From contig NZ_JAHWDQ010000001.1 in the NCBI RefSeq assembly GCF_019312595.1, positions 806,001 to 870,000 of the forward strand: a stretch of 64,000 nt of DNA, given 5' to 3'. The stretch is from Zhongshania aquimaris (GTDB taxonomy: Bacteria; Pseudomonadota; Gammaproteobacteria; Pseudomonadales; Spongiibacteraceae). The notes beneath the pieces were generated by a model. It was not told the origin of the DNA, did not search any database, and worked only from the letters and a program-made list of their open reading frames with translations. Every line of letters begins with the position of its first letter. Within the stretch, counting starts at the first letter, position 1. Positions 1-64,000 of this stretch are shown one piece after another. Both the position numbers and the translations under genes were made by a program.

Positions 1-85
1 CATTGTCCAACAAGTAAGGAGTTAAATTTCTCTCGACGCGACGATCGACTATCGCCAGCCGCCGACAAAAAAAACGAGGCGCACC

Positions 86-547
86 ATGACACCCAAGCAA
101 ATAGCTATCGTTCAATCGCAGTTACAGGCAGTGAAGTCCATCGGCAAGCCTTTTGCCAAAGTCTTCTATGCACGTCTGTTTCAGTTGGCACCCGATTTGC
201 GAAACCTATTTAACTGCACCGACAATAGCAAAGATCGCAAACTCATCAATATGCTTTGTACCACTGTGCATTCACTGGACAATATGGATGGACTCAAAGT
301 GGTCGCCCACAACATGGGGCAGCGCTACAGCGAGCAAGGCGTCAGTGATCGTCACTACGATTTTTTTATACAAGCCATGCTAGAAACATTAGAGATGGCG
401 CTTGGCGACGATTTTAGCGGTGATGCTAAAGCCGCCTGGGTTAGCATGCTAGCCATGTTAAAAGAGACGCTGCTAGAAGCGAGTAGCTATCGCGAAATTG
501 AACATACCGAGTGGGGCCATGAGGTTCCGATGGCATTGGTGGGTTAG
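86..547 (+). CDS. Single-domain bacterial globin
   Basis: A 153-residue protein with the all-helical globin fold of the Vitreoscilla haemoglobin/flavohaemoglobin-head type. A Phe at about residue 42 in the CD corner and the His-Tyr pair at 90-91 (proximal F8 His, as in VHb) fit heme binding. There is no FAD/NAD reductase domain, so it is a stand-alone globin that would bind O2 or NO and need a separate reductase. The ATG follows a purine-rich stretch (acgaggc). It stands alone, convergent with the thiolase downstream. The length matches the family (about 145-155 residues). The physiological role (oxygen delivery to oxygenases, NO detoxification) cannot be read from sequence. Confidence 0.85.
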   Translation: MTPKQIAIVQSQLQAVKSIGKPFAKVFYARLFQLAPDLRNLFNCTDNSKDRKLINMLCTTVHSLDNMDGLKVVAHNMGQRYSEQGVSDRHYDFFIQAMLETLEMALGDDFSGDAKAAWVSMLAMLKETLLEASSYREIEHTEWGHEVPMALVG

Positions 548-598
548 TTATTCGGCGCCAATGTAGTTTGAAATACTGAATACAAAACAAGAAAACGT

Positions 599-630
599 GC
601 ATCGACTCCTATTGAAACCCGAATCGATGC
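599..630. terminator. Weak inverted repeat between convergent globin and thiolase genes
   Basis: Arms GCATCGA (599-605) and TCGATGC (624-630) are perfect 7-bp complements with an 18-nt loop, between two converging genes. There is no clear T-tract on either side, so it may be a weak bidirectional terminator or simply chance. Confidence 0.25.
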
Positions 631-640
631 CGTTACGCTA

Positions 641-1816
641 TCAAATGCTTTTTGCGTAAACAGTAACCACCGCCGCGCCGCCTAAACCAAGATTATGCTG
701 CAAAGCCACCTTCGCACCGGCAACTTGTCTCGCCCCAGCCTCTCCGCGCAATTGTTTTGTTAATTCAAAACACTGTGCTAAACCGGTTGCTCCAATGGGG
801 TGTCCCTTAGACATCAATCCACCAGACGGATTTACAACAATTTTCCCGCCATACGTATTGTCGCCATCGGCTACGAAACGACTCGCTCCTCCTTCCGAAC
901 ACAGCCCCAAGGCTTCGTAACTAAGCACTTCGTTTGTGGTGAAGCAATCGTGAAGCTCAACGACATCCACATCCTCCGCATCAATCCCTGCCTGCATATA
1001 GGCTTTAGTTGCTGCCTGTCTAGTCATACCCGACCCCACCAACTTCATCGGATCGCTAAAGCTATCGAGCTTATCCGTAGCCATGCTTTGTCCCGCAATG
1101 ACGACACCTCGGGTAATACCGTGATGCTTTGCAAAGTCTTCGCTGCATATAATCGCAGCCGCCGCGCCGCAGGTTGGCGGACAGCACATTAGTCGGGTGA
1201 GATAGTTCATATATAGCATCGGTGAGTTCATCACCTCGGTAAGCGAAAGCGGCGTATTGAATAAGGCATAGGGGTTATTCACCGCATGATTACGGGTTTT
1301 CACCGCTACCTGCGCGAACAACTCAGGTTTTGCGCCATAGCGTTCCATATAGCTATGGCCAGCAGCGCCAAAACAACGGAGGGCCAACGGGGCGGCTGGG
1401 TAATCTAGTCTGTCTAAGGCTTCGTCAAAAATAGTAAATGGCGATTCTCTATCATCCCACTGAGAAGCAATTGCCCCGCTGGGCATTTCTTCAAATCCCA
1501 GCGCGAGCACACAATCCACTTCACCACTTAGAATTGCTTGCCTAGCAAGATAAATCGCGCTAGAACCCGAGGAGCAATTATTATTGACATTAACCACCGG
1601 AATACCGGTCATGCCAACATCATAGATCGCTCGCTGACCACTACAGCTATCGCCATATATATAGCCGGCAAATGCCTGCTGAACATCTGAGTAATTTAGA
1701 CCCGCATCTTTTAATGCATCACTTACTGCCTCGCTAGCCATCCTTCTGTAGGGCGCTTGCTTTCCGGGCTTGGCAAATTTCACCATGCCCACACCGGCGA
1801 CAAGAACCTGATTCAT
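641..1816 (-). CDS. SCP2-type thiolase (acetyl-CoA acetyltransferase family)
   Basis: A 391-residue thiolase of the SCP-x/non-specific lipid-transfer class. The nucleophilic Cys81 lies in NNNCSSGSSA, followed by the ELHDCF and GHPIGATG blocks that carry the catalytic His and second Cys region. Such enzymes cleave 3-ketoacyl-CoAs, often bulky ones (branched, aromatic or steroid side chain). Context suggests it is the thiolytic step after the ketone carboxylase and CoA ligase encoded upstream on the same strand, releasing acetyl-CoA plus a shortened acyl-CoA. The TonB receptor terminator lies just upstream, so the gene may have its own promoter or rely on read-through. A purine-rich TAGGGGGT precedes the ATG. 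The family call is firm; the substrate is inferred. Confidence 0.88.
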   Translation of the reverse strand: MNQVLVAGVGMVKFAKPGKQAPYRRMASEAVSDALKDAGLNYSDVQQAFAGYIYGDSCSGQRAIYDVGMTGIPVVNVNNNCSSGSSAIYLARQAILSGEVDCVLALGFEEMPSGAIASQWDDRESPFTIFDEALDRLDYPAAPLALRCFGAAGHSYMERYGAKPELFAQVAVKTRNHAVNNPYALFNTPLSLTEVMNSPMLYMNYLTRLMCCPPTCGAAAAIICSEDFAKHHGITRGVVIAGQSMATDKLDSFSDPMKLVGSGMTRQAATKAYMQAGIDAEDVDVVELHDCFTTNEVLSYEALGLCSEGGASRFVADGDNTYGGKIVVNPSGGLMSKGHPIGATGLAQCFELTKQLRGEAGARQVAGAKVALQHNLGLGGAAVVTVYAKSI

Positions 1817-1863
1817 TAAACCCCCTAATAAAGCGCTAGTAAGTATCGACTTTGAGCTAGAAA

Positions 1864-1890
1864 ATAAAAAAGCCGCGCTTTTCGCACGGC
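1864..1890 (-). terminator. Rho-independent terminator of the TonB receptor gene
   Basis: Read on the minus strand: a 7-bp stem GCCGTGC/GCGCGGC (one G-T pair) with a GAAAA loop, followed by TTTTTTATTTT. It lies immediately after the receptor stop codon and separates it from the thiolase gene. Confidence 0.8.
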
Positions 1891-1897
1891 AAAAAAA

Positions 1898-4363
1898 TTA
1901 ATCGTATTTATAATCAAACGTAATGCCGTAGGTGCGAGGATCGCTGACGTATCGCGTTACGATGTCACTTACCACCTGAACATGCCCCGTGGTCGCGTAC
2001 TCGTTAAATACGTTTCGGCCGTATAGCGTCACCATCCATTTCGCATCTGATCGTCCAAAACGCAAACGCGCATTTGTGATAGCGAAATCATCATGTGCAA
2101 AGAACGGGTCACCATCCAAGGTAGAATTGGTTTCATCTTTAAAGCTGTAATCTACCCCAACACCGGCCTCATATTCGCTGCCAATTGGTAAGCTGTAATC
2201 CGCTAAAATCGTATAACTCAGCTTCGGTGAATAGTTAAATTCACGTCCCGTTAAATCCGCTGGCTGACCTCGGGTATTAAAAGCATTAGGGAACTCTTTA
2301 ACCTCGGTCTCGATATACGCACCTGCGGCAGAAAGATATAAGCCTTCAAACGGTGATCCTGATATATCTATTTCAAAGCCTTTGACTTCGGACGATGGCG
2401 CATTTTGTAGCTGTGGTAGCGAGCCGAATAGCGGATCTTGAATACGCGAGAAGAGCTGCTTGTCGACATAGTCATAATAGAAAGCGGCAGTATTGAGCTG
2501 CAAACGACGATCAAAGAAGTTTAATTTAGCTCCAATTTCATAGGCGTCAACCTGCTCTTGGCGGGCGGGTACATACTGTCCCTGATCGGTGGTATTTGTG
2601 ACCGGGAATGAACCTGATTTAAAGCCCCGTGACCGAGACAAATACATCAGTACATTGTCATTCGGCGTCCAATCCCCAACGAGGCGCCAAGACAAGCTGT
2701 GCTCCTCTAGATTATCGGTGTAACGATCAAACTGACCATCTTCGGTAAGCGTAATACATTCACCGGGTGTGGTGACATCTGGAGTAGTTAACGCAAGTAG
2801 CGCGCGCTGCAGTGACAATGCACTGAACACGAGGTTTACATTGGTATTATTATCCTTGGCGTCATCTGCTAGGCAGCCGTTGAAATCCCGTTCCTCATCG
2901 GTGTAACGGGCTCCAGCGGTCACTTTTAATGTGTCAGTAAATTGCCACTCGACATTACCGAAGGCAGATTGAGAACGGTATTCCATTTCACCATCACCAA
3001 TGTAATAGCTTCCCAATAGACTTATATCGTCAAGCCCCGGTAAGGCGCCGACAAGGGGAACAACATAAAAAACGCTGTTGTTATCACTAGCACCAAACAG
3101 GCGATAATCCGTTCCGGTTTCATGTGGGGTAGCATGCAGACCCGCGGTCCAAGTAACTGGCCCATTGAATAGCTCGGCGCTTCCCGTTAATCGGAATTCA
3201 ACGTCGACATTTTCAATTTCAGAGAAAAGCGTAGTTTCTATATGTCGTTCGGAATAAGACGAGGCGGGAATTTCGCTGCCGTCTGCTTCAAAATTATTAT
3301 ATGAAACCAATAAAATACCTTCGACGGTCTCAGTAAACATCCAAGAAAGACGCAATGCCGCCTGATAGAACGTTTCATCCTGGGTGAAATCGTAGGGCTT
3401 ACCATTTACGTCTACACAGGAGGAATGCCCCTTACAAAACTCGGCGGCACGTGGGTCATCAGAATCTGGAATAAAGGGATAATTCTGCACATTAAGCGAC
3501 GCAAGCAAATCGCTTTGTGGATTTTGCGCATTAAAATATACCGGCTGTCCGGCACGGCTATCACTGCGATCTCGCCACCCGGCCAACATCAACCGCACAC
3601 TCACATCGTCGCTCGCATCCCAATCAAAGATGGATCGAAGAGAAAACTTATCCTGCTCACCCAGCTCGCGGCTGCGATCTGTATTACTGTATTGCCAAGG
3701 ATCGCCCTGCAAAATATAGCGCCCAGCAAAACGATATCGCAAACTGTCCGACACCGGGCCACTTACATAGGCTTCTAGATCTTTGCGATCAAATCGACCG
3801 TAGGAACCGCTTACGCCCGCCTCAAAATTCTCGGTAGGCTTTTTAGCAATGTAGTTTATGGCACCGCCTGTTGTGCTTCGGCCAAATAGGGTGCCCTGGG
3901 GGCCTTTCAGAATTTCGACCCGCTCGACATCAATATTAGGCCCTTTGGACATAATGGAGTACGGCATACTCACTTCGTCGATGTAGACCCCAGTTGTCGG
4001 GCTAGCAAAATAGGTTGAATCTGGAAAGCCAACACCACGCAATGTATAAACCGGCGCACCGTACCCACCTTCAGACGCTGAAAAACCTGGAACAATGATA
4101 TTGAGATCACGGGTATCAGTTACGCCTAGGATATCCAGCTGCTCACCGTTCAGCGCAGTAACCGCAATAGGGACATCATTTAGATTCTCCTCTCTCCGCT
4201 GCGCCGTAACCACCACCTCTTCAAGCAGGGCATTGCGGGTTCGCGGGTTCTTTTTAGCTATACCGTCCTGTGCCTGTGCAAACGTGGCTGCCGCCATCAT
4301 TACGGAAAGTGAAACGAGGCTAATAACAAAAGGGGGACATTTCCTTCTATACTTTGGGGACAT
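1898..4363 (-). CDS. TonB-dependent outer-membrane receptor (ketone cluster)
   Basis: An 821-residue TonB-dependent receptor. The N-terminus is a signal peptide ending near AQAQDG (about residue 32), followed by a TonB-box-like segment EEVVVTAQRR. The plug domain follows (VERVEILKGPQGTLFGRSTTGGAINYIAKKP, quoted in part: VEILKGPQGTLFGR), and then a long beta-barrel ending in a C-terminal segment with alternating hydrophobic residues (YGITFDYKYD). It takes up a ligand across the outer membrane using the proton-motive force. The class is common in bacteria that import hydrophobic catabolic substrates. It lies directly downstream of the carboxylase/ligase genes, with 174 nt between them, and has its own promoter region carrying the 7-2-7 palindrome also found in front of the carboxylase operon. 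The ligand is unknown; co-regulation with the ketone pathway is inferred. Confidence 0.92.
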   Translation of the reverse strand: MSPKYRRKCPPFVISLVSLSVMMAAATFAQAQDGIAKKNPRTRNALLEEVVVTAQRREENLNDVPIAVTALNGEQLDILGVTDTRDLNIIVPGFSASEGGYGAPVYTLRGVGFPDSTYFASPTTGVYIDEVSMPYSIMSKGPNIDVERVEILKGPQGTLFGRSTTGGAINYIAKKPTENFEAGVSGSYGRFDRKDLEAYVSGPVSDSLRYRFAGRYILQGDPWQYSNTDRSRELGEQDKFSLRSIFDWDASDDVSVRLMLAGWRDRSDSRAGQPVYFNAQNPQSDLLASLNVQNYPFIPDSDDPRAAEFCKGHSSCVDVNGKPYDFTQDETFYQAALRLSWMFTETVEGILLVSYNNFEADGSEIPASSYSERHIETTLFSEIENVDVEFRLTGSAELFNGPVTWTAGLHATPHETGTDYRLFGASDNNSVFYVVPLVGALPGLDDISLLGSYYIGDGEMEYRSQSAFGNVEWQFTDTLKVTAGARYTDEERDFNGCLADDAKDNNTNVNLVFSALSLQRALLALTTPDVTTPGECITLTEDGQFDRYTDNLEEHSLSWRLVGDWTPNDNVLMYLSRSRGFKSGSFPVTNTTDQGQYVPARQEQVDAYEIGAKLNFFDRRLQLNTAAFYYDYVDKQLFSRIQDPLFGSLPQLQNAPSSEVKGFEIDISGSPFEGLYLSAAGAYIETEVKEFPNAFNTRGQPADLTGREFNYSPKLSYTILADYSLPIGSEYEAGVGVDYSFKDETNSTLDGDPFFAHDDFAITNARLRFGRSDAKWMVTLYGRNVFNEYATTGHVQVVSDIVTRYVSDPRTYGITFDYKYD

Positions 4364-4477
4364 ATTTTATCTCATCCTTATTTTTATATTTTCATGCGCT
4401 CAATGAAATAAATCTAGCCTGCATTGAACAATCTGAGTAGCAAGTTCAGTTTATGTAAAATACCGCTATGTCTCACA

Positions 4478-4493
4478 CTACCCATTTGTGCAG
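4478..4493. promoter_or_regulatory. Imperfect 7-2-7 palindrome in the TonB receptor promoter
   Basis: CTACCCA-TT-TGTGCAG. The left arm is identical to two sites in front of the carboxylase operon (14256-14271 and 14347-14362), and the right arm matches the palindromic TGGGTAG at 5 of 7 positions. It lies about 115 nt upstream of the receptor ATG. The 7-2-7 layout resembles sites of GerE/LuxR-family HTH proteins such as NarL (TACYYMT heptamers), so the MalT-like regulator at 15646 is a candidate ligand. Confidence 0.45.
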
Positions 4494-4537
4494 TTTTAGA
4501 ATTTTCTTACCGAAATCTAAACCAACGGAATATAAAG

Positions 4538-6532
4538 TCAGACAGCCTTAGCTAGCCTTTGTATGGCGAAATCAATATAGAAATTCAAACTATCTGGATT
4601 TTTCATAGAACCCGCACTAGCCACCTCAGCCGCTTTCGCCCCCTTTAGTAACTTCCTGACCGGCACTTCTAGTTTTTTCCCCGTTAGGGTGTAGGGCACT
4701 TCTGCAACAACGACAATCTCGTCGGGTACGTGCCGCGGAGAACACTGCACTTTCAACTCTGACTTAATCGTATTGCGCAAGCTATCATCTAGCTCAACCC
4801 CGGGTTCCAAAGCCACAAATAGTGGCATATAAAAACCACCATTTTCAGTCTCGACGCACACGATAAGACTGTCAGCTACACCCGCTACGGCTTCGACAGT
4901 GCGGTAAATTTCTGCGGTACCAATACGAACACCAAAGCGATTTAAAGTAGCGTCGGAACGGCCATATATATAGCAACCTCCCCGCTCATTGATTTTTATA
5001 AAATCACCGTGCCGCCAAACGCCGGCTATATCTTCGAAATAAGACTTTTGATAGCGCTCGCCATCTTCATCATTTAAAAAATATAATGGCATCGATGGAA
5101 ATGGTAGATCGCAAATTAGCTCACCCACTTGATTGATACATTCACGCTGATGATCATCGACAGACTTTACTGACATACCTAAAGCCCGAGCCTGTATTTC
5201 TGCAGCATAAACTGGCTGCGTCGGTGTGGCTGCCACAAATGCACTTGCAATCTCAGTACCACCACTTTGGGAGGTTACCCACATATCTGACTTCACATTC
5301 TGATAAAACCAATCAAAAGTAGACGGCATTGACGGCGAACCACCAACCAATACTGTTGATAATCTTGTCAGCGCAAAATGATCCTTGGGAACAATATGGT
5401 TGGCCTCCATTAGCTGTACATATGTGGGACTAGCCCCAAAGTGCGTGGCGTCACTTTCTTCGGCCAAACGCCACAAGGTATCGGTACTGGGGTAAACCGG
5501 GCTACCGTCATATAAAATAATTCCTGCTCCCGACAACATCATGCCGACTAGCAGATTAAACATGACCCAGCCCGTCGTTGTGTAAAAGAAACTATTGTCG
5601 CCAGGCTTCAAGTTCATATGAAGACTCATGAACTTCAACATTTCGATTAAGACGCCAGTATGCGAATGTGCAATGGCTTTCGGTAAGCCTGTCGTACCTG
5701 AGGAAAAAACAAACCAAAGGGGATGTTGCGCACCTACCCGTTCAAATTTAAATCCGTCAACACCAGGGTCCTCGGTACTCAGCAGCGTCGGCCACGTTTG
5801 AACCGGAAGTTTGGTATTAAAGGCCGGACAATCGCCGAGCACATCTAACCGCACCAGCTGTTCAACTGAGGGCAATTTAGCAAGCAAATCCGACAGCACC
5901 TGTGTGCGATCAAACCGGCTGCCGTTAAAGGTGTAACCATCGCAAAAAAGGACCAGCTTTGGGCTAACTTGCCCAAGCCGGTCAAGAATCGCCTGAGTTC
6001 CGAACTCAGGCGCCGCATTGCTCCATACCGCGCCAACGCTTATCGTTGCAAGCATCGCGACAACTGTTTCTGTGCGATTCGGTAGTACCGCGCTGACTTT
6101 ATCGCCTGGTTTAATTCCCAATGAGCGCAGCGCTGTAGCGACCCGCCTCACCTGCTCATGTAACTCATTCCAGCTAAGCACGCTGAGCGAATCACTTTCT
6201 GACATCGCCGATATCGCGGGATGATCCCCTTTATGCCGGAGAATATGTTCCGCAAAATTCACCTTACTCCCGGTAAACCATGTCACCCCAGGCCGCATTT
6301 CGCGGCTGCTCATAACCTGCTGATAAGGGGTATCCGATATCACCTCAAAATATCGCCACAGCGCAGCCCAAAAGTCTTCTGGCTCCGCCACCGACCACTG
6401 CCAAAGCGCACTATAGTCATCACAGCTCGCAATTCCTTGCTGGTTCAACCAGGACATCAAGCTTGACATATTGCTGCTAGCAACAAATTCCTCTGTGGGT
6501 GACCACAAGCATTGACCTTCCTTTACAGCCAT
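4538..6532 (-). CDS. Acetoacetyl-CoA synthetase-like ligase (candidate beta-keto acid-CoA ligase, Bal-like)
   Basis: A 664-residue ANL-superfamily AMP-forming ligase of the acetoacetyl-CoA synthetase type. Visible motifs are the P-loop FSSGTTGLPKA, the TGWVMFN core, YIYGRSDATLNRFGVRIG and the C-terminal lysine region YTLTGKKLEVPVRKLL. I chose the ATG at 6532 because AAGGAG lies just upstream; a longer frame to 6583 would overlap the upstream gene. It activates a 3-oxo acid to its CoA thioester at the cost of ATP. As the last gene of the carboxylase operon it matches benzoylacetate-CoA ligase (bal) at the end of the Aromatoleum apc operon, and would capture the unstable beta-keto acid made by the carboxylase. 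Acetoacetate is the other plausible substrate, if the ketone is acetone. Confidence 0.88.
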   Translation of the reverse strand: MAVKEGQCLWSPTEEFVASSNMSSLMSWLNQQGIASCDDYSALWQWSVAEPEDFWAALWRYFEVISDTPYQQVMSSREMRPGVTWFTGSKVNFAEHILRHKGDHPAISAMSESDSLSVLSWNELHEQVRRVATALRSLGIKPGDKVSAVLPNRTETVVAMLATISVGAVWSNAAPEFGTQAILDRLGQVSPKLVLFCDGYTFNGSRFDRTQVLSDLLAKLPSVEQLVRLDVLGDCPAFNTKLPVQTWPTLLSTEDPGVDGFKFERVGAQHPLWFVFSSGTTGLPKAIAHSHTGVLIEMLKFMSLHMNLKPGDNSFFYTTTGWVMFNLLVGMMLSGAGIILYDGSPVYPSTDTLWRLAEESDATHFGASPTYVQLMEANHIVPKDHFALTRLSTVLVGGSPSMPSTFDWFYQNVKSDMWVTSQSGGTEIASAFVAATPTQPVYAAEIQARALGMSVKSVDDHQRECINQVGELICDLPFPSMPLYFLNDEDGERYQKSYFEDIAGVWRHGDFIKINERGGCYIYGRSDATLNRFGVRIGTAEIYRTVEAVAGVADSLIVCVETENGGFYMPLFVALEPGVELDDSLRNTIKSELKVQCSPRHVPDEIVVVAEVPYTLTGKKLEVPVRKLLKGAKAAEVASAGSMKNPDSLNFYIDFAIQRLAKAV

Positions 6533-6545
6533 CAGACTCTCCTTC

Positions 6546-7376
6546 TTATTGCTGACGCAGTGCGGCGATCTTTGTTCGAACAACTTCGGGCTCTACAAAA
6601 CCAGGTAGCTCTGCGTAAGCCCATTTGCTATCTAGCGCCGCCGCCTTACCTGAACTCTCCTGCCAAAATTCGGCTGAGAGCGATACCAAATCTGTATTGT
6701 CACTACCGGCATCATCACCCAGGCAATAGTATTGCTGGCTATCAAATTTTGCGCCGACCAACGGTTTGCGAAAGGCAAATTGCCAATGATAATTTTCAGC
6801 GACATTCGCCAAGGGTTTATAAAGCTCAACGCTGGCACCCGCATTTAAATCCGACTCAGACAAGGTGCTGACAATACCCGCTATTCCCGACGGCTTTAGC
6901 TGTCTCACGGTGTCCGCCAGATACACTGAGGTCGAGTCAATATCGAGGTCAGACAAGGACTCAATTTCCGCGGCGGGGTTGGCACGGGCATGCGCCCACG
7001 AAATAAGGGCGGCATTCGACGGAATCTCTAGCACCACCTCCGAGTCTACCATCGCGCAACACACTGTCATCCACTCCAGCATATCTGCGCGTAAATCCTG
7101 GTTTGTCAGAAATCGCTTTATCGCAAAACGAACACGACTTTTGCCGGTCATTGTTTGCAAAACATGGGGATGCCTATCGATCCAGCTGTCTAAAAACCCC
7201 ATCAAGGGCACACTGATTCGATCAGCTTCGAGGATACCCTGAAGCTTTTTATATACTTCGGCGAACTCGGTATTATTAGCCCACGGTAGCGCCCTACCGC
7301 CGCACAGTACATGCTCTGCGAAAGCGTGGGCATTAAGCCAAATTGCCGGACCTGTCTTGTTTTTTTCTACTATCAT
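6546..7376 (-). CDS. Orphan fifth gene of the ketone carboxylase operon (Apc5-like by position and size)
   Basis: A 276-residue soluble protein that I do not recognise from motifs. It has no signal peptide, no membrane segment and no obvious nucleotide-binding loop. It carries a central VSEL-like acidic stretch, many aromatic residues and single scattered Cys. It sits between the HyuB-like subunit (33-nt gap) and the CoA ligase (13-nt gap), with an AGGTG ribosome site. In Aromatoleum the fifth acetophenone carboxylase component, Apc5 (about 34 kDa), occupies this position and is, as I recall, needed in addition to the core complex for activity. The predicted mass of about 30 kDa fits. The assignment rests on synteny and size only; a homology search against Apc5 would settle it. 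Confidence 0.6.
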   Translation of the reverse strand: MIVEKNKTGPAIWLNAHAFAEHVLCGGRALPWANNTEFAEVYKKLQGILEADRISVPLMGFLDSWIDRHPHVLQTMTGKSRVRFAIKRFLTNQDLRADMLEWMTVCCAMVDSEVVLEIPSNAALISWAHARANPAAEIESLSDLDIDSTSVYLADTVRQLKPSGIAGIVSTLSESDLNAGASVELYKPLANVAENYHWQFAFRKPLVGAKFDSQQYYCLGDDAGSDNTDLVSLSAEFWQESSGKAAALDSKWAYAELPGFVEPEVVRTKIAALRQQ

Positions 7377-7409
7377 TTTTTATTCACCTATCAACAATTT
7401 CGAAAGCCC

Positions 7410-9656
7410 TTAAGATAGCGTTTGCAACGCCGCAAGCTGCGATTTTAGCTGCTGGATCTCTACATCCTTTGGGTCCGGCATGATGATAGGAGGCAACTCG
7501 GACGGCAGCGCCTTACCGAATGGCCCGCAATACAACTCTTCGGAGTTATTCCAGCGACCAAAGAACGGCACCGCCGGTGGTGGCTCAGGATTGACACGTG
7601 TCGCCATAAATTCATCCCAGCTGATACCTTGGGCAAGTCGACCCTTGAGTATTTCTGTGCGGCGCTTCGCGGTCTCTGCCTCATCGATGGCGTAGGTTTC
7701 GGCGTCGTAAACAACACCGTATAAATCGCTCGCCGTCTCTGCGCGGATAAGCCCCTCTTCCAAATCCTTAATAACCATCTCAGGATCGCGATCTAACACG
7801 TCGCCGTAGCCACCGCCGCCACCTTGGCTGGTCATGAACAGCTCGCCCTCAGGGTACAACTCGAATGCAACTGCCATCGAATGACTGCTGTATTCCGCTC
7901 CCTCGATCAAGCGGTCATTCATAATGCTTGCCATCGACGCTTCGAACAGTTCTGGTGTTTCTTTCAATACATTAAACAAATTTTTACCGCGTACTCTCAC
8001 CGTACCGTAGGTAGGGCAGGCATAGCCGCCATAAAGACCAAAGGTAGACGGGAAGTAAGAGCCACCAGTAAATGTCTGAAAGCCAAATGGTTGCTCGCCG
8101 TAACGCATAAGGCCGTATTCATAAGCCGCCCCGCCTCGAAACTTGCCGAAGCCGCAGTTACCCGGCCAAATTCGTTTAGATATCGCATATATGAATGGCA
8201 ACTTCTCTTCAGCATCTTCACTTTCGCCGATATCGACATTGGCACCGAAACACGGTGCAATACTGTGTTCACCATCCTCGTCGCACTTCGCACCACCGGC
8301 CATGCCATTGAGATCACCACACATATTCCCGCAGGAATCCTGATGCTGAGTTACCCCTCCGTAAATTATGGCGGCTGGTTGGTTAAACCAGCCCGCTTTG
8401 GTTTTGCCATACTTCTTAGGTGCACCGAAATACAATTTGGCAAAGGCCAATTCTGCAGCCGTCATAATCTTGAACATTGGCTGAATGCAGAGCGCCACCG
8501 GAACCTGATCTGAGCAATCAGCAATCGAGCCAGGGTCAGTAATAAATTCAAAGCAATCAATAATCGCTTGTGCACACGGCATATCAGGCCAAATATGGTG
8601 AGCAAGCGTTATGGCTACACCCAGCACCTGGGTACTCAACAAACTATTGATGGGGCGATTAAATAATTCCGGAGAGCTGCCACGCAAATCAACGATGACT
8701 TTGTCACCCTTCACGGTGAAGCAATACATAACTTTTAATAAGGCGGGCTCGCGCATGGTATCGTCAATATAGAATTGTGTGCGCACAGTGCCGTCGGGCA
8801 ATTCCGCAATGCGACGACGACCTTCGTCGCGCATAAATTCCACATTGCTTCGCAAAAATCCAACAATTGAATCTATGCCGTAGCGAGCAATATGTTCTTT
8901 ACCTCGCCGCTCCATTCGGCAGCAGGCCGCTAAGCGCGCTTTCAAATCTGCCAACATGGTTTGTGGTTCACGGCAGCTATTCTGAAAAAACGTCACTAAA
9001 TCCGTTTTTAGGGCATAGTTCTCTACCATTTTAATCGGCGAGCCACGTAGACCTTCATCCCAAGGCGACTCGATCATCGGCCCCATGCCGCCTGGCACAC
9101 GCGCACCAATTTCTCCTTCATGCATGGCACAAACACACCAGCTAACAATTTCTCCGTCATGGAAAATGGGCATAAAAAGATGTTGATCAGGGCTGTGAAT
9201 ACCACCGTAGTGAGCATCATTTAGCAAGAAGCCGTCGCCCTCATGGATACCCACCGTGTCATCGGCCTCAAAATATTTCCGAATGAAGCGAATGGGATAA
9301 TGCAGACTTACCGTAAACCCGGCCACGCCGCGAGTAGACGCGAGTGAAAGATCACCCGCCGCGGTAAAGTAGCCAGTAGACATATCTGCGCATTGCGCAG
9401 CGGGTGAAGCTACTGTCATTTCCGCAATTTTAAATGTTTCGTCAAGTGCTGCACGCAGGCCGGAGCGGATTTCAGCGTATAAATTACTATCCACCCCAGC
9501 GCTTAACACTTGCTCTTCATGCAGCGAGCGCGCAGCAACATGATGATTACGCTGGATCGCTGGATCGGGACCTAGGAAGGCCCTATTTTTACTCAGAAAA
9601 CGATCAACCAATTCTTGATCATCAGCGGTATCAGGATTTACCAAATTTGTGCTCAT
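7410..9656 (-). CDS. HyuB-like subunit of ATP-dependent ketone carboxylase (Apc4-like)
   Basis: A 748-residue hydantoinase B/oxoprolinase-type protein. Family landmarks include GDGFLLNDAHYGGIHSPDQ, ending in the FQTFTGGSYFPSTFG and GGGGGYGDVLDRDPE blocks near the C-terminus, where HyuB proteins have a Gly-rich GGGGYGDP motif. The ATG at 9656 has GAGGAA upstream; the GTG five codons earlier is less likely. HyuB subunits hold the carboxylation/hydrolysis half of acetone and acetophenone carboxylases, while the HyuA partners use ATP to activate bicarbonate and ketone. It is the fourth of the five carboxylase genes. The size (about 82 kDa) is a little above the recalled Apc4. The carboxylase call rather than hydantoinase comes from the five-gene arrangement with the Cys-rich small subunit and the ligase. 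Confidence 0.85.
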   Translation of the reverse strand: MSTNLVNPDTADDQELVDRFLSKNRAFLGPDPAIQRNHHVAARSLHEEQVLSAGVDSNLYAEIRSGLRAALDETFKIAEMTVASPAAQCADMSTGYFTAAGDLSLASTRGVAGFTVSLHYPIRFIRKYFEADDTVGIHEGDGFLLNDAHYGGIHSPDQHLFMPIFHDGEIVSWCVCAMHEGEIGARVPGGMGPMIESPWDEGLRGSPIKMVENYALKTDLVTFFQNSCREPQTMLADLKARLAACCRMERRGKEHIARYGIDSIVGFLRSNVEFMRDEGRRRIAELPDGTVRTQFYIDDTMREPALLKVMYCFTVKGDKVIVDLRGSSPELFNRPINSLLSTQVLGVAITLAHHIWPDMPCAQAIIDCFEFITDPGSIADCSDQVPVALCIQPMFKIMTAAELAFAKLYFGAPKKYGKTKAGWFNQPAAIIYGGVTQHQDSCGNMCGDLNGMAGGAKCDEDGEHSIAPCFGANVDIGESEDAEEKLPFIYAISKRIWPGNCGFGKFRGGAAYEYGLMRYGEQPFGFQTFTGGSYFPSTFGLYGGYACPTYGTVRVRGKNLFNVLKETPELFEASMASIMNDRLIEGAEYSSHSMAVAFELYPEGELFMTSQGGGGGYGDVLDRDPEMVIKDLEEGLIRAETASDLYGVVYDAETYAIDEAETAKRRTEILKGRLAQGISWDEFMATRVNPEPPPAVPFFGRWNNSEELYCGPFGKALPSELPPIIMPDPKDVEIQQLKSQLAALQTLS

Positions 9657-9701
9657 TGTTATTTTCCTCACTCCAATGCTGGGGAGCCGTCAATTATTAA
9701 T

Positions 9702-11846
9702 TTACTGTTCGAGCGTGTCGTTTTCACAAATAAACCACACCGCGCCTTGAGCGGCTGCAACATAGCGCCAACCGGGTTCTACTAAGTAGGTGGTTTCTCC
9801 GGGGTTAACGATTGCCGGACCAGAGATTTCAACACCTTTACTCAGTGCGTCAGGACCGTATATCGGCGTGCGGATCGCTCCGGAATGCCCATTGAAATAG
9901 CACTCCCGATAGGTCACCGGTTCCGGCGGAGATAGCCGTTCGGTCGGCGGTCGCAAGTCTGAAAATTTCACTGTACCTAAATCCACGCGGGACACGACTC
10001 GAACGGTAGATACCCATACTCCCGATTCGGGCGACACAATTTCACTCCCATATCGCTTGGCAAAATCTGTGTTCATATATTCAATCGCCGCCAACACTTC
10101 CTGCGGTTTTTTCAATCGTCGATTTTCAAGTTCGATACTCACTTCCATCTTTTGAATACCGTAACGCATGTCTAATTCTAGAGAGTACTGAATATCCTCT
10201 TCACGGAAGCCTTGACGGAGCAAATCAGCGCGCCCCTTCTCTTCCAAAGATTCAACCAAACGATTGAAGGCACTGTATTCCGAATAAAGTGCGCGGGTAT
10301 GTTTATTGTAAAAACCCAGCGACACGTTTTTTTCATGGATATGCATTTGATCTAAACCCGCGCCGCCGCATGCGGAAAACACACTGCTGTATGGCGGCGC
10401 GAGAATTTTCTTAATACCCGCTTTGTCGGCAATACCACAAGCGTGCAAAGGACCGTTGCCACCGTAGGCTAGAAACACAAAATCGCTGGCTTTGTAGCCG
10501 CCGCCATTTAGCTCTCGAACGAGACCGGCAGCCATTTCACTATCGGCCATTGATTTAATAAGGAGGGCTGCATCAAGTTCTGAAATATCCATTTCATCAC
10601 ATATATCCTCGAGCGCCTGATAGGAGCGACGAGTGTTCAATGGGATCGCACCCTTGGCGTAATTTTCCGCATCTAAGTAGCCCAAAAGTAAATCGGCATC
10701 GGTTACGGTAGGGTTCATTCCACCTCGGTCATAGCAAGCTGGACCGGGATCGCTACCGGCACTTTGAGGACCGACACGCACGGTATTAAAAATCGTGTCG
10801 TAACTTGCAATAGAGCCGCCACCGGCACCCAATGTCACTAGATGCACCATGGGTAGCGACACCCGCCACCGGTCGACCACGGGGTTAAAATCGTAGTGTT
10901 TAGTGCCGCCGTCAGTAATTAAGCCGATATCAAATGAGGTTCCCCCCATATCACCGCAAACGATATTTTGAATATCACCCTGTAGTGATAATTGGCCTGC
11001 TGCGTGTATTCCCGCCACAGGACCGGAGTGCAAGGTTTTTAATGCATCGGTGGAGTTTAACTGGGCCATCCCCCCCGAGTTGTGTACTAACAACATGGGA
11101 CGTGTGTAGCCGTTTTCGCGAAGATTTTGTTCAAGCGCACTCATCGCAAAGTACATTGTAGAATGCAAAAACGCGTCAACTATAGCTGACGAACTCCGAA
11201 CATATTCACCCTTGCGCCCCACCACTTGATGAGACAACACCATGGGTATTGCACCGAGCATCGACGACGGAAATTCTTCTTCGAATATTTCCTGAATACG
11301 CAATTCGTGCTCAGGGTTTTCTACTGAGTTGATGAGGGTAACAACAAGGGCCTGAACACCGGCATCCACCAACTGTTTGAGTTTTTCTCTAACGTCGGCT
11401 TCGTCCAAATCCATTAATATTTTGCCGCGATAGTCCATACGCTGCTTTACAGAACGTATGCGCGAAATTGGCACCAGGGGATCAGGACGCTTGGCCCTAG
11501 ACATATCCCTGGCTTGCTCGTCTGAAAGGCCATCGCAATAGCCGCGACCGCGGGAAATAGGAATCGTGCTTTCGAAACCCGTTGTAATCAAAACGCCAAC
11601 TTTAGGGCCCTTGCGTTCGATAAGTGCATTGGTACCTAAGGTTGTCGCATAGCGCACGGAATCTACCGACTGCAACAACTGGCGGCGATCTATGGTTAGA
11701 ATTTCACAAGCTTGATCAAGGGCGTCATTAAAACCCAGCGCCAAATTATGATGGCTAGTCAGCGCCTTGGTTTGAATAAACTGCTCGCCCCAACTGACAA
11801 AACAATCTGTAAATGTGCCGCCGATATCTACTGCTATACGTTTCAT
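9702..11846 (-). CDS. HyuA-like subunit of ATP-dependent ketone carboxylase (Apc3-like)
   Basis: A 714-residue hydantoinase A/N-methylhydantoinase A-type ATPase of the ASKHA fold. It starts with MKRIAVDIGGTFTDCFV (phosphate-1 loop), then TTLGTNALIERKGPKVG, the second phosphate loop CGDMGGTSFDIGLI, and LGAGGGSIA. The C-terminal FLAYGGNGPLHA segment is typical of HyuA. It would phosphorylate substrate (enol phosphate or carboxyphosphate) in the cytoplasm. A strong GGAGG site precedes the ATG, and it lies 14 nt after the small-subunit gene. Two different HyuA-type proteins in one operon (this one and the gene at 12254) is a hallmark of acetophenone carboxylase, which spends two ATP per turnover, in contrast to simple two-gene hydantoinases. 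Confidence 0.87.
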   Translation of the reverse strand: MKRIAVDIGGTFTDCFVSWGEQFIQTKALTSHHNLALGFNDALDQACEILTIDRRQLLQSVDSVRYATTLGTNALIERKGPKVGVLITTGFESTIPISRGRGYCDGLSDEQARDMSRAKRPDPLVPISRIRSVKQRMDYRGKILMDLDEADVREKLKQLVDAGVQALVVTLINSVENPEHELRIQEIFEEEFPSSMLGAIPMVLSHQVVGRKGEYVRSSSAIVDAFLHSTMYFAMSALEQNLRENGYTRPMLLVHNSGGMAQLNSTDALKTLHSGPVAGIHAAGQLSLQGDIQNIVCGDMGGTSFDIGLITDGGTKHYDFNPVVDRWRVSLPMVHLVTLGAGGGSIASYDTIFNTVRVGPQSAGSDPGPACYDRGGMNPTVTDADLLLGYLDAENYAKGAIPLNTRRSYQALEDICDEMDISELDAALLIKSMADSEMAAGLVRELNGGGYKASDFVFLAYGGNGPLHACGIADKAGIKKILAPPYSSVFSACGGAGLDQMHIHEKNVSLGFYNKHTRALYSEYSAFNRLVESLEEKGRADLLRQGFREEDIQYSLELDMRYGIQKMEVSIELENRRLKKPQEVLAAIEYMNTDFAKRYGSEIVSPESGVWVSTVRVVSRVDLGTVKFSDLRPPTERLSPPEPVTYRECYFNGHSGAIRTPIYGPDALSKGVEISGPAIVNPGETTYLVEPGWRYVAAAQGAVWFICENDTLEQ

Positions 11847-11860
11847 TATTGTGCCTCCAA

Positions 11861-12241
11861 CTAAGATCGAAACGCAGCGGTAGTCGCTGAATTGGCTTGC
11901 AAGTCAGATCCGCTCCACTTCTCTTTCAAGGAGTCGATATCAAGTTCCAAGTCATGAAGCGGTGCGTGGCCGGGGACGGTGTATTCAACGTCCATCATCA
12001 AGCCGCAATTGGGACAGTAAAACTCATATATCACGCACACTTCGGGATCCGGAGAAAAACAAAACCGATACCGCTCTGGATCGAGCAATGGGTGATGCAC
12101 CTCTCGGGGGTTACGATCATGAATGAGTAAAAAACGCTTATAATTCTCTCTTGCCGATCCTAAAACGTGATCGCACCTATCGCATTCCCACATCTCTTTT
12201 TGAAGATCGACACGCAAATATTCCGTCGCTAACACCTTCAT
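11861..12241 (-). CDS. Small Cys-rich subunit of the ketone carboxylase (Apc2-like)
   Basis: A 126-residue protein (about 14.5 kDa) with two CxxC knuckles, C20-x2-C23 and C76-x2-C79, plus C61 and C69 and several His. This is a likely zinc site. The ribosome site AAGGAG lies just upstream. Small metal-binding gamma subunits are known in acetone carboxylase (AcxC) and in acetophenone carboxylase (Apc2, 15 kDa), where they join the HyuA/HyuB subunits in the core complex. Position between the two HyuA genes matches the apc order exactly. I cannot see catalytic residues; the role is probably structural or in metal binding. Confidence 0.78.
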   Translation of the reverse strand: MKVLATEYLRVDLQKEMWECDRCDHVLGSARENYKRFLLIHDRNPREVHHPLLDPERYRFCFSPDPEVCVIYEFYCPNCGLMMDVEYTVPGHAPLHDLELDIDSLKEKWSGSDLQANSATTAAFRS

Positions 12242-12253
12242 TATTATTTCTCC

Positions 12254-14194
12254 TTATTCTGAAATCGCTCGGTGGCTTGTGGCACTTAATACAATGTCGC
12301 GATTTGCGGTAAACTCAAATCCCCAACCGCGCGGTACGCTGCAGGTCCAAAACGCTTCTTCCAAAACCACCGGCCCGATACCCGCCGCACCCGCAATTTG
12401 ATCCTCGACACGAAATACTGGTACGCGCTCAGACTCACCGCCCGGACCAATCAATGCTCGATCAGAAAACACCTTCGGTTCACTGGATTCCAAATGGACT
12501 TTCGGGGCTAGTCTCGCGTGGCTTATGCGTCGGACTGCGCGCACGCTTAGAAGGACGTTGTCGCCTTGTACCTCCGCACAAACAAACTCACCATCACTAC
12601 CCACCGCCAACTCATGGCACTCACCTGCAAGCTCATACCACACCTCTAATTCGCACTGCTCTGCGCTGTAGCCTTCCGTGCCCATATCACGCAAAACACG
12701 ATCTTTAAGTCGCTCATAGGCCTCGGCAATCGTGCCACTATTCACATCGCTTACTGCCTCAGTTGCCTGATGAGCAATATCGCTAAAGCCGATGCCGTGG
12801 GCGCTAAATACCGCCGATAAGCGTGGAATTAGCACCGTAGCGATCCCGGCGCTTTTGGCGACTGCGGCGACACCCATCGGCCCACCACCACCAAATGCCA
12901 TTAATACGGTATCGTCGGTAATCGTGGTGTACTCACGAATGCCATCGGCGATTTTTCCCGCCCACGCGTCTAGCATTTGCGTACACGCTTGCTCCAGACT
13001 GAGAGACAACGGCTCGGCGACATGACGAAGAATGGCGGCTTCCGCCTTGTCATACTTAAGCGCCAATTTGCCGCCGAAATACGTTTTGGGGTCGAGCAAG
13101 CCAAGTACCAGCAAGGCATCAGTAATTGTTGCTTTATCGCCCCCCATACCAAAGCAGGCAGGGCCAGGCGCTCCACCCACCGACTCGGGGCCAACTCTAA
13201 TTTCGCCGCCTTCAGCTCGAATTATTGAGCCACCGCCAACGCCGACACTGACAATTTCCGCCAGCGGGTCGCTGCAGCGCACACCCTCGATTAAACCGAG
13301 GCGACTATCGACAATCTTGCCATCTTCGATCAAACCGATATCAGTGGTAGTGCCACCAACATCCACCGTAATCACACGCCGGTAGTCGTAATAATTGCTA
13401 TATGCCAAGGCACCCTCAGCGCCGCCACGGGGACCTGAGCTGTATGTTTTCAATGCAATTGTTTTTGCAACTCGACCGGAATAACCGTCATTTCGATAGA
13501 CAAGCAAGGGATTTCGGGTACGAAAGTGACTCAATTCACTTTCGGTGTTGTAGAGGAAACGCTCCATCGCTGGATGCAGAAATGCATTGAACAGGGCGGT
13601 CCACAAACGGACATTTGGATTTGCGTGCCGACACAAGGCATTGGAATACAATACCGGCACGGAGCCCAGAAGATGACGAGGAAACAAGCGCAACATCATC
13701 CTGTGCAATGCCCGCTCCTGCTCGACATACGCATCGCCTGTATAGGCAACCACAATTCGACTCGCGCCATCAGCCGCTAGCTGCCCTACCGCCTCAGTCA
13801 GCGCCTTATGGTAATCCTCAGGGGCGAGCGTCGTATCGAGCACTGCGACTCGAGCGCCCAAAAGATCGGCGTATAAAGACGCTTGATGATCGTCTTCGCG
13901 GCACCAGTTATTGTCGCTAGTATTCAGCAGCAAGCCCAGCGAAGGCCCTTTGCGCTCAACCAGAGCATTGGTTCCCTGCGTGGTGCTGTATCTTATGTGA
14001 TCAGTAGATTGCAGCAGCGCGCGCAAATCTTCATGACCATAGATATCCTCTGAAATCTTCTTAAGGCCTTCGAAAAAGCACTTACTCAAATCAAAAGGAG
14101 TAGTGATTGTCTTGGTGTGATACGAGTTATCGCCGTCCAATACCCAAATATCAGTAAGCGTGCCGCCGTTATCAATGTTGATAAGTTTTCCCAT
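12254..14194 (-). CDS. HyuA-like subunit of ATP-dependent ketone carboxylase (Apc1-like)
   Basis: A 646-residue HyuA-type ATPase. The first phosphate loop is NIDNGGTLTDIWV (Asn-Gly in place of the usual Ile-Gly), then TTQGTNALVERKGPSLG, TVDVGGTTTDIGLIEDG and VGVGGGSII; near the C-terminal half is LMAFGGGGPMG. At about 70 kDa it matches Apc1. It is the promoter-proximal gene of the minus-strand operon running to the CoA ligase, with short gaps of 12-45 nt between genes. Together with the second HyuA it would supply ATP-driven activation of ketone and bicarbonate to the HyuB subunit. The upstream region carries two copies of a palindrome shared with the receptor promoter. The ketone could be acetophenone, another aryl methyl ketone or acetone; sequence alone does not decide. 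Confidence 0.86.
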   Translation of the reverse strand: MGKLINIDNGGTLTDIWVLDGDNSYHTKTITTPFDLSKCFFEGLKKISEDIYGHEDLRALLQSTDHIRYSTTQGTNALVERKGPSLGLLLNTSDNNWCREDDHQASLYADLLGARVAVLDTTLAPEDYHKALTEAVGQLAADGASRIVVAYTGDAYVEQERALHRMMLRLFPRHLLGSVPVLYSNALCRHANPNVRLWTALFNAFLHPAMERFLYNTESELSHFRTRNPLLVYRNDGYSGRVAKTIALKTYSSGPRGGAEGALAYSNYYDYRRVITVDVGGTTTDIGLIEDGKIVDSRLGLIEGVRCSDPLAEIVSVGVGGGSIIRAEGGEIRVGPESVGGAPGPACFGMGGDKATITDALLVLGLLDPKTYFGGKLALKYDKAEAAILRHVAEPLSLSLEQACTQMLDAWAGKIADGIREYTTITDDTVLMAFGGGGPMGVAAVAKSAGIATVLIPRLSAVFSAHGIGFSDIAHQATEAVSDVNSGTIAEAYERLKDRVLRDMGTEGYSAEQCELEVWYELAGECHELAVGSDGEFVCAEVQGDNVLLSVRAVRRISHARLAPKVHLESSEPKVFSDRALIGPGGESERVPVFRVEDQIAGAAGIGPVVLEEAFWTCSVPRGWGFEFTANRDIVLSATSHRAISE

Positions 14195-14492
14195 GCCAGA
14201 TCTCTTCTTATCTATTTATGTGTTGCATTCTCTCCGTCGAGTCGCCCTGCGCCAACTACCCAAACGAGCAGTTATTTTTATTCAGCGATGGGCGTGTTCA
14301 CTAGGAGAATCACGCTATTATTGGCAAAGAACGCGCCCAGCTAGCACTACCCACATGGGTAGATGAATCAAGCCAGGGTTTAGGGTACAAATTAGGGATG
14401 CATCAAGCGCTTGCGCCACCTAGCTACAATACGAATCACATAAGCGTGGGCGGCACTTGAACAAAAAACATATAAATAGAAATTAGGAAATA
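14195..14492. promoter_or_regulatory. Divergent control region between the carboxylase operon and the MDR/regulator genes
   Basis: This 298-nt AT-rich gap separates the minus-strand carboxylase operon from the plus-strand reductase gene. It holds a perfect 7-2-7 palindrome CTACCCA-CA-TGGGTAG at 14347-14362 and a second, imperfect copy CTACCCA-AA-CGAGCAG at 14256-14271. The same element recurs at 4478-4493 before the TonB receptor. Spacing between the two copies is 91 nt, start to start. I see no convincing consensus sigma-70 promoter, which would fit activator-dependent transcription. Confidence 0.55.
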
Positions 14493-15509
14493 ATGATGAC
14501 CAGCCCTTCGCACAGCCAGTTCTGGCGCTTCGATAATCGTCCAGAAGCGAACATCAACGACAGCACTTTCAGCCTTCAGCAACGAGAATTACCTCCCCTA
14601 GAAGAGGGCCAGTTGCTTGTCAAAAATCTAATACTGTCGATGGATGCAACCAACCGCCTTTGGCTGGGCGAGCGTGAAGAGCTATATATGGAGCCAATAA
14701 GCCTGGGCGACAGCATGAGAGGCTTTGGACTTTGCCAGATTGTTAAATCCAACAGCCGCTTATATCAAGAAGGACAACTAGTAAGCTCACTGACAGAGTG
14801 GGCAGAGTACTCAATACTGGACGCCAACGCGGTGCAAGCGTTTGTCGCACCAAAAGACATGCCGCTAGACCTGGCATTTGGCGTAATGAGCATCGCGGGC
14901 CCCACGGCCTACCACGGCCTGCTTAATATTGCGCATCCCAGACCGGGTGAAACAGTGGTGGTCACCGCCGCCTCTGGCGCTGTCGGCTGCCTGGCAGGAC
15001 AGATCGCCAAGCTTAGCAGATGCCATGTCGTCGGGACCGCAGGCAGCGATGCCAAGTGCCGGTATTTAGTCGAAGAATTAGGTTTTGACGCCGCAATAAA
15101 CTACCGCGACGCCAACATTGAGGACGCCCTTCGGCAGGCCTGCCCAAATGGCATAGACATTCAATTTGAAAATGTTGGCGGCAGTATTTTGGACAGCTGC
15201 CTAAAGCTAATGAACAACAATGGTCGTGTGGTAATTTGCGGTCTTATCTCCATGTATAATTCTGCGCAAAATGTTCCTGGGCCATATATGTTTCACAACA
15301 GCATTATGAAGCGGCTAAAAATAGAAGGATTCGTCATACTCGACCACGCGGCAGAGTTTCCGGCCATGCAGCGCTATTTAGCTCAGTGGATACAAGATGG
15401 GTCAATAAAATTTAAACTGCACAGTCATCAGGGAATAGAGCACGCCTCGACTGCGCTGCAGAGTCTATACACCGGCGAAAACAACGGCAAAGTTCTCGTT
15501 AAGCTGTAA
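14493..15509 (+). CDS. Zinc-independent MDR NAD(P)H oxidoreductase (CurA/PTGR-like)
   Basis: A 338-residue medium-chain reductase of the prostaglandin/curcumin reductase group. The N-terminal half begins with FWRFDNRPE and ends with the substrate-side AYHGLL segment. The Rossmann part has VTAASGAVGCLAGQIAK at about 155-170, then VVGTAGSDAKC for NADPH phosphate binding, and GFDAAINYRD, ENVGGSILD and ENNGKVLVKL. There are no zinc-ligand Cys/His sets. Such enzymes reduce alpha,beta-enones or related carbonyls. It is divergent from the carboxylase operon and upstream of the LuxR regulator, so it may act on an unsaturated or alcohol precursor of the ketone. Two in-frame ATGs (14493, 14496) share an AGGAAA site. 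Confidence 0.85.
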   Translation: MMTSPSHSQFWRFDNRPEANINDSTFSLQQRELPPLEEGQLLVKNLILSMDATNRLWLGEREELYMEPISLGDSMRGFGLCQIVKSNSRLYQEGQLVSSLTEWAEYSILDANAVQAFVAPKDMPLDLAFGVMSIAGPTAYHGLLNIAHPRPGETVVVTAASGAVGCLAGQIAKLSRCHVVGTAGSDAKCRYLVEELGFDAAINYRDANIEDALRQACPNGIDIQFENVGGSILDSCLKLMNNNGRVVICGLISMYNSAQNVPGPYMFHNSIMKRLKIEGFVILDHAAEFPAMQRYLAQWIQDGSIKFKLHSHQGIEHASTALQSLYTGENNGKVLVKL

Positions 15510-15645
15510 ACTCACTTAGCAAAAATGCCAGTGACAGCCACCCACCGTGCACGGCCAAAATAAAACAAGTAGACTAGGTGAGTAGCTTATACGATAAGCA
15601 CACTCATTGGTCCTCAGCCAATTTTGGCAAGCAACGATAATAATT

Positions 15646-18342
15646 ATGCTCACTAGCAGTAATACTTCAGACCTTGGGCTATCGCATCACAAGTTCCAAG
15701 CCCCACTAGGAGAGCAAAAGCAGGTTCTCCGCCAGGAGCTATTGACCCGAATTAGTGAGCTTGGCGCAATCCAATGCGTAGTTATTCAAGCGCCAGCTGG
15801 ACATGGCAAAACCACCCTTCTGAAGCAAATCCTTAATCTCAGCAAAGACGCAGGAAAACTGACTGCGTGGCTTAAACTAGATGAGGCCGACAATGATTTA
15901 CATCGGCTGTTACTCCACCTCGACAAAATAATAAGCGACCTTGAAGAAAGCCAAGAGGCAAAACACAGTAAAACCCTTAAGGAAAACTCTCTACCGAAAG
16001 GCCGAGCAGAGCGCTTCAATAATCGGCTTGCCGAAATAGGTGCTGACATACATTTATTCTTCGATGATTTTCAGTTCATCGACGAGCCTGAAATTGAACA
16101 CCTCTTCAGAAATATACTTAGCAATTTGCCCAACTCTGTCAAAGTATTTATTGGTTCACGCTCGCTGCCAAAAATTGGACTAACCGAACTTCAGGTCCAG
16201 CAGCGATTAGAGTTGCTTCGTTTCGCAGAAATTAAGTTTTCTCTCCAGGAGGCAAAGGAATTCTTTCAAAAAGAACAACAGTTATGCCTTAGCGATGAAG
16301 ACCTCGCGATCATATATAGTCGATCAGAAGGTTGGGCGGCAGCCCTGCAACTATTCAGACTTACACTGGCAAAACGAAGCGTGAAAGAGTCTCTGAATAA
16401 TCTAGAATCCTACACACCATTCCAGATCACAGAATACCTAGCGAGTAATGTACTACAGCAGCAAGCATCCGATGTGCAGGAATTCTTACTAACTTGCTCG
16501 CTATTACCCAAATTGTGCGCACCACTATGCGAAGAGATCACTGGGCGAAAAGATAGCCAGGACATTCTAGAGCAGCTAGAACGCCAGGGGCTTTTCCTCA
16601 ACAATATCGACAATGAACGCTACTGGTTCCAGTTCCACCGACTTTTTGCGCACTATTTGCAAGAGCTGGTTAGAAAACGCCACCCCGCGCGCTGCAGTCA
16701 AATACATAGTAAAGCTGCCACGTGGTTTTTAGAGCACCAGCTATATGAAGATGCCTTATTTCACGCCGTGGCAGCCCAGGATTTTAATCTTGCCACCACC
16801 GCGATGGACATCTGGGCAACCGATCAAATCACCAATGCCTGCTTGCATTCTGTAGAGCGCTGGGCCGATAAAATTCCTTTGGCACATATTTTTCAGCACC
16901 CCAGACTGATTGTTAAAATAACATGGGCACTGACGTTTCTGCGGCGCAGAGCGAAAGTACTCCCCTACCTCGACGTACTTAAAAAACTTGGCGAGCAAGC
17001 GCTAGACGAGCAATTTGCAATTGAACGGCAAATAACAATGGCCGTCGTTGAAATGGCGCTAGATCATCTTGACCACGCCTTTGCCAACGTCGCAGATATC
17101 AATACCGAAAATCATGAAGCCAGAGGTTTCTGGGCCTTTGAACTGGGTGCGGCGGCCAACATTCAAGCGTGCCGCCGCATTGCATACGGCAATTTTGCTG
17201 CCGCGCGATATCATATTGCGGTTGGCCGCAATCACAACCACGGTGATAGCGCGCCATTTTTAGCCGGCTACAACACTGGCTTAACTATTATCAGCAGCTA
17301 CCTACAGGGCAATATCAACGACGCCTACGAACGCAGTATTTCAATATTAAAAGCCAAAGGTCTTAATATTGAAGAGTCCTACGCAGCAACATCGGCGGTC
17401 TGCTGCTGCTTATTCCCGCTCTACGAAAATAATGACTTCGACACCGCGGTAGAAGTTTTTGAACAGTATCATCAGGAAATAAATACCGGATTGCTTCCCG
17501 ACTTTGTGTCAGCGGCGTACCTGCCTATGATCCGAATCTACGACGCCAAAGGGGAGCCAAACAAAGCCAGAAAGCTACTAGACACACTGGAAGATATTGC
17601 CATCAGCGCAAACTGGCCGAGGATTGTTCGTCTCTGCGCATGGGAAAACGTCCGCCGAGCTTTGCTAGCCGAAAATAGTCAACAAGCCCTATCAATAGCC
17701 GCAACCTTGGGCTACCCGGCACCAGAATTAAGCACACCCTCGTTTCTAAGTTTTGCCGACGCTATAGAAGACGCGACCTTAAGTAGAATACGTTTAGAAG
17801 TGCACACTAAGCCGCTGCAAGACACCCGAAGCAAACTCAAACTGGCGATTCAAAGAGCCCAAGACCACAATCTAATCGCGCGGGAAATAAAGCTTCACTT
17901 GCTCAATGCCATTTTGGAGAGCAATGAAGGTAATGCAGAAAAATCCTCTAGCGAACTAAAAATTGCGCTGACCTTGGCAGCTGAATACGGCGTCATTCGC
18001 AGTGTTTTAGATGAAGGACCAAAGGTAATCAGTCTTCTCAAAGCGCGCTTAAACGGAAGTTGGTCAAGTACGCTTAATCGCTATATTACCAATCTACTGG
18101 GTCAATGTGAGGAACGCGACAATATCACCAGCCCTCAGACCGAACTACCGGAAGCACTTACTTCACGAGAAATGCAAATCCTGTCCCTACTCGCCAAGGG
18201 GGAAACCAATAAAAATATTGCGCGCAGCCTCTTCGTTTCAGAAAACACCGTCAAATTTCATTTAAAAAATATTTTTCACAAACTTGGCGTTAGCACTCGC
18301 ACCCAGGCGATCAGTAGCGCAAGCAAACACGGGCTTATTTAG
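15646..18342 (+). CDS. MalT-like ATP-dependent LuxR-family transcription activator
   Basis: An 898-residue STAND/LAL-type regulator. A Walker A motif APAGHGKTT lies near the N-terminus (residues about 45-53), Walker B LFFDDFQ at about 135, then a helical TPR-like sensor region, and a C-terminal LuxR/GerE HTH: LTSREMQILSLLAKGETN followed by NIARSLFVSENTVKFHLKNI. Members (MalT, AlkS, AcoK) bind an inducer and ATP, oligomerise and activate catabolic operons. I chose the ATG at 15646; an upstream TTG at 15607 adds 13 residues that lack similarity to the family start. It is encoded next to the divergent carboxylase operon and is the best candidate to read the 7-2-7 palindromes there. Its inducer is presumably the ketone or its CoA derivative (inference). 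Confidence 0.85.
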   Translation: MLTSSNTSDLGLSHHKFQAPLGEQKQVLRQELLTRISELGAIQCVVIQAPAGHGKTTLLKQILNLSKDAGKLTAWLKLDEADNDLHRLLLHLDKIISDLEESQEAKHSKTLKENSLPKGRAERFNNRLAEIGADIHLFFDDFQFIDEPEIEHLFRNILSNLPNSVKVFIGSRSLPKIGLTELQVQQRLELLRFAEIKFSLQEAKEFFQKEQQLCLSDEDLAIIYSRSEGWAAALQLFRLTLAKRSVKESLNNLESYTPFQITEYLASNVLQQQASDVQEFLLTCSLLPKLCAPLCEEITGRKDSQDILEQLERQGLFLNNIDNERYWFQFHRLFAHYLQELVRKRHPARCSQIHSKAATWFLEHQLYEDALFHAVAAQDFNLATTAMDIWATDQITNACLHSVERWADKIPLAHIFQHPRLIVKITWALTFLRRRAKVLPYLDVLKKLGEQALDEQFAIERQITMAVVEMALDHLDHAFANVADINTENHEARGFWAFELGAAANIQACRRIAYGNFAAARYHIAVGRNHNHGDSAPFLAGYNTGLTIISSYLQGNINDAYERSISILKAKGLNIEESYAATSAVCCCLFPLYENNDFDTAVEVFEQYHQEINTGLLPDFVSAAYLPMIRIYDAKGEPNKARKLLDTLEDIAISANWPRIVRLCAWENVRRALLAENSQQALSIAATLGYPAPELSTPSFLSFADAIEDATLSRIRLEVHTKPLQDTRSKLKLAIQRAQDHNLIAREIKLHLLNAILESNEGNAEKSSSELKIALTLAAEYGVIRSVLDEGPKVISLLKARLNGSWSSTLNRYITNLLGQCEERDNITSPQTELPEALTSREMQILSLLAKGETNKNIARSLFVSENTVKFHLKNIFHKLGVSTRTQAISSASKHGLI

Positions 18343-18384
18343 CTTGCTGTTCATTACACGAAAGATAGCTTGATAGGTATTGCA

Positions 18385-18837
18385 CTAGCGCGTTCGAAGT
18401 CTTGTGATAAACAATAATGGCAATCTGGCCCTGTCTGAATCAACATAACGAATAAGCGCACTATCTACGCTGTTCATCGCTACGCGCAGAAGCTTCTGCC
18501 CATCGTGCGAATGCAATAAGACTACGCCACTACAATTTGCTAACACGCTTAGAAAAAGCACAATTCGAAACGATGTCTTTTGGGTTTTGTGTCTAAGACG
18601 TTGCTGCGCATATAAGGCGCCGGGCCAACCCCCGCACAAGGCTAGTAGATGCAAGGTATTTTCTGGCACGCGCCAAGCACCAGTCATCGCGGCCTTCTTA
18701 TCTTTAGCGTAATAAAAATAGCAACATAAACTGATGATCAGAATATACGCACTAAGCAGGAGCGGTGTATACGCAAGGTAGTACGACATTCCCAAACATA
18801 AAATCAATAAGCAGATAATAGTATTGACGCTTTTCAT
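18385..18837 (-). CDS. DUF1294 membrane protein
   Basis: A 150-residue protein with two N-terminal hydrophobic helices (about residues 5-20 and 25-43), the DUF1294 core with YAKDKKAA, RVPENTLHLLALCGGWPGAL and RHKTQKTSFR, and a further hydrophobic segment (about 92-108). The function of the family is unknown; some members are fused to cold-shock domains, which is not the case here. It converges with the LuxR gene and is on the same strand as pyruvate kinase but separated from it by a terminator. I see no link to the catabolic genes. Confidence 0.8.
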   Translation of the reverse strand: MKSVNTIICLLILCLGMSYYLAYTPLLLSAYILIISLCCYFYYAKDKKAAMTGAWRVPENTLHLLALCGGWPGALYAQQRLRHKTQKTSFRIVLFLSVLANCSGVVLLHSHDGQKLLRVAMNSVDSALIRYVDSDRARLPLLFITRLRTR

Positions 18838-18882
18838 CGCTAAAACTCAAGGTAGAATCACGGCACTACAATATAGTAGCCA

Positions 18883-18909
18883 TAAAAAAGGCCCCAATAC
18901 TGGAGCCTT
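18883..18909 (-). terminator. Rho-independent terminator of pyruvate kinase
   Basis: On the minus strand AAGGCTCCA-GTAT-TGGGGCCTT (one internal mismatch) is followed by TTTTATGG. It lies 29 nt after the pyk stop codon. Confidence 0.85.
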
Positions 18910-18937
18910 AAATCACTCATTAATCAGCGCGACAACC

Positions 18938-20359
18938 TTAGCTCACCCTGACAATTTTTAAGGTATTGGTGTGACCGTCGACACCCACTTGATCACCGGT
19001 AGTGCCTAGAATCAAATCGTCACTTACCACATGCCCACGATCTTTAATTGCATTTACGCAGCCATCAATTTCTATACCTGCTGCTGGGCTGGCAATAGCG
19101 TAAACGCCACGATATAGACTTACCCGATTGCAAGTCGCGGGGTTGCGGCTAAAGGCGAAAATCGGAATACCGGAGGTCAACCGCGACATCAGCAATACGG
19201 TTCTGCCCGTCTCGGTCATTGAGACGATCGCCTTTACACCAAGCTGATGATTGGCGGCATAGACTGCGCTCATCGCCAAGGTTTCTTCGACTGACTCAAA
19301 TTTGCGCTCAAGTCGATAGCTGGATTTGCGCGCCGAGGGGTAAAGTTCAGCGCCTTCGCAGTTGCGGGCCATCGCCTTGACTGTTTCAACTGGATAAAGC
19401 CCGGATGCGGTTTCTGCGGATAGCATGACGGCATCGGTGCCATCGAGGACCGCATTGGCCACATCAAATACTTCGGCGCGGGTCGGAACGGGACTACTCA
19501 CCATCGACTCCATCATTTGGGTCGCCGTAATGACTGGGCGATTAAGCACCCGCGCACGCTTGATAATATGCTTTTGCAAGCCAATTAAACTCGCATCGCC
19601 AATCTCCACACCAAGATCACCGCGTGCCACCATCACACCGTCACAAGCACGAATAAGCGCGTCGAGATGCTCGTCGCTGGCAACGGCTTCGGCCCGCTCG
19701 ATTTTGCCGATGATATGGGCAAAACAGCCAGCGGCTTCTAACTTAACTCGCGCATCCTCAATATCTTCGGCGCTGCTGGGGAAGGACACGGCAATAAAGT
19801 CGAGGCCAATTTGCGCGGCAAGTTTGATATCTTCCATGTCTTTTTCAGTTAAGGCCGGCGCCGACAGGCCGCCACCTAAACGGTTAATGCCTTTGCGAGA
19901 ATGCAATTTACCCACGCTTTCAGATCGGCAATAGACTTTTTCGCCCACGACCTTATCCACGCTTAAACGCAGACGACCGTCATCTAATAGCAAAACATCG
20001 CCGGCACTGACCGAGCGCGCCAAGGGCTCGTAATCTACCCCAATATGACCTGCATCGCCTTCGCCATCGGCTAGTTCGGTATCTAAAATCAGCTCGGTGC
20101 CTTTTTTAAGCTCAACTGGGTCGACAGCCAACTTGCGCAAACGAATCTTTGGCCCCTGCAAATCACCTAATAAACCAACATAGCAACCCGCTTCAAGCGC
20201 CAATTCACGAATTAAGGCTGCACGATCCGCGTGCTCAGCTGCGGTGCCATGTGAAAAATTTAAGCGGAAGACATTCACACCAGCGCTAATCATTTCTGCG
20301 AGCATTTCTCTTGAATCACAAGCAGGTCCGACCGTGGCCACAATCTTAGTTCTTCGCAT
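18938..20359 (-). CDS. pyk: Pyruvate kinase
   Basis: A 473-residue pyruvate kinase converting phosphoenolpyruvate and ADP to pyruvate and ATP in glycolysis. Diagnostic segments are MRRTKIVATVGPA, the substrate/cation loop VFRLNFSHG (about 30-38), LLGDLQGPKIR, the active-site IGKIERAEA (catalytic Lys at about 217) and MVARGDLGVEIG, and ATQMMESM, then VSMTETGRT in the C-terminal allosteric domain. The length is typical of proteobacterial enzymes. It is a housekeeping gene with its own terminator and an AAAGGA ribosome site, not obviously part of the steroid genes next to it, though those do feed pyruvate and propionyl-CoA to central metabolism. Confidence 0.97.
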   Translation of the reverse strand: MRRTKIVATVGPACDSREMLAEMISAGVNVFRLNFSHGTAAEHADRAALIRELALEAGCYVGLLGDLQGPKIRLRKLAVDPVELKKGTELILDTELADGEGDAGHIGVDYEPLARSVSAGDVLLLDDGRLRLSVDKVVGEKVYCRSESVGKLHSRKGINRLGGGLSAPALTEKDMEDIKLAAQIGLDFIAVSFPSSAEDIEDARVKLEAAGCFAHIIGKIERAEAVASDEHLDALIRACDGVMVARGDLGVEIGDASLIGLQKHIIKRARVLNRPVITATQMMESMVSSPVPTRAEVFDVANAVLDGTDAVMLSAETASGLYPVETVKAMARNCEGAELYPSARKSSYRLERKFESVEETLAMSAVYAANHQLGVKAIVSMTETGRTVLLMSRLTSGIPIFAFSRNPATCNRVSLYRGVYAIASPAAGIEIDGCVNAIKDRGHVVSDDLILGTTGDQVGVDGHTNTLKIVRVS

Positions 20360-20496
20360 GAATGGCGCTATCCTTTAAATAAATAGTGATAAAAAACCCT
20401 ATGTTACACCTCTATCCAACAGACAGCGACTAAGCAAATGTGTAGTTTTTATGATTTATTAATTTCAAACACTAACGCCGTACAAATTTTGAACAT

Positions 20497-20522
20497 AAAA
20501 AAACCCGGCTGTGCCGGGTTTT
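20497..20522 (-). terminator. Rho-independent terminator of the kshA-hsaC-hsaA set
   Basis: A perfect stem AAACCCGGC/GCCGGGTTT with a 3-nt loop, followed on the minus strand by a run of T. It lies about 20 nt after the hsaA stop. Confidence 0.92.
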
Positions 20523-20540
20523 CATTTAAAACAGGATGGC

Positions 20541-21725
20541 TTAAACGAAGAAGTCACCGTTATCCATGCCCAATCCCAAACCACCTAGATTGCGCGCAAA
20601 GCTGGTTGGGTTATTGGCCACATGCGCCCTGGCAGTGTGAATATCCAAAAAGCGCTGCTGGATTTCGCTACCCAAGAACACCGACTGACCGCCAGCCACT
20701 TCAAATAATGAGTCAATGATGTCGATGCTTTTCGTAATAACCAGCGAGGCGTGGTAGCGATAGCGAACACGATCCTCAACAGGAACCGGTTTGCCGGCTT
20801 CCACCAGCGCCATCATCGCATCGAAATTGCGGAACAGCAGCGCTTCCATCTCATCTATGCCATTTAATGCACCAGCAATACGCTCCTGCACTTGGGTGTC
20901 GCCCGCCAGCTTGGTCGGGTCGCCGCTCGCCTTATTCAGTACGGCGTGCTTATAGAGATCGACTGCCGCTTTGCAGGCACCGATCGCAGGCGTACACACC
21001 ACGCGAATAAAGGTTTGCGCCCACGGCAGTTGGTATAGTGGCGCGGTGTTCACCGCTTGGCCCGGATTTGTGCAGGCAAAGCCGTCAGTTTGTTTATGGG
21101 TCATGTAATCTGGTACAAACACATCATTGACCGCAATATCATTGCTGCCGGTGCCTTCCAAACCCATAGACTGCCAGGTATCAATAATCTCGTAGTCACC
21201 CTTTGGCACTAAGAAAGTACGATAGCCGTCACCGGGAATAATAGCGCCAAGCAAAGCCCACGTGCAGTGGTCACTACCGCTCGACCAACCCCAGCGACCG
21301 CTAAGCTTAAAGCCACCATCAACCACCGTGACCTTACCCATAGGCGCATACGATGACGAGACGCGTGTGTGGATACTGTCGCCCCAGATGGTTTGCTGAG
21401 CACGGTCATCCATAACGGCAATTTGAAATGCGTGAACGGCGATAATACCGCTTGCCCACGCCGTTGACATACAACCCTCTGCCAATGCAATTTGCATACG
21501 GAAGAAGTCTTGTGGCGAAAGCTCTAAGCCGCCGTAGCGCTTTGGCTGCAGGGCTAGGAAAAAGCCAATTTCCTGCAATTCGTCGATAGAGGCTTGCGGC
21601 ACCTTGCGCAGCGCCTTGGTTTCCGCCGCCCGCTCCCGCAAACGCGGTTGCATGTCTTTTATGGCAGCCATCATCTCTGGTACTGACAATACCTTGGTGT
21701 CACTTTTAGCTTGCGCTACGCTCAT
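20541..21725 (-). CDS. hsaA: 3-hydroxy-9,10-secosteroid 4-hydroxylase, oxygenase subunit (HsaA)
   Basis: A 394-residue flavin-dependent monooxygenase with the acyl-CoA dehydrogenase fold. Segments shared with mycobacterial HsaA, as I recall it, are FFLALQPKRYGG, the stretch SSSYAPMGKVTVVDGG, GRWGWSSGSDH, LEGTGSNDIAVNDVFVP and the short tail GDFFV. It hydroxylates the phenolic A ring of 3-HSA to the catechol 3,4-DHSA using reduced flavin from a separate reductase (HsaB), which is not in this window. The ATG at 21725 has AGGAGAAG in front; the upstream GTG at 21743 is less likely. It lies 108 nt after hsaC and is followed by a strong terminator. Context with KshA and HsaC makes the steroid role convincing. 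Confidence 0.9.
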   Translation of the reverse strand: MSVAQAKSDTKVLSVPEMMAAIKDMQPRLRERAAETKALRKVPQASIDELQEIGFFLALQPKRYGGLELSPQDFFRMQIALAEGCMSTAWASGIIAVHAFQIAVMDDRAQQTIWGDSIHTRVSSSYAPMGKVTVVDGGFKLSGRWGWSSGSDHCTWALLGAIIPGDGYRTFLVPKGDYEIIDTWQSMGLEGTGSNDIAVNDVFVPDYMTHKQTDGFACTNPGQAVNTAPLYQLPWAQTFIRVVCTPAIGACKAAVDLYKHAVLNKASGDPTKLAGDTQVQERIAGALNGIDEMEALLFRNFDAMMALVEAGKPVPVEDRVRYRYHASLVITKSIDIIDSLFEVAGGQSVFLGSEIQQRFLDIHTARAHVANNPTSFARNLGGLGLGMDNGDFFV

Positions 21726-21759
21726 CGCACTTCTCCTGTACACATTCTTAATGGCGAGA

Positions 21760-21783
21760 TGACTATCAAACTTTAAATAGTCA
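21760..21783. promoter_or_regulatory. Inverted repeat between hsaC and hsaA
   Basis: TGACTAT (21760-21766) and ATAGTCA (21777-21783) are perfect 7-bp arms around 10 AT-rich bases, 35 nt upstream of the hsaA ATG. It could be a dimeric repressor site for an internal hsaA promoter or an intercistronic hairpin. Confidence 0.35.
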
Positions 21784-21833
21784 AACCACGACCTAAACCG
21801 ATGCGACTACTCGCCGCAAAAAGCCGCGCAGAA

Positions 21834-22745
21834 TTACGCGTCTGGCATGGAAAATTTATGGCCCCACAAACTTGGCAGACTGGTGACCGTCGGGGTGAAT
21901 CCCTCCCAATCCATTTGCAACCCGTCGGTGCCAAACTCCATGGCAAAGCCAGACGGGGTAGCCATATAAAACGACAACATATTGTCGTTGGTGTGACGAC
22001 CCAAGGTCGATATTATGGGTATCTCAGCTTCTTGAACTCGATCCAAGCAGTAACCCACCTCATCGACCTCAGTGACCTCTAACATTAAATGCACGCAGCC
22101 TACGGGATTAGCCGGATCTTCATACAAGGCCAAGCTGTGGTGACGGGGGTTGTTCACATGCATGAAGTTTAAGCCCTGGCCCGGGTCATCGGGGTCCGGC
22201 GAAAATTTAAAGTGCATATAGTCACTGTCACCGAAGCCCAGCAGCTCTTTATAAAAGGCATGGGTTTCCTTCAGTTTTGCCGCTGGCAGAACTGCGTGGC
22301 CAAGCCCCATATCGCCGTTAAAGCCGGTTTCAAAACCCGATATCCCTTTTGGCGAGATAAACTTAGCGTAGTCCAACTCGCCACCCCAAAATAACTCAAG
22401 ACCATTCCCTGAGGGATCTTGCAAGCGAATCAAGCCACGAACACGACGCGCTTGTGCATCTGCCGCAGACGCCTCTTCGAAGGCCACACCCGCCGTTGTC
22501 AACTCGGCTTTGGCATCATTAAATCCCGCCTCGTCTGCCAGCTCCCAGCCACAGCGAGCTAGACGGTTCTGGTCTGACTTTACAATCGCAAAGCGATAAG
22601 GCCGCGAATCCAATTTCAAATACACATTGCCGTCTTGAGGCATTGTTGGTGCAACCATCAAGCCCAATATATTTGTACCGTAGTCTAGCCATTGCTGTGG
22701 CTCTGTCGATTCAATCACTACGTAAGCTAAGCTGCGAACATCCAT
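21834..22745 (-). CDS. hsaC: Extradiol dioxygenase for 3,4-dihydroxy-9,10-secosteroid (HsaC)
   Basis: A 303-residue two-domain vicinal-oxygen-chelate dioxygenase of the BphC/HsaC type. The Fe(II) ligands are visible in the C-terminal domain as His150 (GLGH), His219 (VHLMLEV) and Glu270 (AMEFG). The active-site segments NPRHHSLA and LGRHTNDNMLSFYM match HsaC/BphC. It opens the catechol A ring of 3,4-DHSA between C4 and C5. The start with MDVRSLAYVVIE is preceded by AGGAAG. It lies 29 nt downstream of kshA and upstream of hsaA in one minus-strand set. The hydrolase HsaD that normally follows is absent here and must be encoded elsewhere. Confidence 0.9.
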   Translation of the reverse strand: MDVRSLAYVVIESTEPQQWLDYGTNILGLMVAPTMPQDGNVYLKLDSRPYRFAIVKSDQNRLARCGWELADEAGFNDAKAELTTAGVAFEEASAADAQARRVRGLIRLQDPSGNGLELFWGGELDYAKFISPKGISGFETGFNGDMGLGHAVLPAAKLKETHAFYKELLGFGDSDYMHFKFSPDPDDPGQGLNFMHVNNPRHHSLALYEDPANPVGCVHLMLEVTEVDEVGYCLDRVQEAEIPIISTLGRHTNDNMLSFYMATPSGFAMEFGTDGLQMDWEGFTPTVTSLPSLWGHKFSMPDA

Positions 22746-22774
22746 TACTACTTCCTGTTTTTACACTAAATTAA

Positions 22775-23839
22775 TCAGGTATTTCGAAGCGCATAATCCA
22801 CAACGTATTCACGCTTCTCGTTGAACGCTTGCGGAACCTCGGCAACATCGACATAAAACTGGTTATACCACTGACGCAAACGCGTAATTGGGCCATCACC
22901 ATCGCACAAGACCGGATTATCTACCCGTGTTTTAGTATGCCAAATATGAACGTCCTGGAAAAATGCGGTGCGGTTTTGCTGTACATATTCACGCGCCATT
23001 TCCTCGTTCTGCTCTTCTGTCATACCGGCGATTTTCTTCACCGCCACACCGAATCGCAAATCGAAACTGCCGTGATTAATAGGCACATGCGTCACCAGCA
23101 AACGAGACGCGATGTCCACACCACCAGCCTGCCCGGTCATATAGGTATTCATATAGGCGGGGCCGTAGTAGGTCGCCTCGGAACTCAGAGCGCCATCTTC
23201 TGCCAGCAACTCGGAGCCACCGGTTAATTCCTGCCGATAAGTATGTTTATAGACTATATTTTTGAACTCGGTAATCGGTGCACCATGAATCGGACCAAAA
23301 TGCGCAACATCGGCCATATTGTCGATCAATTCGCGGGCATTGGTGTTGATGGTCATCAAATCCATCTGCCAGATCGTCCAATCGTCACTGAATACATCGT
23401 CGATACGTGGCGGACGCTGCTCTTCAATCGGTGGATTACCTTCGGGGTCAAACCACATAAACAGCAAATGATTTTCTTCTAAGGTCGGGTAAGAGCGGAT
23501 AACCGCTTTCGCCGGAATACGCTTAGCATAGGGAATATCGTCACAAACACCGTCTGCACCCCAGCGCCAAGCGTGGAAAGGACAGCGAATTGAGCTACCC
23601 TCTACACAACCTTCACTGAGATCGGCACCCATATGTGGACAGTAGCCGTCCAGGATATGAATCTCGCCATCGTCGCCGCGATAGGCAACCAAACGCGTAC
23701 CAAAATAATTGAGTTTGACCGGCGTACTTGTATAATCGCTCGCCAGACCGAGACAGTACCAACCGCGGGCATAGCGATCGGGTAATTCCGCTGCCTCAAT
23801 AATATGCGGCTGGCGCGGCACTTGCGCTACCTGACTCAT
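22775..23839 (-). CDS. kshA: 3-ketosteroid 9-alpha-hydroxylase, Rieske oxygenase component (KshA)
   Basis: A 354-residue Rieske non-heme iron oxygenase. The [2Fe-2S] ligands are C67-x-H69 (GYCPHMGA) and C86-x2-H89 (RCPFHAW). The mononuclear iron motif is ELIDNMADVAHFGPIHG at about residues 170-186 with the Asp-x2-His-x4-His pattern. Length and spacing match KshA, which 9-alpha-hydroxylates 1,4-androstadiene-3,17-dione so that ring B opens. AAGGAGAG lies upstream of the ATG. It is the first gene of the kshA-hsaC-hsaA set. The reductase KshB is not in the window, so electrons come from a partner encoded elsewhere. Other Rieske steroid hydroxylases are possible, but the neighbours favour KshA. 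Confidence 0.9.
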   Translation of the reverse strand: MSQVAQVPRQPHIIEAAELPDRYARGWYCLGLASDYTSTPVKLNYFGTRLVAYRGDDGEIHILDGYCPHMGADLSEGCVEGSSIRCPFHAWRWGADGVCDDIPYAKRIPAKAVIRSYPTLEENHLLFMWFDPEGNPPIEEQRPPRIDDVFSDDWTIWQMDLMTINTNARELIDNMADVAHFGPIHGAPITEFKNIVYKHTYRQELTGGSELLAEDGALSSEATYYGPAYMNTYMTGQAGGVDIASRLLVTHVPINHGSFDLRFGVAVKKIAGMTEEQNEEMAREYVQQNRTAFFQDVHIWHTKTRVDNPVLCDGDGPITRLRQWYNQFYVDVAEVPQAFNEKREYVVDYALRNT

Positions 23840-24160
23840 TGTTTCTCTCCTTCCAACTCGTTTTTATAAGGGTTCTGCATGGTGAAAAATTCTCACACAT
23901 GCCCCCCAGCCACACCATCCTCCGTTTAGACGAGCTGCACTCAATCCATAACGCACTGTTTTTATTAATTTTTTTACTAAAAAGACAAGCCCTGAGAAGC
24001 AAATCTGACGCGGAATTTAAAAAACCCATTCGCCGGTATCGCCAGCTATGGCCAGCCGTTACAATAAACCTTCGATCTGTTAGCAAGCGCCGCTTTAACT
24101 GTAAAAAGACTAAGCCGCGAAAACATATCTGCATTTATTCCCACTTAAATATGGTCACCA
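23840..24160. other. Divergent intergenic region, kshA / sulfotransferase
   Basis: 321 nt without a convincing gene; open frames here have no ribosome site and unlike composition. On the minus strand TTGTCT (23983-23988) and TAAAAA (23959-23964), 18 nt apart, could be a weak promoter for kshA within a poly-T/poly-A tract. I found no repeat or known steroid-regulator palindrome. Confidence 0.35.
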
Positions 24161-25720
24161 ATGGCAAGTAAAAAAGGCTCGAGTAAACCATCTGTCGACA
24201 AGCACGAACGAAAAGACGTCGCCATTAGCCTTCCCGGCCGCTCCGGCAACAATAAAATGCCCGCAGCGCAAGCGCTCAACTTCGCCAACCAACTAGGCAA
24301 TGACGGAAAATGGCCGGTAGTCATCGTGCTGTGCCGGCAACTACTCACTCAAATTCCGCAACTCACACGCGCCTGGCATTTACTATTTAAAGGGCTCGTC
24401 GAGGCCGGCGACTACAGCGGGCTGCTCACCGCCACCGAGCAGTATTTAAGTAGCAAGCCTCGCGACCTCACTACGCTTCTATTTCAAACAACCGCACTCA
24501 GGTTGCTAGGCCAACACGACAAGGCTTTGCAAGCTATCGACAAGGCTTTGCGTTTAGCACCAGCAAACACCAGCGCCTTGAATCAACGCGGCGTGATACT
24601 CAAAGAAATGGGAAATATGGCCGAGGCCTTAGACAGCTTTAATCGCTGCGTGCGCCTCTCGCCACTGGACGGCTACGCCTATTGGAATAGATCTGATTTA
24701 CTGCGAGACATCAATACCGAAGAACTAAAAAGCATGGAAGCGGTAGTGAGCAGGCCCGCAGTCACGGCTCACAATAAAGCGCGCATTCACTACGCCCTAG
24801 CCCGCGCTTATGAATTTCAAGGCGACACCCAAAAGCAATTTAGCCATATCGAACAGGGCGCAAAATTAAAACGCGGCTTACTCGAATATCATCACGCCGA
24901 TGAAATACAACAGACCCGCGATATTCCGAAGCACTTTAGCCAAGAGCTGCTAAAGCAAACACCACTGCCAAGAGAGACTAAAAAAGCCAGCCCAATCTTT
25001 ATTTGCGGCTTGCCACGCAGCGGCACCACCTTGGTAGAACAAATTATATCGACTCATTCCATGGTCACCGCCGGTGACGAATTAGTCGCTCTGCAGCGGG
25101 CCACAGCCGCCGTATTGCGGCAAAAGAAAATAGATAAGCCCTTCCCCCTGTGGGCCAATGACTTAAGCCCGGCCGACTGGAAAACCATCGGTGACAACTA
25201 CCAGTCAATGACGAGTGAGCTACACGGCACACCATTTTTCACAGACAAAAATTTACAAAACTATAAAGCATTGGGACTCATCCACCTTGCCAACCCCGAG
25301 GCGAAAATCATCTTTTGCCGACGCGCGCCGATGGATAATTTGTGGGGCTGCTATCGCCAGTATTTTGCTGACGGACTGCGATACACCTACGATCAAGAAG
25401 AATTAGCCGACACCTACCAGGCCGCCAGCGAGTTGTATCGCTACTGGCAAAGCGCACTGCCCGACAAGGTGTTCTTCCTAGAATACGAAACACTGATCAG
25501 CGATTACGAAGCCACCGTAAAAGCGCTACTGCACTTTCTCGACTTACCATGGGAAGAAAACTGCCTGCATTTTTTCAACAACCCCAGGCCTGTGAGAACT
25601 ACCTCCGCAACCCAGGTTAGATCGCCCATAAACACCAGCCGCGTAGATCAATGGAAAAAGTTTGAACAGCAACTTCAGCCTATGTATCAGCGTCTTATTG
25701 CACTCGGCGAGATAGAGTAA
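24161..25720 (+). CDS. TPR-domain sulfotransferase
   Basis: A 519-residue protein with two parts. Residues about 30-260 are TPR-like helical repeats (for example LDSFNRCVRLSPLDGYAYWN and KALQAIDKALRLAPANTSAL). Residues about 275-515 are a PAPS-dependent sulfotransferase with the 5'-phosphosulfate loop FICGLPRSGTTLVEQII, the 3'-phosphate segment AKIIFCRRAPMDNLWGCYRQ and the late RVDQWKKF helix. It would transfer sulfate from PAPS to a hydroxyl group in the cytoplasm. Tyrosylprotein-like, lipid and small-molecule acceptors all occur in this bacterial family. It starts divergently from kshA and is monocistronic. The presence of two sulfatase genes in the same window makes the acceptor interesting, but nothing in the sequence identifies it. 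Confidence 0.87.
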   Translation: MASKKGSSKPSVDKHERKDVAISLPGRSGNNKMPAAQALNFANQLGNDGKWPVVIVLCRQLLTQIPQLTRAWHLLFKGLVEAGDYSGLLTATEQYLSSKPRDLTTLLFQTTALRLLGQHDKALQAIDKALRLAPANTSALNQRGVILKEMGNMAEALDSFNRCVRLSPLDGYAYWNRSDLLRDINTEELKSMEAVVSRPAVTAHNKARIHYALARAYEFQGDTQKQFSHIEQGAKLKRGLLEYHHADEIQQTRDIPKHFSQELLKQTPLPRETKKASPIFICGLPRSGTTLVEQIISTHSMVTAGDELVALQRATAAVLRQKKIDKPFPLWANDLSPADWKTIGDNYQSMTSELHGTPFFTDKNLQNYKALGLIHLANPEAKIIFCRRAPMDNLWGCYRQYFADGLRYTYDQEELADTYQAASELYRYWQSALPDKVFFLEYETLISDYEATVKALLHFLDLPWEENCLHFFNNPRPVRTTSATQVRSPINTSRVDQWKKFEQQLQPMYQRLIALGEIE

Positions 25721-26132
25721 GGTCTTGCAAGAAGCTCAATAATAGAAACAATAATTAATCGCAAACGTACTTTACACCGCGCGCATCAAATACCATGCCA
25801 TATAAAGCCCAAATGTTTTCCACATTGAAACCATACTCTCAACACGTTGCGTATGGATTCCTATCTTCTAGTACTTGCTATAAAAACGCCGATGACATTA
25901 CTTATTAAGTTGATGCCAGACGAGAAATAATATTGCACTTAGCCCGCTAATTTTTAACGCAGTCGCGTCGAAAATTAAAATCCAATTACGACAAAAAGTA
26001 AGCTGCCGGCGACTTATTTGTGTACTATCTTGCGCACTATAACGGAAAATAAGCGGCTTACAGATTACCTGTTCACAATGAACTAGGTTAAATAAACACA
26101 TTCAAAACTCACTTGCGATAATAAAATAAACT
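25721..26132. other. Long intergenic region upstream of the DUF1214 gene
   Basis: 412 nt, AT-rich, no supported gene (a 67-codon minus-strand frame has no ribosome site and is implausible). It contains an inverted repeat at 26067-26088 (ACCTGTTCA, a 3-nt centre, then TGAACTAGGT with one bulged base), 45 nt before the DUF1214 ATG; this is a possible operator. I recognise no RNA gene or attachment site. Confidence 0.35.
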
Positions 26133-26705
26133 ATGCGAGTTCTTAACATTACCGTCACGTTTGGTCTCGGAATAGCGATTGGCGCTTGGTCTGCCAGCCT
26201 GATGCTAAAACACCAGCTAGATTTGTCGTCAGTGCGCAATGGCCCATGGCGAACACTATTGACCACCGGGGCGGCCGATGCGGGAATGTATCAACGGGCC
26301 GGAATAGCCGTCGGTGGTTTACTGGCCTTATCCAAGCAAGAAACGCTCTACTACACCGCCTTTGAAGACAACAGCGGAAACCAATTACAAGAAAACTGCA
26401 CTTACCGCATACTAGGGAAAGATCCTGACGCCCGCTGGTGGAGCTTAACTGCCTACGCTGACGATCATTATCTACCCCAAAACGACGACAACGCCTTATC
26501 CATTGCCAAAACAACGGTTGAGCGTGACGACGATGGACATTTTGAGATTATGGTATCGGCGAAGCCACAGCCTAAAAACTGGATATCTAGTCGCGCCGCT
26601 GGCGAATACTCTTTAACGCTGCGTCTGTACAATCCCAGCAGCCGTGTTTATGAGGCACCAGCCGCCGCCAACCTTCCCAACATTCTGCGGGAGAACTGCC
26701 AATGA
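26133..26705 (+). CDS. DUF1214-domain envelope protein
   Basis: A 190-residue protein with one N-terminal hydrophobic helix (about 5-25, signal anchor) and a DUF1214-type domain: CTYRILGKDPDARWWSLTAYADDHYLP followed by GEYSLTLRLYNPSSRVYEAPAAANLPNI, quoted in part (RWWSLTAYADDHYL; YSLTLRLYNP). It overlaps the next gene by 4 nt (ATGA). DUF1214 and DUF1254 proteins are commonly encoded side by side and are thought to act in the periplasm; no reaction is established. There is no sign it belongs to a steroid step beyond its location. Confidence 0.75.
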   Translation: MRVLNITVTFGLGIAIGAWSASLMLKHQLDLSSVRNGPWRTLLTTGAADAGMYQRAGIAVGGLLALSKQETLYYTAFEDNSGNQLQENCTYRILGKDPDARWWSLTAYADDHYLPQNDDNALSIAKTTVERDDDGHFEIMVSAKPQPKNWISSRAAGEYSLTLRLYNPSSRVYEAPAAANLPNILRENCQ

Positions 26706-27235
26706 AACGCGCAGTTCGCTGGATACTATCAATAGCGGTAATAGCGGGTGTCACTCACTTGGTAGCCATATTCATTTTACCAAGGGCATTAATGACACTC
26801 ATTGTGTTCAAAATCAGCTCCGAGGCCAACGGCGTCAACCAGCTATACCTACCAGACCGTATTACTTCTAATTCTCGGAAGATTGTTCGCCCAGCGCCAG
26901 ATCTTGCCTATGCAATTTGCGCCTACGATCTTAGCGATGGCCCCGTGTTAGCAACATTAAACACGTCTGAAACCTACTCATCGCTATCTGTGTTTGCAAA
27001 CAATACCGACAACGTTTTCGCGATCAATGATCGTGCTGTTACAGGAGATGTCGCCACGGTGCTCCTATCTAACGAGGACACCGACGTCACTCCGCCTGCA
27101 GGCGCCATTGCAGTGAAAGTCCCAAGCGACAGGGGCTTAATTCTTTGGCGGCGAGTCATTACATCGAATGCTGACTGGCCCAAAGCGGACGCAGCGCGTC
27201 GAGAAGTTATCTGTGTTCCATACCATTCAACATAA
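26702..27235 (+). CDS. DUF1254-domain envelope protein
   Basis: A 177-residue protein with an N-terminal hydrophobic segment (about 5-35), then a compact beta-rich domain with NQLYLPDRIT, DLAYAICAYDLSDGP, YSSLSVFANNTDNVF and VPSDRGLILWRRVI. This is the DUF1254 half of the DUF1254/DUF1214 pair, translationally coupled to the preceding gene. Probably periplasmic and membrane-anchored, possibly in complex with its partner. The function is unknown. No terminator with a T-tract follows, but a GNRA hairpin lies about 130 nt downstream. Confidence 0.72.
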   Translation: MKRAVRWILSIAVIAGVTHLVAIFILPRALMTLIVFKISSEANGVNQLYLPDRITSNSRKIVRPAPDLAYAICAYDLSDGPVLATLNTSETYSSLSVFANNTDNVFAINDRAVTGDVATVLLSNEDTDVTPPAGAIAVKVPSDRGLILWRRVITSNADWPKADAARREVICVPYHST

Positions 27236-27364
27236 TCCAAGGCGTTAGTTCCGAAGAGCGGAGCAGCTTAACCTTAGCTCAAGATATGCAGCTATTCGCG
27301 GCCTTAATCTTAGCTTTGCGATCAGGCAAAACCCGTTGTCATAGCAAACTAAGATGCCTACGGA

Positions 27365-27388
27365 AGTTACCATCGAAAGATGGTAACT
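27365..27388 (+). other. Perfect GNRA-tetraloop hairpin upstream of a TonB receptor gene
   Basis: AGTTACCATC-GAAA-GATGGTAACT: a 10-bp perfect stem capped by GAAA, with no T-tract after it. It lies about 125 nt upstream of the receptor ATG at 27514. It could be a stabilising or regulatory element in the receptor leader or the 3' end of the DUF1254 mRNA. Confidence 0.45.
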
Positions 27389-27513
27389 ATTAGCATAAGC
27401 AGTGTCATTACTTTACTTCTGTCCTCAATGTGATAGCGTTCAGCGTAGAAAGTCAGGTCAACATAAAAATTATAAGCTTCGCGCGCTTGTGGGCGTCTAC
27501 CCCGGAACACAAT

Positions 27514-29877
27514 ATGAATAACAAAAATTACTCCATTCGCTCGACCATAAGACCACTTATATTTAGCGTCAGCGCCGCCGTTCTCGCGCCAGTAGAGTTG
27601 ACCTATGCCGCACAGCTCGAGGAGGTGATTGTCACTGCGCAAAAACGCGCAGAAGATATGCAGACCGTTCCTGTGTCTGTATCCGCATTAACAGCAGATC
27701 AGCTTGCCGATATTGGTTTTAACGACATTAGCGATATTGCCGCGCAGGTGCCGTCGCTAATCGTGCTTACCAATATCAGCCCCCTAGCGACCACCTTCAG
27801 AATTCGCAACATTGGCAATGCAGGTAATATCCCAAATTTTGAGCCCGCCACCGGTCTATTTATTGATGGCGCCTTTCGATCCCGTTCGGGTATCGGGATG
27901 GGCGACCTAGTAGACGTGAGTTCCGTAGAGGTTTTGAAAGGCCCGCAAAGTACCTTGCACGGTAAAAACGTCACCGCTGGGGTGATCAGCGTCGCAACCC
28001 AAGGCCCGACAGAAAACTTTGAAGCGATGGCCGAAGTGAGCTTCGGTAGCGATAATTTAAAACAGATTAAAGCTTATATTAGCGGTCCTTTTACCGATTC
28101 AATTGCAGGACGCCTCAGCCTGGTCGATACCGGTCGAAGCGAATTAATTGATAATGTCGCGGGGCCGAAAAGTGAGGGCCTAAATGGCTACGCTATTCGC
28201 GGCCAACTGCGAATGGATTTCAGCGAGTCACTTTACGCGCGCCTAATCGTCGGTTACGCAGACAAAGACATGAACACGACCACCGGCGACGTGTTTCTAA
28301 GTGACGCCACGCAGAGAATCTTAAGCAACGCGGGTGCCAATCTAACAATACCAAATGATCCTTCAGATCGACTAATCGAATACAGCGAAGGCAGTGGTTA
28401 TATTGGCGATTCCAACGATGTTATTTTCACAATGGAATACAGTGGCGATGGCTACTCCCTAACGTCGATCAGTAGTTACGATGACTACGACGGCTTAACG
28501 TTTTTAGACGATGTTGAACAGGCCAGTTTGCTGCTAGCCGATTTTAAGGATCGCCAAGCAGGTGAATCCTATTCTCAGGAATTCCGAATCGCATCAGATA
28601 CTAACAGCCCATTCAGCTGGCTCGGCGGCGTGTTTTTATATACCAACGAATTCCGTCGCGGCGATAAATCACTGCCTGAATTCATCGCCCAAAAAGATAT
28701 TGAAGCCTACGGCGGTGCAGTCGCCGGCGAATTGTTAACTAGAGGCCTCCTGCCGCCTAATCTCGCCATGTTACCGCTGCCACTACTCGGCGTTGAGGGT
28801 GATCGCGGCGACTACTACATCACTCAGAACACCGACAGTTTTGGTATATTCACCAAACTAGATTACGAGTTTAGCGACGCGTGGAAGGCGGCGTTTGGCC
28901 TGCGCTATTCCTATGAAGATAAAACCGGCGTAGTTAATCAAACCGCAGAGCTATCCGCACTTGGATGCATTCCGCCTTTAAATACCAATCTTATTTGCAT
29001 GGTCACCCCCGATGGTAATAATTTCAATCAATCGAAGAGTTTCGATGCGATCACCGGTTCTTTGTCTACCAGCTACTTCGTCAACGCAGACACCATGTTT
29101 TACGGGGTAATTTCTACGGGCTTTAAAGCAGGCGGCTTCAGCTTACAAAATGGCACAGCCACCGACGATATGCGCCCCTTCGGTGAAGAGGAAGTTATCA
29201 ACTTTGAATTAGGTGCCAAAACTGAATTCTTGGATCGCCGAGCGCGGATCAACGCCTCAATTTTTCACACCGAGTATAAGAACTTTCAAAACGCCAGTTT
29301 TGCAGGATTGGTGTTCATAATAAATAATGCTGACCTAGTCACCGTGGACGGCATAGAAGTCGATTCAACTGTCATCTTCACAGAAAACCTATCGACGACG
29401 ATCAACTTCGCTTACATCGATACTATTTTTGACAGCTATGACGGCGGTCAATGCTTCTACGGCCGCGAACCGGACAACGACTTAGGGCAATGTAGCCTGG
29501 ATGGCGAGGAGCTCGCGTCCGCAACCAAGCTTAAGGGCAACATAGCACTGAATTGGCGCTATCCTTTAGCCAGTGGCGATCTCTATTCTCGATTGGACTA
29601 CGCCTACACTGGCGAGGCGAACGCAAGTTCTGCGCTAGACCCTCGGTTTGATCAGCCCGCCTCAGACACACTAAACCTTCGCCTAGGCTGGCGAACCGCC
29701 AATATAGATATCGCGCTCTGGGGAAGAAACATCACCGACGAAGTGCATATCGACCAAGTCGCCCCGGCCAATATATTTACCACCATTGATTCGCGGGTTA
29801 ACTCTCCGGTCGGTTCGTATCAGGCATTTACAAACCAGCCGAGGTCGCTTGGTTTAACGGCTCGCTACACCTATTAA
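27514..29877 (+). CDS. TonB-dependent outer-membrane receptor
   Basis: A 787-residue TonB-dependent receptor. The signal peptide ends near TYAAQ (about residue 33), with TonB-box-like EEVIVTAQKRAEDMQTVPVS, a plug domain with VEVLKGPQSTLHGKNVTAGVI, and a beta-barrel with the ITDEVHIDQ segment and a C-terminal LGLTARYTY. I chose the ATG at 27514 because it begins the signal peptide; the upstream start at 27430 would place 28 unrelated residues before it. It imports a ligand, most likely a hydrophobic catabolic substrate given the flanking genes. It is close to but convergent with the LysR gene, so it is a single-gene unit. The ligand is unknown. Confidence 0.92.
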   Translation: MNNKNYSIRSTIRPLIFSVSAAVLAPVELTYAAQLEEVIVTAQKRAEDMQTVPVSVSALTADQLADIGFNDISDIAAQVPSLIVLTNISPLATTFRIRNIGNAGNIPNFEPATGLFIDGAFRSRSGIGMGDLVDVSSVEVLKGPQSTLHGKNVTAGVISVATQGPTENFEAMAEVSFGSDNLKQIKAYISGPFTDSIAGRLSLVDTGRSELIDNVAGPKSEGLNGYAIRGQLRMDFSESLYARLIVGYADKDMNTTTGDVFLSDATQRILSNAGANLTIPNDPSDRLIEYSEGSGYIGDSNDVIFTMEYSGDGYSLTSISSYDDYDGLTFLDDVEQASLLLADFKDRQAGESYSQEFRIASDTNSPFSWLGGVFLYTNEFRRGDKSLPEFIAQKDIEAYGGAVAGELLTRGLLPPNLAMLPLPLLGVEGDRGDYYITQNTDSFGIFTKLDYEFSDAWKAAFGLRYSYEDKTGVVNQTAELSALGCIPPLNTNLICMVTPDGNNFNQSKSFDAITGSLSTSYFVNADTMFYGVISTGFKAGGFSLQNGTATDDMRPFGEEEVINFELGAKTEFLDRRARINASIFHTEYKNFQNASFAGLVFIINNADLVTVDGIEVDSTVIFTENLSTTINFAYIDTIFDSYDGGQCFYGREPDNDLGQCSLDGEELASATKLKGNIALNWRYPLASGDLYSRLDYAYTGEANASSALDPRFDQPASDTLNLRLGWRTANIDIALWGRNITDEVHIDQVAPANIFTTIDSRVNSPVGSYQAFTNQPRSLGLTARYTY

Positions 29878-29910
29878 ACAAGACCTAGCGGTGACGAAAA
29901 AAGCTACCGC

Positions 29911-30819
29911 TTACACACACTCCATAATCAGCGATTTCAACCAGCGGTGGCCCTTGTCTTGGCTCATTGCCCGATGCCAAATTAAATAAATGGGTAGCGA
30001 CGGCAAACCAAGGGGCAGCTTAAATATTTTCAGCTTGTTTTTGTAAAGAAAGAACTCAGCCATAGGCCGCGGAACAATAGCGATGCCGTCGGACTGCATT
30101 ACCACCGTCGGCACGGCTATATACTGATTAACCTCGGTAAGTATCTTACGGGTGCCGCCCTGCTCTTCCATAAACTGTTGAAGCAGCTCGCGACGGTCGC
30201 TGCCAAAACTCATCACAATGTGTTTTTCTTCAAAAAACTGCTTGTTGCTGATCGACGACTTTCCGCCCAAACGGGGATGATCATGACGGGCGATAACCAC
30301 AATTTCTTCCGGCTTAAATTCGCAATAATCTAATCGCTTATCTTGCGGAGAAATAAAATCGAAGCAGAAATCGATCTTGCCCTCCTTAAGTGACTCCAGC
30401 CCAGTTTCCTGATCATCCAAATGGGAGTAAATACTGATGCCGGTTTTCACCTGATTCACCTTTTCGAGAATACTCGGAAGTAGGCTCAGCTCGCCGTAAC
30501 GACCAAAGGCAATTTTAAATACTCTGTCTGACTCTGTTGGTTCGAAATGTCTATTGGAATCCAGCGTGTCCTGTATTTTTAACAAGACCTCTTGAATCGG
30601 GCCTGCGATTTCAATCGCCCTAACCGTGGGCTTCATGCCATTACGGGTGCGAATAAATAGCTCGTCATCAAAGGTTAGGCGCAAACGTTTTAAGGCGTGG
30701 CTAGTGGCGGGCTGGGTCATATGTAACTGCGCCGCCGCCTTAGACATCTGACCGTGGGTCATGATGGCATCGAAGATGGTGAGTAGATTCAGGTCAACCG
30801 AACGTAAATTAAGTTTCAT
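29911..30819 (-). CDS. LysR-family transcription regulator
   Basis: A 302-residue LTTR. The N-terminal winged HTH is visible in DLNLLTIFDAIMTHGQMSKAAAQL then HMTQPATSHALKRLR, and the C-terminal half is a periplasmic-binding-protein-like inducer domain (ISIYSHLDDQETGL, EEIVVIARHDHPRLGG). The HTH resembles the NodD/LinR-type subgroup. It is divergent from the hydroxylase-BVMO-sulfatase-esterase operon with 87 nt between, the classic layout for an LTTR controlling its neighbour. The intergenic region has the AT-rich ATATTAAC-type motif expected of T-N11-A sites, though I cannot define the box. The inducer is unknown. Confidence 0.9.
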   Translation of the reverse strand: MKLNLRSVDLNLLTIFDAIMTHGQMSKAAAQLHMTQPATSHALKRLRLTFDDELFIRTRNGMKPTVRAIEIAGPIQEVLLKIQDTLDSNRHFEPTESDRVFKIAFGRYGELSLLPSILEKVNQVKTGISIYSHLDDQETGLESLKEGKIDFCFDFISPQDKRLDYCEFKPEEIVVIARHDHPRLGGKSSISNKQFFEEKHIVMSFGSDRRELLQQFMEEQGGTRKILTEVNQYIAVPTVVMQSDGIAIVPRPMAEFFLYKNKLKIFKLPLGLPSLPIYLIWHRAMSQDKGHRWLKSLIMECV

Positions 30820-30906
30820 GCATATTACTTATACTATTATTGAATTGTACTAATATTAACAAATTGCGTAAGGTCCCACCATCTCATACCGAGCACGCAT
30901 TACTAG

Positions 30907-31773
30907 ATGGAAAACGTATCAAACGGCTACACCACTTATTCGCTGGGGGTAATTGCCTTTTTCATTCTCTACGAATGGGCAAAAGGCGCAACCAAAGCGG
31001 GTAAAAAAACCGGCAAAGACTGGCAGATGCTAGGCATCGCTGTGACGTGGCTGCATTTTGTAGAAAGACCACTACTCATACTAAGCAGCTTTGGCCTGTT
31101 CACCTTATTGATGCCAGAACATGCAGGCGTTTTAGCATGGCTAGACGACCGCTATCTAATAGCTGGCGTTATCGGCTTTATTTTGATTGACGAACTTTTG
31201 CACGGCTGGGTGCATAATTTTTCCCACGCGCGCACCCCGAATAATCCCATACTGGCCAAACTACAACGCTGGTATAAAGTTACCCACCGAACCCATCATT
31301 TACACGGCGGCGCCGACAATCGCGGTGAATTGGGCGTCAGCCAAACCATCGTAGTCGGCTGGGGCTGGGCCTTCACCTTGCCCAATTACTGGTTTGGCTA
31401 TCTATGCCTCTATCTTGGCCTATTCCATGTGTGGGCCATTGGCACCGCCATAAAAAGCATCTGGGGAATACATACCCACGCCAATCTAGACTACGATCTA
31501 AAATTACTAAATCACCGCAACCCCGTGGTTTCCAAAACCATGTATGCGCTATGCCATATTTTGACCTTTCCTACCCAGCACCATCACCATCATAGCCGCA
31601 GTCCAACATCCGCCTGTAATCTTCAAAATATGTTGGCACTGTATGATTGGCTACTGTGGAAAAAGCTTGCGATTGAATTTGAACGCCCAAAAATTTACGG
31701 CTGGCGAAAAAACGAAAAAGAAGAAAATAGTGTGCTCTATCGTTACTTTTACCGGCCACTCAGAAAAAGTTAA
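30907..31773 (+). CDS. Fatty acid hydroxylase / sterol desaturase superfamily membrane protein
   Basis: A 288-residue integral membrane protein with several hydrophobic spans (about 10-25, 50-75, 85-105, 140-190) and His boxes typical of the di-iron sterol desaturase superfamily: HGWVHNFSH, HRTHH, IHTHAN and a run of five His at about 225. Such enzymes hydroxylate or desaturate sterols, fatty acids or carotenoids at the cytoplasmic membrane. It is the first gene of a four-gene plus-strand operon (38 nt before the BVMO frame opens) divergent from the LysR gene. No clear ribosome site precedes the ATG, so an internal start is possible. The substrate is probably the same compound that meets the BVMO and esterase; this is inference. 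Confidence 0.82.
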   Translation: MENVSNGYTTYSLGVIAFFILYEWAKGATKAGKKTGKDWQMLGIAVTWLHFVERPLLILSSFGLFTLLMPEHAGVLAWLDDRYLIAGVIGFILIDELLHGWVHNFSHARTPNNPILAKLQRWYKVTHRTHHLHGGADNRGELGVSQTIVVGWGWAFTLPNYWFGYLCLYLGLFHVWAIGTAIKSIWGIHTHANLDYDLKLLNHRNPVVSKTMYALCHILTFPTQHHHHHSRSPTSACNLQNMLALYDWLLWKKLAIEFERPKIYGWRKNEKEENSVLYRYFYRPLRKS

Positions 31774-31837
31774 TAACAATTAGACCGCAAATTATCTTTC
31801 CACAATAACGATGAAACGGGTAAAAACCGGAATAAAT

Positions 31838-33319
31838 ATGACATTAAAAACACCCAAAAATACGAGCGAGCAGATTACTTTTCACGAGACGATTGTCGTT
31901 GGTGCCGGTGTTTCCGGAATTTGTGCCGCTATCAAACTTAAGCAGGCGAAAATCGATTTCATTGTGTTAGAAAAGTCCCGTGAAGTGGGCGGTGTATGGC
32001 GAGATAATGTCTACCCCGACTGCGCCTGCGACGTCCCCTCTGCCCTATATTCCTATTCCTTTGCACCAAATCCAGATTGGACACGCGTCTTCGCGACACA
32101 GCAAGAAATAAAAGCCTATACCCATGACACCGTAAAACGATTTAAGGTAGACCAGCACATTCAGTTCAACCATCAACTCAGCAAGTGTAATTGGCATGAG
32201 TCAGACAAATGCTGGCAGCTAGAAACCAGCGGCGGCATCTACCGCGCTCGTTTCGTGATTATGGCCTGCGGGCCTATGCACATCCCCCTGATTCCGCATA
32301 TTAAAGGCATAGAGACCTTTCCCGGTAAATCCTTCCACTCTGCCACGTGGGATACAGAATATGATCTAAGTGACAAACGTATAGCCGTCATCGGCTCAGG
32401 TGGCTCGGCCATTCAATTTTTACCGGCCATCCAAAGAAAGACAAAACAAATTACGCTTTTTCAACGCACACCACCGTGGGTGTTACCGAAGGTAGACACC
32501 AAAATATCCGAACGCTGGCGGAAAAATTTTAAACGTTTCCCGTTCACCCAGAAGCTATTCAGGAAGGCGCTTTTTTTCCAATTCGAATTTCTCAACCACA
32601 ATTTGAAAAATAAATGGTTCTCACAAAAGCTGGAAGCCGCCGCAGTCAAACACATACATCGTGGCGTAAAAGACGAGGCACTGAGGGAAAAACTAAAACC
32701 CGACTACTCCCTTGGATGCAAACGTATACTGCTGTCGAATAACTGGTACAAGGCACTCGGCAAAGACAATGTTGAGGTATTCCCGGGTATCACTGAGATT
32801 CAAGGCAACACGCTCATTGCCAGTGATGGCTCCAGATGTGAAGTCGACGTCATTATTTATGGCACGGGTTTCGAAGTGTCCGACCCGCCAATCGGTAAGC
32901 TCATTTATGGTCGCAATGGTCGGAGCTTGTCTGATCAATGGTCAGGTTCGCCATCAGCTTATTTGGGCACCATGGCCGAAGATTGCCCAAATTTATTTTT
33001 AACCCTCGGCCCAAATCTCTACACCTATACGTCTGCCTTTGTGATTATTGAAGCCCAAGTAAAATATATTTTGAGCGCCATCACCAAAGCGCGCAGGAAA
33101 AACATTGCCACAATAACGGTCAATAAAGACAAAAGCGAAAAATTGAACAAATCACTACAAAACGCATTGCAAGGTACGGTTTGGAATAGCGGCTGTGCCA
33201 GCTATTTTATCGACAAAACCGGTCGCAACAGCGTGAATTGGCCTTGGACAACAATGAAGATGCAGCGCCGCTTGAGCAAAATAAAACTCGCCGAATTTCA
33301 GATCGAGAAACAGTTATGA
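31838..33319 (+). CDS. Baeyer-Villiger-type flavin monooxygenase
   Basis: A class B flavoprotein monooxygenase of 493 residues from the ATG at 31838 (weak GGA site); an ATG at 31811 would add nine residues. The FAD loop is VVGAGVSGICA, the BVMO fingerprint FPGKSFHSATWD matches FxGxxxHxxxW exactly, and the NADPH loop is AVIGSGGSA. The late YGTGFEVSDP segment is also conserved. It inserts oxygen next to a ketone to give an ester or lactone using NADPH and O2. It overlaps the sulfatase start (ATGA). An HSL-type esterase two genes on could hydrolyse the ester. Steroid C20 or C17 ketones are attractive substrates here, since progesterone BVMOs give testosterone acetate, but small ketones are equally possible. 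Confidence 0.88.
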   Translation: MTLKTPKNTSEQITFHETIVVGAGVSGICAAIKLKQAKIDFIVLEKSREVGGVWRDNVYPDCACDVPSALYSYSFAPNPDWTRVFATQQEIKAYTHDTVKRFKVDQHIQFNHQLSKCNWHESDKCWQLETSGGIYRARFVIMACGPMHIPLIPHIKGIETFPGKSFHSATWDTEYDLSDKRIAVIGSGGSAIQFLPAIQRKTKQITLFQRTPPWVLPKVDTKISERWRKNFKRFPFTQKLFRKALFFQFEFLNHNLKNKWFSQKLEAAAVKHIHRGVKDEALREKLKPDYSLGCKRILLSNNWYKALGKDNVEVFPGITEIQGNTLIASDGSRCEVDVIIYGTGFEVSDPPIGKLIYGRNGRSLSDQWSGSPSAYLGTMAEDCPNLFLTLGPNLYTYTSAFVIIEAQVKYILSAITKARRKNIATITVNKDKSEKLNKSLQNALQGTVWNSGCASYFIDKTGRNSVNWPWTTMKMQRRLSKIKLAEFQIEKQL

Positions 33320-35103
33320 CATTCGCAGCCAAGCACGCAGCACTGATCCTTTCAGCATTTCTCGCAAGCGGCCTAAGCTATTCACAGGCGGAACACGTCG
33401 ATCAACAGGATCGGCAGCCAAACATTGTGCTTATACTCGCCGACGATTTGGGCTTTAGCGACACAGCGCCCTATGGCAGCGAAGTCAACACACCGAATAT
33501 CTCTGCCCTTGCAGACATGGGTGTGCAATTCACCAATTACCATACCGCTGCGACATGCGCACCTTCTAGAGCAATGTTACTCACCGGCGTAGATAGCCAT
33601 CGTAACGGTGTACCCAATATTCCAGAAACCATTCCCCCAGAGCAAAAGCGCTTTCCCCACTACCAAGGCACCCTTGATCCGAAAATAGATACGGTTGCCA
33701 ATATACTCAATTCGGTTGGCTACCACACATACATCGCAGGTAAATGGCATCTAGGCAACACCCCAGAAAAATTGCCCAGTCAACGCGGCTTCGATCGCAG
33801 CTTTGCCCTAGGTGCTACCGGTTCAGACAATTGGGAGGATAGGCCCTACCTTCCTATTTCCGATCGCGCCGAATGGTTTGCCGATGGCAAAGCCGCCAAA
33901 CTACCTGAAAAGTTTTACTCATCTGAATTTCTGGTAGATAAAACCATTGAATTTATCGACAGTAATGCGCAAGACAAAAAGCCCTTCTTTGCCTACATTC
34001 CGTTTCAAGCGGTTCATATTCCTGTGCAGGCGCCACAGGAATTTATCGATAAATACGACGAGGTATACCGCGATGGTTGGCAGGCGCTGCGAGAAGCCCG
34101 CCAAGCAAAGCTCAAGGCTCTGGGACTAATCCCCAACGACAGCAATATGGTCCGCATGAGCACCATGGGTGACTGGGATGCGCAGACCGAAGAGCAGAAG
34201 CGATATCAAGCAAAAAGAATGGCCGTGTATGCGGGTATGATAGACGCAATGGACTTCCATATTGGCCGTCTGATCACCCACCTAAAATCCATCGGTGAAT
34301 TTGACAATACCGTATTTATTTTCACCTCCGACAACGGCAGCGAAGCCACCGGTGAGAATAACGCCCGAGATCTTTACGGCCGCTTAGTGATGAAGTTTCT
34401 CGGCTACCGCAACGACTACGAAACCCTTGGTCTCAAAGGTAGCATGAATGTGATTGGCCCCAGCTTCGCCAGCGCAGCTGCCTCACCACTAGCCTATTAC
34501 AAATTTTATGCCGGTGAGGGCGGAATGCGGGTGCCACTTATTATTGCAGGGAAACCGCTGCAACGCCCTGAAAAAAAGGTAAGCAATAGCTTTAGTTTTG
34601 TTACCGACATAACACCAACCATCATTGACATTGCCGGTGCTGAATTTTCAAGTAAGTCTAAAGAACTCGTGTCTGGACGGAGTTTACTACCCGTAGTAAA
34701 GGGTGACATTGAGCATACATATGGCCCGAACGACTCAATAGGTTATGAATTAGGCGGCAATGCGGCGCTATTTCGTGGTGACTACAAGCTCGTCAAAGTC
34801 AGTGGCAAAATTGCTGACGACCAATGGCATTTATATAACATAGTCAATGACCCAGGAGAGACTGTAGACCTGAGAGCAACGTTACCCGAGCGCTATGCAT
34901 TAATGCTAAACGAGTATCAGCAATACGCGAAAGATAACAATGTTCTGGACATGCCTACGGGCTACGACCATGAACGCCAAGGAATCATCAATGGCATCAA
35001 TACCCGTTTACCCAATCTCCGTTTATACGTGAGTATTATTGTCGGAGTACTAATCCTATTTGCCCTAACCACGATTGTCCGCGCTCGTCGCAGGTATAAG
35101 TAA
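33316..35103 (+). CDS. Arylsulfatase (type I, formylglycine-dependent), membrane-anchored
   Basis: A 595-residue sulfatase with a signal peptide (about 1-25), the metal-binding LADDLGFSD (Asp43, Asp44), the Cys-type formylglycine motif C81-A-P-S-R followed by LTGVDSHRNG, KWHLGN (catalytic Lys and His) and SDNGSE. A C-terminal hydrophobic helix (SIIVGVLILFALTTIV) is followed by basic residues, which would anchor it in the inner membrane facing the periplasm. The ATG at 33316 overlaps the BVMO stop. It hydrolyses a sulfate ester; the anaerobic or copper-type maturation enzyme is not in the window. Located between BVMO and esterase, so it presumably desulfates the substrate of this pathway. A second related sulfatase lies at 38744. 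Confidence 0.9.
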   Translation: MTFAAKHAALILSAFLASGLSYSQAEHVDQQDRQPNIVLILADDLGFSDTAPYGSEVNTPNISALADMGVQFTNYHTAATCAPSRAMLLTGVDSHRNGVPNIPETIPPEQKRFPHYQGTLDPKIDTVANILNSVGYHTYIAGKWHLGNTPEKLPSQRGFDRSFALGATGSDNWEDRPYLPISDRAEWFADGKAAKLPEKFYSSEFLVDKTIEFIDSNAQDKKPFFAYIPFQAVHIPVQAPQEFIDKYDEVYRDGWQALREARQAKLKALGLIPNDSNMVRMSTMGDWDAQTEEQKRYQAKRMAVYAGMIDAMDFHIGRLITHLKSIGEFDNTVFIFTSDNGSEATGENNARDLYGRLVMKFLGYRNDYETLGLKGSMNVIGPSFASAAASPLAYYKFYAGEGGMRVPLIIAGKPLQRPEKKVSNSFSFVTDITPTIIDIAGAEFSSKSKELVSGRSLLPVVKGDIEHTYGPNDSIGYELGGNAALFRGDYKLVKVSGKIADDQWHLYNIVNDPGETVDLRATLPERYALMLNEYQQYAKDNNVLDMPTGYDHERQGIINGINTRLPNLRLYVSIIVGVLILFALTTIVRARRRYK

Positions 35104-35139
35104 ACGAATGACAATCACTCATTTTTTAGAGATTTAACT

Positions 35140-36045
35140 ATGAGTTGGCAGAACTTTATTCTCAGCGCCGTCATCCGCCGTCAACAAAAAGCAGCGATGA
35201 AGCTGAGCCCAGAACACCGATTTAAGCGCCAACGGAAATTCATGGCGATGGAGATCGGCAAAGCCAATAAATCTATTATCTGTCAGCCCGATGAAATCAA
35301 GGACGTAAAGGTCGAATGGCTTATACCCAAGGGAATAAAAAACACAGCCAGTGCACCAGTGTGTGTTTACTACCACGGTGGCGCCTTCATTATGGGTGGC
35401 ATGAATAGCCATCGACAAATGTGCAGCGAACTCGCGGCATATGCGAATATAAAAGTGCTAATGGTGGATTACCGCCTTGCCCCCGAGCATCCTTTCCCGG
35501 CGGCCACTGACGATGCCATGACCGTCTATTTAGCTTTAATCGACGCGGGTCATTCAGCAAAAAGCATAGTCATTGCCGGAGACAGCGCTGGCGGAAATCT
35601 CGCCCTCACGACATTACAAAAACTGCGCGATGACGGGAAAAAAAGTCCAGCTGCCGCAGTACTATTTTCACCCTGGCTAGATTTAAGCCACAGCAGCGAG
35701 TCGTTTAAAAACAATGCAAGAAAGGACGTATTACTGAATAAAGCTCTGCTTGACGAAGCTGTTGAGATGTATGCGCCCGCACTTTCTCGCAACGATCCAA
35801 GAGTATCTCCCCTATTTGGCAACGTGGCGGCGCTACCGCCAATACTGACTATTGCTAGTCGATCTGAGGTCTTACTAGATGACGCCTCTCGTTTACACAA
35901 TGAAATTGAAAAATCTGGCGGCCGCAGTCGCTACTTAGAATGGCAAAAGCCACCACATGCCTTCCCAGTAATGAGCCGATTCCTGCCAGAAGCGAGAAGC
36001 GCTTTACGCCAATCCGCGGCTTTTATCACCGAACACCTTCCCTAA
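35140..36045 (+). CDS. Alpha/beta hydrolase, HSL-type esterase
   Basis: A 301-residue hormone-sensitive-lipase-family (family IV) esterase. The oxyanion-hole motif is YYHGGAFIMGG (residues 77-87), the nucleophile Ser149 lies in GDSAGGN, and the acid-His pair lies in the C-terminal third (SEVLLDDASRL; PHAFPVMSRF). No signal peptide, so cytoplasmic. It is the last gene of the operon after the BVMO and sulfatase, 36 nt from the latter. A BVMO plus esterase is the usual two-step route from a ketone through an ester to alcohol and acid. Substrate specificity cannot be read; steroid esters such as a 17-acetate are one option. Confidence 0.87.
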   Translation: MSWQNFILSAVIRRQQKAAMKLSPEHRFKRQRKFMAMEIGKANKSIICQPDEIKDVKVEWLIPKGIKNTASAPVCVYYHGGAFIMGGMNSHRQMCSELAAYANIKVLMVDYRLAPEHPFPAATDDAMTVYLALIDAGHSAKSIVIAGDSAGGNLALTTLQKLRDDGKKSPAAAVLFSPWLDLSHSSESFKNNARKDVLLNKALLDEAVEMYAPALSRNDPRVSPLFGNVAALPPILTIASRSEVLLDDASRLHNEIEKSGGRSRYLEWQKPPHAFPVMSRFLPEARSALRQSAAFITEHLP

Positions 36046-36102
36046 GCGGGAAGGGAGCGGCTACCCGGCCATGCAGTACCGACAGAAAATACTGCGCCGC
36101 AA

Positions 36103-36300
36103 TCAATACGCGTCGTTCTCCGCATATACTCGGATACTCACGCCCTCCTCTTCATCAAAGGAAAGCACAATGGACATCGGCCGACAGCAAACCTCGCAAT
36201 CTTCAATGTACTGATCATCGCCCGCAGACCCGTCCACGAGTAATTCAATGGCCTCGCCACAGTAGGGACAAAAATCTGAGACCGATTCAATCGCATTCAT
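36103..36300 (-). CDS. CPXCG-motif zinc-ribbon small protein
   Basis: A 65-residue protein with two CxxC pairs: FCPYCGE near residue 11 and CEVCCRP near residue 35, plus an acidic C-terminal half. This is the widespread bacterial CPXCG family of unknown function, likely binding zinc. I chose the ATG at 36300 because GGAGAAG stands just upstream; a longer frame to 36360 lacks this. Converges on the esterase end and is divergent from the SDR gene. No role can be proposed. Confidence 0.8.
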   Translation of the reverse strand: MNAIESVSDFCPYCGEAIELLVDGSAGDDQYIEDCEVCCRPMSIVLSFDEEEGVSIRVYAENDAY

Positions 36301-36406
36301 GTATCTTCTCCTTCCAAAGCGTCTAAGCAACACAAGCCATATCGATTTATACTGCCCCACACTCTAAAATACACGCCTTATAAAAAAACATCACCGAGGA
36401 AACCCC

Positions 36407-37321
36407 ATGAGCATTCGTTTTGATGGCAAAGTCGCCATAGTCACTGGCGCGGGCAACGGTTTAGGCAAAAGCCACGCTCTGGCATTAGCCGCTCGCGGCG
36501 CAAAGCTTGTTATTAACGACCTAGGCGGCAGCAGAGACGGCACCGGCGCCTCATCCGCAGCAGCACAAGCAGTTGTTGCTGAAATTGAAGCAATGGGCGG
36601 CGAAGCCATCTCCCACGGGGCCAACGTTGCTGTCTTCAGTGAAGTAGAAGACATGGTGCAGCAAACCATCGACAAATGGGGCCGCGTCGATATTCTTATT
36701 AACAACGCAGGCATTTTGCGCGACAAAACATTCTCTAAAATGTCACTAGACGATTTCAAACTCGTCATGGACGTTCATCTCATGGGCTCGGTCAACTGCA
36801 GTAAAGCCGTGTGGGACATCATGAAAGAGCAGGAATATGGCCGTATTGTGATGACTACGTCCTCAAGCGGCTTATACGGCAACTTCGGCCAAAGTAACTA
36901 TGGCGCAGCCAAAATGGCCGTTGTCGGCTTAATGAATACCCTGGGTATTGAAGGCGCGAAAAATAATATCCGCGTAAATTCACTAGCGCCCACTGCGGCA
37001 ACCCGCATGACCGAAGACCTCATGCCAGCAGAAGTCTTAGCCATGCTAGTCCCCGAAGCGGTTACCGCAGGCGCACTCGTACTTTGCCATGACGACGCAC
37101 CAAGCAGAAATATTCTCTGCGCCGGCGCAGGTGGCTACGCAACAAGTGCTATTTTTGAAACCGAAGGTGTCTATCTGTCACCAGATCAACAAACACCCGA
37201 AGCGGTATTCGCCAACTGGGATAAGATCTCTGACAGTTCTGAGCAATCAAAAATGGAAACGGGCTTTAATCAGTCCGAGAAGTTTTTGTTAAAGGCCCAG
37301 AAATATTTGCAGGGTCAATAA
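36407..37321 (+). CDS. SDR 3-hydroxyacyl-CoA dehydrogenase-like (HSD17B4 type)
   Basis: A 304-residue short-chain dehydrogenase resembling the dehydrogenase domain of peroxisomal multifunctional enzyme 2. The cofactor loop is VTGAGNGLGKSHAL, the NAD-binding Asp/Gly turn is INDLGGSRDG, NNAG and DKTFSKMSLDDF follow, and the catalytic Ser-Tyr-Lys is TTSSSGLYGNFGQSNYGAAK. Length exceeds a plain SDR (250) because of the C-terminal tail typical of this group. It oxidises (3R)-hydroxyacyl-CoAs in steroid or fatty acid side-chain beta-oxidation. It is a single-gene unit; its paralogue is at 51695 in the P450 operon. The exact substrate is unknown. Confidence 0.87.
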   Translation: MSIRFDGKVAIVTGAGNGLGKSHALALAARGAKLVINDLGGSRDGTGASSAAAQAVVAEIEAMGGEAISHGANVAVFSEVEDMVQQTIDKWGRVDILINNAGILRDKTFSKMSLDDFKLVMDVHLMGSVNCSKAVWDIMKEQEYGRIVMTTSSSGLYGNFGQSNYGAAKMAVVGLMNTLGIEGAKNNIRVNSLAPTAATRMTEDLMPAEVLAMLVPEAVTAGALVLCHDDAPSRNILCAGAGGYATSAIFETEGVYLSPDQQTPEAVFANWDKISDSSEQSKMETGFNQSEKFLLKAQKYLQGQ

Positions 37322-37400
37322 TCATATGTTTCTTCGCACTGAATAATAAGCATATGTAATAACCAATTGTTCGATGAGCTAGTAACTCTATTAGCTACAT

Positions 37401-37434
37401 GCCCTGTATTTTACTTACAGCTAAAATACAGGGC
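37401..37434. terminator. 13-bp perfect inverted repeat between convergent SDR and LuxR genes
   Basis: GCCCTGTATTTTA (37401-37413) and TAAAATACAGGGC (37422-37434) are exact complements with an 8-nt loop. It stands between converging genes ending at 37321 and 37511, with no downstream T-tract in either direction. A bidirectional stop hairpin is the simplest reading. Confidence 0.55.
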
Positions 37435-37510
37435 TAAGCTCTAGCGGACGCCTCATCCATCTAAGCTTGCGATGCTACAAACTGGGTTATTGGAGACTTT
37501 GGCCAATGAA

Positions 37511-38668
37511 TTAAACGATGTTGGCCGCACTCGCTAATATCAACCTCACGACTAAAGCCTGCCTATCTACTCCCATCTTCTTGAATACTGAGCGAAGATG
37601 CGTGCGAACCGTAGAATTGGCCATACCTAATGAGTCCATGATATCTGTGACACTTAGTCCGTCTGATAGCAATAATGCAATGCGCGCTTCAGTGGGCGAC
37701 AGACCAAAAAGCTCACTAACTGTTACTTCACTAGCATAAGTAGGTAAATCAGAATCTCTTATAAATAGGGCTAACGCAGGTGATTCAGTTTGCTGAGTAT
37801 AATCATGTGCCGGAATAGCGCGAACGACTACGCCTATAGAGCTAGACTTTGCCTCCTTTGAAAGCCTTAAAGCCTCGGGACGAACTGGCGCACCTATGCT
37901 CCGAGCATTCAACATCCTGCTTACCACACCCTCAAACACTTTCTTCGATGCAAGATCCCGAATGTCAACCCGTCCGTCTGAGATCGCAATATCAGTCTGA
38001 TTGGAAAGTAATATATCAGCACTTTTATTACGGGAAACGACTCCTCCGAGTGCATCAAGTAGAATTAAACAAATTGAAGATCTATCAATTGTCTCATAGT
38101 AAATCATGTTCTCGGACGCTAAACATTGCGCTTTAGCTAGCAAAATCAAAAATTTACCAATATGCCCAGAAAGATAATCCAGCAAATATCTGTCCGAAGG
38201 TGAGACTTTTCCGCCTGCGACAGGAACGCCTATTTTAAGAATTATAGTTACACCGGCGGATGCCGGTATCTCAATTGAGTACAAACTATAGAGCCCTAAT
38301 GTTTCTAAAAACATATCGTAAACTCTACATTTCCCCAACCGGGAAGAAGCTTCAAATTCAGAATTATGTCCCACTCTTTCTGTATACAAATACTGATTCA
38401 AGTCAAAGGACATAACTCGATCGTTGCAAAATACATGGGCATCACCTGGAATTCCACTTACAAAAAGCACCTTTCCCGTACTGTCTTCTGAGGAAAATAC
38501 CAACAGTGTTGCCATAGTGGATTGAAATTTTTCAGTAAGCAGCGTCAATAGACTACGCAAGGGGTTTTCATCGAATAGGCATTCATATATGTCGCCAACA
38601 AAAATAGCATAACCATTCTTGTCACACGTAATAGGGTCAATATATGACGCACTCTTTGATATATGCAT
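37511..38668 (-). CDS. LuxR-family transcription regulator with undefined sensory domain
   Basis: A 385-residue protein. The C-terminal 65 residues form a LuxR/GerE HTH (GLSPTEARIALLLSDGLSVT, then LGMANSTVRTHLRSVFKKMGVDR). The first 300 residues are an unassigned sensory part, possibly GAF/PAS-like folds (no motif seen), containing a segment at about 190-250 with a PAS-like look (DALGGVVSRNKSADILLSN). It lacks a response-regulator receiver, so it probably senses a small molecule directly. Upstream of the sulfatase gene on the same strand, 75 nt downstream of its stop. It is the only regulator beside the sulfatase/SDR/receptor block, in addition to the TetR gene at 49921. Confidence 0.82.
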   Translation of the reverse strand: MHISKSASYIDPITCDKNGYAIFVGDIYECLFDENPLRSLLTLLTEKFQSTMATLLVFSSEDSTGKVLFVSGIPGDAHVFCNDRVMSFDLNQYLYTERVGHNSEFEASSRLGKCRVYDMFLETLGLYSLYSIEIPASAGVTIILKIGVPVAGGKVSPSDRYLLDYLSGHIGKFLILLAKAQCLASENMIYYETIDRSSICLILLDALGGVVSRNKSADILLSNQTDIAISDGRVDIRDLASKKVFEGVVSRMLNARSIGAPVRPEALRLSKEAKSSSIGVVVRAIPAHDYTQQTESPALALFIRDSDLPTYASEVTVSELFGLSPTEARIALLLSDGLSVTDIMDSLGMANSTVRTHLRSVFKKMGVDRQALVVRLILASAANIV

Positions 38669-38743
38669 ATCAGTACAATTGAACCACGATTTGAATTATG
38701 ACTATAAGAACGAAACCCGAAGTTAAATACATTCACCACCCAA

Positions 38744-40393
38744 CTAGTAATTCATTATTTTACCTGGCGCTATAACGTTATTTTTATCCCTATATTCTTC
38801 CCAAATTAAAATAAGTTCTTTTACTTTATCTGGATATTTACTGGCAATATCTGTACTTTCCGAAGGATCTTCACTGAGATTAAAAAGCCTCCATTCACCA
38901 TCACCAAATGGAAACGGCAAAAGCACTAACTTCCATTTGTCATGCCATACAGCGACTCGACCGAACAACTCCCTCACCAATGTAAATCGGTGTTCTTCCT
39001 TAGCGGACTCAGCTTGGCTTAATATTGGCAGGAACGACTTTCCCGTAAGCGGGTAAACGGTACGCCCTTTATAATTCTCATCTGGATGCTTCACTCCTGC
39101 TAATTCCAACAATCCGGGAACGACATCCTCAACCGAAAATCGCTGACGATTAATTTGGCCACCAGAACCTAATAATGGCGGATAACGTAATAAAAACGGA
39201 ACTCGCACCCCGCCTTCCAATGGCATGGTTTTAAACCCACGAAAAGAGCCGACTCCGGCACGCGCCCAGTCATGGCCATAGCTAATATATGAATCAGGCT
39301 CACCGATATTGTCTAGGGTATTATCACAGCACTGCTCAACATAATTTCGAATTTCAGGTATCGCATCGAACAAGTCATGCCCCTCCGCACCGTTGTCCGA
39401 CAAAATCAGTATCATCGTATTATCTAACGCATTTTCGTCTCGCAATAGCGACAGCACTCTTCCAAGATAATGGTCCATGTCGTCAACCATAGCAGCGTAA
39501 ACTTCCATTGTACGTGCCGCGTGCTGCCGCTCTATATCAGTTAAGTCTGACCACTGACGATTAAAAACACCCTGCCCCTCAACCAAGTCACTTAGTCCCA
39601 TTAAGGTCGCTCGCTGGCGTCTCTCATTGTGTAGAACTTCAAATCCGCGACTATAGCGGCCTGAGTAACGAGCAATTGATTCTTTAGGGGCCTGTAGAGG
39701 CCAATGTGGTGCTGTATAAGAGAGATATGCAAAGAAGGGGCGCGTCTTATCACGTCTCGTCAAATACTCAACCATCTGGTCACTATAGAATCTACTCGAA
39801 TAGAAATCTTTCGGTAGATTTACCAACGCACCATCGCGACGGTACAGGGCGGGTGACGAGGACGTTAAGCCTTGATTAGTAAAGTGCCCCCCACCGCCAG
39901 GCAGCAGCGCGAAGGAGCGCTCAAATCCGCGAGAGGCGGGACTATTATCCTCAGTCATTCCCAAATGCCACTTCCCCGCCATATAGGTCTGATAGCCCGC
40001 GTCTCTAAGCAAGGTCGGCAAGGTCACAACTCGCTTATTAAGATACCCCTCATAGCCTGGCTGGCCCTTCTGCCCTGGAGTTTGCGTATGCTGCATTGTA
40101 GCAAGCCCAGCTAAATGGCTATCAATCCCCGTTAGCAAGGTAGCTCTCGTAGGCGAACAACTTGGATTTGCATAAAAATGAGTGAATCGCGCGCCTTCTA
40201 ATGCCAGCTGGTCAATATTGGGAGTTTGAATTTCACCACCGTAACTTCCCAAATCTGTAAGCGCTAAATCATCGGCGACTATGAGTAATATATTTGGTCG
40301 ACCAAGCTTCGCACGGTCTGCATCTGCAAAAATACTGTTTGAGACACACATCCCAACGAGTGAAATTATCAACAGCGATATTTTCAAGTTCAT
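38744..40393 (-). CDS. Arylsulfatase (type I), periplasmic, within the estrogen-type cluster
   Basis: A 549-residue sulfatase with a signal peptide ending near NSIFADA (about residue 24), the metal motif IVADDLALTDLG (Asp41, Asp42), the formylglycine Cys79 in SCSPTRATLLTGIDSH, KWHLGM and LSDNGAEG. I chose the ATG at 40393, which begins the signal peptide; the upstream frame to 40477 lacks a ribosome site. It should cleave a sulfate ester in the periplasm, before or during uptake by the neighbouring TonB receptor. In the context of a P450/extradiol estrogen-type cluster, estrone-3-sulfate is the obvious candidate, but this is inference. It is a divergent paralogue of the sulfatase at 33316. 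A terminator hairpin lies only 19 nt upstream of its ATG. Confidence 0.9.
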   Translation of the reverse strand: MNLKISLLIISLVGMCVSNSIFADADRAKLGRPNILLIVADDLALTDLGSYGGEIQTPNIDQLALEGARFTHFYANPSCSPTRATLLTGIDSHLAGLATMQHTQTPGQKGQPGYEGYLNKRVVTLPTLLRDAGYQTYMAGKWHLGMTEDNSPASRGFERSFALLPGGGGHFTNQGLTSSSPALYRRDGALVNLPKDFYSSRFYSDQMVEYLTRRDKTRPFFAYLSYTAPHWPLQAPKESIARYSGRYSRGFEVLHNERRQRATLMGLSDLVEGQGVFNRQWSDLTDIERQHAARTMEVYAAMVDDMDHYLGRVLSLLRDENALDNTMILILSDNGAEGHDLFDAIPEIRNYVEQCCDNTLDNIGEPDSYISYGHDWARAGVGSFRGFKTMPLEGGVRVPFLLRYPPLLGSGGQINRQRFSVEDVVPGLLELAGVKHPDENYKGRTVYPLTGKSFLPILSQAESAKEEHRFTLVRELFGRVAVWHDKWKLVLLPFPFGDGEWRLFNLSEDPSESTDIASKYPDKVKELILIWEEYRDKNNVIAPGKIMNY

Positions 40394-40411
40394 GAAAGGC
40401 CTATATGCTTT

Positions 40412-40436
40412 AAAAAAGAGCCGGTAATACCGGCCA
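40412..40436 (-). terminator. Terminator-like hairpin in the leader of the sulfatase gene
   Basis: On the minus strand GGCCGGT-ATT-ACCGGCT (6-7 bp) is followed by CTTTTTTAAA. It is a proper Rho-independent terminator for the upstream SDR gene, but its T-tract ends 19 nt before the sulfatase ATG, leaving almost no room for a separate promoter. Confidence 0.75.
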
Positions 40437-40567
40437 AGTTCAGATCTGACAAGTAGCTGAGGGAGAAAAAAGATCAAGAATATTTACGCGTCAATACACG
40501 CCGCACTTAGTCATAACACGATCACATAATGCTAAATTTCCGCAACACTGCACTTTCTATGAAGGTG

Positions 40568-41338
40568 CTACTGAATGGTAAATCCACCATCCACCGGAAT
40601 AGACTGGCCTGTTATATAGTTCGCCTTATCAGAGCAAAGCCAGATCACAGTGTTTGCTATATCTTCCGGGAAACCCAAATCTCCCATCGGAGTAAGCGCC
40701 TTTAAACCCTCAACCACTTCTGGCATCGTATCTACCAGCCGTTCAATGATAGGGGTATATATCCCGCCGGGGCATACCGCGTTCACCCGAATTCCACTAC
40801 GCGCGTAATCTAGAGCAACTGATTTGGTAAGCCCCAGAACTCCATGCTTTGCCGCAACATATGGCGCTATACCGGAGTTGCCCACCAAGCCCATAACGGA
40901 AGAGATATTAACTATACAGCCAGCACCCTGTTTCAGCATTTGCTCGCACTCATATTTCATGCATAGCCAAACACCTTTCAAGTTTATGTTAATCGTTCTG
41001 TCCCAGTCTTCTTCCAAAGCGTCTGCTATCGCAGCAGTAACACCTTCAACTCCTGCATTGTTACAGGCGAAATCTAGTCGTCCGTAGGTATCAATCGTCT
41101 TTTGAACCAATCCTGAAACACTACTACTAGAGGAAACATCGGTTCGGCAGAAAATCCCTTCTCCACCCATCTGAACCATGTCATTCAAAACCTTCTCACC
41201 CTGTTCTTCGTCTATATCTGCGATAACGACCTTGGCGCCTTGACTAGCAAAACCCTTAACGACCGCACGGCCTATTCCAGATGCGCCACCAGTGATAATT
41301 GCCACTTTGCCGATAAGGTCACTACCTAAAACACTCAT
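40568..41338 (-). CDS. Short-chain dehydrogenase (candidate 17-beta-hydroxysteroid dehydrogenase)
   Basis: A 256-residue classical SDR. The cofactor loop is ITGGASGIGRAVVKG, an Asp after beta-2 (VVIADIDEEQG) favours NAD(H), NNAGVEG follows, and the catalytic Ser and YVAAK pair are in NISSVMGLVGNSGIAPYVAAKHG. The C-terminus IPVDGGFTIQ is standard. It oxidises or reduces an alcohol/ketone. Sitting between a TonB receptor and a sulfatase and near the P450/extradiol operon, it could oxidise 17-beta-estradiol to estrone, the first step in aerobic estrogen degradation. SDR specificity cannot be read from sequence, so this is a proposal. It ends in a terminator before the sulfatase. Confidence 0.88.
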   Translation of the reverse strand: MSVLGSDLIGKVAIITGGASGIGRAVVKGFASQGAKVVIADIDEEQGEKVLNDMVQMGGEGIFCRTDVSSSSSVSGLVQKTIDTYGRLDFACNNAGVEGVTAAIADALEEDWDRTININLKGVWLCMKYECEQMLKQGAGCIVNISSVMGLVGNSGIAPYVAAKHGVLGLTKSVALDYARSGIRVNAVCPGGIYTPIIERLVDTMPEVVEGLKALTPMGDLGFPEDIANTVIWLCSDKANYITGQSIPVDGGFTIQ

Positions 41339-41491
41339 TTTATATATCCCGCAAATAATAACTTTCGATAAATAAGGTAGAACATGAAAGATTACGTTTT
41401 CACCAAGCGAAAAGTACTACAAACACACTCTAATGCACCTACAGCGTCAAGGAACAACGATTCCCAGTAGGCGCAGTGAAAGCTAGATCAA

Positions 41492-43765
41492 TTAAAATTC
41501 GTAGGTAAAGTCAATGCCGTAGCTACGAGGCTCAGAAAATGTAACAAGAGACAAATCCAAAGCGCCTACATCAGTAATCCAAGTTTGATAATCTTTGTCA
41601 AAAATATTGTTGACCCACAATGAGATCTTGCCACTACCACCACCAATATCTATCTCAGATAAGCTTAGGCGCGTATTCACGAGAGTACGCGACTCGACAA
41701 CAGCACGACGCGAAATGCGCCCAGCATCGTTTTCAGCGTTAGCTCCTACCATGTCGTCACGATAATCCGCGCCAAGCCGATAAGATAACTGACCTATCTC
41801 AATGGGATCAAACTCATAAAGAATGCCCACATAGGCAGAGTGCTTCGGAGAAAACGCCGGTGTATTCATACTCGCCGTATTTTCACCCGGCGCGGCACCA
41901 GGAAAATCTTCAAACTTTGAATCTAAGAAAGCGTAGTTAGCATTCACGCTCAAATGATCAGTAAGTAATGCAGAAACCTCTACCTCTACTCCACTGATCT
42001 CTGATTTCCCAGCATTTATCAGCGAAAATGACGTATTAACTCCCTCTTGCACTATAGGCCCATTTACCTGCTGATCACTATAATCATAGAAGAAAGCAAC
42101 GGCGTTGAGACGAACCCGATTATTCATTAACTCAGATTTAAGACCTAACTCCCAAGCCTCTAGGTTTTCTTCGTCAAAGGTTACTGACGCCAGTGGAACG
42201 TTCCCTGTCACAAATCCCCTTGCACGCTGATTAAAGCCACCAGAGTTATATGATTGCGACCATTTTATAAAAGTGCTGAGATCCTCATTCCACCGATAAT
42301 CAAGCGTTATCATTGGATCAACGCTGTTCCAAGAGTCCGAGACATTCAACTGATTGGCAAGCGTAAATCCAGCGCTCATAATCGACGGGTCATAATAGTT
42401 CATGGTCTTTTCGTCGTCACTCCAGCGTAAACCCAATGTAATATCCAGTTGATCATTCAACACTGGGGGCGTGACGGTAGTCTGGCCATAGACAGCCAAC
42501 GACTTGATATCTTGGACACGACTTGTTGTCTTCAAGTCACCGGGGAAATTGGTCATGTCGACAGGACCATTCTCGGTATCCGCTTGATATAACACTTCTT
42601 TACTATCTGTACTTGCGTCGTAGTAAAAAATACCGGCTATATAGCTCCAGCGATCACTGACGTCACCGGTGAGTGTTATTTCCTGAGTAAACTGATCAAC
42701 CGTGTTACTTTCATTACTTTTTGTAAAAAAGGCATTTAGAACTGTTCCGTCTCGCTCATTCCCAGTATTAAACACGTCCGTTTCCCGAATAGCGGTAATA
42801 GACTTTAGTGTTGCGTCTCCAATATCGATCGCTAGTGTCAGGCTGTGGCCTTGAGACTCTGTATCGACACGGAACCCAGTGCCCGGCGATGGTGTAAGCC
42901 GAGAAGCACCACTTTGAATAGCACCCGAGTTTGTTGCCTGAAAGAATGGCGAGTTTGGCCCAACTGCAAGCAACTGGCCTGGATGAGGTGCAGTGGTCTG
43001 GTCGGTATAATCAAAAATATAGTCTGCAATAAAGGTGTCGGATGGCGTCCAGCGCAGTGCCGCACGGACAGTGTCGTTGTCAAAGCTTCCTATATCAATA
43101 TCAGCAATTTCAGGTATCGGGGAATTATTCTTCTCGTACGCTTCCTGTTCTTCGTGGGCATAACTAATACGTGCAGCTAGATTCTCAACTATAGGAGTTT
43201 CAACACTGGTGATACTTCTCCGCTCACCAAAATTAGCTATTGTAAATTGCTGCTTTACATGAAATTCACCGCTAGGCTTCTTACTTATGTAGTTTACCGC
43301 GCCACCAGTGTTATTTCGTCCATACAATGTACCCTGCGGACCACGTAGAACTTCGACCCGTTCCAAATCAACAAGGCCGCTCATGCTACCCACGGTACTA
43401 CCGTAATATACGCCATCAAAATATTGACCAACGCGACTTTCAACGCCGGCAAGGATATCGCCTCCGCCAACGGACCGTATTTGCAGGTTTACAATACTTC
43501 CGCCACCAATCGTCGCACTAGTCGTTAAGCCAGGCACAACACTACCGAGCTGATCACTTCGCTCAACACCAAGATCTTTAATCTCATCGCCGCTAATCGC
43601 CGAGATCGCAATAGGGATATCTTGCAATCCTTCTGCTCTCTTCTGAGCCGTAACCAATATTTCTTCAAGAACCCTCTCCGCAGCAAAAGTGGCAGGCGAG
43701 CCGCAGTTTAACGCGGCAATGACGGCTATGCTTAACAGGGGTCTAGCATGAATCTTAGGGTACAT
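41492..43765 (-). CDS. TonB-dependent receptor (EdcT-type candidate)
   Basis: A 757-residue TonB-dependent receptor. Signal peptide ending near ATFAAERV (about residue 30), TonB-box-like EEILVTAQKRAEGLQDIPIA, plug domain with VEVLRGPQGTLYGRNNTGGAVNY, and a barrel ending YGIDFTYEF. GGAGAG precedes the ATG at 43765; the start at 43798 is less likely. Its promoter at 43879-43906 carries the GGTAC-N4-AGTAC element that also stands at the thiolase and P450 promoters, so it belongs to the same regulon. In Novosphingobium tardaugens a receptor, EdcT, is tied to estrogen uptake; this is the positional equivalent. The ligand is inferred. Confidence 0.92.
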   Translation of the reverse strand: MYPKIHARPLLSIAVIAALNCGSPATFAAERVLEEILVTAQKRAEGLQDIPIAISAISGDEIKDLGVERSDQLGSVVPGLTTSATIGGGSIVNLQIRSVGGGDILAGVESRVGQYFDGVYYGSTVGSMSGLVDLERVEVLRGPQGTLYGRNNTGGAVNYISKKPSGEFHVKQQFTIANFGERRSITSVETPIVENLAARISYAHEEQEAYEKNNSPIPEIADIDIGSFDNDTVRAALRWTPSDTFIADYIFDYTDQTTAPHPGQLLAVGPNSPFFQATNSGAIQSGASRLTPSPGTGFRVDTESQGHSLTLAIDIGDATLKSITAIRETDVFNTGNERDGTVLNAFFTKSNESNTVDQFTQEITLTGDVSDRWSYIAGIFYYDASTDSKEVLYQADTENGPVDMTNFPGDLKTTSRVQDIKSLAVYGQTTVTPPVLNDQLDITLGLRWSDDEKTMNYYDPSIMSAGFTLANQLNVSDSWNSVDPMITLDYRWNEDLSTFIKWSQSYNSGGFNQRARGFVTGNVPLASVTFDEENLEAWELGLKSELMNNRVRLNAVAFFYDYSDQQVNGPIVQEGVNTSFSLINAGKSEISGVEVEVSALLTDHLSVNANYAFLDSKFEDFPGAAPGENTASMNTPAFSPKHSAYVGILYEFDPIEIGQLSYRLGADYRDDMVGANAENDAGRISRRAVVESRTLVNTRLSLSEIDIGGGSGKISLWVNNIFDKDYQTWITDVGALDLSLVTFSEPRSYGIDFTYEF

Positions 43766-43850
43766 TTGATACTCTCCGTAATTATTCTTATGGACCAATT
43801 TAAGTTTAGAAAAATTTCACATACACAATTCCAGGCTCCAACAAATAAGA

Positions 43851-43864
43851 GTACTGCCTGTACC
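43851..43864. promoter_or_regulatory. GGTAC-N4-AGTAC operator, TonB receptor promoter
   Basis: Reverse strand reads GGTACAGGCAGTAC. The same 5-4-5 pattern occurs at 45287-45300 and 45463-45476. It lies just downstream of the predicted receptor -10, about 85 nt before the ATG. Likely bound by the TetR protein encoded at 49921. Confidence 0.6.
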
Positions 43865-43878
43865 TTTATTTATTAATA

Positions 43879-43906
43879 AGGATACTCACAGTTCCATAAT
43901 TGTCAA
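43879..43906 (-). promoter_or_regulatory. Sigma-70-type promoter of the TonB receptor gene
   Basis: Minus strand TTGACA (43901-43906), 16-nt spacer, TATCCT (43879-43884). The -35 is perfect, the -10 is moderate. The operator at 43851-43864 follows within the expected start region, a repressor-type layout. Confidence 0.55.
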
Positions 43907-44011
43907 TTAGAATTTCAATAAATGATGATGAAGCCTCAAAATAACTCAAATATAATCCGCAAAGACCCGTAACTTCGCGACCAAAACTCGGCCACAATCT
44001 AGCTAACTACC

Positions 44012-45241
44012 TTACAAGCGCTCAATAATCATCGCCGGAGCCATCCCCCCACCCGCACACAATGTCACAAGGCCATAGCGCATATCGCGACGCTCCAGCT
44101 CGTCGAGCAATGTACCAATCAACATCACTCCGGTCGCGCCAATCGGATGCCCAAGGGCAATCGCCCCCCCGTTTACATTTACCTTTTCTGGATCTAACTT
44201 TAGATCCCTTATGCATTTTTCGACGACGACTGCAAACGCCTCATTAATTTCGAACAGATCAATGTCATCTATTTGCAACCGGGCTTTTAGCAAAACCTTT
44301 TCAACTGAATTCACCGGCGCGTTAAGCATTAATGTCGGGCAGCCTCCCATATTCGCTACCGCGACTACTCTAGCCCTAGGGGCTAATCTATTTCGCGTAG
44401 CATATTCAGGGGATGCGAAAAGAACAGCTGCGGCACCATCGACAACACCAGACGAGTTACCTGCATGATGCACATGTGGTATTTCAAGACCAGGGTATTT
44501 TATTGCGAGCAATCGGCGATAAGTATCACCACTGCCATCTATAGACAGATCAAGGTTATCGAATGAGGGAGCGAGTTGCGACAAAGCCTCGAGCGTTGTT
44601 CCATGCCTTGGATGCTCGTCATGAGCAAGAGCAAGTGACCCATCCTCGTTATAAACCGGGATTAGACTCTTATTGAAATACCCATTTATCTGAGCATGCG
44701 CTGCCCGCTGCTGCGAACGAAGCGCAAACTGATCCAAAGACATGCGGTTAATATGCTCAATACTTGCAATCGCATCCGCGCACATGCCTTGATGAATCTG
44801 TGGATGCAAATACCGAAGATGCAAGTTTCCCTGATCCATACTTGGTAGACGCCCCGCCATTCGGTCAGGTGCAGACATTTTCTCACTACCCCCAGCGACT
44901 ACCAGATCCTCCATACCAGACATAACTGATGCCGCTGCAAAGTTGACGGCGGTTAAACCAGAACCGCAGAATCGATCTAAAGTTACACCACTGGACTTTA
45001 TGTCATAGCCTGCATCCAAAGCCGTCATCCGCCCAATATCACCGGCTTGCGCGCCGCCTTGTGCACTTGTCCCCCAAATAACATCGTCCACATCAGCCGT
45101 ATTTATATTATTGCGATCCCGAATAGCAGAAAGCACCGCGCTGCCAATCCTATGAGGATGTACATGCGCCAAGGAACCCTTGCCGGACTTACCAATGCCA
45201 CGCGGTGTACGACAAGCATCAATTATCCACGCCTCAGTCAT
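44012..45241 (-). CDS. Acetyl-CoA acetyltransferase / 3-ketoacyl-CoA thiolase
   Basis: A 409-residue classical thiolase. The nucleophile is Cys92 in TLDRFCGSGL, the catalytic His lies in ALGHPIGATG, and the second Cys in LVTLCAGGGMAPAM. NEAFAVVVEK is also typical. It releases acetyl-CoA (or propionyl-CoA) from a 3-ketoacyl-CoA. It is divergent from the P450 operon and shares with it the GGTAC-N4-AGTAC operator, so it most likely ends the beta-oxidation rounds of the cluster. Steroid thiolases of the FadA5/FadA6 kind have this layout. The ATG at 45241 starts MTEAWIIDACRTP, standard for the family. Confidence 0.9.
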   Translation of the reverse strand: MTEAWIIDACRTPRGIGKSGKGSLAHVHPHRIGSAVLSAIRDRNNINTADVDDVIWGTSAQGGAQAGDIGRMTALDAGYDIKSSGVTLDRFCGSGLTAVNFAAASVMSGMEDLVVAGGSEKMSAPDRMAGRLPSMDQGNLHLRYLHPQIHQGMCADAIASIEHINRMSLDQFALRSQQRAAHAQINGYFNKSLIPVYNEDGSLALAHDEHPRHGTTLEALSQLAPSFDNLDLSIDGSGDTYRRLLAIKYPGLEIPHVHHAGNSSGVVDGAAAVLFASPEYATRNRLAPRARVVAVANMGGCPTLMLNAPVNSVEKVLLKARLQIDDIDLFEINEAFAVVVEKCIRDLKLDPEKVNVNGGAIALGHPIGATGVMLIGTLLDELERRDMRYGLVTLCAGGGMAPAMIIERL

Positions 45242-45286
45242 AGAAAGCCTCTCAATTCATACAGGGAAGGTGGTATTAAAAATAAG

Positions 45287-45300
45287 GGTACCAATAGTAC
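45287..45300. promoter_or_regulatory. GGTAC-N4-AGTAC operator, thiolase promoter
   Basis: GGTACCAATAGTAC, 46 nt upstream of the thiolase ATG. Possible minus-strand promoter TTGTTC (45336-45341), 18 nt, TATTAT (45312-45317) lies just beyond it. Pair of the site at 45463 across the divergent control region. Confidence 0.6.
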
Positions 45301-45433
45301 TTTAAAAGAAAATAATATTCTAGAATAAGCTGAAAGAACAATTATTTAACGCAATAAAAATTATAAGCGCTTGAAATAAAACAAAATTATCTAATAAAAA
45401 CCACAATGCGAATCAATGTTTCTGAGAATAGCC

Positions 45434-45461
45434 TTGACAATCTTATCGCAACAAATAAAAT
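45434..45461 (+). promoter_or_regulatory. Sigma-70-type promoter of the P450 operon
   Basis: TTGACA (45434-45439), 16-nt spacer, TAAAAT (45456-45461). The operator at 45463-45476 begins 2 nt after the -10 hexamer, so a bound protein would cover the transcription start. AAAAGGTAGCGG before the ATG at 45503 supplies a ribosome site. Confidence 0.65.
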
Positions 45462-45462
45462 A

Positions 45463-45476
45463 GGTACCGTTAGTAC
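45463..45476. promoter_or_regulatory. GGTAC-N4-AGTAC operator, P450 operon promoter
   Basis: GGTACCGTTAGTAC. Identical in both outer pentamers to the site at 45287-45300 and, on the other strand, to that at 43851-43864. It overlaps the predicted start of transcription. Confidence 0.65.
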
Positions 45477-45502
45477 ACAAATAAAAATCAAAAGGTAGCG
45501 GA

Positions 45503-46690
45503 ATGAGCATTAACTACGACCCTTTTTCAGAAAAAGCCATGAAGGACCCGCTACCGTTGTACTCAGCTCTTCGCGCAGAAGGGAAACCGCACTACATTGA
45601 AAAATACAATGCATGGGCTCTGACAAGATTTGAAGACGTCATGAAAGCCAGTACCCATCACGAGAAAGACGTTACTTTCACCGCAGGACAAACACCCGGC
45701 CAACTTCTTCTGGGCGAACCAGTTTTGAAAGCATTTACCACAATGGATGCGCCAGAACATAGAAAATGGCGAGGTGTTATCCGTAAAAATTACACGCCAG
45801 AAGGCATTGAAGAGCACCGCGAGCGATTTACGGAACTCGCTAGAAATATTCTGGAACCGCTTTTGGATAAGGGTGAATTCGATGTCTACCACGATTATGC
45901 AAATCAGGTTTTCTGTCTTAACTCAGGCTACAACCTAGGACTGAGTAGCAGTGAATCTATTTCATGTCGAAGATTGATCGATGAAATGCTGCATCGTGAT
46001 TCCGGACAGGTTGGTAGCGGCTCTACTCGCAACCAAAAAGCTGCAACGGAGTTAATGACCTTCCTAGCTAATTTTGTTCAGAAAGTTCGGGCAAACCCAG
46101 ACTTAGCAGTTCGCCATACTGCGGCTTACTTATACGCAGATATAGATGGCAAGCAACTCGATGACGAAGAACTCGCACTGCTGTTATTAAACTTCTTAAT
46201 TGTGGGCTCCGAAACCACCCCGATGGTGGTAGCCGGAATGCTCTATCACTTAGCGCAAAACACAGACGTAAAAATGCGTGTTTTGAACGATCACCGCCTT
46301 ATTAAAGAACTCTACATCGAAACCTGTCGATACGACCAGCCGACAAATATGCTATGCAGACGCGCAGTTAACGCCTTTGATCTAAACGGCGCCCATATCC
46401 TACCGGGGCAGAATTTACTTTATATCTATGCGTCGGCAAACAGAGACGAAGAAGAGTTCGAGCAAGCAGATACCTTTAACATCTTTCGAAAACGTCGGCG
46501 TGACCTAAGCTATGGCGCCGGCGGACATAAATGCCTAGGCATGCATATGGCAACAATGGGGGCAGAAATTTTAGTAAGCGAGTTGTTTAAATCTATTAGC
46601 GATTATGAAGTACTTGAAGACCAATGCGAGCGATCTTACGGTGAATTTCTCAACGGCTACCTAACAGTTCCGATCAGAGTGACGCTATGA
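45503..46690 (+). CDS. Cytochrome P450 (candidate estrone 4-hydroxylase, EdcA/AedA type)
   Basis: A 395-residue soluble bacterial P450. The I-helix oxygen-activation motif is LIVGSETTPM, the ExxR pair is in ELYIETCRYD, and the heme-thiolate loop is LSYGAGGHKCLGMH with Cys344; the Phe expected seven residues before the Cys is replaced by Tyr at that position. It needs a separate ferredoxin and reductase, not present here. First gene of a 14-gene operon in which an extradiol dioxygenase and a 2-oxoacid oxidoreductase follow. In Novosphingobium and Rhodococcus estrogen degraders a P450 4-hydroxylates estrone to the catechol. Substrate here is inferred from context. The stop overlaps the next gene (ATGA). 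Confidence 0.9.
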   Translation: MSINYDPFSEKAMKDPLPLYSALRAEGKPHYIEKYNAWALTRFEDVMKASTHHEKDVTFTAGQTPGQLLLGEPVLKAFTTMDAPEHRKWRGVIRKNYTPEGIEEHRERFTELARNILEPLLDKGEFDVYHDYANQVFCLNSGYNLGLSSSESISCRRLIDEMLHRDSGQVGSGSTRNQKAATELMTFLANFVQKVRANPDLAVRHTAAYLYADIDGKQLDDEELALLLLNFLIVGSETTPMVVAGMLYHLAQNTDVKMRVLNDHRLIKELYIETCRYDQPTNMLCRRAVNAFDLNGAHILPGQNLLYIYASANRDEEEFEQADTFNIFRKRRRDLSYGAGGHKCLGMHMATMGAEILVSELFKSISDYEVLEDQCERSYGEFLNGYLTVPIRVTL

Positions 46691-47166
46691 GCACGACTAG
46701 CGCCCCAAAAATAACATTCGATGATATAGCACAATTAGAAGCGTGCATTTCAGACGAGTTTGGCCCACGTGGTAGCTCGATATCGATAGATCAAGAAACC
46801 ATCGATAGTTTTGCCGTGCTGACCACTGACCAGCAGTGGATTCATGTTGACCGTGAACGAGCTATCAACGGTCCCTTTGGTACCACCGTTGCGCATGGCT
46901 TCTTAATTCTCAGCATGCTGCCAGCCATTCGCCCCGTGAACAAATTTGAATTAGCGGGTTGGTCATCTGCGGCAACTTACGGTATCCGCGCCCTGCGATT
47001 TTTGCAGCCTGTAGCCAGCGGCAACCATATCTATGCTCGCAGTCGATTGCTCGGTGTTGAAGCACATCGACGCGGAACGCTATTAACAAGCGAGATAATG
47101 ATTCAATCAATTGAAAATACAAATCCGTCACTTTTATTTGAGCTACAACTGCTCTATATGCCCTAG
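46687..47166 (+). CDS. MaoC-like (R)-specific enoyl-CoA hydratase
   Basis: A 159-residue hot-dog protein of the MaoC/PhaJ type. The catalytic Asp/His motif reads TTDQQWIHVDRERA and is followed by GTTVAHGFLILSML, both typical of (R)-hydratases. It would hydrate a trans-enoyl-CoA to the (3R)-hydroxyacyl-CoA, the substrate of HSD17B4-like SDRs such as that at 51695. It overlaps the P450 stop by 4 nt, so it is coupled to it. A 187-nt gap follows. Confidence 0.85.
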   Translation: MSTTSAPKITFDDIAQLEACISDEFGPRGSSISIDQETIDSFAVLTTDQQWIHVDRERAINGPFGTTVAHGFLILSMLPAIRPVNKFELAGWSSAATYGIRALRFLQPVASGNHIYARSRLLGVEAHRRGTLLTSEIMIQSIENTNPSLLFELQLLYMP

Positions 47167-47353
47167 CAACTGCGTTTCGCTTGCGAATAATAGGATCGAT
47201 ATGAACAGGTTTAATCTCTAGAAAAGTGCTATCGATGACATCTATGCCGGCCATCTTTTCAAGCCGATATAGAAAGAGTTATTTTCGACAAGCAGTAACG
47301 CTTCTATTGAATAAAAGTAAAGACGAACACGCGTACTCAAGGAATAGAATGGA

Positions 47354-48334
47354 ATGAAAATACAGTCATTAGGCTATGTCGGGATCGGCGCACCAGACCC
47401 CAAAGTGTGGCAAGAGTTCGCTACCAACATCATCGGCCTCATGCCCGCGAGAGCCTGTGCCGGAGAAGATTGGGGTATTCCAGCCGTTTTGGATAGCGGT
47501 CCTGCCAGCGCAGGTTCAGGCATCTCTGAAAACGGATCAGTGTTTTTAAAGATGGATGAATGGCAATGGCGAATAGCAGTACATCCCGACCAAGAAAATC
47601 GCGGTATTTTGTATATCGGGTTCCAATTACAGTCACTTATAGATCTGCAATGCGCAGTAAAAGAGCTGCAAGCAGAACATATCCCCGTTCGCTTTGGCAG
47701 TGATACAGAGGCCCGCAGCAGATCCGTCAGTGGTATTGCCTACACGCAAGACCCCACTGGCAATATGATTGAGTTGTTCTACGGACCAACAATCGACAAG
47801 CATTTCGAATCGCCGTTGGGAATGGAATTCAAGGCCGGCAATCTCGGCTTGGGGCATCTAAACTTACTCGTTCCCAACCTTGAAGACGCCAAAGATTTCT
47901 ACACCCGGATACTGGGCTTTGAACTTACTGATTATATCCGTTTCGGCGAGCAAAACTCAGCCAACTTCTTTCACTGCAACGGTCGCCACCACAGCATTGG
48001 CTTAACTCGGGTAGGCAATGTCAAAGGCCTCCACCATTTGATGCTCGAAGTAGACAGTTATGACAACGTCTGCCAATGCCTTGAGCGTGTAGTAGATGCT
48101 GGTATCAATATCACATCAACATTAGGTCGTCACACCAACGACAATGTATTTTCATTCTACATGTCCAGCCCGTATGGCTTTGAAGTCGAAATCGGTTGTA
48201 ATGGTGTCATGGTCGATCAAGATTGGGTGCCGCATGAATTCGTCAATGGCGACCTGTGGGGGCATCGCGGCCTAGATCCTGAAACAATTACTAGAAATCT
48301 AGCAAAACTTGCAAGTAAAGGAGCAGAAAGATAA
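47354..48334 (+). CDS. Extradiol dioxygenase (candidate 4-hydroxyestrone 4,5-dioxygenase, EdcB/AedB type)
   Basis: A 326-residue two-domain VOC dioxygenase. Fe ligands by family pattern: His168 (LGLGHLN), His228 (HHLMLEV) and Glu279 (VEIG). The HsaC-like active-site segments are also present (NGRHHSIG, LGRHTNDNVFSFYM). Relative to HsaC at 21834 the N-terminal domain has an extra loop at about residues 31-63. It opens a catechol ring next to a hydroxyl; with the P450 upstream the natural substrate would be 4-hydroxyestrone. No meta-cleavage hydrolase or dehydrogenase follows; instead a 2-oxoacid oxidoreductase does. The steroid assignment is inferred. AAGGA precedes the start. Confidence 0.87.
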   Translation: MKIQSLGYVGIGAPDPKVWQEFATNIIGLMPARACAGEDWGIPAVLDSGPASAGSGISENGSVFLKMDEWQWRIAVHPDQENRGILYIGFQLQSLIDLQCAVKELQAEHIPVRFGSDTEARSRSVSGIAYTQDPTGNMIELFYGPTIDKHFESPLGMEFKAGNLGLGHLNLLVPNLEDAKDFYTRILGFELTDYIRFGEQNSANFFHCNGRHHSIGLTRVGNVKGLHHLMLEVDSYDNVCQCLERVVDAGINITSTLGRHTNDNVFSFYMSSPYGFEVEIGCNGVMVDQDWVPHEFVNGDLWGHRGLDPETITRNLAKLASKGAER

Positions 48335-48738
48335 TGCCTGTCATCCTAGCAAAACCGGTTCTCGATGCGGGTATAGTGACCAAAGACATGGAATCTGCTC
48401 ACCGATTTTACGGCACAACACTGGGTTTAACTGTTGCCGGCGAGATCGATATTCCAAGTTATGGTTTAGTGCGCCGCTATACCGTAGGCGATAGCACGCT
48501 TCGAATCTATTTACCCACCAAAGAACCAAACTCAGAGGGAAGTCGCAATGGATTCGCCACCCAAACGGGTATCCGCTACTTAACGCTTTATGTTTGCAAC
48601 CTAGATGACGCCACCGATGCCGTTAAAAACGCCGGTTTCAAGATCGCAGTCGCCGTTCGTGAACTACGACCTGGCGTTCGCGTATCACAGGTTGAAGACG
48701 CCGACGGAAATACCGTCGAACTAATGGAGACAATCTAA
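48334..48738 (+). CDS. Single-domain VOC (glyoxalase-fold) protein
   Basis: A 134-residue vicinal-oxygen-chelate protein with one glyoxalase-type half: VLDAGIVTKDMESAHRFYGTTLG at the start, VRYLTLYVCNLDDA in the middle and VEDADGNTVELMETI at the end. AAGGAG stands before the ATG, which overlaps the stop of the dioxygenase gene. The Glu near the end is a likely metal ligand; the other usual metal His is not evident. It could isomerise or stabilise a ring-cleavage product, be an epimerase-like accessory, or be a resistance-type protein. Placement next to the extradiol gene favours a helper in ring-cleavage chemistry. Confidence 0.78.
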   Translation: MPVILAKPVLDAGIVTKDMESAHRFYGTTLGLTVAGEIDIPSYGLVRRYTVGDSTLRIYLPTKEPNSEGSRNGFATQTGIRYLTLYVCNLDDATDAVKNAGFKIAVAVRELRPGVRVSQVEDADGNTVELMETI

Positions 48739-48739
48739 A

Positions 48740-49924
48740 GTGGACTTTCGATTCTCAGAACGTGAAGAACACTTCATCGCCGAGGTTAAGGCCTTTATTG
48801 AAGAGCAGAAGCAACTACCTGGGGCGGATGATGTATTTAATCCTAACCGCGAAGCAGACTCTTCCCTCTCCGATAGTGAAGAACGCCGAGCGTTTAACCG
48901 GCGCCTATCAAAAGCCGGATATTTGGGCATGTCATGGGGAGAGCAATACGGCGGACAAGGCAAAGAAGGGATATACGACTACCTGCTTAACGAGGAACTC
49001 GCCACGGTTGGCGCGCCACTGATAGGTAAAGGTGTAGGTTGTATTGGTAAAACACTTATTGCTCACGGCTCAGAGAAACTTAAACAGGAATTTTTGCCCC
49101 AAATTCTGAACGCGGAAATCGAGTTTGCCCTAGGCTATTCCGAGCCCTCAGCCGGCTCAGACTTAGCATCTTTACGCCTAAAGGCAGACGCAGTTGGAGA
49201 CGACTGGGTACTCAACGGGCAAAAGATGTGGACCACATCCGCCCACTTTGCTGACTGGTATTGGGTTGCGGCTCGTACCGATACAAATGTAGCCAAACAC
49301 AAAGGCATAAGTGTTTTTCTAGTTCCTATGAACCATCCAGGGTTAACCGTGACTGCCATTGAAACCATGGGTGACCACCGCACTAACCAGGTATTTTTTG
49401 ACAACGTTACCGTGCCCGGCGACTATCTGGTCGGCGAAGTTAACAAGGGGTGGCTGTATGTCTGCGAGGCCCTGGACTATGAACGCTTCACTCTCTATAC
49501 CGTTGGGCCAATTTTTTCCAAGTTTAACGCCTTGATTGAATCACTAAAAAATACCGAACGAAACGGCAAACCGCTTTCGGAACATCCCATCATCCGCAGT
49601 AAGATCGCCAGTATCGCCGCTGAGCTCGAAGCTGCGAAGATGCTCCAACGGCGGGTCATCTCAGCAGCACGTAAAGAACAAGTTCCAACAGTAGAAGCGG
49701 CGATGTACAAACTTTATAGTACTGAACTCGGGCGACGGCTCGCAAACCTAGCCATGGATGCCTTAGGCCCCATGAGCTTACTTAGACATGAATCAGAAGA
49801 TGCACCAGCCCACGGAAAATGGGAACATTCCTATCGGGCAACCGTCGTTGACACCATCGGCGGCGGCTCTTCCGAAGTTCAGAAAAATATTATTGCCCGT
49901 CGAGGGCTAGGGTTACCATCATGA
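48740..49924 (+). CDS. Acyl-CoA dehydrogenase (steroid-type subunit A)
   Basis: A 394-residue FAD acyl-CoA dehydrogenase. N-terminal helix start DFRFSEREEHF, FAD segment LGYSEPSAGSDLASL and WTTSAHFADWYW, and C-terminal DTIGGGSSEVQKNIIARRGLGLPS. The GTG start follows GGAG. It forms a double bond in a CoA ester, passing electrons to ETF. The second, shorter dehydrogenase at 50583 flanks the TetR gene. Pairs of this kind often assemble as alpha2-beta2 steroid dehydrogenases (ChsE1-ChsE2 type), where each subunit carries half of the sites. Whether that applies is inference. Its stop overlaps the TetR start. Confidence 0.88.
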   Translation: MDFRFSEREEHFIAEVKAFIEEQKQLPGADDVFNPNREADSSLSDSEERRAFNRRLSKAGYLGMSWGEQYGGQGKEGIYDYLLNEELATVGAPLIGKGVGCIGKTLIAHGSEKLKQEFLPQILNAEIEFALGYSEPSAGSDLASLRLKADAVGDDWVLNGQKMWTTSAHFADWYWVAARTDTNVAKHKGISVFLVPMNHPGLTVTAIETMGDHRTNQVFFDNVTVPGDYLVGEVNKGWLYVCEALDYERFTLYTVGPIFSKFNALIESLKNTERNGKPLSEHPIIRSKIASIAAELEAAKMLQRRVISAARKEQVPTVEAAMYKLYSTELGRRLANLAMDALGPMSLLRHESEDAPAHGKWEHSYRATVVDTIGGGSSEVQKNIIARRGLGLPS

Positions 49925-50523
49925 CAAAAGACACTACTCCCAAAGCGGCGCCAAAACGCGGACGCGGTCGACCGCGCAGCCAAGCTTCAGAGAACTCGAT
50001 CCTCCAAGCGACATTAGAGTTATTGGCGAAAGGCGGGTACACCGAAGTAACAGTCGATAAGGTTGCTGCTATGGCGAATGCCAGTAAAGCAACAATCTAC
50101 CGACGCTGGCCCACAAAAGAAAACCTGGTTATTGCCGCCTTCGAATTAACCACGCCCCTCACTATTCCCAACAAGCAAAATATGGTGGAGAGCTTAATAG
50201 AGCTTATTTGGCAATACAGTCAGTTTTTACAAAACACCGCATTGGGTGGCGTGTTACCAGCACTGGAAGCAGAGCGCCAACACAACCCCGAACTTGATAA
50301 ATATCTTGGGCCATTAATAGAAGCACGCCGCGACCCACTGCGCAGCATTATCAAGCTTGGAATAGAAAACAACGAATTGGAAAAAAAAACCGACGTCGAG
50401 TTTATTTGCGACTTAGTCATGGGGCCAGTCCAGCTTCGTATTCTCAGCATGCACAAGCCTGTTACTAAAAAGTACATCACTAAAGTCGTAGAAACTGTAC
50501 TTGCATCACTTTTACAAAAATAG
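49921..50523 (+). CDS. TetR-family repressor of the P450/receptor regulon (proposed)
   Basis: A 200-residue TetR regulator. The N-terminal tail is basic (KRGRGRPRSQ), then the HTH: ILQATLELLAKGGYTEVTVD and VAAMANASKATIYRRWPTKEN; the ligand domain follows. It overlaps the dehydrogenase stop (ATGA), thus lies inside the operon and would be autoregulated. It is the only TetR gene here, and the 14-nt dyad at 43851, 45287 and 45463 has a form such dimers recognise. A ligand such as a CoA thioester or steroid intermediate is inferred. Confidence 0.85.
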   Translation: MTKDTTPKAAPKRGRGRPRSQASENSILQATLELLAKGGYTEVTVDKVAAMANASKATIYRRWPTKENLVIAAFELTTPLTIPNKQNMVESLIELIWQYSQFLQNTALGGVLPALEAERQHNPELDKYLGPLIEARRDPLRSIIKLGIENNELEKKTDVEFICDLVMGPVQLRILSMHKPVTKKYITKVVETVLASLLQK

Positions 50524-50582
50524 ACCACAAGAAAATCGGCAGTCACAACATTAATTTTAAGTCGGCATACGAGAGCAGCAGA

Positions 50583-51695
50583 ATGGATCTTGATTTTTCT
50601 GAAGAACAAATCATGTTACGCGAGTCAGCGGCTCGCCTGTGCGATGATTTCCACACAAGCCTGTCAGTACGTGAACTTGAAAAAAGTGATACAGGTTTCT
50701 GCCGTGAGTTTTGGTGTGAATCTGCCAACTTGGGTTTGTGCGGTCTATCGGTCAGCGAAGCATATGGCGGTGCCGAACTTGGGGCGCTTGAAACCGCAGT
50801 AGTCCACGAGGAAATCGGCCGCACATTAACCCCATCTCCTCACTTAGACTGCTGTGTTATCAGCGCGGCATTACTTTCTGGCGCAGGTAGCGACGCGCAA
50901 AAAACACAATGGCTCTCTGCAATCTCGAGCGGTGACAAAATTATTATACCGGCCTGGCAGGAAGCTAAGGCGGGGAACGATCTCTCCCACATTTCGACAC
51001 GACTAAGTAAGAGCGACAAACGGTGGGTAATAAACGGGAAAAAGATGCTGGTACCCTACGCCAATAGTGCAGATGCGTTTATCGTCCTCGCGCGCGACGA
51101 AGATCAAGGCACTCACCTTCTTCTTATTCCTGCCGACAACCTAATCTTGCACCGTCAAGCAAACCATGCAGATCAAAATCTCTTCTCTGTCACGTTAGAA
51201 GAAGTTGACGTGTCTGCAGAAAATCGACTCAGTAGCAACGAGAATATCGCGGGGTGTTGGGATCGGGCAATGCTGAAAGGAATCATTGCTACTGCAGCGC
51301 AAGCGGTAGGAGGCGCAAGCCGTATTCTCATTATGGCAAATGAGTATGCCAAAGTAAGACAGCAGTTTGGCAAACCTATTGGCTCGTTTCAGTCGATAGC
51401 CCACTACCTTGCAGACCGCGCGACTGAAATTGAAGGCGCTCGCTATCTAACGTATCAAGCTGCATGGGCCTGCGATGCCGGCGAAGAATGGGAGCAATTG
51501 GCACTGATGGCCAAGTTACATGCAACTGCCGTGTTTAGACGCAGTGCTGTTGACAGCGTACAGATTCATGGCGGGATGGGCTTTAGTGCCGAGGCAGATC
51601 CCCAGCTCTACTATCGTCGCGCGAAACACCTGCAATTAATGCATTGGGATCCGGACTATCTGGAACATCGAGTTGCACAAAAGGTATTCGGCTAA
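50583..51695 (+). CDS. Acyl-CoA dehydrogenase (steroid-type subunit B)
   Basis: A 370-residue acyl-CoA dehydrogenase-like protein. MDLDFSEEQIMLRESAARL starts the helical N-domain; QQFGKPIGSFQSIAHYLADRATEIEG and VQIHGGMGFSAEADPQLYYRR mark the C-terminal FAD-binding part, quoted in pieces (QQFGKPIGSFQSIAHYLAD; QIHGGMGFSAEADPQLYYRR). It is shorter than its partner at 48740, as usual for the beta partner in heteromeric steroid dehydrogenases. It lies 59 nt after the TetR gene and its stop overlaps the start of the SDR by one base. Confidence 0.86.
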   Translation: MDLDFSEEQIMLRESAARLCDDFHTSLSVRELEKSDTGFCREFWCESANLGLCGLSVSEAYGGAELGALETAVVHEEIGRTLTPSPHLDCCVISAALLSGAGSDAQKTQWLSAISSGDKIIIPAWQEAKAGNDLSHISTRLSKSDKRWVINGKKMLVPYANSADAFIVLARDEDQGTHLLLIPADNLILHRQANHADQNLFSVTLEEVDVSAENRLSSNENIAGCWDRAMLKGIIATAAQAVGGASRILIMANEYAKVRQQFGKPIGSFQSIAHYLADRATEIEGARYLTYQAAWACDAGEEWEQLALMAKLHATAVFRRSAVDSVQIHGGMGFSAEADPQLYYRRAKHLQLMHWDPDYLEHRVAQKVFG

Positions 51696-52591
51696 TGGGA
51701 CTACTCGCCAATAAGTCTATAGTTGTTACCGGCGCTGGTGGCGGTATTGGTCGTGCTCACGCACTGTTAATGGCAAGCGAAGGCGCACGAGTTATCGTGA
51801 ACGATATCAATACCCAAGCGGCTAATTCTGTTACCACCGAGATACTTGCTGCAGGGGGAGACGCCCGTGCCAATATCGATAATATCGCTAGTCGCAGCGG
51901 TGCAGAAGCACTGATAGATCACTGCATAGAGGCCTTCGGCGCTATCGATGTCATTGTGAACAATGCCGGCAATCTGCGTGACCGCTCATTTCTTAAAATG
52001 ACTGACGAAGAATTTGATGCAGTCTGGCAGGTACATGTGAAAGGGACTTTTTGGTGTAGCCAAGCCGCGGCCCTTGCAATGAAAGCAGCAGGTCGAGGTG
52101 GCGCAATTATCAATACAAGCTCCGGTTCACACTTTGGTAATTTTGGCCAAACGAACTATGCCGCAGCGAAAGGCGCTATCGCCTCAATGACCTATACCTG
52201 GGCTATTGAACTCGCGGGACTTGGTATACGTGTCAATGGTATCTGCCCAGTTGCTATGACCCAAATGACCGCCGGCCTAATGGCAGATCAAAACGGTCAG
52301 TCACCACAAGCGCTTTGGCAAGCTGAGCGCAATGCCCCGCTAGCGGCTTATCTCGCATCAGACGAAGCCATCAATGTCAGTGGCCAAATATTTGGTGTAG
52401 GTGGTGAACGTCTTTCACACATGGTTCAACCGCACTACGGAAAAACCCTAACCATGAAAAATGGCTGGACTGTCGCGGCCGTGCGCGAACAATTTCAGCA
52501 AGTCATGCCTCAGCAATTCGGCAACTTTGGCATTTTAGGAAACCCGTATCCATTCCATGGCGGTGTGTATCCACCCGCAAAGGCGGACTAA
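51695..52591 (+). CDS. SDR 3-hydroxyacyl-CoA dehydrogenase-like (HSD17B4 type)
   Basis: A 298-residue SDR. Cofactor loop VTGAGGGIGRAHALL, Asp turn VIVNDINTQA, NNAGNLRDRSFLKM, and the catalytic part NTSSGSHFGNFGQTNYAAAKG. It has the longer C-terminal tail of the multifunctional-enzyme-2 group, like its paralogue at 36407. I chose the ATG at 51695, which shares the base of the preceding stop (TAATG); the frame start at 51644 would overlap the dehydrogenase. It should oxidise a (3R)-hydroxyacyl-CoA produced by a MaoC hydratase in this operon. Confidence 0.86.
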   Translation: MGLLANKSIVVTGAGGGIGRAHALLMASEGARVIVNDINTQAANSVTTEILAAGGDARANIDNIASRSGAEALIDHCIEAFGAIDVIVNNAGNLRDRSFLKMTDEEFDAVWQVHVKGTFWCSQAAALAMKAAGRGGAIINTSSGSHFGNFGQTNYAAAKGAIASMTYTWAIELAGLGIRVNGICPVAMTQMTAGLMADQNGQSPQALWQAERNAPLAAYLASDEAINVSGQIFGVGGERLSHMVQPHYGKTLTMKNGWTVAAVREQFQQVMPQQFGNFGILGNPYPFHGGVYPPAKAD

Positions 52592-52594
52592 CTC

Positions 52595-53407
52595 ATGGTA
52601 TTCGAAACGCTCAACTACACCGTCGCAGATGGTATAGCAACAATCACCCTACAGCGCCCTGAGGCCCGCAACGCGGTTAATTCAGTGATGAGCCGCGAAC
52701 TGCCATTGCTGTGGCAAATGTTCGAGCAAGACGAATCCGCCTTAGTTGCTATTATCACCGGTGATGGAAATAAAACGTTTTGCAGTGGCGCCGACCTGTC
52801 AGATTTACCAGAGACAGACAGCGATGGACGCTATGGTTCACTCGAATCTTTCCGCTGGACCTCTCTGCAAAACAAAGTATGGAAACCCGTTATCTGTGCC
52901 GTAAACGGGATGACAGTGGGCGGCGGACTGCACTTTGTCGCCGATAGCGATATCGTTATTGCAGCTGACAGCGCTACCTTTTTCGACACCCATGTCAAAG
53001 TAGGGTTAGTCGCCGGTTTAGAGCCTGTCTCCCTAGCCCGCAAGATGCCCATGGAAGCGGTATTGCGCATGATGCTGGTAGGCGGCAATGAGCGCATGTC
53101 AGCAAAACGGGCACTCGAGCTCGGCCTAGTTGGCGAAGTGGTTACCAGCGCCGAATTAATGGCGCGAGCACAGCACGTCGCGAACATGATTAAAACAAAC
53201 TCCCCCTCCGCTATAGCACGCACAAAGCAAGCAATTTGGAGTGGTGAAAATAAAGGCCTCGATGATGCCTTGCAAAACGCATGGGATCTAATCATGGCGC
53301 AAAATTCGCACCCAGATTGCGAGGAAGGCGCGCGCGCCTTTCTTGAAAAACGCCCGCCCGTTTGGCAAAGCTACAGCAGAATAAATCTTGATGGCAAAAA
53401 CCAATGA
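52595..53407 (+). CDS. Crotonase-family enoyl-CoA hydratase/isomerase-like enzyme (1)
   Basis: A 270-residue crotonase-fold enzyme with the CoA loop FCSGADLSDLPE and the oxyanion GGGLHFVADSDIV. By the rat crotonase pattern the Glu of GGGCE is replaced by His in GGGLH, and the second Glu (in PE before the glycine turn) is also not Glu (THVKVG). Both classical hydratase glutamates therefore appear missing, so it may isomerise, hydrolyse or open a ring rather than hydrate. It starts 3 nt after the SDR stop and overlaps the next crotonase gene. The residue assignment is by hand alignment. Confidence 0.8.
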   Translation: MVFETLNYTVADGIATITLQRPEARNAVNSVMSRELPLLWQMFEQDESALVAIITGDGNKTFCSGADLSDLPETDSDGRYGSLESFRWTSLQNKVWKPVICAVNGMTVGGGLHFVADSDIVIAADSATFFDTHVKVGLVAGLEPVSLARKMPMEAVLRMMLVGGNERMSAKRALELGLVGEVVTSAELMARAQHVANMIKTNSPSAIARTKQAIWSGENKGLDDALQNAWDLIMAQNSHPDCEEGARAFLEKRPPVWQSYSRINLDGKNQ

Positions 53408-54141
53408 ACTATCAAGAAATACTATTTTCCCGCGATGGCCATGTAGCCATCATCACGCTGAATCGTCCCGACAAACTCAATGCCTACACGCCAGATATGG
53501 GTGAGGAGCTTGTCCATGCGCTTCGTTTTTCGGCAAGGGATAGCGCGATAAATGCAATAGTTATCACCGGTCAGGGCAGTGCATTTTGTGCCGGAGCAGA
53601 CACAGAGTACTTAAAAGGCAAGCGCGGGCATTGTGGCAAACTACTTGGCGAAGAAGACTTTATCGCCAATTTTACTCAAGAATTTGCCTCCCTACCGCTG
53701 CTTACGATTGCAGCTATTAACGGCACCGCGGCAGGCATTGGCCTGACCGGTATGCTGGCGGCTGATATACGTATCGCAGCGACCGACTCCAAGCTGGTAT
53801 TCAATTTTGCCGAGCTAGGCATCCTACCTGGACTGGGGTCGAGCTACTTTTTGCCTCACCTAATCGGCGAACCTCAGGCGAAGCAGCTGCTGTTATCTGA
53901 CCGAAGGCTGAACGGTAAAAAAGCCGAACAACTTGGCCTAGTAAATGAGGCCGTCCCAAGTGATCAAGTACTACTAAGAGCACTGGAAATTGCCCGCGGT
54001 GTTGATGCTTGTAAAACCAACATGGTCGCCTACATAAAGCGTGCTCTCAGTGCAGGCTGTGAGTCCAGCCTTGAGCAAGCACTGGCAAACGAAAAAACAC
54101 TTTCAAACAAGCTGAAACAAGCCAACGAGGTAATACAGTGA
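53404..54141 (+). CDS. Crotonase-family enoyl-CoA hydratase/isomerase-like enzyme (2)
   Basis: A 245-residue crotonase-fold enzyme. LNRPDKLNAYTPDMGEEL, FCAGADTEYLKGKRG and AAINGTAAGIGLTGMLAADIRIA are family landmarks, with FAELGILPGLGSS next. The Glu of GGGCE aligns with Thr and the second Glu aligns with Phe, so it too departs from classical hydratases. It overlaps both neighbours (ATGA and GTGA). Two non-canonical crotonases in one operon suggest isomerisation or ring-opening steps of a polycyclic acyl-CoA. Confidence 0.8.
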   Translation: MNYQEILFSRDGHVAIITLNRPDKLNAYTPDMGEELVHALRFSARDSAINAIVITGQGSAFCAGADTEYLKGKRGHCGKLLGEEDFIANFTQEFASLPLLTIAAINGTAAGIGLTGMLAADIRIAATDSKLVFNFAELGILPGLGSSYFLPHLIGEPQAKQLLLSDRRLNGKKAEQLGLVNEAVPSDQVLLRALEIARGVDACKTNMVAYIKRALSAGCESSLEQALANEKTLSNKLKQANEVIQ

Positions 54142-57100
54142 GCGACTTTTCACTATCAGATAAATATACGGCAACCTCAGGCAGAATTTACGTAACGGGT
54201 TCCCAGGCACTTACCCGACTACCCATCATGCAGAATCAGCGAGACGCTAAACAAGGCTTGAACACTGCCGGTTTTATTTCGGGCTACCGAGGCTCGCCGC
54301 TTGGTGTCTACGATTTAGCGCTGTGGCAAGCAGAGAAATATCTAAAGGAGCACCAGATCCACTTCCAACCCGGTGTTAACGAAGATCTCGCCGCTACCGC
54401 TGTGTGGGGTAGCCAACAGGTTTCGAGCATAGGTGAATCACTTTACGACGGTGTATTTTCTATGTGGTACGGCAAAGGTCCTGGCGTCGACCGATCCGGT
54501 GATCCTCTCAAACATGGCAACTGGGCTGGCGCATCTAAGCACGGCGGTGTCTTAGTCCTATGTGGCGACGATCACTCCGCTCGATCATCAACTACCGCTC
54601 ATCAGAGTGAGCACGCACTTATTCATTTCGGTATGCCAATTCTGAACCCTGCCTCTGTACAGGAGTATTTAGACTATGGCCTCTACGGATTTGCCTTGTC
54701 TCGCTATTGCGGTGCATGGATAGGTTTTAAATGCGTCACCGACACCGTCGAAGCGTCTGCATCAGTATCGATAGACCCCGAGCGCGTATGCATTGCTGAG
54801 CCCAAAGATTACCCACTACCTGCTGGCGGCTTAAACTTGCAGCAGGGACTGATACCAATTCAGTCCGAATCTTTAATGCTTGAAAGACTGGAAGCGGCAA
54901 AAGCATTTGTCCGCGCCAACAAACTAGATATAACAAAATTCGGTGGTGGCTCCAAAAAGCTTGGCATTGTCACTACAGGTAAGGCCTACCTAGATTTAAT
55001 GGATGCGCTCTCTCAGCTTGGCATTAATGAAACCGAGGCAGAGCAGCTAGGCATTGCGGTTTATAAGGTGGCAATGGTTTGGCCTCTTGAGCCTGAGGGC
55101 CTTAAAGAATTTGCCAGCAACTGCGAAACATTAATGGTGATAGAGGAAAAGCGGCCCATTATTGAGGAGCAAATTGCGGCATTACTTATCAACTTAAGTG
55201 ACAGCCTACGCCCTAAAGTAATTGGTAAATTTGATCTCCACGGTAAACCGCTGTTGCCCTCTAATGGCGAATTATCACCGGGTATCATCGCGCAAAAACT
55301 AACCGGTGAAATCCTCGCTCGCTGCGAAAACACACAGCAACTCAAACAGAATCTATTCGACCTAGAAACAAATTTAGCAACACAGAAACAATTGCCTGCA
55401 AATCAGGGAGTGCTCGCTCGACTACCCAGTTTCTGCGCCGGTTGTCCACACAACACCTCGACCAAAGTACCGGAGGGTTCCGTCGCTCATGGCGGTATTG
55501 GTTGTCACGGACTCGCCGTCTGGCTGCCCGGTCGCAACACTGTAGGACTGACCCACATGGGAGGCGAAGGCGCAACCTGGATTGGCCAGGCGCCTTTCAT
55601 GAAACGGAATCACGTGTTCCAGAATATGGGTGACGGCACTTATTTCCACTCTGGTTTACTAGCTATCCGTGCAAACGTCGCTGCAAAGACCAACATCACT
55701 TATAAAATATTAGTGAACGGCGCCATTTCTATGACCGGCGGGCAACCCATCGAAGGGGAAAGTTTCAATGGCGAAATCACTGCGCCCCACGTGGCACAGC
55801 AAATTTACGCAGAAGGTGTACAGCGCATTGCACTGGTTACTGATGATCTCCTCCGCCACCATGACCGCAGCCAATTCCCCTCAATTACAAGCTTCCACCA
55901 TCGCGATGAGTTGGATCAACTTCAACGACAAATTCGCGACGTAAAAGGTACTTCCGCGATCATTTATGAACAGGCTTGCGCGACTGAACGTAGACGTCTG
56001 CGCAAACGCGGTGAATATCCTGATGTCGACAAGCGGACTTTCATTAATCAAGATGTCTGTGAAGGTTGCGGCGACTGCGGAGTGCAGTCCAACTGTATTG
56101 CTATCGAACCGGTAGAAACGCGCTTTGGCCGCAAGCGCAAAATTAATCAATCTGTGTGTAACAAGGATTTCTCCTGCGTAAAAGGCATGTGTCCGAGTTT
56201 TGTAACCGTCACTGGAGGAAAATTACGCGCCTCCACGAACGCGGCCGGCGATATTGACCCCACCCTCTTTGCAACATTGTCAGAGCCGGTGAGCAAACTT
56301 TCCGGCGGTGACTGTAACATCCTAGTGGCTGGCATTGGCGGCAGCGGCATCATTACCCTCGGCGCGCTGTTAGGTGTCGCTGCGCACATGGAAGGGAAGG
56401 CGTGCTCTGTCTTAGACCTAACCGGTCTCGCCCAGCGAAATGGTCCCGTTACAAGCCATATCCGTCTTGCTATCGAAGGTCAATTAGAGCTTTCAACACG
56501 CATCCCCGAAGGAGCTGCAGATTTAGTACTTGCCGCAGACTTAGTCGTCGCATCCAGCGGGCAAGTCCTACCAACACTATCTCAAAATCGATCCTCCGTG
56601 GTTTATAACAGCTATATCGCCCCAACAAACGCCTTTGCAAGCAATGCTGACCTGAGCTTTGACAGCAGTAAAATGGAAGTAGCCCTGCAGACCCGCACCC
56701 GCAATGGCCAAGCTTGGGGCATTGATGCAACGGGTATCGCCAGTAAATTACTTGGTAACGCGATTGGAGCAAACTCATTCTTACTCGGCATTGCCTATCA
56801 ACAAGGCCTCATTCCTTTAAAGCAAGAGTCACTAGAAAAAGCGATTCGCCTCAATGGCGCCGAAATAGAAATGAACCTCCACGCATTCCGACTCGGCAGA
56901 TTGTCAGTGGTATCGCCTGAGAAATTAGAAGATCTATTGACGCCTTCACAGGTAGTACGCTTAGTGCAAGCTGACACATTGGAGCAGTTTGTAGCTGAGC
57001 GCGTAGAGTGGCTTAGCGACTACCAAGACCCGACCTATGCTCAACAATACAAAGCCCTAGTTGATAAAGTGGTCGCGACCGAAATAGACGTTACCGGCAC

Positions 57101-57647
57101 CCACGGCCCGCTATCCAAAGCAGTAGCTCGTTACTACTCCAAATTACTCGCTTACAAAGATGAATACGAAGTGGCAAGGCTATACACCCGCCCAGAGTTT
57201 ATGGCTCGCGTACGCGATCAATTCGACGGCGACTTCAAACTAAGTATTAATCTAGCACCGCCGCTGCTATCGCGCCGCGATCCAAACACGGGGCGCTATG
57301 CAAAAAAAGAGTTTGGCGCATGGATCTTAAGCGCGTTCAAATTACTAGCTCGCTTAAAAGTCTTACGCGGCACGCCACTGGATATCTTTGGCTACTCAAC
57401 ACACCGCCGTCAGGAACGCCAATTAATAAGTGAATACAAAACCATGCTAGAGGACCTTCTGCCAACGTTGACCAAAGACAACCACGCATTGGCAGTAAAA
57501 TTAGCTTGCCTGCCAGAACGAATCAGAGGTTATGACGTGGTTAAAGAGGAACATCTACATCGGGCCGAGGTCGAGAAAATGCGTTTACTCGCAGAGTATC
57601 AAGACGGCGGAAAGCAGGTAATAGAAAAGGCGAAAGTCTCGCCATGA
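54138..57647 (+). CDS. Fused indolepyruvate ferredoxin oxidoreductase-type 2-oxoacid oxidoreductase (EdcC-like)
   Basis: A 1169-residue fused 2-oxoacid oxidoreductase. N-terminal TPP/pyrimidine-type domain with SGYRGSPLGVYD (about 48-59), TPP-binding half with FCAGCPHNTSTKVPEG and GGIGCHGLAVWLPG then GGEGATWIGQ (about 435-485), a ferredoxin-like Cys set CEGCGDCGVQSNC and CNKDFSCVKGMCP (about 640-690), the gamma-type domain ILVAGIGGSGIITLGALLGV (about 727 on) and a C-terminal region of the kind seen in the long aerobic forms. It converts a 2-oxoacid plus CoA to an acyl-CoA with loss of CO2. Here it would act on the meta-cleavage product. The GTG start overlaps the crotonase stop. Function from family and context. 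Confidence 0.88.
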   Translation: MSDFSLSDKYTATSGRIYVTGSQALTRLPIMQNQRDAKQGLNTAGFISGYRGSPLGVYDLALWQAEKYLKEHQIHFQPGVNEDLAATAVWGSQQVSSIGESLYDGVFSMWYGKGPGVDRSGDPLKHGNWAGASKHGGVLVLCGDDHSARSSTTAHQSEHALIHFGMPILNPASVQEYLDYGLYGFALSRYCGAWIGFKCVTDTVEASASVSIDPERVCIAEPKDYPLPAGGLNLQQGLIPIQSESLMLERLEAAKAFVRANKLDITKFGGGSKKLGIVTTGKAYLDLMDALSQLGINETEAEQLGIAVYKVAMVWPLEPEGLKEFASNCETLMVIEEKRPIIEEQIAALLINLSDSLRPKVIGKFDLHGKPLLPSNGELSPGIIAQKLTGEILARCENTQQLKQNLFDLETNLATQKQLPANQGVLARLPSFCAGCPHNTSTKVPEGSVAHGGIGCHGLAVWLPGRNTVGLTHMGGEGATWIGQAPFMKRNHVFQNMGDGTYFHSGLLAIRANVAAKTNITYKILVNGAISMTGGQPIEGESFNGEITAPHVAQQIYAEGVQRIALVTDDLLRHHDRSQFPSITSFHHRDELDQLQRQIRDVKGTSAIIYEQACATERRRLRKRGEYPDVDKRTFINQDVCEGCGDCGVQSNCIAIEPVETRFGRKRKINQSVCNKDFSCVKGMCPSFVTVTGGKLRASTNAAGDIDPTLFATLSEPVSKLSGGDCNILVAGIGGSGIITLGALLGVAAHMEGKACSVLDLTGLAQRNGPVTSHIRLAIEGQLELSTRIPEGAADLVLAADLVVASSGQVLPTLSQNRSSVVYNSYIAPTNAFASNADLSFDSSKMEVALQTRTRNGQAWGIDATGIASKLLGNAIGANSFLLGIAYQQGLIPLKQESLEKAIRLNGAEIEMNLHAFRLGRLSVVSPEKLEDLLTPSQVVRLVQADTLEQFVAERVEWLSDYQDPTYAQQYKALVDKVVATEIDVTGTHGPLSKAVARYYSKLLAYKDEYEVARLYTRPEFMARVRDQFDGDFKLSINLAPPLLSRRDPNTGRYAKKEFGAWILSAFKLLARLKVLRGTPLDIFGYSTHRRQERQLISEYKTMLEDLLPTLTKDNHALAVKLACLPERIRGYDVVKEEHLHRAEVEKMRLLAEYQDGGKQVIEKAKVSP

Positions 57648-58183
57648 AGAACTTGCCTAGCCAGGTACAAGCGCTCATCAACCAGCCTCAATATGACAAT
57701 ATTGCAGACAATATTGTGAGCAGCAGCAATATTCGAGCACTCTGCGCCACAGTGAAAAATGCCAATCCGGCATACTGGAGCATTGATGCAGCGAATCAGA
57801 TTGCAGGCGCAGAAATTGCGCCAGCTGCAATGCTATCTACGTGGACTCGCCCAGAGCGTTGGTCGCCAGACAGGCAAACAGAATTTAATTCATTGCAGCT
57901 ACACTACGACCTTAAACATTTACTCGACTATCCTAGCGCTATTATTAGTAGTTTCGAATCCGTTTTTCACGCCCCCGTGAAAGTAGGCGACCGACTGCGC
58001 TCACACCAAACGCTACGGTCAATCAGTGACGAAAAAACAACCCGTCTCGGACGAGGCAGGTTCTGGCAAATTGAGGTGCAGTACCTAAATCAATTAAATG
58101 AGTTAGTCGGTGAGGAGCTTTTTAATTGCTATGGGTACTGCAAACCCACCCCCTCACGCGATTCGGAAACCAGCGCGCCATGA
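57644..58183 (+). CDS. FAS1-like/MaoC N-terminal hot-dog dehydratase subunit
   Basis: A 179-residue hot-dog-fold protein resembling the N-terminal (substrate-binding, non-catalytic) half of two-part MaoC dehydratases. ATVKNANPAYWSIDAANQIAG and PAAMLSTWTRPERWSP are recognisable (quoted in part: NANPAYWSID). No Asp-x4-His catalytic pair is evident. It overlaps the next gene, which holds that pair, so the two probably form a heteromeric enoyl-CoA hydratase, as ChsH1-ChsH2 do in mycobacterial steroid catabolism. Overlap with the 2-oxoacid oxidoreductase stop is 4 nt. Confidence 0.75.
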   Translation: MKNLPSQVQALINQPQYDNIADNIVSSSNIRALCATVKNANPAYWSIDAANQIAGAEIAPAAMLSTWTRPERWSPDRQTEFNSLQLHYDLKHLLDYPSAIISSFESVFHAPVKVGDRLRSHQTLRSISDEKTTRLGRGRFWQIEVQYLNQLNELVGEELFNCYGYCKPTPSRDSETSAP

Positions 58184-58653
58184 AAACCTTACTCTACGAA
58201 AATGTGCACATTGGCGATGACATAGCATCACTAGAAGTCAATATCAGCTGTACTGATATCGTCAGTGGGGCACTAGCGAGCCGCGACTACTCGCCACTGC
58301 ATCACGACTTCCACTATGTAAGCGAGCAAGCTGGGCATCAGGATATTTTTCTGAACACACCACACCAAGCCGCATTATTTGAGCGATTTTTAAGTGACTG
58401 GTCTGGCCCGAGAGGTCGACTTGGGCGCATGGGCTTTACCATGAAGAATTCAATTTATGCGAACAGTGCATTTATTATTAACGGCCAAGTAGAAGGTAAA
58501 TCAATTGATAGTACCGGGTGCGGCTGGGTCAATGTAAATCTACAAATACACGCAGGAGAAAGCATCGCGACAGAATGTGTCCTACGCTATGCATTACCCA
58601 AAACAATATACGATAACCCTTGGCGGCGCCGGGGCAAGGAGTGGCAACCATGA
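58180..58653 (+). CDS. MaoC-like hot-dog dehydratase, catalytic subunit
   Basis: A 157-residue MaoC-fold protein with the catalytic Asp-x4-His motif as RDYSPLHHD. The ATG at 58180 overlaps the previous stop (ATGA). The start at 58126 would overlap the partner gene heavily. Expected to hydrate a steroid-derived enoyl-CoA together with the partner encoded upstream. The C-terminal part (KTIYDNPWRRRGKEWQP) is typical of the second half of FAS1-like/MaoC fusions. Confidence 0.78.
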   Translation: MKTLLYENVHIGDDIASLEVNISCTDIVSGALASRDYSPLHHDFHYVSEQAGHQDIFLNTPHQAALFERFLSDWSGPRGRLGRMGFTMKNSIYANSAFIINGQVEGKSIDSTGCGWVNVNLQIHAGESIATECVLRYALPKTIYDNPWRRRGKEWQP

Positions 58654-59873
58654 GCGCACCACTTGAAGGAATCCGGGTAATTGATTGCTCTCTATTAGCG
58701 CCCGGCGCAACCGCTGCGCATCTTGCTGATCTTGGTGCAGAAGTCATTAAAATTGAAGCCCCGGGAGGAGACTACGTACGGGAGTTGACGTGGCCAATTA
58801 TTGAGGGCAGCTCTCTTATGCATCACGAAGTCTCCCGCGGCAAAAAGAGTCTCGTACTCGACTTGCGGCAGGAGGATGGTGTTAGAATATTTAAAGAACT
58901 AGTAGCAAAGTCAGACGTGGTAATCGAAGCCATGCGTCCGGGTGCATTAGCCCGCCGAGGCTTATCTTATGAAAACCTGAAACTCATCAAGCCTGATCTC
59001 GTTTTCTGTTGTATATCTGGTTACGGAATGACTGGGCCTTATCGCGACATGCCCGCCCACGGTATTGCATTCGACAGCTGGGCCGGGCTAGTGAAGCCAG
59101 AATACGATGACGAAGGCTTCTGCAATATTCCTGAGCACCCTTCCGTCGGCATGCATTCAGCACCAGTATATGCGGGAATGGCAATTTGCGCGGCGTTGCT
59201 GAGAAGCAAACGTACTGGTCAAGGCGCACAACTCGATATCGGCCAATCCGATGGTGCAGCCTATATTGATCGCCTGCGTTCAGAGACATGGAAAGCCTAT
59301 GAGCGCCCCCAATCTGAAGTAAGTGGAAATAAGTCAGACAATCACGAACGAAGAGAGCCAGGCACCGCCGGCATGCGCCACGGCGTTAGATATCAGTACT
59401 ACGAAAGTCGCGATGGTCATGTACTTTTTATGGCTTCAGAACAGGAATTTTGGCGAAATTTCTGCGACGGCGTAGGTCATTCTGAGCTATTCGAAAAATG
59501 GCCCGGCAAGCAATACGGAGATCACGCCGTAGGCAATAGAGAACTTCAATTATTACTACGAAACATATTCAAAACACGAAGCACACAAGAGTGGATGCAA
59601 TTCGCCAGCGAATACAACACCGCTATTGCACCAGTCAACACGCCAAAAAGTTTATTGGCGGACCCTCATTTCCAAACTCGCTTTCCGCTACTAAACGCCA
59701 AAGAACATATTGCTGACATGCTGCCCTTCCCCGTTCACTTTTGTGACGAAGACCTACCAATTCCATCCAAAGCGCCGACGGCTGGAGAGCATAGTGGCGA
59801 AGTTCTAAAATCAATATTGAATTATTCAGAAGAAAAAATTTCGGCGTTGACAGAGTCAAAGATAATTACTTAG
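58650..59873 (+). CDS. CaiB/BaiF-family (class III) CoA-transferase
   Basis: A 407-residue class III CoA-transferase. APLEGIRVIDCSLLAPG, LGAEVIKIEAPGGDY, LVLDLRQEDG and VVIEAMRPGALARRGL are typical. By comparison with formyl-CoA transferase the catalytic Asp is about residue 201 (GQSDGAA). It moves CoA between carboxylic acids, and would activate a carboxylate intermediate or recycle CoA. The ATG at 58650 overlaps the previous stop. Last gene of the operon, followed by a strong terminator. The natural donor and acceptor are unknown; bile acid BaiF/BaiK and carnitine CaiB are relatives. Confidence 0.87.
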   Translation: MSAPLEGIRVIDCSLLAPGATAAHLADLGAEVIKIEAPGGDYVRELTWPIIEGSSLMHHEVSRGKKSLVLDLRQEDGVRIFKELVAKSDVVIEAMRPGALARRGLSYENLKLIKPDLVFCCISGYGMTGPYRDMPAHGIAFDSWAGLVKPEYDDEGFCNIPEHPSVGMHSAPVYAGMAICAALLRSKRTGQGAQLDIGQSDGAAYIDRLRSETWKAYERPQSEVSGNKSDNHERREPGTAGMRHGVRYQYYESRDGHVLFMASEQEFWRNFCDGVGHSELFEKWPGKQYGDHAVGNRELQLLLRNIFKTRSTQEWMQFASEYNTAIAPVNTPKSLLADPHFQTRFPLLNAKEHIADMLPFPVHFCDEDLPIPSKAPTAGEHSGEVLKSILNYSEEKISALTESKIIT

Positions 59874-59912
59874 GCTGAATTAAAAATAAGGACAATTTAC
59901 GCTGAGCATTTA

Positions 59913-59945
59913 AAAAAAAGGAGCCCAATCTGAGCTCCTTTTTTG
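59913..59945. terminator. Bidirectional terminator after the P450 operon and katG
   Basis: AAAAGGAGC and GCTCCTTTT arms around a 9-nt loop, with A/T tracts on both sides. It serves the operon ending at 59873 on the plus strand and, on the minus strand, katG ending at 60008. Confidence 0.88.
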
Positions 59946-60007
59946 ATATTACCAGAATCACCACAGATTAAATCTTTCAGTGAATTGGCAATTTTCTTAA
60001 GCGTGTT

Positions 60008-62383
<2,376 letters not shown>

Positions 62384-62785
62384 ATGCCCGACGACAAGAC
62401 AAAGAAAATCAAAGACACCGCAGCTGCGCTATTCAGCGGCTACGCAGACGAAAAGCCCTATGAGTTATGGCTGAGCTTCGACAAGAATCTGGCCAAGGAG
62501 ATGTCCCGCTTTGTGGTGGGGGATATGTATGCGCGGGATGTATTAGCCAAAACCACCCGCCAATTAGTAGCTATTGCCGCGCTAAGCGCGACGGGCAAAC
62601 AAGATGAGCTGAAACTCCATATTCACGCCGCCCTCAATATTGGCTGCACGCCTCAGGAAATTAGTGAGTCTATTTTCCAGATTGGCGTCTATGCGGGCTT
62701 TCCGGCCATGAATAATGCGCTGCTTACCCTGCGCGGCGTACTGGAGGAAAACGGCCTTTGGCCGCTTGAGCAAAAAGAGGATTAG
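62384..62785 (+). CDS. Carboxymuconolactone decarboxylase (CMD)-family protein
   Basis: A 133-residue all-helical CMD-family protein. The core is LVAIAALSATGKQDELKLHIHAALNIGC followed by TPQEISESIFQIGVYAGFPAM (pieces: GKQDELKLHIHAALN; EISESIFQIGVYAG). It lacks the CxxC pair of AhpD-type peroxidase partners and so resembles the gamma-carboxymuconolactone decarboxylase branch. Actual substrate unknown. Divergent from katG. Single-gene unit ending before a convergent hairpin. Confidence 0.85.
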   Translation: MPDDKTKKIKDTAAALFSGYADEKPYELWLSFDKNLAKEMSRFVVGDMYARDVLAKTTRQLVAIAALSATGKQDELKLHIHAALNIGCTPQEISESIFQIGVYAGFPAMNNALLTLRGVLEENGLWPLEQKED

Positions 62786-62795
62786 AGATTGCTCT

Positions 62796-62831
62796 CATCT
62801 TGGCAGCCATCCATAGATGGCCGCCAAGATG
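62796..62831. terminator. Long inverted repeat between the CMD-family gene and allophanate hydrolase
   Basis: CATCTTGGC-A-GCCATC, CATA loop, GATGGC-C-GCCAAGATG: 15 paired bases with one A/C mismatch. It lies between converging genes. No T-tract follows on either strand, so it is a bidirectional hairpin barrier at best. Confidence 0.55.
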
Positions 62832-62846
62832 GGTACTAGCAGGGAT

Positions 62847-64000
62847 TTATTTTGCCGCGAGATATTTCCGCCAGGCAGCGAAATGACTAATGTCTTCAGC
62901 ACCGGCTAAGCCCGATGCCTCGCAGATAAAGCCACTTACCTGACTGCCGTCTTGCAGGGTGACTTTACCGATACCCAAGGGCGCCGGAATTCCCGCAACA
63001 AAGCTGCCAAACTCTGCGGTAGGCACCGCCCACACTTCAACCTCTATGGCACGGCCTTCCCCCACAGACGCAACAACCATACCCGGTCTAAACGGCGGGC
63101 CACCGGCTAGGGCGTAAAGTTTGTAGTCAGGCGACGACATGGTTTTAGACAGCAAATAGGCACCGCGCTCTGTCAACTGCCAGTTTAGCGGCTGCCCTTC
63201 TAAATGAGCGCCGCACACCGCAACGGAAATAGTTTGTTGATCTTTAACAGGCACTGAAGCCAAGGGCTGGTAGTCGCCCTGCCCCTTTCCTAGCGGCAAC
63301 TGGAAGAGCTGCTGCAAACGGTTGGCCACCGACAGCAAACGCCTATCGGTGAAGGCTTCACCCACTAGGGTTAAGCCAAAGGGAAAGCCGCTTGCAGTAA
63401 AGCCTGTTGGCACCGCGACTCCGGCCAAATCAAAAAGGTTCATATAGTTGGTGTAGTAGCCCAAATTACTGTTCAGGGTGATGGGGTCTGCATTCACCTC
63501 GTCGATACGATAGGGCCGACCAGCGGTGGGGGTAAGCAAACAATCGACGCTTTCTAGCACGGCAGTTGCCGCTTTGCGCAATGTCTTTAAACGATACTGG
63601 GCGCGAAAAGCATCGACCGCAGAGCCTTTGTCACCCGCGCTGATAATAGTTCGGGTAACATCCAGCAAGGCCTCCGGACGCTTCTGAATAAGCGGCGAAG
63701 TCGCTATATAACGCTCGGCCACCCAAGGGCCTTCATATAGCAAACGTGCCGCTTCTATAAACGGTGAGAAATCAACTTCGACCAATTCCACACCGCTCGC
63801 GGCGATCGCTGCCAAAGACGCTTGATAGCTTTGTGCGTATTCTTCATGCCCAAAAAAGGCGAGCTGCTCGGCGGGCAATACACCCATCCGCACGCTACCC
63901 TGCCACAGCCCATAATGTCTTGCGTGATTGGCAAAGGGGTTGTTGCGACTATAGGCATCAGTGGCATCCTCGCCCTCGGCGATCGCTAAAATCGCATTGG
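62847..64000 (-). CDS. atzF: Allophanate hydrolase, C-terminal part (gene runs off the window)
   Basis: The frame stays open through the right edge, so this is the 3' portion (about 384 codons) of a longer gene. The distal part of the amidase domain is present (VDCLLTPTAGRPYRI, TNYMNLFDLAGVAVPTG, GFPFGLTLVGEAFTDRRLL), then the AtzF-specific C-terminal domain (VAVCGAHLEGQPLNWQL, YALAGGPPFRPGMV). The amidase catalytic Lys-Ser-Ser part lies outside the window. It hydrolyses allophanate to ammonia and CO2 in the urea amidolyase pathway. An in-frame GTG at 63893 is an unlikely start given the conserved residues before it. Confidence 0.88.
   Translation of the reverse strand, partial: NAILAIAEGEDATDAYSRNNPFANHARHYGLWQGSVRMGVLPAEQLAFFGHEEYAQSYQASLAAIAASGVELVEVDFSPFIEAARLLYEGPWVAERYIATSPLIQKRPEALLDVTRTIISAGDKGSAVDAFRAQYRLKTLRKAATAVLESVDCLLTPTAGRPYRIDEVNADPITLNSNLGYYTNYMNLFDLAGVAVPTGFTASGFPFGLTLVGEAFTDRRLLSVANRLQQLFQLPLGKGQGDYQPLASVPVKDQQTISVAVCGAHLEGQPLNWQLTERGAYLLSKTMSSPDYKLYALAGGPPFRPGMVVASVGEGRAIEVEVWAVPTAEFGSFVAGIPAPLGIGKVTLQDGSQVSGFICEASGLAGAEDISHFAAWRKYLAAK

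Follow-up and report, generated by a model that had tools for sequence, protein, structure and literature searches.

A predicted edc-type (4,5-seco) estrogen catabolism cluster with an EdcR-like regulator and operator-like sites in a member of the Pseudomonadales

Gene content and arrangement of the locus

The window analysed here is a stretch of 64,000 nucleotides from Zhongshania aquimaris. All gene families reported for positions 37511 to 59873 by the initial annotation are present at the coordinates it gave; the small VOC protein at 48334, the TetR protein at 49921, the MaoC-like protein at 58126 and the operator-like sites were absent from its list. As reference proteins we used those of Sphingobium estronivorans AXB (locus L040), Novosphingobium sp. 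ES2-1 (plasmid p3, L029 and L142) and the aed-type plasmid of Prescottella/Rhodococcus equi R-001 (L030), as stand-ins for Caenibius (Novosphingobium) tardaugens and Rhodococcus B50. The features are as follows, with percentages being protein identities.

37511..38668, minus: LuxR-type regulator (GerE domain)
38744..40477, minus: arylsulfatase (PF00884), possible estrogen-sulfate hydrolase
40568..41338, minus: SDR, possible 17-beta-HSD (35% to ES2-1 SDR20480)
41492..43798, minus: TonB-dependent receptor (PF00593, PF07715)
43851..43863: predicted operator upstream of the TonB receptor, SDR and sulfatase genes, GTACTGCCTGTAC
44012..45241, minus: acetyl-CoA C-acyltransferase (thiolase; NF004682), divergent from the P450; 42% R-001 thiolase, 42% ES2-1 FadA6-like thiolase
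45288..45300: predicted operator in the thiolase-P450 intergenic region, 47 bp ahead of the start of the thiolase gene, GTACCAATAGTAC
45464..45476: predicted operator within the promoter of the P450 operon, 2 bp 3' of the -10 match, GTACCGTTAGTAC
45503..46690, plus: cytochrome P450, predicted EdcA-type estrone 4-hydroxylase (by identity and clade)
46687..47166, plus: MaoC-type hydratase MaoC1 (PF01575); 34% ES2-1
47354..48334, plus: two-domain extradiol dioxygenase, predicted EdcB/OecC-type 4-hydroxyestrone 4,5-dioxygenase (by identity, clade and active site)
48334..48738, plus: small VOC protein, counterpart of the edcB neighbour; 43% ES2-1, 39% AXB
48740..49924, plus: acyl-CoA dehydrogenase 1; 63% ES2-1, 66% AXB, 55% R-001
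49921..50523, plus: TetR repressor, predicted EdcR-like (TetR_N and TetR_C_11)
50583..51695, plus: acyl-CoA dehydrogenase 2; 37% ES2-1, 37% R-001, 39% AXB
51644..52591, plus: HSD17B4-like SDR (3-hydroxyacyl-CoA dehydrogenase), true start probably 51695; 60% ES2-1, 61% AXB
52595..53407, plus: crotonase 1; 54% ES2-1, 59% AXB
53404..54141, plus: crotonase 2; 49% ES2-1, 47% AXB
54138..57647, plus: fused 2-oxoacid:ferredoxin oxidoreductase, EdcC-type (1169 aa; 1541.9 bits to NF009589)
57644..58183, plus: MaoC-like hydratase subunit MaoC2 (PF13452); 35% ES2-1
58126..58653, plus: MaoC-like hydratase partner MaoC3 (no Pfam match); 31% to the adjacent ES2-1 MaoC
58620..59873, plus: class III CoA-transferase (PF02515), last gene of the operon

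The 14 plus-strand genes from 45503 to 59873 have 13 gaps between them, which range from -58 to +187 bp; nine are overlaps, a spacing like that of a single operon. Counterparts of 13 of the 14 proteins are found in AXB (30-66% identity, the TetR match being cut off by the end of the locus), and likewise for 13 of 14 in ES2-1 (31-63%). The CoA-transferase has no match in the AXB, ES2-1 or R-001 loci. MaoC1 has 40-42% identity to MaoC proteins encoded close to the dioxygenase in L036, L038, L039, L041 and G012. No lipid-transfer (LTP), OB-fold (ChsH2-like) or HMG-CoA-synthase-like (HMGS-like) gene of quality is found in the cluster, and the best matches to the ES2-1 proteins in the same genome reach 37% (LTP) and 30% (OB-fold/HMGS-like). 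Seven HIP (C/D-ring) genes are present elsewhere in the genome with 41-65% identity. In addition, KshA-, HsaC- and HsaA-like genes lie at 20541-23839, with the HsaC-like gene at 21834, and this supports a steroid-degrader lifestyle.

Ring-A enzymes and likeness to known systems

The P450 has 48% and 47% identity to the two P450s of ES2-1, 49% to that of AXB and 38% to that of R-001. In a tree of 34 of its 40 matches plus the window protein (the six dropped being second copies of the same places), it falls within an 11-row EdcA clade together with AXB and ES2-1, with support of 100/99. The dioxygenase shows 47% and 42% identity to the ES2-1 enzymes, 49% to AXB and 39% to R-001. Its tree holds 49 of 105 matches plus the window dioxygenase and the HsaC-like protein of the window; second copies and unlabelled matches below 37% in loci above L060 were dropped, and the window protein occurs a second time as row L116. 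Here a 17-row clade with AXB and ES2-1 is supported at 97/85, and 18 rows including R-001 at 100/99. The same tree sets the dioxygenase apart from BphC and HsaC (100/99), and an identity with either was rejected. All seven extradiol active-site positions, which we take to be H146, H195, H210, H241, D244, Y250 and E260 in BphC numbering, are kept. Both enzymes group with those of AXB and ES2-1, R-001 proteins adjoining, rather than with the non-steroid families that the initial annotation had set against its own reading. Since there is a sister group of clusters without a P450 (G012, L036, L038, L039 and L041), the dioxygenase clade serves more than one context.

The fused oxidoreductase has 57% identity to its ES2-1 counterpart and 58% to that of AXB, and a quick tree, with SH-aLRT support only, places it in an 11-row edc clade (99), apart from six generic homologues, of which the same genome contributes two. 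This bears out its earlier assignment to the EdcC kind; among solved structures it has no match at E 0.001. PMC12507874 describes such an oxidoreductase as unique to estrogen-degrading Pseudomonadota. Among plasmid records, the top two for the P450 (of 985) and for the dioxygenase (of 174) are the same, ES2-1 and R-001. The scan of genome contigs lists at least 79 loci; among those listed, 11 match at 48-61%, and the remaining 68 do not exceed 38%.

The C. tardaugens NBRC 16725 edc genes can be likened to the window by description, as given in PMC7793797 and PMC8700777. Common to both are the P450, dioxygenase, VOC protein, EdcC-type oxidoreductase, acyl-CoA dehydrogenases, two MaoC proteins, crotonase-type enzymes, 3-hydroxyacyl-CoA dehydrogenase, TetR and TonB receptor, as well as the operator core spacing TAC-N5-GTA. 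In C. tardaugens, however, the genes form two divergent operons, and lipid-transfer, ChsH2-like and HMG-CoA-synthase-like genes are among them, whereas the window has one long plus-strand operon that lacks those three kinds and includes a CoA-transferase; its receptor has a sulfatase gene nearby. AXB also has LTP, OB-fold and HMGS-like proteins, with a gene order unlike that of the window and no CoA-transferase match. ES2-1 resembles the window in having HIP genes and differs in its two copies each of P450 and dioxygenase, its LTP and OB-fold genes, and its location on a conjugative plasmid, while the contig that carries the window cluster is 1.93 Mb long. In actinobacteria the route runs through AedGHJ, according to PMC12507874; the R-001 locus has no match to the EdcC-type oxidoreductase, and its FadD-type ligase has no match in the window at E 1e-8. 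On these two counts, the EdcC-type enzyme being present and the FadD-type ligase unmatched, the window does not fit the aed type, in which AedGHJ stand in place of EdcC.

The EdcR-like regulator, operator-like sites and the receptor edge

The TetR protein at 49921 has the TetR_N and TetR_C_11 domains, which are those published for EdcR. It shows 42% identity over 163 aa to ES2-1 IM701_RS20395, named as an EdcR homologue in PMC8700777, and 53% to the TetR of another member of the order (G028). Against RS20510, a further TetR of ES2-1, it scores higher than against IM701_RS20395 (41% over 185 aa). By its domains and ES2-1 identity, we predict it to be of the EdcR kind.

All three promoter regions of the cluster contain a GTAC-N5-GTAC palindrome, which has the same core spacing as the EdcR operator described in the literature. 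The window contains three copies against 0.31 expected (29 in the genome), and none of 1000 promoter shuffles matched the result. The site at 45288 fits the published core TACnAnTnGTA exactly and is the only one keeping both inner bases, A and T; one of the two is lost at the P450 site and both at the receptor site. The P450 and receptor sites each differ by more than three mismatches from the full 23-base operator, which is not matched within one mismatch; allowing up to three gives 32 matches in the window against 20.9 expected, with a largest shuffle of 33, which is little above chance and uninformative alone. Promoter matches lie before the P450 operon (TTGACA-16-TAAAAT at 45434-45461, 11 of 12) and, on the minus strand, near the receptor site (43906-43879, 10 of 12), although the number of such matches near the sites, six against 4.0 expected, is not above chance. 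Among 11 other loci tested together with the window, from a gene list drawn up after the strict sites had been seen, the palindrome is at promoters of five and absent from six; in AXB it is in the divergent dioxygenase promoter. Outside this sample are L025/L026 (G012), L022, L024, L027, L028, L032, L038, L039, L041 and L128. L038, L039 and L041 contain no TAC-N5-GTA in the stretch covered. In ES2-1, two promoter regions carry operator-like sites, three in all.

The edge of the locus with the receptor, SDR and sulfatase fared less well. For the receptor a comparison with EdcT had been proposed, and its sequence is not specific for this: identity to the ES2-1 p3 receptor is 30% against 30-33% to other receptors. 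By position and operator-like site it may have such a role. The sulfatase is closest to the solved structure of the arylsulfatase 1hdh (E 9e-150), far ahead of steryl-sulfatases (3.5e-30), and a steroid-sulfatase identity is not upheld. The SDR, with 330.7 bits, is below the NF004818 cut-off of 336. The estrogen substrate earlier suggested for both is without sequence support, and estrogen-sulfate hydrolase and 17-beta-HSD are guesses at their functions. Rather doubtfully, the ring-cleavage operon and the receptor-SDR-sulfatase operon might form one EdcR-type regulon for uptake of sulfated estradiol, desulfation, C17 oxidation and ring degradation, with the thiolase and CoA-transferase replacing the sphingomonad LTP/OB-fold-type partners. 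In G028, edc-type genes also have a sulfatase gene next to them (L128:10960-13164), a different one from that of the window, which points in the same direction.

Predicted pathway, alternative readings and significance

With counterparts of 13 of the 14 operon proteins in both AXB and ES2-1 and three trees in agreement, the estrogen 4,5-seco assignment of the initial annotation is strengthened, and the segment 44012-59873 is quite probably a repressor-controlled edc-type cluster. In the pathway that we infer, uptake and unmasking of the substrate may fall to the receptor, SDR and sulfatase, and estradiol oxidised at C17, or estrone directly, would enter. The P450 would hydroxylate estrone at C4, the dioxygenase would open ring A between C4 and C5, and the fused oxidoreductase would turn the resulting 2-oxoacid into a CoA ester by oxidative decarboxylation. 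The acyl-CoA dehydrogenases, MaoC hydratases or crotonases, SDR and thiolase would then shorten the ester towards HIP, and the HIP genes elsewhere in the genome would complete degradation. Meanwhile, the EdcR-kind TetR would repress three promoters via the GTAC-N5-GTAC sites until estrogen or an intermediate is bound.

The same chemistry could act on another natural substrate, a ring-A-aromatic steroid or a bulky phenolic terpenoid instead of estrone or estradiol. The identities to proven systems of 30-66%, the different downstream genes (thiolase and CoA-transferase without LTP/OB-fold) and the sister clusters without a P450 would fit this; since the P450 and dioxygenase nest among enzymes of estrogen degraders and the operator spacing is common to EdcR systems, we consider it unlikely. 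Somewhat less probable still is that estrogen is hydroxylated and opened without mineralisation, as the missing LTP/OB-fold-type partners and their poor matches in the genome might suggest. Against this, the thiolase resembling that of R-001 lies in the same promoter region, the seven HIP genes are present, and such partners are also missing locally from L033, a bog locus of Rhodospirillales, and from L126, the near part of G028. A generic aromatic pathway of biphenyl/HsaC type misread as estrogen catabolism would agree with the top NCBIfam match of the dioxygenase, biphenyl-2,3-diol dioxygenase, although its 249.5 bits are below the cut-off of 366.45. The separation from BphC and HsaC in the tree and the separate HsaC-like gene at 21834 make it highly improbable, and no meta-cleavage hydrolase is among the annotated families of the operon, in accordance with the earlier observation.

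Estrogens are potent pollutants. Of 390 genomes sampled from the order, nine, with the window counted, have the dioxygenase at E 1e-80 or better, and these nine come under four family codes. Genetically proven edc and aed systems come from sphingomonads and actinobacteria, according to PMC7793797 and PMC12507874. The proposed extension to gammaproteobacteria fits a well-supported cluster in Pseudomonadales and is softened by a secondhand report that oecB/oecC homologues in alpha- or gammaproteobacteria were noted in 2017. Judged from sequence, a gammaproteobacterium probably uses estrogen as food via a gene set with a predicted on/off switch. This would widen the range of markers for estrogen removal to an edc-type cluster of Pseudomonadales, and provides a candidate regulator-operator code, itself testable, for locating such clusters.

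Gene order and match to known estrogen clusters

The open reading frames and families on which the initial annotation based its reading of a 4,5-seco estrogen cluster are all present in the window. The core operon has 14 plus-strand genes, from the P450 (45503) to the CoA-transferase (59873); the 13 spacings between them measure -58 to +187 bp, and 9 are overlaps. Its members also include a VOC protein (48334), a TetR regulator (49921) and a protein at 58126 that is the third of MaoC-like type. Divergent from it, on the minus strand, lies a thiolase (44012). Beyond the thiolase come in order a TonB receptor, an SDR, a sulfatase and a LuxR regulator; the gaps along this row measure 213, 153, 90 and 75 bp. 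Directly 3' of the operon, on the opposite strand, is a KatG catalase-peroxidase (60008-62176).

Thirteen of the 14 operon proteins are matched in the estrogen degraders Sphingobium estronivorans AXB and Novosphingobium sp. ES2-1, in the latter on plasmid p3. PMC8700777 counts both, and PMC7793797 counts AXB, among the bacteria that have estrogen clusters and homologues of EdcR.

Matches of operon genes (%)
P450: ES2-1 48 and 47 (two copies); AXB 49
MaoC1 (46687): ES2-1 34; AXB 30
Dioxygenase: ES2-1 47 and 42 (two copies); AXB 49
VOC: ES2-1 43; AXB 39
TetR: ES2-1 42; AXB 38 over 74% of its length, at the AXB locus end
SDR of operon (51644): ES2-1 60; AXB 61
Two acyl-CoA dehydrogenases: ES2-1 63 and 37; AXB 66 and 39
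Two crotonases: ES2-1 54 and 49; AXB 59 and 47
Oxidoreductase: ES2-1 57; AXB 58
MaoC2 (57644): ES2-1 35; AXB 35
MaoC3 (58126): ES2-1 31; AXB 34

Among plasmid records, ES2-1 and Prescottella equi R-001 are the best two of 985 for the P450 and likewise the best two of 174 for the dioxygenase. The scan of 84,980 species genomes gives at least 79 loci; among the matches listed, 11 are at 48-61% while the other 68 do not exceed 38%, and none is from C. tardaugens. The nearest cluster found, on contig C20 of genome G028, has an oxidoreductase at 64%, SDR at 72%, P450 at 65%, VOC at 60% and TetR at 53%. The window's own genome (4.25 Mb), in which the window is G000:C1:806001-870000, contains 19 P450 match pieces, a few being two parts of one gene.

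Phylogeny, spread and sister clusters

In the P450 tree, the window falls inside an 11-row clade (support 100/99). The other members are AXB, the two ES2-1 copies, a Novosphingobium MAG with two copies, a Rhodospirillales MAG and three Pseudomonadales genomes with four copies between them, and the next branch outside is R-001 (99/95). The dioxygenase belongs to a 17-row clade (97/85), or 18 rows once R-001 is added (100/99), separate from the BphC and HsaC types, the latter including the window's own HsaC-like protein. The oxidoreductase tree, made by a quick method, gives an 11-row clade (SH-aLRT 99) separate from six generic homologues, of which the window's genome supplies two.

Among 390 genomes of the order, 9 have a dioxygenase of this kind with an E value of 1e-80 or better, and among 57 genomes (the window's included in both counts) others at 53% or more are found only in G012, of the window's genus, and in G028 and G037, both of its order. 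G012 has no EdcA-type P450 in its genome (best 27%), so the presence is patchy. Such dioxygenases also occur in MAGs whose records bear the title Klebsiella pneumoniae (MH-08apr19-278, TH-08apr19-175; L035, L064, L078); the title of L035 looks wrong, because this locus is from G028.

A sister edc-like type, seen in G012 (L025/L026) and at loci L036, L038, L039 and L041, has dioxygenase, oxidoreductase, VOC, SDR, crotonases, MaoC and acyl-CoA dehydrogenases. No EdcA-type P450 was found in it, across the whole genome for G012 and within the locus stretch for the other four, which would point to another hydroxylase or to another phenolic steroid. An AMP-ligase is present in both G012 and L036, accompanied in G012 by a ChsH2-like gene and in L036 by an OB-fold match.

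TetR regulator and candidate operators

The window TetR has TetR_N and TetR_C_11, the same domains as those given for C. tardaugens EdcR in PMC8700777, where the operator core TAC-nAnTn-GTA is proposed. Its match to RS20395, the EdcR homologue of ES2-1, is 42% over 163 aa; a second ES2-1 TetR, RS20510, scores higher, at 41% over 185 aa. The stricter GTAC-N5-GTAC occurs exactly three times in the window against 0.31 expected, a number reached in 0 of 100 shuffles; genome-wide it is at 29 places and the reversed control pattern at 94.

Candidate operators, GTAC-N5-GTAC
43851: ahead of the TonB receptor
45288: ahead of the thiolase
45464: ahead of the P450

At 45288 both inner bases of the published core, A and T, are conserved; the P450 site lacks one of them and the receptor site lacks both. 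The full published pattern with up to 3 mismatches has 32 matches in the window against 20.9 expected, including 45283 and neither the P450 nor the receptor site. The P450 site begins 2 bp downstream of a TTGACA-16-TAAAAT match, the number of promoter-like matches in this region being not above chance (6 vs 4.0).

TAC-N5-GTA also precedes the P450 gene of L031 and that of G028:C20, and it is found at three sites in two promoter regions of ES2-1, between divergent genes in R-001 and at the dioxygenase promoter of AXB. The last is one base off the published core; PMC8700777 reports no palindrome in AXB. Within 250-bp promoter segments, the window has 3 sites against 0.096 expected and 11 other loci have 7 against 0.343, each matched in 0 of 1000 shuffles. 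This test is strong but not blind, because 6 of the 11 loci have no site in these segments and the gene list was drawn up after the strict sites were known.

Variant downstream half and steroid context

Whereas LTP, OB-fold and HMGS-like proteins are found in both AXB and ES2-1, the window cluster is without them (best matches in its genome: LTP 37%, OB-fold/HMGS-like protein 30%) and has instead a thiolase and a class III CoA-transferase. Judged from its sequence, the downstream half of the cluster is a variant. The thiolase is 42% identical to both the R-001 thiolase and an ES2-1 FadA6-like thiolase. The TonB receptor is not edc-specific by sequence (30% to the ES2-1 receptor vs 30-33% to others). 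The sulfatase carries a CSPTR motif and belongs to the arylsulfatases in general. In G028 (L128:10960-13164), a different sulfatase stands beside edc-type LTP, OB-fold and MaoC genes, with acyl-CoA dehydrogenases farther along.

The adjoining stretch 31811-37321 is possibly another steroid conjugate or lactone module: its flavin monooxygenase (31811) is close to PtlE, of the Baeyer-Villiger type, and it also has a second sulfatase (33238), an Abhydrolase_3 esterase (35140) and a PRK07791-type SDR (36407).

For the HIP (C/D-ring) route, the ES2-1 HIP region gave 16 genes to compare, with Ipd/Fad names that are partly presumed, and seven of these have counterparts at G000:C1 1113-1133 kb: acyl-CoA dehydrogenases (41 and 65%), EchA20-like (56%), IpdC-like (53%), IpdB-like (50%), IpdA-like (57%) and FadD3 (46%). 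The missing genes need not be absent from the genome, because only FadD3, IpdC-like and IpdA-like were searched genome-wide and the other queries covered four 20-kb stretches and the window. In the stretches searched, the sole match of the FadA6-like query is 44012, and therefore this thiolase could act in the HIP route.

The stretch 20541-23839, some 20 kb away from the edc cluster, contains a KshA-type Rieske oxygenase (22775) and HsaC-like (21834) and HsaA-like (20541) genes, the latter two under NCBIfam cut-offs; their similarity suggests an ordinary 9,10-seco steroid route nearby. PMC5790920 describes Spongiibacteraceae and Halieaceae that degrade steroids by the 9,10-seco route.

A search of open-access literature, mostly short of full text, gave no paper that describes a gammaproteobacterial edc cluster together with its regulator. 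According to PMC8281962, 12 alpha- or gammaproteobacteria were reported by Chen et al. 2017 to have homologues of oecB and oecC at more than 40%.
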